Below are positions 1-64,000 of a DNA stretch of 64,000 nt, piece by piece; position 1 is the first letter of the stretch, and each line of letters opens with the position of its first letter. The translations under genes and the position numbers were made by a program. The notes below the pieces were generated by a model that had not been told where the DNA came from, ran no database searches, and saw only the letters and a program-made list of their open reading frames with translations. The DNA lies in assembly GCA_963930775.1 (NCBI GenBank), contig OZ005704.1, positions 868,001-932,000 on the forward strand, written 5' to 3'. The stretch comes from Cliona cf. orientalis (Eukaryota; Porifera; Demospongiae; Clionaida; Clionaidae).

Positions 1-1068
<1,068 letters not shown>

Positions 1069-1308
1069 TGTGGACTAGTAATGATAAGCATGCATTCCCA
1101 TACTCATTAATCACTTCTCTCAGGTCTTCAAGGATTTATATAAAATCTATGACATTGTACATGTACATAGTGCGGCATAATAATTATTGTACAAATCGAG
1201 GATCATGTTTGCTATTACAAGAACACAACTTCCTACATTAATTTTTATAGCTGTATAGTATAATGACTACTTATAATACCTTGGGTACAAGTATATACAC
1301 ATCCTTAT

Positions 1309-4300
1309 TTATTTTGCTTTGGTTTTTGGCACTACTGCACAAAGCTGAGGCCTTGGAGGTGGCAGCCTCAAATATTCTTCTAACTGTTCCTGGTTTTCAA
1401 GTTTGTACCATCTCCCATCCCGGTGGTACTCCAGCCTACAATTCTCCGTAGCAATGGTCACCTGTACTTTGCTAAGGAAAACTTTATGCTTGACTGGCTT
1501 GTCGCATCTGACTACTATCGTCTGCTCTGAATCGGGTAGCTTCACGCTGAAGGACTCCACAACTGTGGTGGTAGCTCGGGGACATACGCTTTGAATGTGT
1601 AACTTGGGAGTCATCGTGGGGCTGGGGGTCTTCACTTTATCTTCGCCACCTTCCTCGGTAAGGGTGGGAGGTCGACTGCCAGTACTTGCAGGGGTGTAAG
1701 CTATGATGTCGTAAGGGGTAACAGCTTCAGCAGATTCACCTGATGGAGCAGACTTGATGTGCGTACCATCTCGGAACTGACCTTGGTGGATCATTTGACG
1801 TACTGAGTTGTGATTTTCCAGAAAGCCAGGTGAATTTCCTTCAAGTAATTTCACCTGCCTCATGGTTTTAGCATCATAGGCTTCCCACATGATGACAGTG
1901 CCACTCTGACCGTTAGTAGTTGAAGCTTCATTTCCTTCTGTGGTATTCTGATCAAAACCTTCCACCAAAGGTCGGAACCCCTTACCTCCGCTTGCCACAA
2001 TGGCTTTCTCCATTTCACAGGGACCTGATGATGGAATGCAAGTGAGGAATCTGACATAATCACTGTAAGGATGGAACCAAGCTAAAAGTTCATCTTCATG
2101 GAACACCATGATGTGTCCAGAGGCCATGCCTACCCAGACTGTATCCAGGGCAGGTGTCATAGCAGTGATAAGCAGGTCCGGATCTTTTGTGTCTGAAGAT
2201 ATTCTCTTTAGGTGCTTTCTAGTGTCAATGTCGTACATGTGGCACTTGTTGTAAGCATCCCAGGCAGAGAGAACCACTCCACCGAGATGGGCACTCCAGA
2301 TCACATTGCTACTGGAGTCAAAGGAAAGCTGACCAATGTAGGCTTCATGGTCTCTTTCACGGTGGATGGAGCCTTCAAGAGCAAGGTTGTTGAAGTTGAG
2401 GAAGTAGATATTCCTTGTAGTAGCAACCCACACACACTGTTGAGTACAGACAATGCCATCAATAGCTTGCTCTGAAACAGATTTCTCATTGATCTGTTGT
2501 ATTTCATTGATAATATTGCAAAAGGAAAGGCAGTTTCCTTTGGCTGTACCCAAGTAGACTCTTCTGTCAGAAGCTGTGATACAGGAGACTGAATTATCAT
2601 GCATGGTAATGTTGTGCACTAACTCCCTTGAGCCAGTGCCAAGTATACTAATTTCATACTTGATTCCAAGTCTTGATCCCACCCAAACATGGTCACCGCA
2701 AAGTGCCATGTACTGGACTTGATCGACGTTGATAAGGACTCGGTTGACTTCTAACATGGTGTGGGTGTTGAACATGCTGACTTCAGCACCTTCAGCTCCA
2801 TCACAGCACACCCAGAGCTCACTCTGAAGCCGGTTGGGGTGCCCAGCTTTGGCAAAATTGGAGGGAGTTATGGCTATAGCTCGACGAAGTGACTGCTTCC
2901 CACTGATTGGTTGCACACACATCACCATCTGAGTAGCTGATCTGCAGACTTTCTTGATGATTTTGTTGGTGTCAAAGCGTTCATTGGGGTTGTCTTCCCA
3001 GCAAGCCTGCATGACTTGAGTGAGGTAATGGTAGCCTGTACGAGAAATATTGACATCTTGAAGCTCGGGACGATCACCTTGTTCGACGGCCACGTCAATT
3101 CTGTGAGGAGGGATGTTGTGATAAGGATGTCTACGAGCGATGACCTGGTAGAGGAACATGCCAAAGGAGAAGATGTCAGCTCTGTGATCGTAGACTGAAC
3201 GCTGCTTCCTCTTACCAATGTGCAGTACTTCAGGAGCAATGAATCCCTTTGTGCCTTGAAGGCCTCTCGCTCCAATAGGGGCTAGGTGAGTGGCAATGCC
3301 AAAATCGGTCATTTTGCAGTGGCACAATGAGTCTGGATCCAGAGTCCACAGCAAAACGTTGGCTGCTTTGAGACTACGGTAGATGATGCCTCGACTGTGA
3401 AGAAAGCGAAGAGCAGCTGCCATTTCTGCAGCTATCCTGAAAATGGTGAGGCGATGAACAGGGATCTTCTTTTTGAGAATTGGGAACTCGAGAGACTTGA
3501 GTGGAGCTTCTTCAAGTACAAGAGCTATGGGATGCACACAGACCCCAATGAGACACACTAGGCAGGGGTGGTGGCACTGCTGGAGCAGCTTGGCTTCTGA
3601 ACGGAGCTCAGTGAAAGCTTCTTCACTACGAGAAAGGTACTTCTTGATGGCTACAGACTTTCCTTTGTATTCACCTCGGTACACCTTTCCGTAGCCTCCC
3701 TTACCGAGCAGTGAGGTATCATCTTCTTGGTAGTTAACTTCATCAGCATCCAGAAGAAACCCTGGGTCAATATCTTGAAGGAGGAGATCTGGAACAATAT
3801 CAGCCAAAGATACTGTGTGATTTTTGGCCGGATCATCACGGAAGTAGCCACACTCCACTGTTGTTTCATTCTTTGTGATCACAGGCAGGCACTGCTCCAC
3901 TTTGAACTCAAACGGCTTGGTTCGTCCCAGTTTGATACACTCGAAGCAAGGCACCTTCTGCTCGAGTCCATTAGAACCATGCTTACCTTCCTGAAGACCA
4001 GGATACCACTCACCAACCAGTGATACCACAAGATCGACAAGCTGGCCAATAATCTTCTTTCCAGACTTGTTTGCTGAGGCAATCACATGAACACCTTCTT
4101 TCTTTTCTCTTTTGAAATGCTTGGTGCCAGTAAGGGACTCAATTCTAAACATAATCTCGGGATCTCTGTAGTAGAGCCCTGTTCTCCAGTACTCCACATG
4201 AATGTCTTTTACATCAAAGGGATCAGAAATATCATTGGGCAATTGCTTCGGAAAATTTGGCAGCAGCTGTGGAGCATTGATGAAAGGGTGCTGAGCTGAA

Positions 4301-7300
4301 ATGAACGATAGAGGACCACTGATAGTGGGGGCAGCAATGAAAGGAGCAGTAGATCCAAGAGTGCCAGCTGGGGTCTGGGCACTGATCGAGGAAGTAGTGG
4401 ACATATTCAAGGAGACCTCATCACTAGCACTGATATCACCAAATGGCCTATTGGCATCAGTAAGTGTGGCAGGGTGCATGCTGAAGCTCATTTCTGCCTC
4501 GGCACTGTGGCTTTTGGGGGTGACGGGAGAGGGAGCAGGCTCTGTAGTTGGCGTGGACTTATCCAAGGCACAGCAAACCTTTGGAACCAAGTGCATGATT
4601 CTGGAAAGCAAGCGACTCCAGAATCCAGGAGGTGTGTTGGCCGAGCTAAACATCAAAAACCTGGAATAGACGTGCTCCTTGGTGTCTTCTGTTTTGTCTT
4701 CGAACTCCTTTGGCCTTTCATCTGGTAGCATCGAGGGGATAAGAACTCGCCAGTTATCGAGAGGCAGGGCTATCTCAAATCTGTCAAGCAGGGTGAGGTA
4801 CTGCTCAAAATACTGCCAAGGAAACTGCTTATCCTTAAACAGCATGGGGATGTCCTTGGAGTAGAGGATACCACTCTTAACGAAGGGGTTCCTCTCTTTG
4901 ATGGTCACGACCTTGGACATCATGTCACAGAGCCAGCGAGGGTCGACGAAGTAGAGCTCGTGGAGGTTGTGTCCACGATCATCATAGTGAAGCAGGGAGC
5001 CCACATCGGTCAGGAAGAGAGTTGCAGTCTTCAACTCTTCATCATCTTGAATATCGGCCAAATTCATTTTATACACCATTGTACGGAATTCTTCTGCATG
5101 CATAATGGGCTCACGTATGCCTTGTCTTACCTCCTGCTGGACTGTTTCCAGCTGCTTGTCAAGAGCATGGTAGCTTGCTGGGATTTTCTGCCCCATGATC
5201 ACCTGGCCTGCTCGATTCTTGTAGTTGGCTGCATGGTTGTAGATGGCTTCCTTGAGGAGACCGATGTGTTCAATTCGATTCTTGAGGCCAACGGGGATGA
5301 CTTCCACAATCTGAAGCTTGTTGTTGTAGGAGGCAGCCAGATTGCCAACACGTTGAAGCAAGGCATCAATCTCTCCCCTCTCTTTGTCAGGTACTTCATC
5401 CAGGTGAGTACCGATGATGATAACACAGGAGCGAGGTGCTCGAAGGGCAATGTTGTTGAGCCAAGGCCTCAGCTCCTCCACACCTTTGTCTCCATGCTTC
5501 AGGTTGAAGAGAAGCAGGTAGAGGGAGCGTTGAGAGAGGAAGCACTGGTGGGTGGCATAGTACTCTTCTTGACCACCAAAATCCCAGATGCTGAAGTGAA
5601 AATTTCTCCTTCCTACGCTTGGACGGTACCACCACTCGCTCACATCCACCCCAACTGTTGATTCGTCTCCATATTCTTTTCCCAGGAGTCGAGCTACCAA
5701 TGTGGTTTTGCCACGATTAGCATAGCCAACAAGCATGAGCTTCATGCGATAGAAGCCTCTGGCATTACGAAGCTTGCTGTTCAGGTAGCGTATGCAATCA
5801 CGACACTCTTTTTGCACGTTTTTCGGTGGATCTTTGAGGTTCTTGAGACCAGTCAGATTGAGGTGAGAGAGGTAGGAAAGTCGTCCCATCTCAGCAGGAA
5901 GCGTCAGGATGTTAGGATTATCACTGAGAGTGAGCGAGTGAAGTGTGGTGAAGGAGCAAATGCAGAGAGGCACATTGCGGAATTTATTCTTGGATAAGTT
6001 GAGAGAGCGGATGGCTGGAGCGACAACATTGAGTGGCAGGTTATTGAGCTGGTTGTTGGAGAGATCGAGAACCGTGAGGCAAGGGGACCACTCTGCTATA
6101 TCGGGGATCTTGGTAAGCCTGTTGTTGGAAAGATTGAGCTCTTCCAAGCTTGGAAGCTCAAGAAGACATTTTGGGATTGTGACCAGCTCATTGTGTTGGA
6201 GATCAATCTTTACAACCTACAGAAATTTTGGTGAGAATTACATGTATCTCCATGCATGCAGCACAAGTTTAATACTGTACCATAATTTACTGTATCCTAT
6301 GGGTGGTGCTTCTCATTTTAGCCTCACTAAGTCAACCACTGTGAAACTATAGCTATTTACCACAGAAACAGAATTTTAACCACTATATCACTATTCTCTA
6401 ACATGCTTCTAGCACAAAATTAATGTCATTTGTGATCATGGATCTTAGAAGGGAACGAAAAGTTCGTCAGTAGCAAGAGGTTAAACTTCAAAGAAGAGAG
6501 GCCTCTAAGAAGAGGCATGGTCATGGACGATATTGCCATGGCACGTGGGGTATGTGTTCTATGAGCTCTAGTTACCTTAAGGATACTTTTGTTTACTGGT
6601 ACGATATTCAGTGAAATTAGCTATTTGCCTGATTTTTGCTAATATTTGTACCTACAAATATTAAAATTTTCAACATTTTCGAATAAATAGGATGTTAATT
6701 TTGAAAAATCACTAAAATGAAAATAAATGCACTATTTCCAAAATCCGCTAAGATTTGTACCTACAAAATTAATAATCATAACCCTAAGGTATGGGATTTT
6801 ATGGTAATACATGTACCTCTGTTACTTACTTGCTTCAAGTAGGTGGCAATTTCCGGAGGGAGGCTCTTGAATCCATTCCTGGCCAGCCTCAGCTTCTTCA
6901 CCCAGGCAATCTTCCTCAGCCAGGCAATATCGAGCGAGAGTAGGCGTAGTCCATGCCAGTAGACGTAGCCTTCCTCCTGGTTCACATCTGTTGTCAGGAG
7001 TAGCTCCTCTCTCACCTGACTCTGCCCATTGCGACGAGCAATCTCGATTGGTACAACGGTTGAGATGTTACCGGACAATATAGCTTTTTGTACATCCCCA
7101 AATGCATCATCTTCATAATCTTGTTTGTTTTGCAAGCCTGGTGCTGGCTCAGCAAATAGCTTTTGGATAATTGCTTTGTCTCCAGTCTGGGCGGCTATGA
7201 TCAACAGCAACATGGCTCGAGCCTGTGGCTTCCTTTCATCCTTGGCATACTGTAGGCACAATAGGAGCTCCTTAGCGCCCTTCACGACCAGCTTTCCAAC

Positions 7301-9268
7301 GTTGAGGTGATTGTCGTTTTTCACAGCAGCCCTGAGAGCTCGATCGAGGCAGCCAGGTTCAAGGCTGTCGGCTCCATTTTTAAGCAGCTCGGTGAGCTTA
7401 TCTCCATTGGTTTCAACCTCTTTTATGATCTCTGTGAAATTTCAGGATTGAATAAGAGTGTATACTTTAAGACTCATAGGAAAGTGATGGATAGTGCAAA
7501 GCGTTAATTCTGTTGTGACTAAGTCTATATATAACCACTGGGCCTGTGCCCCTGAAATAATCAACACAGTAGGATAATAAAGTTGTGTTTCATGACAGTC
7601 AAGCCAACATGGACATGTAATTTTTGAACTGGACGACCCATACTGTATATGAGCAAGTTTATTATGTGAAAAAATATATATATATAACAACTAGACCTAC
7701 ATTGTATTCTATCATAATACCATGTACTAGTTCAGCTCACCTTCACTTTGTAGAAGTTTCACAATTCTGTGCTTGGATCTTGCTGCCTGCTTTGGAGTTT
7801 TTCCATATTCATCCACACAGCTAATGTCAGCACCATGTGCCAACAGTTCTCGAACGCACTGGCTGTGACCATTGCTCGCTGCCAAGTGAAGAGGTGTGTA
7901 ACCACTGTTTGCTTGACAGTTCACATTTGCATTGCCAGTTAAGTCGAGTAAGTACCTTAAAACTACAGGTTTCCCACCAGCAGCAGCTTCGTGCAGTGGT
8001 GTGTAACCAAAGGCTCCCTTTCTGTTGGCTAGCATCTCTGCTAGATACTCAATATCATCAAGAAGGTCAACGTAAGCTTTTATGCTCTTCATATTACCCT
8101 CACGGCAGAGTTTGTGGAGTGTACATGACTTCTTCTCATTGATACGAAATTGAAGAACATTACTTTGCTTTTCAATAACTGAAAGTTCTTCCTCTGCTTC
8201 CATAAGTTGACCCTGTAATTGCACTATCTCTTTGTTGTTCTCTGTTTGGAGTGTATGAATCTTATCTATATGCTTCTTACTCGTGTTTTCAATCTCTAGC
8301 AGACCAGCAGCAATGGTCTCACGTTTCCTTTGAGAAACTTCCCTGATACTTATGCCATACTTTGGCATCTTTTTAAGTGTAGCAATTATCTCACAGAGCT
8401 TTTGAGCAATGGGGCGTTCAGCATGATCATCCTTTAAACAGTCAAGTGCTGTAGCTAGGAGAGGGTGGCTTGGATAGATTTTACTAATGTGATTTTGTCG
8501 TCGTTCTTGTTCCGATATTCGCTTCTCAAGTAGTCCTAAACCTGCCACTTCCACCTCCTTTCGTCGATTTCCAGGCTTAGGAAAGAGTTGTGTCATAGTC
8601 TGGACAGCGATGACTCCAAATGAGAAGCAGTCAATCTTCTCGGTGTACACTGGATTATCTTTAACAGCTTCTGGAGGCATGTAGACATCTGTGCCTGGAC
8701 ACATGGTGAAGGTAAGCTGAGTCGCTCGAGGGTTCATGTCCCCCAGTCTTGCCATTCCAAAGTCGGTCACCTTTGCTCGGATGTTGCCAATCATCAGCAC
8801 ATTATTGCTGGAGAGATCTCGATGGACAATACCATTGGAATGGAGAAATGAGAGAGCTAATGTGATATCATGGCATATATTGATCTGAATGTGGTAGGGG
8901 ATCAGCTGTGGGGAGCTTTCCAGAAAGTGTGTCAAGCTATCATCCATCAACTCCATTAGGAGAACTGGCAGGTGTGTGTCAGGATCTTGGTACATGCCCA
9001 GGTACTGGATGATGTTGGGGTGTCTTATGGTGCTCAGGAACTCACACTCTTGCTCAAACCTCCTCATTGGTAGCCTGTGCTCTCTGTGAGGTGCTATAAG
9101 CTGCTGTGCAGTTGGATCAGAGAGAGTTTCGTGAATGACTTTAGCAGCACAGAGGAGGCCATCACATTCAGCCTTACAAACTTTTCCATAGGACCCTACA
9201 CCAAGAACTTTGTCCTTGAAGAGTTGAATACTTCTGAAATGAAAATCCTTTTCCCATTTATGAGCCAT
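1309..9268 (-). CDS. ROCO-1: dual-kinase LRRK-like protein (kinase-ANK-LRR-Roc-COR-kinase-WD40)
   Basis: Model: complement(join(1309..6216, 6830..7431, 7741..9268)), 7038 bases, 2345 residues; the exon phases fit exactly. Residues about 18-285 are a protein kinase with loop GVGSYG, Lys43, HRD 149-151 and DFG 169-171, all intact. A coiled coil follows (about 330-390), then ankyrin repeats (YTPLHEAAAGG, YTPLHLAASNGH) into exon 2. Exon 3 starts at residue 711 with LRRs (LNLSNNRL, LDLSNNQL). Roc has P-loop GYANRGKT (874-881), DFGGQ (922-926) and THLD (980-983). COR follows, interrupted by a Pro/Ser/Thr-rich stretch. The second kinase has loop GKGGYGKV and Lys1568, but YRS (1656-1658) where HRD/YRD is expected, so the catalytic Asp is lost; its DFG (1681-1683) is intact. 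A WD40-like propeller and a small C-terminal domain end the protein. The C-terminal linker is shorter than in the other copies. An AATAAA signal overlaps the stop. Domain order after ankyrin matches LRRK1/2; the N-terminal kinase is extra. The start is the Met just before the kinase; a 5' non-coding exon cannot be excluded. Confidence 0.88.
6573..6791. mobile_element. Short terminal-inverted-repeat element (MITE-like) in intron 2 of ROCO-1
   Basis: The 219-bp segment begins TACCTTAAGG and ends ACCCTAAGGTA, which are near-perfect inverted copies. Its interior holds small palindromes around TTTGTACCTACAAA. It is absent from the equivalent introns of ROCO-3 to ROCO-6, while a second copy sits in the same intron of ROCO-2. 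No coding potential. The family was not identified. Confidence 0.6.
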
Positions 9269-9840
9269 AGTGGACTATTAAACACTGAATGCCATTAACT
9301 TGGCAATGAAGGTACTGGCTGATCATGAGGTCATGATTGGAGTCAGGGTCACATTCAACCCACAAAGTAGACATTGTCATTACTTCATTAGGAGTTTTTA
9401 GAATGCAGTGACTCAAAAGGTTGTTTACTACTTATTACTTACCACTTTATGATAATTCTGAATTCAAAATGAACACAACAGTCTCCTTTATAGGACTGCT
9501 AATAGTACACACAGATAGTGCTCTAACTTGCAAATGCGCTTGATAAGCCTTAGATATAGCACTATAGCAGAAATAATACATAATAATATAAGTTATAAAC
9601 CATCTCCCGAGATTTGTATACACTGTACCAGGACTAGTAATGATAAGCATGCATTCCATACTCATTAATCACTTCTCTCAGGTCTTCAAGGATTTATATA
9701 AATTCTATGTACATGTACACAGTGCAGTATAATAATTATTGTACAGATCGAGGATCATGTTTGCTATTAGCTACAAGAACACAACTTCATACCAGTCCTA
9801 CATTAATTTTTGTGTATGTTATAGCTAGTATGATGGCTAG
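9269..9840. other. Intergenic: ROCO-1 upstream flank plus relic of KLC 3' flank
   Basis: No gene is visible. The stretch 9632-9780 closely matches the sequence just after the KLC stop at 1071-1240, so a KLC copy once lay here and only its 3' flank survives. Positions 9269-9630 match 42824-43170 upstream of ROCO-4, indicating shared duplication history. Confidence 0.6.
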
Positions 9841-12800
9841 TTATGATATTTTTGCTTTGGTTTTGTGCACTACTGCACAAAGCTGAGGCCTTGGAGGTGG
9901 ATGCCTTAAATATTCTTCTAACTCTTCCTGTGTTTGAAGTTTGTACAGTCTCCCCTCCTGGTAGTACTCCAGCCTAAAATTCTCCGTAGCAACAGTCACT
10001 TGTATTTCGCTAAGGAGAACATTATGCTTGACTGGTTTGTCACATCTGACTACTATCGTCTGCTCTGAATCTGGCAGCTTCACATTGAAGAATTCCACAA
10101 CTATGGTGGTAGCTCGGGGACGTGCACTTTGGATGACATTGTGTAACTCAGGAGTAATTGTGGGGCTAGGGGTCTTTACTTCCTCTTCACCACCTTCCTC
10201 ATAATCAGTAGATCGATTAGTATCTACCGTGGTTATACTACCTTCAGTAAAAACGTTAGTGTTCCTGTTTCTTAAGCTGTCTGTTCTGGCAGAATTCATA
10301 GAACTCTCCGTTAATGACAGACTGAGCTCTAGGGGCTGTGCATCCCTATCAGGGGTGTAAGCTATGTTGTCGTAAAGGGTAACAGCTTCAGTGGATTCAC
10401 CCGATGGAGTGGACCTGAGATGTGTACCATCTCGGAACTGACCTTGGTGGATCATTTGACACACAGTGTTGTGACTATCCAAGAAGCCAGGTGAGTTTTC
10501 TTCCAGTAGTTTCACCTGCCTCATGGTTTTAGCCTCGTAGACTTCCCACATGATGACAGTGCCACTCTGACCGTTAGTAATTGAAGCTTCATTTCCTTCC
10601 ATGGTACTCTGATCAAAACCTTCCACTAAAGGTCTGAATCCCTTACCTCCGCTTGCCACGATGGCTTTCTCCATTTCACAGGGACCTGATGATGGAATGC
10701 AAGTGAGGAATCGGACATAGTTAATGTAAGGATGGAACCATGCTAGAAGTTCATCTTCATGGAACACCATGATGTGTCCAGAGGCCATGCCTACCCAGAC
10801 TGTGTCCAGGGCAGGTGTCATAGCAGTGATAAGCAGGTCCGGATTTTTCGTGTCTGAGGAGATTCTTTTCAGGTGCTTTCCTGTGTCGATGTCATACATG
10901 TGGCACTTGTTGTGAGCATCCCAGGCAGAGAGAACCACTCCACCAAGATGGGCACTCCAGACAACATTGCTGTTGGAGTCAAAGGACAGCTGACCAATGT
11001 AGGCCTCCCGCTCTTTCTCACGGTGGATGGAGCCTTCAAGAGCAAGGTTATCAAAGTTGAGGAAGTATATGTACCTCGTGTGAGCGACCCACACACACTG
11101 TTGAGTGCAGACAATACCATCAATAGCATGCTCTGAGATGTACTTGTACCTTGGCTTGACATTAGCACGTACTCCACTGATATCATTGTAAAAAGAGAAG
11201 CAGTATCCTTCGAGAGTACCCAAGTAGACAGCTTTATCAGTGGCGGTAATACAGATTAAAGAGTTCTCACGCATGCAAACACTGTGCACCAATTCCCTTG
11301 AACCAATGCTAAAAATATCAATAACTCCATACTCTATTCCGGCTCTTGATCCCACCCAAACATGATCACCGCAAAGTGCCATGCACTGGACTTGGTTATC
11401 CTTGATGAAGGTTCGGTTGACTTTTACCATGGTGTGGGTATTGAACATGCTGACCTCAGTACCTTCAGCTCCATCACAGCACACCCAGAGCTCACTCTGA
11501 AGCCGATTTGGGTGCCCGGCTTTGGCAAAGTTGGAGGGAGTTATGGCTATAGCTCGACGAAGAGACTGCTTTCCACTAATTGGTTGCACACACATCACCA
11601 TCTGAGTTGCTGACCCACAGACTTTCTTGATGATTTTGTTGGTGTCAAAGCGATCATTGGGGTCGTCTTCCCAGCAAGCCTGCATGACTTGAGTGAGGTA
11701 GTGGTAGCCTGTATGAGAAACATCGACATCTTGAAGCTTGGGACGATCACCTTGTTCAATGGCAACATCAATTCTGTGAGGAGGGATGCTGTGATAAGGA
11801 TGTCTACGAGCGATGATCTGGTAAAGGAACATGCCAAAGAGGAAGATGTCAGCTTTGTGATCGTAGACTGAACGCTGCTTCCTCTTACCAATGTGCAGTA
11901 CTTCAGGAGCAGAGAATCCCGTCGTGCCTTGAAGGCCTCTTGCTCCAATAGGGGCTAGATGAGTGGCAAAGATAAAATCAGCCATTTTGCAGTGGCACAA
12001 GGAATCTGGATCCAGAGTCCACAGCAAAACGTTGGCTGCTTGGAGATCACGGTGGATGATGCCTCGACTGTGAAGAAAGCGAAGAGCAGCTGCCACTTCT
12101 GCGGCTACCCTGAAAATGGTGAGGCGATGAACAGGGATCTTCTTTTTGAGAATTGGGAACTCGAGAGACTTGAGTGGGGCTTCTTCAAGCACAAGAGCTA
12201 TGGGATGCATACAGATCCCAATAAGGCACACTACGCAGGGGTGGTGGCACTGCTGGAGCAGCTTGGCTTCTGAACGGAGCTCAGTGAAAGCTTCTTCACT
12301 ACGAGAGAGATACTTCTTGATGGCTACAGACTTTCCTTTGTATTCACCTCGGTACACCTTTCCGTAGCCTCCCTTACCGAGCAGCGAGGTATCATCTTCT
12401 TGGTAGTTGACCTCATCAGCATCCAGATGAAACTCTGGGTTGATATCTTGAAGGAGAAGATCTGGAACAATATCAGCTAAAGATATTGTGTGATTTTTGG
12501 CCGGGTCATCACAAAAGTAACCACATTTCATTATTGTTTCATTCTTTGCGATCATGGGCAGGCACTGTTCCACTTTGAATTCAAAAGGCTTGGCTCGTCC
12601 CAGTTTAATACACTCAAAACAAGGCACCTTCTGCTCAAGGCCGTTAGAGCCATGTTTACCTTCTTGAAGACCAGGGTACCACTCCCAAATCAGCAATACT
12701 ACAAGATCGATAAGCTGGCCAATAATCTTCTTTCCAGAATTATTAGCCGAGGCGATCACATGAACTCCTTCTTTTTTTTCTCTCTTGTACAGCTTGGAAT

Positions 12801-15800
12801 CAGTAAGGGACTCAATTCTGAACATCATCTCTGGATCGCTGTAGTATAGCCCTGTTTGCCAATACTCAAGATGGATGTCCTTTGTATCAAAGGAGTCAGA
12901 AGTTTCTCTTGGCAATTGCTTTGGGAAATTTGGCAGCAGCTGTGGAGCATTAATGAAAGGTTGCTGAGCTGAAACAAATGGTGGATTACCACTGATAGCG
13001 GGAGCCAGAACATGAGAAGCAGCAGATCCGTGAGTGTCTTCTGGGGTCTGGGTACTGGACAACAAAGCAGTGGACATATTCAAGGAGACCTGTGCACTAG
13101 CACTGATATCACCAAATGGCCTATTGGCCTTGGTAGGTGTCACTGGGTGCATACTAAAGCTCATTTCTGCCTCGGCATTGTGGCTGCTGGGGGTGATGGG
13201 AGAGGGAGCAGGCTCTGAAGTCGATGTGGACTTATCCAAGGCATAGCAAACCTTCAGAACTGAGTGCATTATCCTGGAAAGCAAGCGACTCCAGAATCCA
13301 GGAGGTGTGTTGGCCGAGCTAAATATCACAAACCTGGAATAGAAGTGTTCCTTGGTGTCTGATATTTCGTCTTCAAACTCCTTCGGCCTTTCATCTGGCA
13401 ACATGGAGGGGATAAGAAGTCGTCGGTTATCGAGAGGCAGGGCAATCTCGAATCTGTCAAGCAGGGTGAGGTACTGCTCAAAATACTGCCAAGGAAATTG
13501 CTTATCCTTGAACAGCATGGGGATATCCTTGGAGTAGAGGATACCACTCTTAATGAAGGGGTTCCTTTCTTTGATGGTCACGACCTTGGACATCATGTCA
13601 CACAGCCAGCGAGGGTCGATGAAATAGAGCTTGTGGAGGTTGTGTCCACGATCATCATAGTGAAGCAGGGAGCCCACATCGGTCAGGAAGAGAGTTGCGG
13701 TCTTCAATTCTTCATCATCTTGTATATCAGCCAAATTCATCTTATCTACCATTTTACGGAACTCTTCTGCATGCATAATGGGCTCACGTATGCCTTGTCT
13801 TACCTCCTGTTGGACTATTTCCAGCTGCTTGTCAAGAGCATGGTAGCTGGCTGGGACCTTCTGTCCCATGATCTGCTGGCCTGCTCGATTCTTGTAGTTG
13901 GCTGCATGGTTGTAGATGGCTTCCTTGAGGAGACCAATGTTTTCGATTCGATTCTTGAGGCCGACGGGGAGGACTTCCACAATCTGAAGCTTGTCATTGT
14001 AAGAGGCAGCCAGTGTGCCAACACGTTTAAGCAAGGCATCAATCTCCCTCCTCTCTTCATCAGGTATTTCATCCAGGTGAGTACCGATGATGATAACACA
14101 GGAGCGAGGCGCTCGAAGGGCAATGTTGTTGAGCCAAGGCCTCAGCTCCTCCACACCTTTGTCTCCATGCTTCAGGTTGAAGAGAAGCAGGTAGAGGGAG
14201 TGTTGAGAGAGGAAGCACTGGTGGGTGGCATAATACTCTTTTTGAACAGTAAAATCCCAGATGCTGAAGTGAAAATTTCTCCTTCCCACACTAGGACGGT
14301 ACCACCACTCGCTCACATCCACCCCGACTGTTGACTCACTTCTGCATTCTTTTCCCCGTAGTCGAGCTACTAATGTGGTCTTACCACGGTTAGCATTGCC
14401 AAGCAACATGAGCTTCATGCGATAGAAGCCTTTGAAATTGCAAAGCTTGCTGTTCAGATAGCGTATGCAATCGCGACAGTCCTTCTGTAGGTTTTTTGGT
14501 GGATCTTTGAGGTCTTTGAGACCAGAAAGATCAAGGTGAGAGAGGTAGGAAAGTCGTCCCATCTCAGCAGGAAGCGTCAGGATGTTAGGATTATCACTGA
14601 GAATGAGCGAGTGAAGCATGGTGAAGGAGCAAATACACGAAGGCACATTGCGGAACAGATTCTTGGCCAAGTTGAGGGAACGGATGGCTGGAGCAATGAC
14701 ACTGAGTGGCAGACTGTTGAGCTGGTTATTGGAAAGGTCGAGAACGGTGAGGCAAGGGGACCACTTTGCTACATCAGGGATCTCGGTAAGCCTGTTGTTG
14801 GAGAGATTGAGCTCTCCCAAGCTTGGGAGCTCAAGAAGACACTTCGGGATTGTGACCAGCTCATTGTGTTGGAGATCGATCTTTACAACCTACAGAAATT
14901 TTGGTGAGAATTACATGTATCTCCATGCATGATGCAGTACAAGTTTAATACTGTATCATAATCTACTGTTGTCCTATGGGTGGTGCTTCTCATTTTAGGC
15001 TCACTGAGTCAGAGGGGGAAACCGGACTAAGCATACTGTATATAGCTATTTACCACAGAAACACAATTTTCACCACTATAATATCACTATTCCCTATTAT
15101 TGTTAGTCTCGCGAAGCTAGATCCCTTTCCCCCTGCGTAAGGTGGATCTGGCTCCACAAAACTGTGTTGTGCCTATTCGGTGCATGTATGCAGTTGAGGG
15201 ATAATTACCTTAAGGACACTTTTGTTTGCGGGTAAGAAATTTAGTGATTTGCCCGATTTTCACTAATATTTGTACCCGCAAATATTAAAATTTTCAACAT
15301 TTTCGAATAAATAGGATGTTAACTTTGAAAAATCGCTAAAATGAGTACAGTCCAACCTCGATTATCCGAACTCTTGATTATCCAAACTCGAGATGCAAAG
15401 AAAATGCAGGGTCAAAATACACATTGTGACCATGCGACCGACTTGCGTATGCACAGTAAACCTACCTCGCGTAATTGCCACGCGAGAACCAGCTGCTGTG
15501 CTGCTATCAAATCTAGTTAACGCTCAAAGAAGTAAAATAAATGCAAGATACATGTACATGCTCTATCAATCGAGGGTGAGATTAAAATCAACGAAATGCT
15601 TGATAAGTCAGTCATATATATGTTTTTGCATGCATGATCGATTTTGTGGGTGTGGCTTGGGCGTGGTCAATGTTATCCGAACGGTTCGAGATTTCCCCTT
15701 GGCCAAAGGGGCTCGGATAATCGAGGTTGGACTGTACCCACTAAATGCACTATTTCCAAGATCTGCTAAGATTTGTACCTGCAAATAATCGTAACCCTAA

Positions 15801-18188
15801 GGTACGGGATTCTATGGCACTACCCTTGTTACTTACTTGCTTCAAGTAGGTGGCCATTTCTGGAGGGAGGCTCTTGAATCCATTCCTGGCCAGCCTCAGG
15901 TTCTTCACCCAGGCAATCTTCCTCAGCCAGGCGATATCGAGCGAGAGTAGGCGTAGTCCATGCCAGTAGACGTAGCCTTCCTTCTGGTTCACATCTGTCT
16001 TCAGGAGTAGCTCCTCCCTCACCCGACTCTGCCCATTGCGACGAGCAATCTCGATTGGTATAATGGTTGAGATGTTACCGGACAACACAGCGTTTTGGAC
16101 ATCATGAAACGCATCATCTTCATAATCCTGCTTGTTTTGCAAGCCCGGTGCTGGCTCAGCAAATAGCTTTTGGATAATAGCTTTGTCTCCCGTTTGGGCG
16201 GCTATGATCAACAGCAACATAGCTCGAGCCTGTGGCTTCTTCTCTTCCTTGGCATACTGTAGGCACGATAGGAGCTCCTTAGCTCCATTTTCAACCAGCT
16301 TTCCAATGTTGAGGTGATTATCGTTTTTCACAGCAGCCCTGAGAGCTCGATCGAGGCAGCCAGGTTCAAGGCTATCGGCTCCATTTTTAAGCAGCTCAGT
16401 GAGCTTATCCCCGTTGGTTTCAACCTCTTTTATGATCTCTATGAAATTTCAGGATTGAATATGAGTGTATTATTAAATTATAAACATGATATATTTCATG
16501 ACAGTCAAGCCAATATGTATACCTACTTTTGAATTGGACGACCCCATACTGTATATTACAGTAGCTATATGAGCAAGTTTATTTTAGGACTCAGAGGGCT
16601 CACAACTAGACCTGTTCTATTATATACCACATACTAATTGTAGCTCACCTTCACTTTGTAGAAGTTTCACAATATTATTATGCTTAGATCTTGCTGCCTG
16701 CTTTGGAATTTTTCCATATTGATCCACACAGCTAACGTCAGCACCATGTGCCAACAGCTCTCGAACACACTGGCTGTGACCGCTGCTTGCTGCCAAGTGA
16801 AGAGGTGTGTAACCATTGTTTGCTTGACAGTTCACATTTGCCACGTTGCCAAATAAGTCAAGTAAATACCTTAAAATTTCAGGTTTTCCACCAGCGACAG
16901 CTTCGTGCAGTGGTGTGTAGCCAAAGACTCCCTTTCTGTTGGCTAGCATCTCTGCTAGACACTCAACATCATCAAGACGGTCGACATAAGCTATTATACT
17001 CTTTATGTTACCCTCACGGCACAGTTTGTGGAGTGAAGATGACTTCTTCTCGTTGATACGAAATTGAAGAATATTACTTTGCTTTTCAATAACTGAAAGT
17101 TCTTCCTCCGCTTCCATAAGTTGACCATGCAATTCCATTATCTCTTTGTTGCTCTCTATTTTAAATTTCAGTGTATGAATCTTATCTATATGCTTCTTGC
17201 TCATGTTTTCCATCTCTAGCAGACCAGCAGCAATGGTCTCATTTTTCTCTTGAGAAGCTTCGCTGATACTTTCATCATACTTTGGTTTCTTTTTAAGTGT
17301 AGCAACTGTCTCACAGAGCTCTTGAGCACTGGGGCGTTCAGCAGGATCATCCTTTAAACAGTCAAGTGCTGTAACTAGGAGAGGGTGGCTTGGATCGATC
17401 TTACTAATGTGATTTTGTCGTCGTTCTTGTTCTGATATTCGTTTCTCAAGTAATCCCTCGTTCTCGATCTCTACTTCTTTTCGTCGATTTCCAGGCTGAG
17501 GAAAAAGCCGAGTCATAGTCTGGACAGTGATGACTCCAAACGAGAAACAGTCAATTTTCTCATTGTAATCTGGATTATCTTTGACGGCTTCGGGAGGCAT
17601 GTAGACATCAGTACCTGGACACATGGTGAAGGTAAGGTGAGTCGCTCGAGGGTTCATGTCCCCCAGTCTTGCCATTCCAAAGTCGGTCACCTTTGCTCGG
17701 ATGTTGCCAATCATCAGCACATTGTTGCTGGAGAGATCTCGATGGACAATACCATTGGAGTGGAGAAATGAGAGAGCGAATGTGACATCATGGCATATGT
17801 TGATTTGAATGTAGTAGGGGATCGGCTGTGGGGAGCTTTCCAGAAAGTGGGTCAAGCTGTCGTCCATCAGCTCCATTAGAAGAACTGGCAGGTGTGTGTC
17901 AGGATCTTGGTACATGCCCAGGTACTGGATGATGTTGGGGTGTCTTATGGTGCTCAGGAACTCACACTCTTGCTCAAACCTCCTCATTGGTAGCCTATGC
18001 TCTCTGTGAGGTGCTATTAGCTGCTTTGCAGTTGGATCAGAGAGAGTTTCGTGAATGATTTTAGCAGCACAGAGGAGGCCATCACATTCAGCCTTGCAGA
18101 CTTTTCCATACGACCCTATACCAAGAACTTGGTCCTTGAAGAGTCGAATACTTCTAAACTGAAATTCTTTTCCCCGTTTATGAGCCAT
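9841..18188 (-). CDS. ROCO-2: dual-kinase LRRK-like protein with altered Roc switch II
   Basis: Model: complement(join(9841..14889, 15837..16438, 16649..18188)), 7191 bases, 2396 residues; phases fit. The N-terminal kinase is intact (GIGSYG, AAK, HRD, DFG). Coiled coil and ankyrin repeats follow as in ROCO-1. The LRRs are normal. Roc keeps a P-loop (GNANRGKT) and THLD, but the switch II motif reads DFTVQ instead of DFGGQ, losing the DxxG glycine, so GTP handling may be altered. In the second kinase the loop GKGGYGKV, the Lys (AIKK) and HRD are present, but the DFG motif reads DFI, an unusual change in the magnesium-binding loop. It is the only copy with His rather than Tyr in the HRD position. 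A WD40-like region and the C-terminal domain follow. Intron 2 (14890-15836) carries two nested transposon remnants. The long frame has no stops, so the gene is probably expressed. Confidence 0.87.
15105..15180. repeat. Fragment of an AGTCTCGC-type dispersed repeat
   Basis: Begins AGTCTCGCGAAGCTAGATCC, like the left end of the element at 18585-18686 for its first 8 bases, then contains an imperfect inverted pair (GGATCTAG / GGATCTGG). No second end was found, so it is called only as a repeat fragment. Confidence 0.3.
15206..15804. mobile_element. MITE-like element in intron 2 of ROCO-2, interrupted by a second element
   Basis: The same family as 6573-6791: left end TACCTTAAGG, right end CCCTAAGGTA. 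The copy is split by the pogo-like element at 15348-15734. Without that insert and its duplicated TA it is about 210 bp, matching the ROCO-1 copy. Confidence 0.6.
15348..15734. mobile_element. Pogo/Tigger-like non-autonomous DNA transposon with TA target duplication
   Basis: 387 bp. The left end reads CAGTCCAACCTCGATTATCC and the right end is its inverse (GGATAATCGAGGTTGGACTG). TA dinucleotides flank it at 15346-15347 and 15735-15736. This terminal sequence is characteristic of pogo/Tigger-type mariner relatives. The homologous intron of ROCO-1 lacks the insert, so insertion occurred after the two introns separated. There is no transposase. Confidence 0.8.
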
Positions 18189-18825
18189 AATGGATTTACA
18201 AAAACAATACCTAACTCGGCAGCACTGCCAGAGTCATCTGACCATCGCGCCAGCCCCTCCTACTTCATAAGCTGTGCTGGCGCGCGAGCCTCCGTCCCAA
18301 TATGCAGTCACCTAAGTCTCGTTCCCGATATCGATCCCATGGGCCCAAGGCCAAGACCCCACCACGCACGTGAGTGGTCCCCCATGCCCCACCATCTACA
18401 GCTAGCTACAGGGGTCAGCTGGGGCTCGCCAGCCACACCCCCAATCCGGCCGCTGATTGGGCCTGGGGTGTGGAAGTATTTCTACACAATAGCCACTGGT
18501 AACCAGTATTATCTAGCTAGCTCATGCCTCATTATTTCCTAGCCAATTGGATACAAACAAGACTGTTTTCATAATTATACAGACTAGTCTCGCTAGCCAC
18601 ACCCTTTAATCTCAGAACAACTCGTTGTACGCATGGTCACCAGACCCCTCTTTCCCTCGGATTGGGGGGTGTGGCGCGCGAGACTATATACAGACATGAA
18701 CCTTAAGTTGGGACAGTATCACATACAGTATCTTGTAGTAAACCGTATTAGCAACCACCTAGCAATACAAAGGGGTATATAGAAAGCTACATAACATACA
18801 GCAGCAAGATAAAGCCTAGCTATAG
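18189..18825. other. Intergenic region rich in small inverted-repeat elements
   Basis: GC-richer than its surroundings and without a credible gene. It holds a hairpin at 18433-18473 (CCACACCCC paired with GGGGTGTGG) and the related element at 18585-18686. The open frame on the plus strand here is composed of these repeats and is not considered a gene. Confidence 0.5.
18585..18686. mobile_element. Short inverted-repeat element (MITE-like), GCCACACCC family
   Basis: 102 bp. It starts TAGTCTCGCTAGCCACACCC and ends with the inverse GGGTGTGGCGCGCGAGACTA. A related hairpin lies 110 bp to the left. A TA flank at both ends suggests a TA target. It carries no coding sequence. Confidence 0.6.
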
Positions 18826-19905
18826 TTATTGCTTCTGTAGCTGTGACTCGAGTTCCTTAAGTCGTTCCTGAGCTTTTACTTTTTTAGTTCTTATTTCCTC
18901 AAGTTGTCTCTTAAGTTCCTCAATCTCCCTCGCTTTCTCCCTCTCTAATTGCTGAATCTCCTCTTCTTGCTGTTCTCTCAGCTTCTGAATATCATGCTCC
19001 TGTCGGACAACATCGTCAGCAAGCCTTACACTTTCACTGTAGTCACTATTCTTCTTTAGTTTAGCAAGAAATTTAGAGATCTGGAGACCTGAAGGTCGCT
19101 CAACATCTTTGTCTTTGAGACAGTTAAGTGTGATGGCAAGAAGAGGATGGCTTGAATCAATTTTGCTGATATGATTCTGTCGTCGTTCACGTTCTGTTAT
19201 TTTCCTTGCAAGTATTCCAGTGTCTTTTTGACGCTCTCCAGGCTGAGGAAACAGTCGTGTCATAATCTGGATAGCGATGACTCCAAATGAGAAGCAGTCA
19301 ATCTTCTCAGTGTACACTGGCTTATCTTTAACAGCTTCTGGAGGCATGTAGACATCGAATCCTGGACACAAGGTGAGAGTGAGCTGAGGGTTCAAGATTC
19401 CTAACCGGGCCACTCCGAAATCAGTTACTTTTGCTCGAACATCACCAATCATCAGCACATTGTTGCTGGAGAGGTTTCTGTGAATGATACTATTGGAGTG
19501 AAGAAATGCAAGAGCAAGAGAGATGTCATGACTGACGTTGACTTGGATGTGGTAGGGGATCGGCTGTGGGGAGCCTTCCAGAAAGTGGGTCAAGCTGTCG
19601 TCCATAAGCTCCATTAGAAGAACTGGCAGGTGTGTGTCAGGATCTTGGTACATGCCCAGGTACTGGATGATGTTGGGGTGTCTTATGGTGCTCAGGAACT
19701 CACACTCTTGCTCAAACTTCCTCATTGGTAGCCTGTGCTGTAGATTTGGATCGAATAGATTTTCATCGTACAGTTTAGCAGCACAGAGGAGGCCATCACA
19801 TTCAGCTTGGCACACTTTTCCACAAGATCCAATCCCAAGAATCTTATTTTTGCGGAGCTGAATTACTTTGAATCCCACTTCTTTGTCCTGCTTCAGCCCA
19901 GCCAT
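18826..19905 (-). CDS. Single-domain protein pseudokinase with C-terminal coiled coil
   Basis: A single open exon of 359 residues. Residues 18-275 are a protein kinase very close to the N-terminal kinase of the ROCO genes: loop GIGSCG (24-29), Lys44, HRN at 142-144, DFG at 162-164, then YMPPEA. The Asp of HRD is replaced by Asn, so phosphotransfer should be lost or very weak; nucleotide binding may remain. Residues about 285-359 are a highly charged Glu/Lys/Arg/Gln coiled coil (REQQEEEIQQLEREKAREIE), suited to self-association or to pairing with the ROCO coiled coil. There are no ankyrin repeats. It starts head-to-head with the plus-strand kinase fragment, about 125 bp away, across an NRF1-like site. 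A near-identical tract shared with ROCO-2 exon 1 suggests gene conversion. It could act as a regulatory partner of the ROCO kinases; that is inference. Confidence 0.8.
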   Translation of the reverse strand: MAGLKQDKEVGFKVIQLRKNKILGIGSCGKVCQAECDGLLCAAKLYDENLFDPNLQHRLPMRKFEQECEFLSTIRHPNIIQYLGMYQDPDTHLPVLLMELMDDSLTHFLEGSPQPIPYHIQVNVSHDISLALAFLHSNSIIHRNLSSNNVLMIGDVRAKVTDFGVARLGILNPQLTLTLCPGFDVYMPPEAVKDKPVYTEKIDCFSFGVIAIQIMTRLFPQPGERQKDTGILARKITERERRQNHISKIDSSHPLLAITLNCLKDKDVERPSGLQISKFLAKLKKNSDYSESVRLADDVVRQEHDIQKLREQQEEEIQQLEREKAREIEELKRQLEEIRTKKVKAQERLKELESQLQKQ

Positions 19906-20030
19906 TTCTCATGGGTAATACATAATTCATCGTGACTCCTATTTGTGCGCATGCGCATCAAATTGAGCCTCTCCCCCCAACCAACGCCGGACGATCATGG
20001 CGACCTTCATATAAGTTGACTGGAATTCGC
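19906..20030. promoter_or_regulatory. Putative bidirectional promoter with NRF1-like palindrome
   Basis: The 125 bp between two head-to-head kinase starts contains TGCGCATGCGCA at 19946-19957, the classic NRF1 palindrome. The same palindrome recurs at 44350-44361 in the equivalent position of the second cassette. No TATA box is evident. Confidence 0.5.
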
Positions 20031-21426
<1,396 letters not shown>

Positions 21427-22280
21427 TGTGGACTTGTAATGAAAATAAGCGTTCCTTACTCATTAATCACTTCTCTCTGGTCTTCAAGGATTTGTATAAG
21501 CTTCATGTAGCATACTAACAATAATAATAATAATTATAGATCAAGGATCTATTACTACGAAACAAGAATACAACTTCACACCTAATAAAACACACAATAA
21601 TATTAATATGTGTTATGGCTTATAGTGAGATTGGGTACAACTACAAGCTCTTATTTGTTATTTTACTTTGATTTTTGCACTACTGCACAAAGCTGGGGCC
21701 TTGGAGGTGGCAGCCTCAAATACTCTTCTAACTGTTCCTGAGTTTGAAGTTTGTACAGTCTCTCACAGGGAAAACGCTATACAAATACGGGCATTACGTA
21801 CGCCCGTATTAGCCGCGCATGCGGGCGCTTTCACGGGAGTCCGTCTATCGAAAGACGGGTGCCGTGTCAGCACGTAGTGGGACCAAATATGACGGGCAAA
21901 TTTTACGGGAACCGTTCGTGATCCGTATTTATCCCGTCTATGTTACGTATTTGCTGAATATGTGCCCGTGGATGTCCCGTTTTTACACGGATCGACGGGC
22001 TTTCGTCGAGCCCCGTCTCTTGATTTACCCTATAGCGTGGGCTATGAATAAAATTATAGCTATAATATTATTATTCGCGCATTGCATATTGCGCGCAAGC
22101 TCGGTCGTGGTATAAGATTAGGAGAAAAGATTTTTTTTTTATATATTTATCATTTTCTATTTATTATTTTTGCCCTTGCCAAGATCATGCTACTTCTATA
22201 GTCATGTAACCTTGAGTTCTGGGGTTATTATTTAATTTCATGTACAATGTTCTTTTATTCGCAAAGAAACTTTTGCTGGG

Positions 22281-22308
22281 AAAAAAAAAAAAAAAAAAAA
22301 AAAAAAAA
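22281..22308. repeat. Poly-A tract of 28 bases
   Basis: Uninterrupted A run inside the transposon. No retroelement coding region precedes it, so it is called only as a simple repeat. Confidence 0.8.
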
Positions 22309-23029
22309 TAGCTATATGAAATGATAGCTGTGGCACATGAAAGCTGTCAGAAATGATTGAATAATATAATATATTAAGGCACAAAAAAATGTCATATTGA
22401 GCCAGGGAATGCATTGATTATTATATATCCTACCAAATATAATGTCTGAGTCACTGGTTTGAATTGATTCCTTTTCAGAGTAAAACTGATCACAATATTC
22501 CAGGAGAATCATTTGGTTCAGAGAGGCCAGGCCGTAACAGAAGTTCTACTCAAAATGTTCAGCAATCTGCAGTGATATTGTGTGCTATTATGAGAGCATG
22601 TTAAATTAAATATTATTGTAATGCCAACTTACATGTCATGAATTAATTCTTTTAATTATATAAATTTTCATGAAGCCTAATTCACGCTGATGCATAGATG
22701 ATCATGAGAGCCTGAAATAGTGTGTATAAACAAGTATAATCAGCTCTAAGCTACAATGTTGTACTTGTTGAGGTATATATGATAATATTCGAAAGTAGTT
22801 CATACCTCAGGGTAAAATAAAACAAAAAAAAAAAAAACGAGTGAGTCATGTTAACTGGATATGATAAATTGGTTGTACTTACCTGAATGTATTATAGCTG
22901 TATTACTATGTCAAAGATTGGACAAAGTGAGCTGTTATATGTACTCTTACTGACATTTTGGAATATAAAGTTATAAATAGATAGCACAAGATAGAGAGAG
23001 AGAGAGGGAGAGAGTCATGACGATAAGTG

Positions 23030-23622
23030 TATTATCAGATTAGCAATACCTCCTAAAATAGAGCATTGGGTACCGTAGTTCATGCTGATGCATTGAGGGC
23101 CTTGCACCTGAGAGAGAGAGAGAGAAGGGAGGGGGAGAGAGGGAGAGAATGATAACGATAAGTACATTATCAGATTAGCAATACCTCCTAAAATAGAGCA
23201 TTGGGTACCGTAGTTCATGCTGATACATTGAGGGCCTTGCACCTGAGAGAGAGAGAGAGAGAGAAGGGAGGGGGAGAGAATGATGACAATAAGTGCATTA
23301 TCATTAGCAATACCTCCTAAAATAGAGCATTGGGTACCGTAGTTCATGCTGATACATTGAGAGCCTTGCACCTGAGAGAGAGAGAGAGAAAAGGGAGGGG
23401 GAGAGAATGATGACAATAAGTGCATTATCATTAGCAATACCTCCTAAAATAGAGCATTGGGTACCGTAGTTCATGCTGATACATTGAGAGCCTTGCACCT
23501 GAGAGAGAGAGAGAGAGAAGGGAGGGGGAGAGAATGATGACATTATCAGATTAGCAATACCTCCTAAGATAGAGCATTGGGTACCGTAGTTCATGCTGAT
23601 GCGTTGAGGGCCTTGCACCTGA
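23030..23622. repeat. Minisatellite of five 120-135 bp units, each with an exon-like minus-strand core
   Basis: The anchor GAGCATTGGGTACCGTAG recurs at 23061, 23196, 23325, 23452 and 23572. Units differ mainly in the length of a GA-rich run. Read on the minus strand, each unit has a CT-rich tract ending in CAG, a 58-base conserved block (VQGPQ then ISMNYGTQCSILGG) and a GGAG|GTATTG donor-like site. Confidence 0.8.
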
Positions 23623-24540
23623 AAGAGAGAATAAACAATTTTAGCTATGGCTATTTAATATTTATTATTATGATATTAATTTTATACCTTGAAACAAAAC
23701 AGTATGAATGTAATAACATGATAAACTAGCTGTACTTACCAGAAGGTAGTCCTCGTATCTGAAGGTGTCACCATGTCAAAGATTGGATGAACTGAGCTGT
23801 TACATACCCTCCCTGCGGTTTGAAATAATAATTAGGTATAATATTAGTCTGAGACTGAGAGAGAAAGAGAGGGAGGATGAGAGAGAGATGGGTTAATGCC
23901 TCATGTTGAGATATGAGCAAGATTGAGAAGTTTAGAAGTGCTGTATTACAGAGAAAGGAATGATAAGAAATTAATGTAGTGTTCTAAAGATTTAGAGAAA
24001 GAGGACAAGCACATTAATTATTGTAATAATGATACCTTCTGCCTCCTGAATCATTAAAAGTTTGGTATTAATATGAAATGAGATTACCTTATCCGATGGA
24101 GAACGATTGACAATGATTAGGTCACAGTTGACTTGAACAAGATACCTGGACTCAAACATAAACTATACAAGACGAAGTGCTCAGCATGATGGTGCATGGA
24201 TGTATAAGCCACATTATACCCTCTGATAGAGGGGGAGCTCCTTTCAGTTTAAACTGTATCACAATATTATACTATCCAAACTATCTTTAGCCAATAATTA
24301 TACATATCCACGGATAATTTTGCAATTACAAAGAACTTTCTGTGCATAATATAACATTCTTATGTAAATGTACTGTACATGTAAAGGCTACAGCACATAA
24401 GATCTCTGATCTCACGCACATGTCAAGTACAAAATGATCTCTTGTTTAAATTGCAAAATTTGTGCGTCGAACAAAGATCAGGGAGACTGGGGACAAGGCT
24501 ACATAATACAACTGTACGTACATGTACTCAAAATTTCCTT

Positions 24541-25435
24541 TCACATGTACAGGCTTGCTGGGTCACCTGACATTAGATGAGATATCTGGACAGGCTGCCA
24601 TCATCAGATGGGGCATCAGGATGGACAACGACCCAACTACACACTGTACGCTAGCTAATAAATGCTCATTGCTCATAATTAGAAGTCTCCCCTCTCACGT
24701 ACAGGCTTGCTGGGTCACCTGACATTAGATGAGACATCTGGACAGGCTGCCATCATCAGATGGGACATCAGGATGGACAACGACCCAACTACACACTGTA
24801 CGCTAGCTAATAAATGCTCATTGCTCACAGTTAGAAGTCTCCCCTCTCACGTACAGGCTTGCTGGGTCACCTGACATTAGATGAGACATCTGGACAGGCT
24901 GCCATCATCAGATGGGGCATCAGGATGGACAATGACCCAACTACACACTGTACGCTAGCTAATAAATGCTCATTGCTCACAGTTAGAAGTCTCCCCTCTC
25001 ACGTACAGGCTTGCTGGGTCACCTGACATTAGATGAGACATCTGGACAGGCTGCCATCATCAGATGGGACATCAGGATGGACAACGACCCAACTACACAC
25101 TGTACGCTAGCTAATAAATGCTCATTGCTCACAGTTAGAAGTCTCCCCTCTCACGTACAGGCTTGCTGGGTCACCTGACATTAGATGAGACATCTGGACA
25201 GGCTGCCATCATCAGATGGGGCATCAGGATGGACAACGACCCAACTACACACTGTACGCTAGCTAATAAATGCTCAATACTCACAATTAGAAGTCTCCCC
25301 TCTCACGTAGCTACAGGCTTGCTGGGTCACCTGACATTAGATGAGACATCTGGACAGGCTGCCACCATCAGATGAGACATCAGGATGGACAACGACCCAA
25401 CTACACACTGCATGTCTAGCTAATAAAATTAATGC
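24541..25435. repeat. Minisatellite of six 152-bp units
   Basis: AGGCTTGCTGGGTCACC starts at 24551, 24703, 24855, 25007, 25159 and 25315. The period is 152 four times and 156 once; the longer unit has an extra GCTA at 25310-25313. Units are nearly identical. Each could encode GLLGHLTLDETSGQAAIIRW, but 152 is not a multiple of 3, so the array cannot be one continuous protein repeat. Confidence 0.85.
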
Positions 25436-28400
25436 TCAACATCCGCAGTGCTATGGTATGCTGATAGGCTTCAAGAGTGAATTGTAGAGCTGCTTAATCA
25501 AAAAATTGACCTGTTTTCATCTTATAATATTGTGTTAGTTTTCTAGCATCCAAGTCTGATTCTAGCTAGCTACCAAACACAATCCCATATTAAACAAACA
25601 TACATGTACCAGAACTGCTTCACAAAAGAGGGGTGGGTACCCAGGCTACGATAAATATAGCTATAATAATTACCAATGCCATCATAATAGCTAGCTACTG
25701 AGTAATACGTACCTTTTTGATGGAGGATCAGAAGGTTGCAATTTGGCGCCAAATTTGGAATGTCAAAGAACGAATCGATTATTCGAAAGAACCATCGGAA
25801 GATGGGCTGCTCCCAAGTAGATACCCTAGACCTCTCTGTTTGACTGAGTTTCTTTGATTATATCCCTCGATTCTTTGAGACAGGACTCCTCTTTAGCCTT
25901 ATTCCCTCGTTGTTGCCTGCAGCTGGTATTTCAAATTCAAACGCGAGCATGCGCATAAGTCGAGGTAGGCGGAGTCAAGCGGGCTCACGAAGGTAATCGT
26001 GAACGGGTACACTAAACGGTGAACCGTCTGTTTATCATTTTACAAACGGTATATTCCGTAAACGTGCAAAATTATGTAATACAAACACTGCGGTTGATCT
26101 ACGGGTAGCCAACGGTCCCCGTATTAACTTTGTCCCGTGTATGGTCCGTTTAGATGCCCGTCCGCGAAATTACACGGAAATTCCGTGTTCCCGTATGTGC
26201 GGTGCGTTTTTCCTGTGTCTCCTCCCAGTAGTACTCCAGCCTACAATTTTCTGTAGAAACAGTCACCTGTACTTGATCAAGGAGAATTTGAAGCTTCACT
26301 GGATTGTTGCATCTGACTACTATCGTCTGCTCTGAATCTGGTAGCTTCACGCTGAAGGATTCAGCAACTGTGGTGGTAGCTTGGGGACGAACGCTTTGGA
26401 TGTGTAACTCGGGAGTCATCGTGGGGCTAGGGGTCTTTACTTCCTCTTCACCACCTTCCTCATAATCACTAATTGTAAGAGATCGATTAGTATCTACTGT
26501 GGTTATATTACCCTCGGTAAAGAAGTTGGTGTTCTTGTTTCTTAGGCTGTCTATTCTGGTAGAATTCATAGAGAAGCTCTCACTAAGTGAGAGACTGAGC
26601 TCTAGGGGCTGCGTGTCCCTATCAGGGGTGTAAGCTATGTTGTCGTAAGGGGCAACAGCTTCAGCAGATTCACCCGATGGAGCGGACTTGATGTGTGTAC
26701 CATCTCGGAACTCGCCTCTGTGGATCGTTCGACGCACAGAGTTGTGATTTTCCAAAAAGCCAGGTGAATTTTCTTCAAGTAATTTCACCTGCCTCATGGT
26801 TTTAGCTTCGTAGGCTTCCCACATGATGACAGTGCCACTCTGACTGTTAGTAGTTGAAGCTTCATTTCCTTCTGTGGTACTCTGATCAAAACCTTCCACC
26901 AAAGGTCGAAATCCCTTACCTCCACTTGCCACAATGGCTTTCTCCATTTCACAGGGACCTGATGATGGAATGCAAGTGAGGAATCGGACATAATCACTGT
27001 AAGGATGGAACCAAGCTAAAAGTTCATTTTCATGGAACACCATGATGTGTCCAGAGGCCATGCCTACCCAGACTGTATCCAGGGCAGGTGTCATAGCAGT
27101 GATTAGCAGGTCTGGATATATATCTTTTGTACCTGAGGAGACTCTCTTCAGGTGCTTTCCTGTGTCAATGTCGTACATGTGGCACTTTTTGTAAGCGTCC
27201 CAGGCAGAGAGAACCACTCCACCAAGATGGGCACTCCACATGATATTGCTATCAGAGTGAAAGGATAGCTGACCGATGTAGGCCTGTTGCTCTTTCTCAC
27301 GGTGGATGGAGCCTTCAAGAGCAAGGTTATCAAAGTTGAGGAAGAAGATGTACTTAGTATGAGTGACCCACACACACTCTTGGGTGCAGACAATCCCATC
27401 AACAGCATGCTCTGAGATGTACTTGTACCTTGGCTTGACGTTAGCACGTACTCCAATGATATCATTGTAAAAGGAGAAGCAGTATCCTTCGAGAGTGCCC
27501 AAGTAGACCGCTTTGTCAGTGGCAGTAATACAGGTTAGAGAGTTCTCACGCATGCGAACGTTGTGCACCAACTCCCTCGAACCAACACTGAAAATATCGA
27601 TAACTCCATACTCTATTCCAGCTCTTGATCCCACCCAAACGTGGTCACCGCAAAGTGCCATGCACTGGACTTGGTTGTCCTTAATGAATGTTTGGTTGAC
27701 CATTAACATGGTGTGGGTGTTAAACATGCTGACCTCAGCACCTTCAGCTCCATCACAGCACACCCATAGCTCACTCTGAAGCCGATTTGGGTGCCCAGCT
27801 TTGGCAAAATTGGAGGGAGTTATGGCTATAGCTCGACGAAGTGACTGCTTTCCACTCATTAGTTGCACACACATCACCATCTGAGTTGCTGAGCCGCAAA
27901 CTTTCTTGATGACTGTGTCAGTGTCAAAGCGATTCTTGGGGTTGTCTTCCCAGCAAGCCTGCATGACTTGAGTGAGGTAGTGGTAGCCTGTACGAGAAAT
28001 GTCGACATCTTGAAGCTTGGGACGAGCGCCTTGTTGGACGGCTACATCAATTCTATGAGGAGGAATATGGTGGTAAGGATGTCTACGAGCGATCATCTGG
28101 TAGAGGAACATACCAAAGGAGAAGATATCAGCTCTGTGATCATAGACTGAACGCTGGTTACTCTTGCCAATGTGAAGCACTTCCGGAGCAATGAATCCCT
28201 GTGTGCCTTGAAGGCCTCTCGCTCCAATAGGGGCTAGATGAGTGGCAATACCAAAATCGGCCACTTTGCAGTGGCAGAGTGAATCTGGATCGAGAGTCCA
28301 CAGCAAAACGTTGGCTGCTTTGAGATTACGGTAGATAATGCCCCGACTGTGAAGAAAGCGAAGAGCAGCTGCCACTTCTGCAGCTATCCTGAAAATGGTG

Positions 28401-31400
28401 AGACGATGAACAGGGATCTTCTTTTTGAGAATTGGGAACTCCAGAGACTTGAGTGGGGCTTCTTCAAGCACAAGAGCCATCAAGGGATGCACACAGACCC
28501 CAATGAGACACACTAGGCAGGGGTGGTGGGACTGCTGGAGCAGCTTGGCTTCTGAACGGAACTCAGTGAAAGCTTCTTCACTACGAGAAAGGTACTTCTT
28601 GATGGCTACAGACTTTCCTTTGCATTTTCCTCGGTACACCTTTCGGTAGCCTCCCTTACCAAGCAGCGAGGTATCATCTTCTTGGTAGTTGACCTCGTCA
28701 GCATCCAGATGAAACTCTGGATCAATATCTTGAAGGAGGAGATCTGGAACAATATCAGCCAAAGATACTATGTGATTTTTGGCCGGGTCATCTCGGAAGT
28801 AGCCACACTCCATTGTTATTTCATTCTTTGCAATTATAGGTAGGCACTGTTCTACTTTAAATTCAAAAGGCTTGGCTCGTCCCAGTTTGATACACTCGAA
28901 GCAAGGCACCTTCTGTTCGAGGCCATTAGAGCCATGCTTACTTTCCTGAAGACCAGGGTACCACTCACTGACTAGTGATATCACAAGATCAACAAGTTGG
29001 CTGATAATCTTCTTTCCAGACTTGTTAGCTGAGGCAATCATATGAATACCCTCTTTCTTTTCTCTTTTGAACTGCTTGATGCCAGTTAGGGGCTCGATTC
29101 TGAACATAATTTCTGGATCTCTGTAGCAGAGTCCTGTTTGCCAATACTCAAGATGGATGTCCTCGGTGTCAAAACAATCAGAAATATCATTTGGCAATTG
29201 CTTAGGAAAATTTGGTAGCAGCTGTGGAGCATTGATGAAAGGTTGCTGAGCTGAAACGAACGGTAGAGGACCGCTGAAGGTGGGGGCAGCAATGAAAGGA
29301 GCAGTAGAATCAGGAGTGCCGGTTGGGGTCTGGGCACTGGTCGAAGAAGCAGTGGACATATTCAAGGAGACCTCAGCACTAGCACTGATATCGCCAAATG
29401 GCCTATTGGCCTCGGTAGGTGTGGCAAGGTGCATACTGAAGCTCATTTCCTCCTTATTGGAGATGATTGGAATGGGAGCAAGCTCTGAAGTCGGTATGGG
29501 CTTATCCAAGGCATAGCAAACCTTTGGAACTGAGTGCATGATTCTGGAAAGCAAGCGACTCCAGAATCCGGGAGGTGTGTTAGCCGAGCTGAATATGATT
29601 AATCTGGAATAGATATGCTCTTGGGCATCTGTGTTTTTGTCCTTTAATTTCTTTGGCCTTTCGTCTGGCAACATGGAGGGGACCAGAACTCGCCGGTTAT
29701 CGAGAGGCAGGGCAATCTCGAATCTGTCAAGCAGGGTGAGGTACTGCTCAAAGTACTGCCAAGGAAACTGTTTATCCTTGAACAGCATGGGGATGTCCTT
29801 GGAGTAGAGGATACCACCCTTAATGAATGGGTTCCTTTCTTTGATGGTCACAACCTTGGACATCATGTCACAGAGCCAGCGAGGGTCGACAAAGTAGAGC
29901 TCGTGGAGGTTGTGTCCACGATCATCGTAGTGAAGCAAGGAACCCACATCGGTCAGAAAGAGTTTTGCCATCTTTAACTCTTCATCATCTTGAATATCGG
30001 CCAAATTCATTTGATATACCATCGTACGGAACTCTTCTGCATGCATAATGGGCTCACGTATTCCTTGCCTTACCTCCTGCTGGACTGTTTCCAGCTGCTT
30101 ATCGAGAGCATGGTAGCTGGCTGGGATCTTCTGCCCCATAATCAGTTCGCCTGCTCGATTCTTGTAGTTGGCTGCATGGTTGTAGATGGCTTCCTTGAGG
30201 AGACCAATGTTTTCGATTCGATTCTTGAGGCCAACGGGGAGGACTTCCACGATCTGAAGCTTGTTGTTGTAGGAGGCAGCCAGTGTGCCAACACGTTGAA
30301 GTAAGGCATCAATCTCTCCCCTCTCTTCATCAGGTACTTCATCCAGGTGAGTAGCTACCAATGATGATAATACAGGAGCGAGGTGCTCGAAGGGCAAGGT
30401 TGTTGAGCCAAGGCCTCAGCTCCTCCACACCTTTGTCTCCATGCTTCAGGTTGAAGAGAAGCAGGTAGAGGGAGCGTCGAGTGAGGAAGCACTGGTGGGT
30501 GGCATAGTACTCTTCTTGACCACCAAAATCCCAGATACTGAAGTGAAAATTTCTACTTCCCACACTAGGACGGTACCACCACTCGCTCACATCCACCCCA
30601 ACTGTTGATTCGTTTCCATATTCTTTTCCCTGGAGTCGAGCTACCAATGTGGTCTTACCACGATTAGCATGGCCAACAAGCATGAGCTTCATGCGAAAGA
30701 AGCCTCTGGCACTACGAAGCTTGCTGTTCAGGTAGCGGATGCAGTCACGACACTCTTTTTGCAGGTTTTTCGGTGGATCTTTGAGGTTCTCGAGACCAGT
30801 CAGATTGAGGTGAGAGAGGTAGGAAAGTCGTCCCATCTCAACAGGAAGCGTCAGGATGTCAGGATTATCGCTGAGAATGAGCGAGTGAAGTGTGGTGAAA
30901 GAGCAAATGCAGAGAGGCACATTGCGGAACAGATTCTTGGCCAAGTTGAGGGAGCGGATGGCTGGAGCAATGACATTGAGTGGCAGATTATTGAGCTGGT
31001 TGTTGGAGAGATCAAGAACGGTGAGGCAAGGGGACCACTCTGCTACATCGGGAATCTCGGTAAGCCTGTTGTTGGAGAGATTGAGCTCTCCCAAGCTTGG
31101 AAGCTCAAGAAGACATTTTGGGATCATTCTCAGCTCATTATGTTGGAGATCAATCATTACAACCTACAAAAACATAATACGGTGAGAATTATCTCCATGC
31201 AGCACAAGTACCATAATCTAATTATGGCAGCCTATGGGTGGTATTTCTCAGTTTAGGCTTAGACGGGGGATTGGGGTACTATGGGAGATCCTGGTTTGAG
31301 CACACTGTAGCCACCGTGTAGTTGCATGCATTCATCATAAAGCCAGAGTGTTTCACCATGCAGGAGAAAAAACTTCTAATTATACTTATCGTGATTACAT

Positions 31401-34344
31401 AGAGGATGTGGTAACTGGCTCTCTTTCAAGTAACTATAATGCTTATGTGTAATTAACTAGTCTACACGCAGCTTACATTAATTATACACAAAGTACTTGC
31501 TTTTGATTGTCAAAACATTCAATGACATGCCTAAGTCGTCTATACTTAAATTTAAGTGTCAACATGTACTACTTCCCGGCGGCTATGTATTGTAATAATA
31601 TTATAGTAACAGTAATCTTGAGTTTTGTGCTGTAAAATCCCACCCATATGCCCCCTGCGCTGTCTTTTAGCCCTGCGTCTTGTGTATAGGCTCCAACTAT
31701 AAAATCACAGTCCAGTAGCTTTATGTGTCACTGAAGACATGCATTAAAGCGGAGGGGAGTATAATATAATATGCACGTGGGATTCTATGGTATTACCTTT
31801 GTTACTTACTTGCTTCAAGTAGGTGGCCATTTCTGGAGGGAGGGTCCTGAATCCATTCCTGGCCAGCCTCAGCTTCTTCACCCAGGCAATCTTCCTCAGC
31901 CAAGTGATATCGAGCGAGAGTAGGCGTAGTTCATGCCAGTAGACGTAGCCTTCCTCCTGGTTCACATTTGTCTTCAGAAGTAGCTCCTCTCTCACCTGAC
32001 TCTGTCCATTGCGACGAGCAATCTCAATTGGTACAACAGTTGAGATGTTACCGGACAACACAGCTTTTTGTACATCACCAAATGCATCATCTTCATAGTC
32101 TTGCTTGTTTTGCAAGCCTGGTGCCGGCTCAGCAAATAGCTTTTGGATAATTGCTTTATCTCCCGTCTGGGCGGCTATGATCAATAGCAACATGGCTCGG
32201 GCCTGTGGCTTCTTCTCTTCCTTGGCATACTGTAGGCAGAATAGGAGCTCCTCAGCTCCCTTCATGATCAGCTTTCCAACATTAAGGTGATTATCGTTTT
32301 TCACAGCAGCCCTGAGAGCTCGATTGAGGCAGCCAGATTCAAGGCTATCGGCTCCATTTTTAAGCAGCTCGGTGAGTTTATCTCCATTGGTTTCAACCTC
32401 TTTTATGATCTCTATGAAATATCAGGATTGAATATGACTATGCAAGTATATATATATATACGATATAGATAAACTCTGTATGCATACACATGCAAGGGGC
32501 AATGTGATCTGATTTAATTGCTGTCACAGACTCAAGGGTGATAATTGCAGCCAGACTCATAGTAAAGGGTAGACCTAGGACCTAGGTAGCAGTAAGTTAA
32601 AGCAAAGTGTTAATTCTGCTGTGTGCAGTGCAGCTGGGGCCTATGCACCTAATTTCGTTTCATGACAGTCAAGCCAACATGCACATCTAGTCTAATTTTG
32701 AACTGGATAACCCCATACTGTACTATAGTATATGAACAACTTCATTTCTTAATGTGAAAATAAGAGGGATAGAATATCACAACTATACCTGTTCTCACGT
32801 ACTAATTACAGCTCACCTTCACTTTGTAGAAGTTTCACAATACTGTGCTTGGATCTTGCTGCCTGCTTTGGGGTTTTTCCATGTCGATCCACACAGCTAA
32901 TGTCAGCACCATGTGCCAACAGCTCTCGAACACACCGACCATGACTGTTGCTCGCTGCCAAGTGAAGAGGTGTGTAACCATTGTTTGCTCGACAGTTCAC
33001 ATTCGCATTGCCAGTTAAGTCGAGTAAATACCTTAAAACCTCAGGTTTTCCACCAGCGACAGCTTCGTGCAGTGGTGTGTAGCCAAAGAATCCCTTTCTG
33101 TTGGCTAGCCTCTCTGCTAGACACACAACATCATCAAGAAGGTCAACGTAAGCTTTTATACTCTTCATATTACCCTCACGGCACAGTTTATTGAGTGAAC
33201 ATGACTTCATCTCATTGATACGAAATTGAAGAACATTACTTTGCTTTTCAATAACTGAAAGTTCTTCCTCTGCTTCCATAAGTTGACCCTGTAATTGCAC
33301 TATCCCTTTGTTGTTCTCTGCTTGCAGTGTGTGAATCTTATCTACATGCTCCTTGCTCATGTTTTCAATCTCTAGCAGACCAGCAGCAATGGTCTCATGT
33401 TTCTCTTGAGAAACTTCCCTGATACTTTCATCATACTTTGGCATCTTTTTAAGTGTAGCAACTGTCTCACAGAGCTTTTGAGCACTGGGGCGTTCAGCAT
33501 GATCATCCTTTAAACAGTCAAGTGCTGTAGCTAGGAGGGGGTGGCTTGGATCGATTTTACTAATATGATTTTGTCGTCGTTCTTGTTCTGATATTCGCTT
33601 CTCAACTAATCCCACGTTCTCGATATCTATTTCTTTTCGTCGATCTCCTGGTTGAGGAAAGAGTCGTGTCATAGTTTGGATAGCAATGACTCCAAATGAG
33701 AAGCAGTCAATCTTCTCAGTGTACAGTGGATTATCTTTAACAGCTTCTGGAGGCATGTAGACATCTGTACCTGGGCACATGGTGAAAGTAAGGTGAGTTG
33801 CTCGAGGGTTCATGTCCCCCAGTCTTGCCATTCCAAAGTCGGTCACCTTTGCTCGGATATTGCCAATCATCAGCACATTGTTGCTGGAGAGATCTCGATG
33901 GACGATGCCATTGGAGTGGAGAAACGAGAGAGCTAATGTAACATCATGGCATATGTTGACCTGATTGTGGTAGGGAATCAGCTGTGGGGAGCTTTCCAGA
34001 AAGTGGGTTAAGCTGTCGTCCATCAGCTCCATTAGAAGAACTGGCAGGTGTGTATCAGGATCTTGGTACATGCCCAGGTACTGGATGATGTTGGGGTGTC
34101 TTATAGTACTCAGGAACTCACACTCTTGCTCAAACCTCCTCATTGGTAGCCTGTGTTCTCTGTGAGGTGCTATTAGCTGCTTTGCAGTTGGATCAGAGAG
34201 AGTTTCATGAATAATTTTTGCAGCACAGAGGAGGCCATCACATTCAGCCTTGCAGACTTTTCCATAGGACCCTATACCAAGAACTTGGTCCTTGAAGAGT
34301 TGAATACTTCTGAACTGAAATTCCTTTTCCCGTTTATGAGCCAT

Positions 34345-34834
34345 AGTGGACTAGTATTAAAACACTAAGGTCACTGGCTGATCATGAGGTAGTCACATTC
34401 AAACCACGAAGCACAATGTCATTACTTATTAGGGATGAGGGAAAGTTTTAGGATACAGTGACTTAATTAACCGCTGGACTTTCAAAATAAATACAACAGT
34501 GTCCTTTATAGGGCTGCTAATAGTATACACAGACAGTGACACTATCCACTCTTGCAAATGCGGCTCAATAAGCTTTTGATATAGCAGAAATATATTATAC
34601 ACAATAGAAGTTATTAACTATCTCCTGAGATTTGTATGCACTGTGGAAGCACAAGTCCCAATTATATAAGTTTCATGTAGCATACTAACAATAATATTAT
34701 TATTGTACAGATCAAGGATCATAATCTTACTATTACAAGTATACAATTTTACACCTACACTTATGTATGTGTTAGGCTGGTAGCTACAATACCTTAGGGT
34801 ACAAGTACACTCCCTTGCTATTTTGCTTTGTTTT
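34345..34834. other. Intergenic: ROCO-3 upstream flank and KLC 3' flank relic
   Basis: No gene seen. The left part (34640-34830) resembles sequence after KLC stops (compare 21490-21640). The right part resembles 54847-55170 upstream of ROCO-5. Confidence 0.5.
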
Positions 34835-37800
34835 TTATATCACCACACAAAGTTGAGGCCTCTGAGGTGGCAGCCTCAAATATTTATCTAACTGTTTCTG
34901 AGTTTGTAGTTTGTACAGTCTCCCCTCCCGGTAGTACTCCAGCCTACAATTCTCCGTAGCAACAGTCACCTGTACTTCGCTAAGGAGAACTTGAAGCTTC
35001 ACTGGCTTATCGCATCTGACTACTATCGTCTGCTTTGAATCAGGTAGCTTCACGCTGAAGGACTCCATGACTGTGGTGGTAGTTTGGGGACGTACGCTTT
35101 GGATGTGTAACTCTGGAGTCATGGGGCAATTGGTCTTCACTTCACCTTCTTCCTCAGTAATGATGGACGGTTGATCAGTAATTGCTGTGGTTCTACCACT
35201 ATCAGAAAAGAAATTGGTGTTCCTTTTTCTTAGGCTGTCTGTTCTGGCAGGGTTCATAGAGAAGCTCTCCCTAAGTGACAGACTGAGCTCTAGGGGCTGC
35301 GCGTCCCTATCAGGGGTGTAAGCTATGTAGTCGTAAGGGGTAACAGCTTCAGCAGATTCAGCCAATGGAGTGGACTTGATGTGCGTACCATCTCGGAACT
35401 GACCTTGGTGGATCGTTCGACGAACGGTGTGGTGGTTGTCCAAATAGCTAGGTGAGTTTTCTTCGAGTAGCTTCACCTGCCTCATGGTTTTAGCCTTATA
35501 GGCTTCCCACATGATGATAGTGCCACTCTGATTGTTAGTGGTTGAAGCTTCATTTCCTTCCATGGTACTCTGATCAAAACCTTCTACCAAAGATTGGAAT
35601 CCTTTACCTCCACTTGCCACGATGGCTTTCTCCATTTCACAGGGACCTGACGATGGAATGCAAGTGAGGAATCGGACATAATCACTGTAAGGATGGAACC
35701 AAGCTAAAAGTTCATCTTCACTGAACACCATGATGTGTCCAGAGGCCATGCCCACCCAGACTGTGTCCAGGGCAGGTGTCATAGCAGTGATAAGCAGGTC
35801 TAGATCTTTGGTGTCTGGGGAGATTCTTTTCAGGTGCGTTCCTGTGTCAATATCATACAAGTGGCACTTTTTGTAAGCATCCCAGGCAGAGAGAACTACA
35901 CCACCAAGATGGGCGCTCCAGATGATATTGCTATCAGAGTCAAAGGACAGCTGACCGATATAGGCCTCTTGCTCTTTCTCGCGATGGATGGAGCCTTCGA
36001 GAGCAAGGTTATCAAAGTTGAGGAAGTAGATATAACTCGTATGAGCGACCCACACACACTCTTTGGTGCAGACAATCCCATCAACAGCATGCTCCGAGAT
36101 GTACTTGTACCTTGGCTTGACATTAGCACGTACTTCACTGATGTCATTGTAAAAGGAAAAGCAGTATCCTTCTAGAGTACCCAAGTAGACAGCTTTGTCA
36201 GTGGCGGTAATGCAGATTATAGAGTTCTCACGCATGCGAATACTGTGCACCAATTCCCTCGAACCAATGCTAAAAATATCAATAACTCCATACTCTATTC
36301 CGGCACTTGACCCCACCCAAACATGGTCACTGCAAAGTGCCATGCACTGGACTTGGTTGTCCTTGATGAAAGTTCGACTGACCTTTGCCATGGTGTGGGT
36401 GTTAAATATGCTGACTTCAGCACCTTCAGCTCCATCACAGCACACCCAAAGCTCACTCTGAAGCCGATTGGGGTACCCAGCTCTGGAAAAATTGGAGGGA
36501 ATTATGGCTAAAGCTCGATACATTCGAAGAGACTGCTTTCCAGTGATTGGTTGCACACACATCACCATCTGAGTTGCTGATCCGCAGACTTTCTTGATAA
36601 TTTTGTCAGTATCCAAGCGATTCTTGGGGTTGTCTTCCCAGCAAGCCTGCATGACTTGAGTGAGGTAGTGGTACCCTGTACGAGAAATACTGATGTCTTG
36701 AAGCCTTGGACGATCGCCTTGTTCGATGGCCACATTAATTTTGTGGGGAGGGATGTTGTGGTAAGGATGTCTACGAGCAATGATCTGGTAGAGGAACATG
36801 CCAAAGGAGAAGATGTCAGCTCTGTGATCATAGACTGAATGCTGCTTCCTCTTACTAATATGAAGCATTTCCGGAGCAATGAACCCCCTTGTGCCTTGAA
36901 GGCCTCTTGCTCCAATAGGGGCTAGATGAGTGGCAATACCAAAATCAGCCACTTTGCAGTGGCAGAGTGAATCTGGATCGAGAGTCCACAGCAAAACGTT
37001 GGCTGCTTTGAGATTACGGTAGATAATGCCCCGACTGTGAAGAAAGCGAAGAGCAGCTGCCACTTCTGCGGCTATCCTGAAAATGGTGAGACGATGAACA
37101 GGGATCTTCTTTTTGAGAATTGGGAACTCCAGAGACTTGAGTGGGGCTTCTTCAAGCACAAGAGCCATCAAGGGATGCACACAGATCCCAATGAGACATA
37201 CTAGGCAGGGGTGGTGGCACTGCTGGAGCAGCTTCGCTTCTGAACGGAGCTCAGTGAAATCCTCTTCACTACAAGAGAGATACTTCTTGATGGCTACAGA
37301 CTTCCCTTTGTATTTTCCTCGGTACACCTTCCTGTAGCCTCCCTTACCGAGCAGTGAGGTATCATCTTCTTGGTAATTGATCTCATCAGCATCCAGAAGG
37401 AACTCTGGGTTGATATCTTGAAGGAGGAGATCTGGAATAATATCAGCTAAAGATACAGTGTGATTTTTGACTGGATCATCTCGGAAGTAGCCACACTCCA
37501 TTGTCATTTCATTCTTTGTGATCATAGGCAGGCACTGCTCCACTTTGAACTCGAATGGCTTGGGTCGTTTCAGTTTGATACACTCGAAGCAAGGCACCTT
37601 CTGTTCGAGGCCATTAGAGCCATGCTTACCTTCCTGAAGACCAGGGTACCACTCACCAACCAGTAATACCACAAGATCGACAAGTTGGCCGATAATCTTC
37701 TTTCCAGACTTGTTAGCTGAGGCAACCACATGAACACCTTCTTTCTTTTCTCTTTTGAAGTGCTTGGTGCCAGTAAGGGACTCGATTCTGAACATAATCT

Positions 37801-40800
37801 CTGGATCTCTGTAGTAGAGCCCTGTTCGCCAGTACTCTATATGAATCTCCTTTGCATCAAAGGAATCAGAAATATCATTTGGCAATTGCTTCGGAAAATT
37901 TGGCAGCAGCTGTGGAGCATTGATGAAAGGATGCTGAGCTGAAACAAACGGTAGAGGACTGCTGATAGTGGGAATGGCAATGAAAGGAGCAGCAGTAGAT
38001 CCAGGAGTGTCAGCTGGGGTCTGGGCATTGATCGAAGAATCAGTGGACATATTCAAGGAGACCTCAGCACTAGCACTGATATCACCAAATGTCCTATTCG
38101 CCTTGGTAGGTGTCACTGGGTGCATACTAAAACTCATTTCTGCCTCGGCATTGTGGCTGTTGGGGGTGACAGGAGGGGGAGCAGGCTCTGAAATTGGAGT
38201 AGACTTATCCAAGGCATAGCAAACCTTTGGAACTGAATGCATAATTCTGGAGAGCAAGCGACTCCAGAATCCAGGAGGTGTGTTGGCTGAGCTAAACATC
38301 ACAAACCTGGAATAGACATGCTCCTTGGTGTCTTCCTTTTCGTCTTCAAACTCCTTTGGTCTTTCATCTGGCAACATGGAGGGGATAAGAAGTCGTTGGT
38401 TATCGAGAGGCAGGGCAATCTCGAATCTGTCAAGCAGAGTGAGGTACTGCTCAAAGTACTGCCATGGAAACTGTTTGTCCTTGAACAGCATGGGGATATC
38501 CTTGGAGTAGAGGATACCGCTCTTAACGAAGGGGTTCCTTTCTTTGATGGTCACTACCTTGGACATCATGTCACAAAGCCAGCGAGGGTCGACAAAGTAG
38601 AGCTCGTGGAGGTTATGTCCACGATCATCATAGTGAAGCAGGGAGCCCACATCAGTCAGGAAGAGAGTTGCTATCTTCAACTCCTCGTCATCTTGCATAT
38701 CGGCCAAATTCATTTGATGCACCATCATACGGAACTCTTCCACATGCATAATGGGCTCACGTATGCCTTGTCTTACCTCCTGCTGGACTGTTTCCAGCTG
38801 TTTATCGAGAGCATGGTAGCTGGCTGGGACCTTCTGCCCCATAATCACCTGGCCTGCTCGATTCTTGTAGTTGGCTGCATGGTTGTAGATGGCTTCCTTG
38901 AGGAGACCGATGTGTTCGATTCGATTTTTGAGGCCAACGGGGAGAACTTCCACAATTTGAAGCTTGTTGTTGTAAGAGGCAGCCAGTGTGCCAACACGTT
39001 GAAGCAAGGCATCAATCTCTCCCCTTTCTTTGTCAGGTATTTCATCCAGGTGAGTACCGATGATGATAATACAGGAGCGAGGTGCTCGAAGGGCAATGTT
39101 GTTGAGCCAAGGCCTCAGCTCCTCCACACCTTCGTCTCCATGCTTCAGGTTGAAGAGAAGCAGGTAGAGGGAGCGTTGAGAGAGGAAGCACTGGTGGGTG
39201 GCGTAGTACTCTTCTTGACCACTAAAATCCCAGATGCTGAAGTGAAAATTTCTCCTTCCCACACTAGGACGGTACCACCACTCACTCATATCCACCCCAA
39301 CTGTTGACTTATCTCCGTATTCTTTCCCCCGGAGTCGAGCTACCAACGTGGTCTTACCACGATTAGCATAACCAACAAGCATGAGTTTCATGCGATAGAA
39401 GCCTCTGGCACTACGAAGCTTGCTGTTCAGGTAGCGGATGCAAACACGACACTCCTGCAGGTTTTTTGGTGGATCATTGAGGTCCTTGAGACCGGCCAGA
39501 TTGAGGTGAGAGAGGTAGGAAAGTTGTCCCATCTCAGCAGGAAGTGTCAGGATGTCAGGATTATCGCTGAGAGTAAGTGAGTGAAGTGTGGTGAAGGAGC
39601 AAATGCAAAGAGGCACATTGCGGAACAGATTCTTGGCCAAGTTGAGGGAGCTGATGGCTGGAGCGATGACATTGGGTGGCAGGTTTTTGAGCAGGTTGTT
39701 GGAGAGATCAAGAACCATGAGGCAAGGGGACCACTCTGCTACATCGGGGATCTCGGTAAGCCTGTTGTTGGAGAGATTGAGCTCTCTCAAGCTTGGAAGC
39801 TCAAGAAGACACTTTGGGATTGTGACCAGCTCATTATGTTGGAGATCGATCTTTACAACCTGCAGTGTACAAGAATTAAGGAAAGCAATAATCATTATTG
39901 AGTATCTGTGGTTGCTAAACTGAAAACGAGACATGTTGGCAAGGTTATCTCTAGTTTAAAAATGCACACAATGGACTGCAGCAAAAACAGTGAGCCATTT
40001 TTAGATCAGATTAGAAAACAATGCTACATGAAACGAATTCAAAGCAGCTGCCAAATGTATACCATGGAGTGAAGCAGGCCCCTTCAGTATATTCAAAACA
40101 ATATACACACATGACTATAGTCGAGTGCTACACATCTGAGATATATAAGGTAAACTTTCAGCTTTGATCTTTCTCTCTCTGTATCTCTCCGATAAATACC
40201 ATTTAAAGTAATTGTTCCATGCACCCTCATTTCCTAGGGATCATGCATGTGTTCCTCTACAAATATGACAGTTTTATTGTAGCCATTGTTCATGTGTATG
40301 CATATGATTTGTACATATGTATATGTACGAGGAATAGGGAGGGAGGGAAAGAGAGGGGGGAAGACAGAGGGCTGACCTGCTTCAAGTAGGTGGCCATTTC
40401 TGGAGGGAGGCTCTTGAATCCATTCCTGGCCAGCCTCAGCTTCCTCACCCAGGCAATCTTCCTCAGCCAGGCTATATCGAGTGAGAGTAGGCGTAGTCCA
40501 TGCCAGTAGACGTAGCCTTCCTCCTGGTTCACATCTGTCTTCAGGAGTAGCTCATCTCTCACCTGACTCTGCCCATTGCGACGAGCAATCTCGATTGGTA
40601 CAACGGTTGAGATATTACCGGACAACACAGCTTTTTGTACATCACCAAACGCATCATCTTCATAATCTTGCTTGTTTTGCAAGCCTGGTGCTGACTCACC
40701 GAAAAGCTTTTGGATAATTGCTTTATCTCCCGTCTGGGCGGCTATGATCAACAGCAACATGGCTTGAGCCTGTGGCTTCTTCTCTTCCTTGGCATACTGT

Positions 40801-42823
40801 AGGCATGATAGGAGCTCCTTAGCTCCCTTCACGACCAGCTTTCCAATGTTAAGGTGATTGTCGTTTTTCACAGCAGCTCTGAGAGCTCGATTGAGGCAGT
40901 CAGGTTCGAGGCTATCGGCTCCATTTTTAAGCAGTTCAGTGAGCTTAAATGTATCTTCGTTGGTTTCAACCACTTTCATGATCTCTATAAAATTTCAGGA
41001 TTGAATATGAGTGTATACTCTAAGACGCATAGGAAAGGGGTGGATAGTGCAAAGCGTTTATTCTGTTATGTGACATTGTTGGCTAAGTCTAGAAAAACCA
41101 CAATGCAGCTGGACCTATGCCCCTGAAATAATCAACACAGTTGGATAATACGAGGTTGTATTTCATAACAGTCAAGCCAACATGCACACAACTGGACGAC
41201 CCATGCTGTATATTGCAGTATTATGAGCAAGTTTATTAATAGGAGGGATAGAATCTCACAACTAGACCTGTTTACCACATACTGATTTTTCAGCTCACCT
41301 TCACTTTGTAGAAGTTTCATAATAATATTGGATCTTGCTGCCTGCCTCGGAGTTTTTCCATATTGATCCACGAGGCCAATGTCAGCACCATGTACCAATA
41401 GCTCTCGAACACACTGGCTGTGACCATTGCTCGCTGCTAAGTGAAGGAGTGTGTATCCTTTGTTTGCTGGACAGTTCACATTTGCATTGCCAGTTAAGTT
41501 GAGCAAATACTTCAAAACTTCAGGTTTTCCACTGGCGGCAGCTTCGTGCAGTGGTGTGTAGCCAAAAGCTCCCTTTCTGTTGGCTAGCCTCTCTGCTAGA
41601 CACTCAATATCATCAAGAAGGTCGACATAAGCTTTTATGCTCTTCATATTACCCTCACGGCACAGTTTGTGGAGTGTACATGACTTCTTCTCATTAATAC
41701 GAAATTGAAGAACGTTACTTTGCTTTTTAATAACTGAAAATTCATCCTTTGCTTCCATAAGTTGACCCTGTAATTGCACTATCTCTTTATTGTTTTCTGT
41801 TTGCAGTGTATGAATCTTATCTATATGCTTCTTACTCGTGTTTTCAATCTCTAGCAGACCAGCAGCAATGGTCTCATGTTTTGCTTGAGAAACTTCCCTG
41901 ATACTTATGCCATACTTTGGCATCTTTTTAAGTGTAGCAACTGTCTCACACAGCTTTTGAGCATTCGGGCGTTCAGCATGATCATCCTTTAAACAGTCAA
42001 GTACTGTAGCTAGGAGAGGGTGGCTTGGATCGATTTTACTAATGTGATTTTGTCGTCGTTCTTGTTCCGATATTCGCTTCTCAAGTAGTCCTAAACCTGC
42101 CACTTCCACCTCCTTTCGTCGATTTCCAGGCTTAGGAAAGAGTTGTGTCATAGTCTGGACAGCGATGACTCCAAATGAGAAGCAGTCAATCTTCTCTGTG
42201 TACACTGGATTATCTTTAACAGCTTCTGGAGGCATGTAGACATCTGTACCTGGACACATGGTGAAGGTAAGGTGAGTTGCTCTAGGGTTCATGTCCCCCA
42301 GTCTTGCCATTCCAAAGTCAGTCACCTTTGCTTGATTGTTGCCAATCATCAGCACATTGTTGCTGGAGAGATCTCGATGGACAATACCATTGGAATGGAG
42401 AAATGAGAGAGCTAATGTGATATCATGGCATATATTGACCTGAATGTGGTAGGGGATCAGCTGTGGGGAGCTTTCCAGAAAGTGGGTCAAGCTGCCGTCC
42501 ATCAGCTCCATTAGAAGAACTGGCAGGTGTGTGTCAGGATCTTGGTACATGCCCAGGTACTGGATGATGTTGGGGTGTCTTATGGTGCTCAGGAACTCAC
42601 ATTCTTGCTCAAACCTCCTCATTGGTAGTCGGTGCTCTCTGTGAGGTGCTGTTAGCTGCTGTGCAGTTGGATCAGAGAGAGTTTCGTGAATGATTTTAGC
42701 AGCACAGAGGAGACCATCACATTCAGCCTTGCAGACTTTTCCATAGGACCCTACACCAAGAACTTGGTCCTTGAAGAGTTGAATACTTCTGAAATGAAAT
42801 TCCTTTTCCCATTTATGAGCCAT
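34835..42823 (-). CDS. ROCO-4: dual-kinase LRRK-like protein with second-kinase pseudokinase signature
   Basis: Model: complement(join(34835..39859, 40377..40984, 41299..42823)), 7158 bases, 2385 residues; phases fit. The N-terminal kinase is complete (GVGSYG, AAK, HRD, DFG). Exon 2 is two codons longer than in the paralogues (608 against 602 bases). Roc has GYANRGKT, DFSGQ and THLDE. The second kinase has GKGGYRKV (third loop Gly replaced by Arg) and YRN where the catalytic Asp is expected; AIKK and DFG are kept. The C-terminal linker (NFFSDSGRTTAITDQ) is shared only with ROCO-6. Intron 2 (39860-40376) matches that of ROCO-6, and the exon 2 donor is GTCAGC. The frame of exon 3 stays open 25 codons into the intron with a Met, so an internal start is possible but less likely. 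The first half of exon 1 resembles ROCO-1 and the second half ROCO-6, suggesting exchange between copies. Confidence 0.87.
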
Positions 42824-43261
42824 AGTGGATAACTAAACACTAAATGCCAACTTGGCAATGAAGGTACTGGCTGATCATGAGATCATGATTGGAGTCAGGG
42901 TCACATTCAAACCACAAAGTAGACATTGTCATTACTTCATTAGGAGTTTTTAGAATACAGTGAGTCAGACTCAAAGGTTGTTTACTACTTATTACTTATC
43001 ACTTTATGATAATTCTGAATTCAAAATGAACACAACAGTCTCCTTTATAGATAGTACACACAGATAGTGCTCTAACTTGCAAATGTGCTTGATAAGCCTT
43101 AGATATAGCACTATAGCAGAAATAATACATAATAATATAAGTAATAAACCATCTCCCGAGATTTGTATACACTGTAGAAGCACAAATCCTAATCAGGGCA
43201 AAGCCCAAGGATGAGTATGACTATTATAAAACCGAAGGATTGAAGATAAGCCTAGCTACAG
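42824..43261. other. Intergenic, upstream flank of ROCO-4
   Basis: No gene or repeat structure recognised. It is homologous to 9269-9630 upstream of ROCO-1, so it probably carries the ROCO promoter, but no specific site could be named. Confidence 0.4.
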
Positions 43262-44320
43262 TTATTGCTTCAATAGCTGTGACTCAAGTTCCTTAACTCG
43301 TTCCCGAGCTTTTGCTTTTTTAGTTTTTACTTCCTCAAGTTGTCTCTCAAGTTCCTCAATCTCCCTCGCTTTCTCTCTCTCTAATTGCTGAATCTTCTCT
43401 TCTTCTTGTTCTCTCAGCCTCTGAATATCATGCTCCTGTCGGACAATGTCATCAGCAAGCCTTACACTTTCACTGTAGTCACTATTCTTCTTTAGCGTAG
43501 CAAGAAATTTACAGATCTGGAGAGCTGAAGGTCGCTCGACATCTTTGTCTTTGAGACAGTTAAGTGTGATGGCAAGAAGAGGACGGCTTGGATCAATTTT
43601 GCCGATATGATTTTGTCGTCGTTCACGTTCTGTTATTTTCCTTGCAAGTATTCCAGTGTCCTTTTGTCGATCTCCAGGCTGAGGAAAGAGTCGTGTCATA
43701 ATCTGGACAGCGATGACTCCAAATGAGAAGCAGTCGATCTTCTCAGTGTACACTGGCTTATTTTTAAGAGCTTCGGGAGGCATGTAGACATCAGATCCTG
43801 GACACAAGGTTAGGGTGAGCTGAGGGTTCAAGATTCCTAACTGGGCCATTCGAATATCACCAATCATCAGCACATTGTTGCTGGAGAGGTTTCTGTGAAT
43901 GATCCCATTGGAGTGGAGAAATGCAAGAGCAAGAGAGATGTCATGACTGATGTTGACTTGGATGTGGTAGGGGATCGGCTGTGGGGAGCTTTCCAGAAAG
44001 TGGGTCAGGCTGTCATCCATCAGCTCCATTAGAAGAACTGGCAGGTGTGTGTCAGGATCTTGGTACATGCCCAGGTACTGGATGATGTTGGGGTGTCTTA
44101 TGGTGCTCAGGAACTCACACTCTTTCTCAAACGTCCTCATTGGTAGCCTGTGCTGTAGATTTGGATCGAATAGATTTTCATCGTACAGCTTAGCAGCACA
44201 GAGGAGGCCATCACATTCAGCTTGGCACACTTTTCCACAGGATCCAATCCCAAGAATCTTATTTTTGCGGAGCTGAATTACTTTGAATCCCACTTCTTTG
44301 TCCCATGTGTCCTGAGCCAT
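43262..44320 (-). CDS. Single-domain pseudokinase with coiled coil, DFG motif deleted
   Basis: 352 residues from the Met at 44320. An upstream in-frame Met at 44365 would run translation through the NRF1-like site, so the start matching the 19905 paralogue is preferred. The kinase domain has loop GIGSCG, Lys44 and HRN at 142-144. The activation segment goes from MIGDIR directly to MAQLGIL: seven residues including DFG are missing (21-bp deletion, junction near 43850). Both metal-binding and catalytic Asp are therefore absent, so the protein cannot be a conventional kinase. The frame is nevertheless intact through YMPPEA and a charged coiled coil (QQLEREKAREIEELERQLEE). The deletion is a multiple of 3 and no stop has appeared, consistent with a retained scaffold or decoy role, or with recent duplication. 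It is head-to-head with the chimeric KLC pseudogene. Confidence 0.75.
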   Translation of the reverse strand: MAQDTWDKEVGFKVIQLRKNKILGIGSCGKVCQAECDGLLCAAKLYDENLFDPNLQHRLPMRTFEKECEFLSTIRHPNIIQYLGMYQDPDTHLPVLLMELMDDSLTHFLESSPQPIPYHIQVNISHDISLALAFLHSNGIIHRNLSSNNVLMIGDIRMAQLGILNPQLTLTLCPGSDVYMPPEALKNKPVYTEKIDCFSFGVIAVQIMTRLFPQPGDRQKDTGILARKITERERRQNHIGKIDPSRPLLAITLNCLKDKDVERPSALQICKFLATLKKNSDYSESVRLADDIVRQEHDIQRLREQEEEKIQQLEREKAREIEELERQLEEVKTKKAKARERVKELESQLLKQ

Positions 44321-44407
44321 TTCTGATGGGTTATCGTGATCCCTATTCGTGCGCATGCGCATCAAATTTGCTCCTCCCAGTCTCCATGATCGTCGCGTGA
44401 AAGATTG
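44321..44407. promoter_or_regulatory. Putative bidirectional promoter with NRF1-like palindrome (second copy)
   Basis: TGCGCATGCGCA at 44350-44361 sits between the minus-strand pseudokinase start and the plus-strand kinase remnant, as at 19946-19957. The flank is homologous to that copy but has small deletions. Confidence 0.45.
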
Positions 44408-45961
<1,554 letters not shown>

Positions 45962-46683
45962 TGTGGACTAGTGATACTAAGCATTCCATCTTCATTAATC
46001 ACTTCTCTCAGGTCTTCAAGGATTTATAATATTCTATGTACATGTACATAGTGCAGTATAATAATTATTGTACAGATCAAGGCTATTACACGAACACAGC
46101 TTCACATCAGTCCTACATTCGTGTATGTGTTATAGCTAGTATATATGTAATAGATAAACTATGGTTGCCCAGGATATACCGTTCATATACCACCCTGAGC
46201 TCGAGGGCGTAGCCCGAGAGCGAAGGTGGTATATGAATGGTGTATCCTGGGCAAACATAGTTTATCTGTTTAATATCTTGACCGTGATTGGTCAGTGTAA
46301 TTAGCAGACTGTTTAGTTTTTCATATTTGAAACTTGAAGAGTTGGAGTATAGTAGGTAGCTAGATCTATCATAATGACAATCTGTACAATAGTTAGTGTA
46401 TCAAGCTGGAACCCTCCTCAGCTAGTGATTGTATTATGTGTGGGATCTACTGGCTATAGCTAGTGAAAAGCTAGTAGCTACAACACAAACTTAGCATGCT
46501 AGTGCAACTGTGTTATTGGACTATTGTCAGGGGTAGGGAGTTATAATGCCTGAGGGCTGGGGTATATGAGAGTTATACCATGGCTGTTACCTAGGATACA
46601 AGGCTAAGTCATGATATTAATATATATATAATGGCTATATACTTATAATACCTTAGGGTAAGTGTTATATACCACATCCTTAT
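45962..46683. other. Intergenic between KLC pseudogene and ROCO-5, with about 490 bp of inserted sequence
   Basis: The corresponding gap in the first unit is only 240 bp. The extra sequence (about 46140-46630) contains the palindrome at 46153-46267 and a partial further copy of its GGTATA...CATATACC motif near 46560-46590. No gene seen. Confidence 0.5.
46153..46267. mobile_element. Palindromic element with long inverted repeat
   Basis: Arms of about 43 bases (AGATAAACTATG ... and its inverse CATAGTTTATCT) enclose a GAGCTCGAGGGCGTAGCCC loop that is itself a hairpin. Present only in this unit. It could form a strong cruciform or RNA hairpin. Probably a foldback MITE. Confidence 0.65.
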
Positions 46684-49600
46684 TTATTTTGTTTTGATTT
46701 TTTGCACTACTGCACAAAGCTGAGGCCTTGGAGGTGGCAGCCTCAAATACTCTTCTAACTGTTCCTTAGTTTGAAGTTGGTACAGTCTTCCCTCCCAGTA
46801 GTACTCCAGCCTACAATTCTCCGTAGCAACAGTCACCTGTATTTGATTAAGGAGAATTTGAAGCTTCACTGGATAGTTGCATCTGACTACTATTGTCTGC
46901 TCTGAATCTGGCAGCTTCACATTGAAGGACTCCACGACTGTGGTGGTGGCTCGGGGATGTACACTTTGGATGTATAACTCAGGAGTCATTGTGGGGCTAG
47001 GGGTCTTTACTTCCTCTTCATCACCTTCCTCATAATCACTAATTGTAAGAGATCGATTAGTATCTACTGTGGTTATATTACCTTCGGTAAAGAAGTTGGT
47101 ATTCCTGTTCCTTAGGCTGTCTGTTCTGGTAGAATTCATAGAGAAACTCTCACTAAGTGAGAGACTGAGCTCTAGGGGCTGTGCATCCCTATCAGGGGTG
47201 TAGGCTATGTTGTCATAAGGGGTAACAGCTTCAGCAGATTCACCATATGGAGCGGACTTGATGTGTGTACCATCTCGGAACTGACCTCGGTGGATCGTTC
47301 GACGCACAGAGTTGTGATTTTCCAAAAAGCCAGGTGAATTTTCTTCAAGCAATTTCACTTGCCCCATGGTTTTAGCATCATAGGCTTCCCACATGATGAC
47401 AGTACCACTCTGACCATTTGTAAACAGAGCTTCATTTCTTTCCGTGGTACTCTGATCAAAACCTTCCACCAAAGGTTGGAATCCCTTACCTCCACTTGCC
47501 ACAATGGCTTTCTCAAATTCACAGGGACCTGATGATGGAATGCAAGTGAGGAATCGGACATAATCACTGTAAGGATGGAAACAAGCTAGAAGTTCACCTT
47601 CATGGAACACCATGATGTGTCCAGAGGCCATGCCTACCCAGACTGTATCCAGGGCAGGTGTCATAGCAGTGATAAGTAGGTCTGGGTCTTTGGTGTCTGG
47701 GAAGACTCTCTTCAGGTGCTTTGCTGTATCAACATCATATATGTGGCACTTATTGTAAGCATCCCAGGCAGAGAGAATGCATCCACCAAGATGAGCGCTC
47801 CAGATGATATTACTGTTGGAGTCAAAGGACAGCTGACCAATATAGGCTTCTCGCTCTTTCTCATGATGGATCGAGCCTTCGAGAGCAAGATTGTCAAAAT
47901 TGAGGAAGTAGATGTACCTCGTATGAGCAACCCAGACACACTGTTTGGTGCAGATGATACCATCAACAGCATGCTCTGAGATGTACTTGTACCTTGGCTT
48001 GATGTTGGCTCGTACTCCACTGATGTCATTGTAAAAAGAGAAGCAGTATCCTTCGAGAGTGCCCAAGTAGACCGCTTTATCAGTAGCTGTGATACAGGAG
48101 ACGGAGTTCTCGCGCATGCGAACGTTGTGCACCAATTCTCTTGAGCCAACGCTGAAAATATCAATAACTCCATATTCGATTCCGGCTCTTGACCCCACCC
48201 AAACATGATTGCCACAAAGTGCCATGCACTGGACTTGGTTGTCTTTGATGAAGGTTCGGTTGACCTTCACCATGGTGTGGATGTTGAACATGCTGACCTC
48301 AGCACCTTCAGCTCCATCACAGCACACCCAGAGCTCACTCTGAAGCCGGTTGGGGTGCCCAGCTATGGCAAAATTGGAGGGAGATATGGCTATAGCTCGA
48401 CGAAGTGACTGCTTTCCGCTGATTGGTTGCACACACATCACCATCTGGGTAGCTGACCCACAGACTTTCTTGATGACAGTGTCAGTGTCAAAGCGATTCT
48501 TAGGGTTGTCTTCCCAGCAACCCTGCATGACTTGAGTGAGGTAGTGGTAGCCTGTACGAGAAAGATCGATGTCTTGAAGCCTGGGACGATCACCCTGTTT
48601 GACGGCTACGTCAATTCTGTGAGGAGGGATGTTGTGATAAGGATGTCTACGAGTGATGATCTGATAGAGGAACATGCCAAAGGAGAAGATATCAGCTCTG
48701 TGATCATAGACTGAATGCTGCTTTTGCTTACTGATGTGAAGAACTTCTGGAGCAACAAATCCCTGTGTGCCTTGGAGGCCTCTTGCTCCAATGGGGGGTA
48801 GGTGGGTGGCAATACCAAAATCAGCCACTTTGCAGTGGCAGAGTGAATCTGGATCGAGAGTCCACAGCAAAACGTTGGCTGCTTTGAGATCACGGTAGAT
48901 GATGCCTCGACTGTGAAGAAAGCGAAGAGCAGCTGCCACTTCTGCAGCTATCCTGAAAATGGTTAGACGATGAACAGGGATCTTCTTCCTGAGAATTGGG
49001 AACTCGAGAGACTTGAGTGGAGCCTCTTCAAGCACAAGAGCCATCAAGGGATGCACACAGACCCCAATGAGACACACTAGGCAGGGATGGTGGCACTGCT
49101 GGAGCAGCTTGGCTTCTGAACGGAGCTCAGTGAAATCCTCTTCACTACAAGAGAGATACTTCTTGATGGCTACAGACTTTCCTTTGAATTTTCCTCGATA
49201 CACCTTCCCATAGCCTCCCTTACCGAGCAGCGAGGTATCATCTTCTTGGTAGTTGATCTCGTCAGCATCCAGAAGAATCTCTGGATCGATATCTTCAAGG
49301 AGGAGATCTGGAACAATATCAGCCAAAGATACTGTGTGATTTTTGGCCGGATCATCTCGGTAGTAACCACACTCCATTGTTGTTTCATTCTTTGCAATCA
49401 CAGGCAGGCACTGTTCTACTTTGAACTCAAAAGGTCTGGCTCGTCCTTGTTTAATACACTCGAAACAAGGCACCTTCTGCTCGAGGCCATTAGAGCCATC
49501 TTTACCTTCCTGGAGACCAGGGTACCACTCACTGACTAGTGATATCACAAGATCGACAAGTTGGCAGATAATCTTCTTTCCAGATATGTTAGCTGAGGCA

Positions 49601-52600
49601 ATCACACGAATACCCTCTTTCTTTTTTCTTTTGAACTGCTTGGTGCCAGTAAGGGACTCAATTTGGAACATAATCTCTGGATCTCTGTAGTAGAGCCCTG
49701 TTCGCCAATACTCAAGATGGATATCATCAGTGTCAAAACAATCAGAAATATCATTTGGCAATTGCTTCGGAAAATTTGGCAGCAGCTGTGGAGCATTGAT
49801 GAAGGGTTGCTGAGCTGAAACGAACGGTAGAGGACCACTGATAGTGGGGGCAGCAATGAAAGGAGCAATAGATCCATCAGTGCCGGCTGGGGTCTGGGCA
49901 CTGGTTGAAGAAGCAGTGGACATATTCAAGGAGACCTCAGCACTAGCACTGATATCACCAAATGGCCTATTGGCCTCAGTAGGTGTGGCAGGGTACATGC
50001 TGAAGCTCATTTCTTCCTTGTTGGGGATGACAGGAATGGGAGCAGGCTCTGAAGTTGGTATGGACATATCCAAGGCATAGCAAACTTTTGGAACCGAATG
50101 CATGATTCTGGAAAGTAAGCGACTCCAGAATCCAGGAGGTGTGTTAGCCGAGCTGAATATGATTAATCTGGAATAAATATGCTCTTGGGCATCTATCTTT
50201 TCGTCCTTTAATTTCTTTAGCCTTTCGTCTGGCAACATTGAGGGAATAAGAAGTCGTCGGTTATCAAGAGGCAGGGCAATCTCGAATCTGTCAAGCAGAG
50301 TGAGGTACTGCTCGAAATACTGCCATGGGAACTGCTTGTCCTTGAACAGCATGGGGATGTCCTTGGAGTAGAGGATACCACTCTTAACGAAGGGGTTCCT
50401 TTCTTTGATGGTCACGACCTTGGACATCATGTCACAAAGCCAGCGAGGGTCGATAAAGTAGAGTTCATGGAGGTTGTGTCCACGATCATCATAGTGAAGC
50501 AGGGAGCCCACATCGGTCAGGAAGAGAGTTGCTGTCTTCAACTCCTCATCATCTTGAATATCGGCCAAATTCATTTGATGCACCATCATACGGAACTCTT
50601 CCACATGCATAATGGGCTCACGTATGCCTTGTCTTACCTCCTGCTGGATTGTTTCCAGCTGTTTATCAAGAGCATGGTAGCTGGCTGGGACCTTCTGCCC
50701 CATAATCACCTGGCCTGCTCGATTCTTGTAGTTAGCTGCATGGTTGTAGATGGCTTCCTTGAGGAGACCAATGTGTTCGATTTGATTCTTGAGGCCGACG
50801 GGGAGGACTTCCACGATTTGAAGCTTGTTGTTGTAGGAGGCAGCCAGATTGCCAACACGTTGAAGTAAGGTATCAATCTCTCCCCTCTCTTCGTCAGGTA
50901 TTTCATCCAGGTGAGTACCGATGATGATAACACAGGAGCGAGGTGCTAGAAGGGCAATGTTGTTGAGCCAAGGCCTCAGCTCCTCCACACCTTTGTCTCC
51001 ATGCTTCAGGTTGAAGAGAAGCAGGTAGAGGGAGCGTTGAGAGAGTAAACACTGGTGGGTGGCGTAGTACTCTTCTTGACCACCAAAATCCCAGATGCTG
51101 AAGTGAAAATTTCTCCTTCCCACACTAGGACGGTACCACCACTCACTCACATCCACGCCAACTGTTGATCTGTCTCCATATTCTTTCCCTTGGAGTCGAG
51201 CTGCCAACGTGGTCTTACCACAATTAGCATAGCCAACAATCATGAGTTTCATGCGATAGAAGCCTCTGGTGCTGCGAAGCTTGCTGTTCAGGTAGCGGAT
51301 GCAATCACGACACTCTTTTTGTAGGTTTTTTGGTGGATCTTTGAGGTTCTTGAGACCAGTCAGATTGAGGTGAGTGAGATATGAAAGTCGTCCCATCTCA
51401 GCAGGAAGAGACCGGATGTCAGGATTATCGCTGAGAATGAGAGAGTGAAGTGTGATGAAGGAGCAAATACAAAGAGGTACGTTGCGGAACAGATTCTTGG
51501 CCAAGTTGAGGGAATTGATTGCTGGAGCGACGGCATTGAGTGGCAGATTATTGAGCTGGTTGTTTGAGAGGTCGAGAACCGTGAGGCAAGGGGACCACTC
51601 TGCTACGTCGGGGATCTCGGTAAGCCTGTTGTTGGAGAGATTGAGCTCTCCCAAGCTTGGAAGCTCAAGAAGACATTTTGGGATCATTCTCAGCTCATTA
51701 TGCTGGAGATCAATCATTACAACCTACAAAAATATAATAATTATTATGGTGAGAATTATCTCCATGCAGCATAAGTACCATAATCTAATTTAGGCAGACT
51801 ATGGGTGGTATTTCTCAGTTTAGGCTCAGACGGGAGATTGGATCACATGAGGTCCTGATTTGAGCACACTGTGGCCACTGTGTTATTGTATTCATTCATC
51901 ATAGAGCCAGAGTGTTTCACCATGCAGGAGAAAAAAATTCACTTATCATGATTACATAGAGGATATGGCAACTGGCTCTCTTTCAAGCAACTACAATGCT
52001 TATGCATAAGGCTCATAATTATGTTAATTAAACATAAAGCACTAAATCTTGCTTTTGATTGTCAAAACATTCATGCGTAAGTCGTCTGTACTAATTTATT
52101 TAAACTTAAGTGTCAATATGTACTACTTCCCAGCGGCTATGTATTATCACCCACACACCCCCTGTGATATCTTTTAGTTCTGTGTCTTGTGTATAGGCCC
52201 CAACCATAAAATTACAGTCCAGTAGCTGTATGTGTCACCAAAGACATGCAGCAAAGGGGAAGGGAGTATAACATAATAATTATAATATTATTATTATAAC
52301 TGCGGAAATCATGGCACTACCTACTTGCTTCAAGTAGGTGGCCATTTCTGGAGGGAGGCTCTTGAATCCATTCCTAGCTAGCCTCAGCTTCTTCACCCAG
52401 GCAATCTTCCTCAGCCAGGTGATATCAAGCGAGAGTAGGCGTAGTCCATGCCAGTAGACGTAGCCTTCCTCCTGGTTCACATTTGTCTTCATCAGTAGTT
52501 CCTCTCTCACCTGACTCTGCCCATTGCGACGAGCAATCTCGATTGGTACAACGATTGAGATATTACCGGACAGCACAGCTTTTTGTGCATCACCAAACGC

Positions 52601-54846
52601 ATCATCTTCATAGTCTTGCTTGCTTTGCAAGCCTGGTGCTGGCTCAGCAAATAGCTTTTGGATAATTGCTTTGTCTCCCGTCTGGGCGGCTATAATCAAT
52701 AGCAACATGGCTCGAGCCTGTGGCTTCTTCTCATCCTTGGCATACTGTAGGCATGATAGGAACTCTGTAGCTCCCTTCACGACCAGCTTTCCAACGTTGA
52801 GATGATTGTCATTTTTCACAGCAGCCCTGAGAGCTCGATTGAGGCAGCCAGGTTCAAGGTTGTCGGTTCCATTTTTAAGCAGCTCGGTGACCTTATCTCC
52901 ATTGGTTTCAACCTCTTTTATGAGCTCTATGAATATCAGGATTGAATATGACTATGCAAGTATAAATTCTGTATGCATACACATGCAAGGGGCAATGTGA
53001 TATGATTTCATTGATGTCACAGATTCAAGATTGACAGGGTGAGAATTGCAGCCAGACTCGTAGTAAAGGGGTGGACTTAGGACCTAGGTAGCAGTAAGTT
53101 AAAGCAAGTGTTAATTCTGTTGTGTGCAGTGCAGCTGGAGCCTAGCTATATGCACCTAATTTTGTTTCATGACAGTCAAGCCAACATGCACATCTAGTCT
53201 AATTTTGAACCAAACAACCCCATACTGTATTATAGTATATGAGCAACCTTAATGTGAAAATAGGAGGGATAGAATATCATAACTATACTGTTCTCATGTA
53301 CTAATTACAGCTCACCTTCACTTTGTAGAAGTTTCACAATACTATGCTTGGATCTTGCTGCCTGCTTTGGAGTTTTTCCATGTCGATCCACACAGCTAAC
53401 GTCAGCACCATGTGCCAACAGCTCTCGAACACACTGGCTGTGACCGTTGCTTGCTGCCAAGTGAAGAGGTGTGTAACCATTGTTTGCTCGACAGTTCACA
53501 TTTGCCACATTGCCAGTAAAGTCAAGTAAATACCTTAAAACTTCAGGTTTTCCACCAGCGACAGCTTCGTGCAGTGGTGTGTAGCCGAAGAATCCCTTTC
53601 TGTTGGCTAGCCTCTCAGCTAGACACACAACATCATCAAGAAGGTCGACATAAGCTTTTATGCTCTTCATATTACCCTCACGGCACAGTTTGTGGAGTGT
53701 ACATGACTTCATCTCATTGATACGAAATTCAAGAACATTACTTTGCTTTTCAGTAACTGAATATTCTTCCTTTGCTTCCACAAGTTGACCCTTTAATTGC
53801 ACTATCTGTTTGTTGTTCTCTGTTTGGAGTGCATGAATCTTATCTACATGCTCCTTGCTCACGTTTTCAATCTCTAGCAGACCAGAAGCAATGGTCTCAC
53901 ATTTCTCTTGAGAAACTTCCCTGATACTTTCATCATACTTTGGCATCTGTTTAAGTGTAGCAACTATCTTACAGAGCATTTGAGCACTGGGGCGTTCAGT
54001 AGGGTCATCCTTTAAACAGTCAAGTGCTGTAGCTAGGAGGGGGTGGCTTGGATCGATTTTACTAATGTGATTTTGTCGTCGTTCTTGTTCTGATATTCGC
54101 TTCTCCACTAATCCCACGTTCTCGATATCTATTTCCTTTCGTCGATCTCCAGGCTGAGGAAAGAGTCGTGTCATAGTCTGGATAGCGATGACTCCAAATG
54201 AGAAGCAGTCAATTTTCTCAGTGTACACTGGATTATCTTTAACAGCTTCTGGAGGCATGTAGACATCTGTGCCTGGGCACATGGTGAAAGTAAGGTAAGT
54301 CGCTCGAGGGTTCATGTCTCCCAATCTTGCCATTCCAAAGTCAGTCACCTTTGCTCGGATGTTGCCAATCATCAGCACATTGTTGCTGGAGAGATCTCTG
54401 TGGACAATGCCATTGGAGTGGAGAAACGAGAGAGCTAATGTGACATCATGGCATATGTTGACCTGAATGTGGTAGGGGATCGGCTGTGGGGAGGTTTCCA
54501 GAAAGTGGGTCAAGCTGTCGTCCATCAGCTCCATTATAAGAACTGGCAGGTGTGTTTCAGGATCTTGGTACATGCCCAGGTACTGGATGATGTTGGGGTG
54601 TTTTATTGTGCTCAGGAACTCACACTCTTGCTCAAATCTCCTCATTGGTAGCCTGTGCTCTCTGTGAGGTGCTATTAGCTGCTGTGCAGTTGGATCAGAG
54701 AGAGTTTCGTGAATGATTTTAGCAGCACAGAGGAGGCCATCACATTCAGCCTTGCAGACTTTTCCATAGGATCCTATACCAAGAACTTGGTCCTTGAAGA
54801 GTTGAATACTTCTGAACTGAAATTCCTTTTCCCGTTTATAAGCCAT
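46684..54846 (-). CDS. ROCO-5: dual-kinase LRRK-like protein, both kinases with complete motifs
   Basis: Model: complement(join(46684..51723, 52325..52926, 53316..54846)), 7173 bases, 2390 residues; phases fit. The N-terminal kinase has GIGSYG, AAK, HRD and DFG. Roc has P-loop GYANCGKT (Arg to Cys at a variable position), DFGGQ and THLDE. The second kinase has GKGGYGKV, AIKK, YRD and DFG; YRD is also what human LRRK2 uses, so this is the only copy whose C-terminal kinase has every expected residue. COR carries a Pro/Ser/Thr-rich insert, then follow WD40-like repeats and the C-terminal domain. Its closest relative is the broken ROCO-3 (shared introns, linker TEGNITTVDTNRSLTISDYE and upstream flank). 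An AATAAA signal overlaps the stop. This copy is the best reference for the ancestral architecture and the likely functional survivor of the ROCO-3/ROCO-5 pair. Confidence 0.88.
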
Positions 54847-55297
54847 AGTGGACTACTAATCACTATGCCAACTTGGCGTTGTCAGTTAAGGTCACTGGCT
54901 GATCATGAGGTAGTGTCACATTCAAACCACAAAGCACAATGTCATTACTTTTAGGGATGAGGGAAAGTTTTAGGATACAGTGACTTAATTAGGTTGTTCA
55001 CTGCTGGACTTGATGATAATGCTACTTTCAAAATAAACATAACAGTCTCCTTTACAGGGCTGCTAAAAGTACACACAGATAGTGACACTATCCACTCTTG
55101 CAAATGCGGCTCGATAAGCCTTTGATATATATTGCACTATAGCAGACATAGAAGTTATTAACCATATCCCGAGATTTTTATGCACTATAGAAGCATGCAC
55201 AAATTCCAATTATGGCAAAGCCCAAGGGTGAGTATTCCTATAACTACTTTAAAACCGAAGGATTGGCTGCAATTGAAGATAAGCCTATAGCTACAGT
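54847..55297. other. Intergenic, upstream flank of ROCO-5
   Basis: No gene seen. Homologous to 34345-34640 upstream of ROCO-3; presumably contains the ROCO-5 promoter, but no definite element was recognised. Confidence 0.4.
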
Positions 55298-55545
55298 TAT
55301 TGCTTCCATAATGATCGATACTATAGCTGTGACTCAAGTTCCTTAACTCGTTCCCGAGCTTTTGCTTTTTTAGTTTTTACTTCCTCAAGTTGTCTCTTAA
55401 GTTCCTCAATCTCCATCGCTTTCTCCCTCTCTAATTGCTGAAACTCCTCTTCTTATTGTTCTCTCAGCCTCTGAATATCGGACAACGTCATCAGCAAGCC
55501 TTAATTACACTTTTACTGTAGTCACTATTCTATAAGGTGCAGGTA
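55298..55545 (-). pseudogene. Remnant of pseudokinase coiled-coil 3' end
   Basis: Matches the last about 75 codons of the genes at 18826 and 43262 but has a short insertion near its end, a stop within the coiled coil (REQ-stop-EEE) and small deletions. The kinase domain is gone; the homology ends at the KLC remnant. Confidence 0.7.
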
Positions 55546-55803
55546 TATAACAATATACAAAATGAAGTAGGACATTATTTTACTAACATTTGCTGTGTCT
55601 AGAATCAGATGTTATGTTGTACAATCATGGCAGTGTGTGTGTATCGTGTCAATTTTGCTGCAGTCTAGATGCGTATTGCCATTTCCTTTTCAGGCATTCC
55701 AGCAGAAGCAAGGCTCTAGAGCATCACTATCACTCTCCCTCAGTGTTAGGAGGCTGTTTTAAACTTTAGACTTGAAGGACCTAACATCCCAGAAGAGACC
55801 TAG
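55546..55803 (+). pseudogene. Remnant of kinesin light chain last intron and last exon
   Basis: Starts at the GCAGGTATATAAC exon/intron junction, then the last exon at 55694-55803. That exon has an extra CACTAT-type insertion and a TTTTAA stop after RRLF. Earlier exons are missing. Direct abutment to the pseudokinase remnant shows that one deletion removed everything between them. Confidence 0.7.
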
Positions 55804-56038
55804 TGTGGACTAGTATTATTGATAAGCATTCCATACTCATTAATCACTTCTCTCAGGTCTTCAAGGATTTATATAAGTTTCATGTAGCATACTAACAATA
55901 ATATTATTGTACAGATCAAGGATCATAATCTTACTATTACAAGTATACAATTTCACACCTACACTTATGTATGTGTTAGTCTAGTAGCTACAATACCATA
56001 GGGTACAAGTACACTCCCTTGCTATTTTGCTTTGTTTT

Positions 56039-59000
56039 TTATATCACCACACAAAGTTGAGGCCTCTGAGGTGGCAGCCTCAAATATTTATCTAACTGGT
56101 TCTGAGTTTGAAGTTTGTACAGTCTCCCCTCCCAGTAGTACTCCAGCCTACAATTCTCCGTAGCAACAGTCACCTGTACTTCGCTAAGGAGAACTTGAAG
56201 CTTCACTGGCTTATCGCATCTGACTACTATCGTCTGCTTTGAATCAGGTAGCTTCACGCTGAAGGACTCCATGACTGTGGTGGTAGTTTGGGGACATACG
56301 CTTTGGATGTGTAACTCTGGAGTCATGGGGCAATTGGTCTTCACTTCACCTTCTTCCTCAGTAATGATGGAAGGTTGATCAGTAATTGCTGTGGTTCTAC
56401 CACTATCAGAAAAGAAATTGGTGTTCCTTTTTTTTAGGCTGTCTATTCTGGCAGGGTTCATAGAGAAGCTCTCCCTTTGTGAGAGACTGAGCTCTAGGGG
56501 CTGCGCATCCCTATCAGGGGTGTAAACTATGTTGTCGTAAGGGGTAACAGCTTCGGCAGATTCAGCCAATGGAGTGGACTTGATGTGCGTACCATCTCGG
56601 AACTGACCTTGGTGGATCGTTCGACGAATGGTGTGGTGGTTGTCCAAATAGCTAGGTGAGTTTTCTTCGAGTAGCTTCACCTGCCTCATGGTTTTAGCCT
56701 CGTAGGCTTCCCACATGATGATAGTGCCACTCTGACTGTTAATGGTTGAAGCTTCATTTCCTTCTGTGGTACTCTGATCAAAACCTTCTACCAAAGATTG
56801 GAATCCTATACCTCCACTTGCCACAATGGCTTTCTCCATTTCACAGGGACCTGACGATGGAATGCAAGTGAGGAATCGGACATAATCACTGTAAGGATGG
56901 AACCAAGCTAAAAGTTCATTTTCATGGAACACCATGATGTGTCCAGAGGCCATGCCTACCCAAACTGTATCCAGGGCAGGTGTCATAGCAGTGATTAGCA
57001 GGTCTGGATCTTTGGTGTCTGGGGAGATTCCTTTCAGGTGCGTTACTGTGTCGATATCGTACATGTGGCACTTTTTGTAAGCATCCCAGGCAGAGAGAAG
57101 TACTCCACCAAGATGGGCGCTCCAGACGATATTGCTATCAGAGTCAAAGGACAGCTGACCGATGTAGGCCTCTTGCTCTTTCTCATGATGGATGGAGCCT
57201 TCGAGAGCAAGGTTGTCAAAGTTGAGGAAGTAGATGTACCTTGTTTGAGCAACCCACACACACTCTTTGGTGCAGACAATCCCATCAACAGCATGCTCCG
57301 AGATGTACTTGTACCTTGGCTTGACGTTAGCACGTATTTCACAGGTGTCTTTGTAAAAGGAAAAGCAGTATCCTTTTAGAGTACCCAAGTAGACCGCTTT
57401 ATCGGTAGCTGTGATACAGGAGACGGAGTTCTCGTGCATGCGAACGTTGTGCACCAATTCCTTCGAACCAATGCTAAAAATTTCAATAGCTCCATACTCT
57501 ATTCCTGCTCTTGACCCCACCCAAACATGGTCACTGCAAAGTGCCATGCACTGGACTTGGTTGTCCTTGATGAAATATCGGTTGACCTTTGCCATAGTGT
57601 GGGTGTTATATATGCTGACTTCAGCACCTTCAGCTCCATCACAGCACACCCAAAGCTCACTCTGAAGTCGATTTGGGTGCCCAGCTCTCGAAAAATTGGA
57701 GGGAGTTATGGCTAAAGCTTGATGAATTCGAAGAGACTGCTTTCCACTGATTGGTTGCACACACATCACCATCTGAGTTGCTGATCCACAGACTTTCTTG
57801 ATGATTTTGTCAGTATCGAAGCGATTCTTAGGGTTGTCTTCCCAGCAAACCTGCATGACTTGAGTGAGGTAGTGGTACCCTGTACGAGAAATATCGATGT
57901 CTTGAAGCTTGGGACGATCACCTTGTTCGATGGCCACATTAATTTTGTGGGGAGGAATGTTGTCGTATGGATATCTACGAGCAATGATCTGGTAAAGGAA
58001 CATGCCAAAGGAGAAGATATCAGCTCTGTGATCGTAGACTGAATGCTGCTTCCTCTTACCAATATGAAGCACTTCTGGAGCAATGAATCCCCTTGTGCCT
58101 TGAAGGCCTCTTGCTCCAATAGGAGCTAGATGAGTGGCAATGCCAAAATCAGCCACTTTGCAGTGACAGAGTGAATCTGGATCCAGAGTCCACAGCAAAA
58201 CGTTGGCTGCTTTGAGATTACGGTAGATGATGCCTCGACTATGAAGAAAGCGAAGACCAGCTGCCACTTCTGCAGCTATCCTAAAAATGGTGAGACGATG
58301 AACAGGAATCTTCTTTTTGAGAACTGGGAACTCAAGAGACTTGAGTGGGGCTTCTTCAAGCACAAGAGCCATCAAGGGATGCACACAGATCCCAATGAGA
58401 CACACTAGGCAGGGGTGGTGGCACTTCTGGAGCAGCTTGGCTTCTGAACGGAGTTCAGTGAAAGCTTCTTCACTACAAGAGAAATACTTCTTGATGACTA
58501 CAGACTTTCCTTTGCATTTTCCTCGGTACAGCTTGCCATAGCCTCCCTTACTGAGCAGCAAGGTATCATCTTCTTGGTAGTTGATCCCATCAGCATCCAG
58601 AAGAAACTCTGGGTTGATATCTTGAAGGAGGAGATCTGGAACAATATCAGCCAAAGATACTGTATGATTTTTGACTGGGTCATCTCGGAAGTAGCCACAC
58701 TCCATTGTCATTTCATTCTTTGCGATCATAGGCAAGCACTGCTCCACTTTGAACTCGAATGGCGTGGGTCGTCCCAGTTTGATACACTTGAAGCAAGGCA
58801 CTTTCTGCTCGAGGCCATTAGAGCCATGCTTACCTTCCTGAAGACCAGGGTACCACTCACTAACCAGTAATACCACAAGATCGACAAGTTGGCCGATAAT
58901 CTTCTTTCCAGACTTGTTAGCTGAGGCAACCACATGAACACCTTCTTTCTTTTCTCTTTTGAAGTGCTTGGTGCCAGTAAGGGACTCGATTCTGAACATA

Positions 59001-62000
59001 ATCTCTGGATCTCTGTAGTAGAGCCCTGTTCGCCAGTACTCTATATGAATCTCCTTTGCATCAAAGGAATCAGAAATATCATTTGGCAATTGCTTCGGAA
59101 AATTTGGCAGCAGCTGTGGAGCATTGATGAAAGGATGCTGAGCTGAAACAAACGGTAGAGGACCGCTGATAGTGGGGATGGCAATGAAAGGAGCAGTAGT
59201 AGATCCAGGAGTGCCAGCTGGGGTCTGGGCACTGATCGAGGAAGTAGTGGACATATTCAAGGAGACCTTAGCACTAGCACTGATATCACCAAATGTCCTA
59301 TTGGCCTTGGTAGGTGTCACTGGGTGCATACTAAAGCTCATTTCTACCTCGGCATTGTGACTGTTGGGGGTGACAGGAGGGGGAGCAGGCTCTAAAGTTG
59401 GAGTAGACTTATCCAAGGCATAGCAAACCTTTGGAACCGAATGCATAATTCTGGAGAGCAAGCGACTCCAGAATCCAGGAGGCGTGTTGGCTGAGCTAAA
59501 CATCACAAACCTGGAATAGACATGCTCCTTGGTGTCTTCTTTTTCGTCTTCAAACTCCTTTGGTCTTTCATCTGGCAACATGGAGGGGATAAGAAGTCGT
59601 CGGTTATCGAGAGGCAGGGCAATCTCGAATCTGTCAAGCAGAGTGAGGTACTGCTCGAAATACTGCCATGGAAACTGCTTATCCTTGAACAGCATGGGGA
59701 TGTCCTTGGAGTAGAGGATACCACTCTTAACGAAGGGGTTCCTCTCTTTGATGGTCACGACCTTGGACATCATGTCACAGAGCCAGCGAGGGTCGACAAA
59801 GTAGAACTCGTGGAGGTTGTGTCCACGATCATCATAGTGAAGCAGGGAGCCCACATCGGTCAGGAAGAGAGTTGCAGTCTTCAACTCTTCATCATCTTGA
59901 ATATCGGCCAAATTCATTTGATGCACCATCATACGGAACTCTTCTGCATGCATAATGGGCTCACGTATGCCTTGTCTTACCTCCTGTTGGACTGTTTCCA
60001 GCTGTTTATCGAGAGCATGGTAGCTGGCTGGGATCTTCTGCCCCATGATCACCTGGCCTGCTCGATTCTTGTAGTTGGCTGCATGGTTATAGATGGCTTC
60101 CTTGAGGAGACCGATGTGCTCGATTCGATTCTTGAGGCCGACAGGGAGGACTTCCACGATCTGAAGCTTGTTGTTGTAGGAGGCAGCCAGATTGCCAACA
60201 CGTTGAAGCAAGGCATCAATCTCTCCCCTCTCTTCGTCAGGTATTTGATCCAGGTGAGTACCGATGATGATAACACAGGAGCGAGGCGCTCGAAGGGCAA
60301 TGTTGTTGAGCCAAGGCCTCAGCTCCTCCACACCTTTGTCTCCATGCTTCAGGTTGAAGAGCAGCAGGTAGAGGGAGCGTTGAGAGAGGAAGCACTGGTG
60401 GGTGGCGTAGTACTCTTCTTGACCACCAAAATCCCAGATGCTGAAGTGAAAAGCTCTCCTTCCCACACTAGGACGGTACGACCACTCACTCACATCCACC
60501 CCAACTGTTGACTCATCTCCGTATTCTTTGCCCCGGAGTCTAGCTACCAACGTGGTCTTACCACGATTAGCGTAGCCAACAAGCATGAGTTTCATGCGGT
60601 AGAAGCCTCTGGCACTACGAAACTTGCTGTTCAGGTAGCGGATGCAATCACGACACTCCTTATGCAGTTTTTTTGGTGGATCATAGAGGTCATTGAGACC
60701 GCTCAGATTGAGGTGAGAGAGGTAGGAAAGTCGTCCCATCTCAGCAGGAAGCGTCAGTATGTCAGGATTATCGCTGAGATTGAGCGAGTGAAGTGTGATG
60801 AAGGAGCAAATGCAGAGAGGCACATTACGGAACATATTCTTGGCCAAGTTGAGGGAGCTGATGGCTGGAGCGATGACATTGAGTGGCAGATTTTTGAGCT
60901 GATTGTTGGAGAGATCGAGAACCATGAGGCAAGGGGACCATTCTGCTACATCAGGGATCTCGGTAAGCCTGTTGTTGGAGAGATTGAGCTCTCCCAAGCT
61001 TGGAAGCTCAAGAAGACATTTTGGGATTGTGACCAGCTCATTGTGTTGGAGATCGATCTTTACAACCTGCAGTGTACAAGAAGGAAAGCAATAATCATTA
61101 TTAGTTCGATATGTGTATCTGTGGTTGCTAAACTGAGAACAAGACATATTGGCAGGGTTGTCTCTAGTTTAAAAATGCACACAATGGACTGCAGCAAAAA
61201 CAGTGAGTCGTTTTTAGATCAGATAAGGAAACATGAAACAAATTCGAAGCGGCTGCCAAATGTTTACCATGGAGTGAAGCAGGCCCCTTCAGTATATTCA
61301 AAACAAACATACACACATGACTATATTATAGTCCAGTGCTACACATCTGAGATGCATAAAGTAAACTTTTCAGTTTTTATCTCTCTCTCTCTCTCTCTCT
61401 GTATCTCTCCGATAAATACCATATTGCATTTAAAGTAATTGTTCCGTGCATCCTCATTTCCTAGGGATCATGCATGTGTTCAAATATGACAGTTTTATTG
61501 TAGCCATTGTTCATGTGTATGCATATGATTTGTACATATGCATATGTATGAGGAAAAGCGAAGGAGGGAAAGAGAGAGGAGAGAGAGACAAAACATTAGC
61601 TACACGAGAAAGAACCTCCACAATGATTGGGAGGACAGAGGACTGACCTGCTTCAAGTAGGTGGCCATTTCTGGAGGAAGGCTCTTGAATCCATTTCTGG
61701 CCAGCCTCAGGTTCTTCACCCAGGCAATCTTCCTCAGCCAGGCTATATCGAGCGAGAGTAGCCGTAGTCCATGCCAGTAGACACAGCCTTCCTCCTGGTT
61801 CACATCTGTCTTCAGGAGTAGCTGCTCCCTCACCTGACTCTGTCCGCTGCGACGAGCAATCTCCATTGGTACAACGGTTGAGATATTACCAGATAGCACA
61901 GCTTTTTGTACATCATCAAACGCATCATCTTCATAGTCTTGCTTATTTTCTAAGCCTGGTGCCGGCTCACCGAATAGCTTTTGGATAATTGCTTTATCAC

Positions 62001-64000
62001 CCGTCTGGGCGGCTATGATCAACAGCAACATGGCTCGAGCCTGTGGCTTCTTCTCATCCTTGGCATACTGTAGGCACGATAGGAGCTCCTTAGCGCCCTT
62101 CACAACCAGCTTTCCAACGTTGAGGTGATTGTCATTTTTCACAGCAGCCCTGAGAGCTCGATTGAGGCAGCCAGGTTCAAGGCTGTCTGCTCCACTTTTA
62201 AGCAGCTCAGTGAGCTTATCTCCGTTGGTTTCAACCTCTTTTATGATCTCTATGAAATTTTAGGATTGAATATGAGTGTATACTCTAAGACGCATAGGAA
62301 AGGGGTGGATAGTGCAAAGCGTTAATTCTGTTGTGTGACATTGTTGGCTAAGACTAGTAAAACCACAATGCAGCCTATGACCCTGAAATAATCAACACAG
62401 TAGGATAATTAAATTTTAAATGTGAGGTTGTGTTTCATGACAGTCAAGCCAACATGCACACAACTGGATGACCCATGCAGTATTATGAGCGAGTTTATTA
62501 ATAGGAGGGATAGAATCTCACAACTGTTACCACGTACTGATTTTTTCAGCTCACCTTCACTTTGTAGAAGTTTCATAATAATATTATTATGCTTGGATCT
62601 TGCTGCCTGCCTCGGAGTTTTTCCATATTGATCCACAAGGCCAATGTCAGCACCATGTACCAATAGCTCTCGAACACACTGGCTGTGACCGTTGCTCGCC
62701 GCCAAGTGAAGGGGTGTGTATCCTTTGTTTGCTGGACAGTTCACATTTGCATTGCCAGTTAAGTCGAGCAAATACTTCAAAACTTCAGGTTTTCCACTGG
62801 CGGCAGCTTCGTGCAGTGGTGTGTAGCCAAAAGCTCCCTTTCTGTTGGCTAGCCTCTCAGCTAGACACTCAATATCATCAAGAAGGTCGACATAAACTTT
62901 TATGCTCTTCATATTACCCTCATGGCACAGTTTGTTAAGTGAACATGACTTCTTCTCATTGATACGAAATTGAAGAACATTACTTTGCTTTTCAATAACT
63001 GAAAATTCTTCCTTTGCTTCCATAAGTTGACCCTGTAATTGCACTATCTCTTTATTGTTCTCTGTTTGTAGTGTATGAATCTTATCTATATGCTTCTTAC
63101 TCATGTTTTCAATCTCTAGCAGACCAGCAGCAATGGTCTCGTTTTTCTCTTCCCTGATACTTACGCCATACTTCGGCATCTTTTTAAGCATAGCAACTGT
63201 CTCACAGAGCGTTTGAGCATTGGGGCGTTCAGTATGATCATCCTTCAAACAGTCAAGTGCTGTAGCTAGGAGAGGGTGGCTTGGATTGACTTTGCTGATG
63301 TGATTTTGTCGTCGTTCTTGTTCTGATATTCGCTTCTCAAGTAATCCCACATTATCAATCTCTACTTCTTTTCGTCGATCTCCAGGCTGAGGAAAAAGCC
63401 TAGTCATAGTCTGGATAGCGATGACTCCAAATGAAAAGCAGTCAATTTTCTCCGTATACACTGGATTATCTTTAACAGCTTCTGGAGGCATGTAGACATC
63501 TGTGCCTGGACACATAGTGAAGGTAAGCTGAGTCGCTCGAGGGTTCATGTCCCCCAGTCTTGCCATTCCAAAGTCGGTCACCTTTGCTCGGATGTTGCCA
63601 ATCATCAGCACATTGTTGCTGGAGAGATCTCTGTGGACAATACCATTGGAGTGGAGAAACGAGAGAGCCAGTGTTACATCATGGCATATATTGACCTGAA
63701 TGTGGTAGGGGATCGGTCGTAGGAAGCTTTCCAGAAAGTGGGTCAAACTGTCGTCCATCAGCTCCATTAGAAGAACTGGCAGGTGTGTATCAGGATCTTG
63801 GTACATGCCCAGGTACTGGATGATGTTGGGGTGTCTTATGGTGCTCAGGAACTCACACTCTTGCTCAAACCTCCTCATTGGTAGCCTGTGCTCTCTGTGA
63901 GGTGCTATTAGCTGCTGTGCAGTTGGATCAGAGAGAGTTTCGTGAATGACTTTAGCAGCACAGAGGAGGCCATCACATTCAGCCTTACAGACTTTTCCAT
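56039..64000 (-). CDS. ROCO-6: dual-kinase LRRK-like protein (start beyond right edge)
   Basis: Model: complement(join(56039..61066, 61648..62249, 62555..>64000)). Exons 3 (1676 codons) and 2 (602 bases) are complete; exon 1 is cut at the window edge within the glycine loop (GKVCKAECDG). The N-terminal kinase retains HRD and DFG. Roc has GYANRGKT, DFGGQ and THLDQ. The second kinase is the most altered: loop SKGGYGKL (first Gly to Ser), VIKK, and YRN in place of HRD; DFG is kept. The linker NFFSDSGRTTAITDQ and intron 2 pair it with ROCO-4. As in ROCO-4, exon 3 stays open into the preceding intron with a Met (to 61147). Exon 1 lacks a few residues before the coiled coil (SIREEKNE compared with SIREVSQEKHE). 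Intron 2 has a CT microsatellite at 61380-61400. Confidence 0.86.
61380..61400. repeat. CT dinucleotide microsatellite in intron 2 of ROCO-6
   Basis: About ten CT units. The ROCO-4 intron has only a short equivalent near 40170, so the tract has expanded since duplication. Confidence 0.8.

Follow-up and report, generated by a model that had tools for sequence, protein, structure and literature searches.

The 64,000-nucleotide stretch of the Cliona cf. orientalis genome analysed here (the window; contig OZ005704.1, positions 868,001 to 932,000) encodes six tandem ROCO genes on the minus strand (A to F), each of which places a second protein kinase ahead of an LRRK-type chain. The genome also carries a silicatein, a demosponge marker, whose active-site residue is serine (GASYAFS). 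All follow one three-exon plan, with kinase, linker, and ankyrin repeats in exon 1 and LRR-Roc-COR-kinase-WD40 in exon 3. Judged by motif counts, and by purifying selection that is relaxed on the C-terminal kinase, most copies resemble a ROCO scaffold bearing an active TKL-type kinase and a C-terminal pseudokinase. Our analysis makes it probable that a ROCO gene fused with a kinase-kelch gene, that the product was duplicated in blocks, and that output moved to the N-terminal kinase over a C-terminal pseudokinase.

Gene models, Pfam, and motifs place exon 1 of gene A at 7741-9268 (N-terminal kinase with its HRD aspartate codon at 8816-8818, linker, and ankyrin repeats), exon 2 at 6830-7431 (an ankyrin/LRR-like stretch), and exon 3 at 1309-6216 (LRR-Roc-COR-kinase-WD40 and a tail, with serine for the HRD aspartate of the C-terminal kinase at 3373-3375). 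Gene B was modelled as exons at 16649-18188, 15837-16438, and 9841-14889; its C-terminal kinase keeps HRD and reads DFI for DFG (aspartate codon 11977-11979), and the DxxG of its Roc domain is altered, the glycine being lost there and in gene G. Gene D (41299-42823, 40377-40984, and 34835-39859) and gene F (62555-64000, 61648-62249, and 56039-61066) have YRN in the C-terminal kinase (37013-37015 and 58217-58219, respectively); exon 1 of F is cut by the window end, and the extended model starts at an ATG at 64079, 79 bases beyond. Gene E (53316-54846, 52325-52926, and 46684-51723) has YRD (48889-48891) and DFG. In gene C, exons 1 (32817-34344) and 2 (31810-32411) are intact; a frameshift cuts exon 3 (26150-31163) into frames at 30339-31163 and 26150-30415, the C-terminal kinase reads YRN (28325-28327), and the final residues are unlike those of the other copies.

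With GT/AG splice sites the exons sum to 7038 (A), 7191 (B), 7158 (D), 7173 (E), and 7155 (F) bases; the first four values are exactly those of the initial annotation. Five gene models are unbroken (all except C), and the intron positions are common to paralogues without the front kinase, which upholds its view that the fusion is not an annotation artefact. The six-copy tandem array it described is likewise present, with C frameshifted and F starting outside the window; the six are not simply alike, the array unit being a repeated block of a kinase-only gene followed by two ROCO genes, with one ROCO broken. The two kinase-only genes, also on the minus strand, are separate kinase and charged-helix frames with HRN in place of HRD: solo1 (18826-19908; Pfam and motif) and solo2 (43262-44422; frame and motif), the latter without the DFG stretch. 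Over its last 1035 residues, E shares 83-88% identity with the five other copies in the window; split haplotypes were ruled out because the copies are too divergent. An Rfam search gave no match.

In gene A, Pfam identifies kinase and ankyrin in the exon-1 frame, then LRR, Roc, COR-A, COR-B, kinase, and an LRRK2-type beta-propeller in exon 3, so the domain search recovers the predicted kinase in front of an LRRK-type chain. The exon-2 frame has no match at E 0.1 in gene A and only a weak ankyrin match (0.075) in gene E. Roc (1.3e-21) is followed directly by COR-A (1.8e-17) and COR-B (4.7e-07), all above cut-off, which identifies a ROCO protein, and the propeller, also above cut-off in gene A, completes the LRR-Roc-COR-kinase plan with WD40 behind that marks the LRRK group; the best PDB match of gene E exon 3 is LRRK2 (E 8.3e-136). 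The single kinase behind COR expected of that group is joined here by a second in exon 1 (Pfam in gene A; motifs in all six window copies). This kinase precedes Roc-COR, as in the DAPK group, which is characterized by a C-terminal death domain and the absence of LRR; gene A has LRR (Pfam), and no Death domain matched it at E 0.1. No NACHT or NB-ARC domain, as expected of an NLR, matched the three gene A frames at E 0.1. The phrase "kinases at both ends" in the initial annotation does not fit, since the beta-propeller and tail stand behind the second kinase; the tail is without Pfam match (last ~96 residues of E, ~99 of B). For the coiled coil proposed in the initial annotation, gene A gives only weak Pfam matches to coiled-coil-type families (0.006-0.015) in the linker region, and an AlphaFold2 model of the COR-B-to-tail part of gene E has a mean pLDDT of 26.7. 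A PDB search with the whole of exon 1 gave only ankyrin-type chains among the best 60 of 216 matches; solo1, which is 63-64% identical to the exon-1 reference sequences, has IRAK4 as its nearest solved relative, and by way of this relative the exon-1 kinase appears IRAK4-like. A comparison of gene E exon 1 with viral contigs found no relative.

Nine dual-kinase copies were found in the genome, six in the window and three (G, H, and I) elsewhere, from searches that scored 84 of 1689, 29 of 809, and 150 of 290 first-look candidates and give lower bounds. HRD and DFG are kept by the front kinase in all nine copies and by the LRRK-type C-terminal kinase in two (E and I); the latter has lost the HRD aspartate in five copies and the DFG glycine in two (B and G, both DFI). 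Read as two working kinases, the term "dual-kinase" would thus overstate the window, where only E keeps both C-terminal motifs (1/6). DFI in B and G retains the aspartate and need not mean loss of activity, and some activity may persist where asparagine or serine replaces the HRD aspartate. The single-kinase paralogue S (C16:397900-405700) has intact C-terminal motifs; three paralogues without an N-terminal kinase in the DNA searched read FRD/DFS (C5), YRD/NFD (C18), and YRD/DLN (C2a). Loss of the C-terminal motifs as a consequence of gaining the front kinase was considered and dropped, because these outgroups also have an altered DFG. A further copy at C2 (1915536-1917065; L046) matches only residues 1-508 of exon 3; it has no kinase domain and is not among the 13 rows of the motif table.

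Selection on exon 1 is purifying in the kinase (omega 0.20) and the ankyrin part (0.35) across A to H, a set that excludes I; in the linker (0.63; 0.34-1.19) the constraint is not significant. The N-terminal kinase core has an omega of 0.13 in eight dual genes, as it does in six local kelch-type kinases. For the C-terminal kinase, omega is 0.28 (0.20-0.39) in six motif-broken genes versus 0.11 (0.07-0.16) in three motif-intact ones (E, S, and I); the resulting ratio of 2.5, between sets of unequal divergence, compares with 0.66-1.47 in the seven other exon-3 segments of the same genes. Selection on the C-terminal kinase is purifying in each of the sets compared, and relaxed where its motifs are broken. 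Such constraint could be taken to mean that both kinases work, one switching the other by phosphorylation in an intramolecular relay within the ROCO dimer, and in gene E each of the two kinases has HRD/YRD, DFG, and the beta-3 lysine; this is nevertheless unlikely, as E alone retains both residue sets among the seven open-frame dual genes (A, B, D, E, F, G, and H) and the HRD aspartate is absent in five of nine copies.

Part of the family is decaying, with C broken in exon 3 and I in exon 1 (a frameshift and a TAG). That the array as a whole is a decaying set of duplicates with little function, the C-terminal kinase losses being general decay, is very unlikely: B and G are also without the Roc DxxG, but five window genes are unbroken over three exons, the exon frames of G and H are open, omega is 0.10-0.42 across the eight exon-3 segments of the seven open-frame genes, and the N-terminal motifs are spared while the C-terminal ones are lost. 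Gene C, being frameshifted, was excluded from the exon-3 sets, and I, S, and C5 from the exon-2 and seven-gene exon-3 sets. Chance is excluded for exon 1, whose frame is open in all eight aligned copies (A to H) and whose kinase and ankyrin parts are under purifying selection.

Exon 1 is chimeric. Its kinase part (query nt ~630-640 to 1439-1529) is 87-92% identical in DNA to six nearby kinase-kelch-type genes at C16 (L018, L019, and L021-L024), and its ankyrin part (from nt 1750 in A and D, or 1836 in E) is 73-77% identical to the first exon of S, which begins with ankyrin and its own ATG; neither parent-like sequence matched A, D, or E in the stretch between. Just upstream of S lies an opposite-strand gene that is TECPR-like by eye. 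Among the 84 scored places, nine are exon 1 of the dual genes themselves, and 21 of the 75 others (L018-L038) were checked for motifs; kelch was confirmed by Pfam in L022 and read by eye in the other kelch-type genes. In the kinase tree the N-terminal kinases of all nine dual genes group together, with support of 81/73 (97/94 for a group of eight); the clade around them also holds the kinase-only genes and seven kelch-type kinases, six at C16 and one at C15. The ankyrin tree splits S from the nine dual genes with support of only 93/90, and the exon-3 tree is mostly unresolved. Given single-exon parents, a retrocopy was a possible source of the front kinase; this candidate was dropped.

The frames continue beyond the exon-1 donor and stop within intron 1, and the array holds the two kinase-only genes, so exon 1 might mostly yield a separate kinase-ankyrin protein ending in intron 1, with the ROCO chain starting elsewhere. 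We regard this as quite unlikely. Both intron positions are shared by the dual genes, the close paralogue S, and the distant C5 paralogue, and no N-terminal kinase was found in S or C5 within the DNA searched (nor, in C2a, within ~0.4 kb upstream of the first ankyrin-like frame); these shared positions indicate that exons 1, 2, and 3 belong together. S and C5 also have the ankyrin coding sequence in common with the dual genes, along with intron 1. Moreover, kinase and ankyrin share one unbroken frame in eight copies, and exon-1 lengths among the six window genes vary by multiples of three only, whereas intron lengths do not.

The kinase-ankyrin-LRR-Roc-COR-kinase-WD40 plan is outside the three ROCO topology groups set out in part of PMC6337361, where LRRK1/LRRK2 form group 2 and DAPK1 group 3. 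In keeping with the earlier claim that no dual-kinase ROCO family is known, the same architecture was not found described in open-access full-text literature, among the matches listed. LRRK1/LRRK2 have the same ankyrin-LRR-Roc-COR-kinase-WD40 order (PMC6337361, in part), which is also the plan of S. The dual genes differ from them in adding a kinase before the ankyrin repeats and, in most copies, in a C-terminal kinase that lacks the usual catalytic residues. DAPK1 also carries kinase and ankyrin repeats ahead of Roc-COR, but its kinase is CaMK-class, whereas that of the sponge is nearest IRAK4 via solo1, and DAPK1 is without the kinase that the sponge genes have behind COR. It is further described, in parts of PMC6337361 and PMC6320773, as lacking LRR and ending in a death domain.

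Two kinases per chain, one degenerate by motif (gene E excepted), also recall tandem kinases, as a likeness in working and not in kinship. Plant tandem kinase proteins (wheat WTKs, e.g. Pm57/Lr9) likewise combine an active-type kinase and a pseudokinase, with selection strong on the former and relaxed on the latter, and the portion of PMC11153570 describing them has no Roc-COR; the Pm57 kinases may stem from duplication, whereas the sponge pair comes from two different families. The nearest relatives of the exon-1 kinase, the sponge kinase-kelch genes, end in a kelch propeller without ROCO. Trichoplax and other expanded repertoires include ROCOs with CARD and death domains, and no N-terminal kinase is mentioned in that part of PMC11378527. 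In the sponge, a ROCO at C2 has a Death domain, and C5 contains a CARD-like stretch.

In the fusion that we favor, an LRRK-type ROCO would have gained its front exon by in-frame joining to the kinase half of a neighboring kinase-kelch gene, and the chimera would then have been duplicated in blocks. As for the working of the protein, we infer that ankyrin, LRR, and WD40 would bind partners, that the Roc-COR GTPase would pair two chains and set their state, and that the paired N-terminal TKL-type (IRAK4-like) kinases would phosphorylate each other and downstream targets. The N-terminal kinase would have taken over the output from the old C-terminal kinase, which would persist as a folded pseudokinase and serve the active one as brake, gate, or bait; gene E and S may still use their C-terminal kinases. 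JAKs and plant tandem kinase proteins offer precedents for such a pseudokinase. More tentatively, it is possible that sponge ROCOs are NLR-like, with a fixed LRR-Roc-COR-pseudokinase-WD40 sensor/switch core whose output module (Death, CARD-like, or IRAK4-like kinase) is swapped via the 5' exon; a kinase would then replace an adaptor-plus-kinase step, and the LRRK kinase would be a pseudokinase in most copies.

These genes are an exception to the rule placing the kinase behind COR in LRR-bearing ROCOs and in front in the LRR-less DAPK1, and they indicate that a ROCO scaffold can acquire a possible signalling output through a local fusion of genes. LRRK2 is a Parkinson's disease gene, and the field asks which of its functions need kinase activity and which only a folded kinase domain. 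The sponge offers a natural series of paralogues: S, with intact C-terminal motifs and no N-terminal kinase; E, with both intact; and A, B, D, F, G, and H, with an intact N-terminal and a degenerate C-terminal kinase. If the LRRK-derived domain is indeed a pseudokinase in most copies, this series would offer a naturally occurring division between what an LRRK-type kinase does as a scaffold and what it does as a catalyst.

Genes A to F, all on the minus strand of the window (C16:868001-932000; C16 is contig OZ005704.1), have three coding exons each, confirming the six-copy dual-kinase ROCO array proposed in the initial annotation. With GT/AG sites read directly, the coding lengths of the five unbroken copies are 7038 (A), 7191 (B), 7158 (D), 7173 (E), and 7155 (F) bases, each with a single stop; the ATG of F lies 79 bases past the window end, and exon-1 lengths (1525-1540) differ by multiples of three only. 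Exon 3 of C is out of frame, with a frameshift in Roc (30339-30415). The other broken copy (two of nine), gene I outside the window, has a frameshift in the front kinase (N-kinase), leaving the N-lobe in another frame, and then a TAG in the ankyrin part.

The exon-1 frame of gene A matches Pfam Pkinase (2.6e-40) and ankyrin (1.2e-31), no Pfam family was found for its exon-2 frame, and exon 3 encodes LRR, Roc (1.3e-21), COR-A (1.8e-17), COR-B (4.7e-07), a second kinase (C-kinase; 6.7e-37), and an LRRK2 beta-propeller (8.7e-08). In a PDB search with exon 3 of gene E, LRRK2 was nearest (8.3e-136) and LRRK1 second (2.3e-116). A tail of the last ~96-99 residues (46684-46974 and 9841-10140) is alike in five of the six window copies and matches no Pfam family.

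The minus-strand order is a kinase-only frame, F, E; a kinase-only frame, D, C; and a kinase-only frame, B, A; the sister pairs on exon 3 are D/F (100/100) and C/E (100/98). All four kinase-only frames beside dual genes read HRN in place of HRD: solo1 (18826-19908), solo2 (43262-44422), and those beside G and F on pieces outside the window (L015:3671-4549 and L013:3638-4537). To judge from sequence, they are probably pseudokinases kept as separate genes. Solo1 is 63-64% identical to exon-1 references, and its nearest PDB match is IRAK4 (1.6e-22). On the opposite strand, an open frame (19926-20243, plus) resembles by eye the N-lobe of another kinase; tandem repeats with units of 127 bases (23002-23630) and 152 bases (24547-25427) lie between solo1 and gene C.

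Exon 3 has matches of at least 50% identity at no fewer than 14 loci in the 217-Mb genome, nine of which have the front-kinase exon (A-F; G at C16:948-957 kb; H on contig C10; and I at C16:5.51 Mb). For the remaining paralogues (S, C5, C18, C2a, and C2b), the DNA fetched showed no N-kinase, the 5′ flank of C2a being just 0.4 kb. The key control for gene integrity is S (C16:397900-405700), ~465 kb from the array on the same chromosome, whose exon 3 is 91% identical to that of A across residues 1-1517 and whose first exon is the ankyrin exon with its own ATG. Both intron positions are common to S and the far more distant C5; exons 2 and 3 therefore belong with the ankyrin exon to a single old gene. 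The kinase of A-H shares an unbroken frame with this ankyrin part. An opposite-strand gene upstream of S appears TECPR-like by eye.

Exon 1 of A, D, and E shows 87-92% DNA identity, up to query nt ~1439-1529, to six kinase-kelch-type genes at C16 942-982 kb, 10-50 kb beyond gene F and with gene G in their midst. Identity to the S ankyrin exon (73-77%) starts at nt 1750 (A, D) or 1836 (E), and the stretch between matches neither. The kelch-type genes are single open frames of ~730-800 residues (L022, kinase plus Kelch_1, 6.7e-22 in Pfam). In a 33-row kinase tree, the nine dual-gene kinases form one group (support 81/73; eight of the nine, 97/94) within a clade shared with seven kelch-type kinases and kinase-only genes, and the ankyrin tree places S outside the nine (93/90). 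The simplest explanation is a single fusion with subsequent duplication. The disagreement between the kinase tree, in which A pairs with D, and the exon-3 tree, which unites D and F, suggests that copies have exchanged sequence. We hold the architecture and origin of the dual-kinase genes to be firm, with high confidence. The exon-1-type kinase family is very large, with at least 84 scored places (nine being dual genes) among 1689 first-look candidates on several contigs; many occupy single frames of ~700-800 residues, and those read are kinase-coiled coil-kelch.

HRD and DFG are intact in the N-kinase of all nine dual genes. In the C-kinase, the HRD aspartate is serine in A and H and asparagine in C, D, and F, whereas B and G retain HRD with DFG changed to DFI. 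Two working kinases per gene are thus not supported in most copies: C-kinase motifs are intact only in E and I of the nine, or in 3 of 13 rows of the motif table with S included, and among the open-frame genes (A, B, D, E, F, G, H) the N-kinase scores 7/7 and the C-kinase 1/7 (E). LRRK2 itself has YRD and DYG, so tyrosine for histidine is no loss. Parsimony on the exon-3 tree (11 rows) requires at least four changes of C-kinase motif state. DFG is also altered in the outgroups C5, C18, and C2a, which counts against a simple account in which the C-kinase was freed once the N-kinase had been gained. Separately, Roc switch-II DFGGQ reads DFTVQ in B (9841-14889) and DFASQ in G (L042) with the P-loop intact; GTP hydrolysis may be lost in both.

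Mean pairwise dN/dS is 0.20 for the N-kinase, 0.63 (0.34-1.19) for the linker, 0.35 for ankyrin, 0.21 for exon 2, and 0.10-0.42 for exon-3 segments; for the kinase core alone it is 0.13 both in eight dual genes and in the six local kelch-type genes. Across the six genes with broken C-kinase motifs (A, B, D, F, G, and H), the C-kinase value is 0.28 (0.20-0.39), versus 0.11 (0.07-0.16) in the motif-intact S, E, and I, and the other seven exon-3 segments move less between these sets (Roc 0.21 and 0.32, WD40 0.22 and 0.15). By this measure, the broken C-kinase appears relaxed, yet its fold retained.

Of 150 COR-A places scored (290 first-look candidates, whole genome), 147 exceed the Pfam cut-off, and judged from COR-A places alone, ROCO-type genes may number well over a hundred. 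Contig C12 encodes a silicatein whose active site is of the serine type (GASYAFS), a demosponge marker that makes a demosponge origin very likely. Paralogues C18 (L039, C18:3057000-3066900), L045, and L046 (both on C2) have two successive LRR-Roc units, the first Roc degenerate by eye; a Death domain precedes one of them (L046:7533-7847, 8.4e-09). A 5′ frame of C5 (L040:1695-2051) is CARD-like, at a sub-threshold Pfam 0.073, and also matches a designed protein (0.034) whose template, 1cy5, is the APAF1 CARD.

Humans have four ROCO genes and Trichoplax at least 17, CARD and death domains among them, and the highest ROCO numbers reported are those of brown algae (excerpts of PMC11378527). ROCO proteins fall into three groups, of which DAPK1 alone has a kinase before Roc-COR, without LRR (PMC6337361, in part). 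A two-kinase ROCO goes unmentioned in excerpts of PMC6337361, PMC11378527, PMC2927912, PMC4104024, PMC12909245, and PMC6208332, and no describing paper is among the open-access matches listed; novelty of the family is plausible, and protein databases may hold an unnamed annotation. Wheat tandem kinase proteins have the same kinase and pseudokinase pairing and a similar selection contrast (Pm57 versus Lr9: kinase 0.14, pseudokinase 0.77; excerpt of PMC11153570), and DAPK1 offers a precedent for a Roc domain controlling a kinase placed before it (PMC6320773, in part). The proposed mechanism as a whole stands at an even chance; most likely, the chain would be a ROCO scaffold with the N-terminal TKL-type kinase as its output and the C-terminal kinase, in most copies, as a regulatory pseudokinase.
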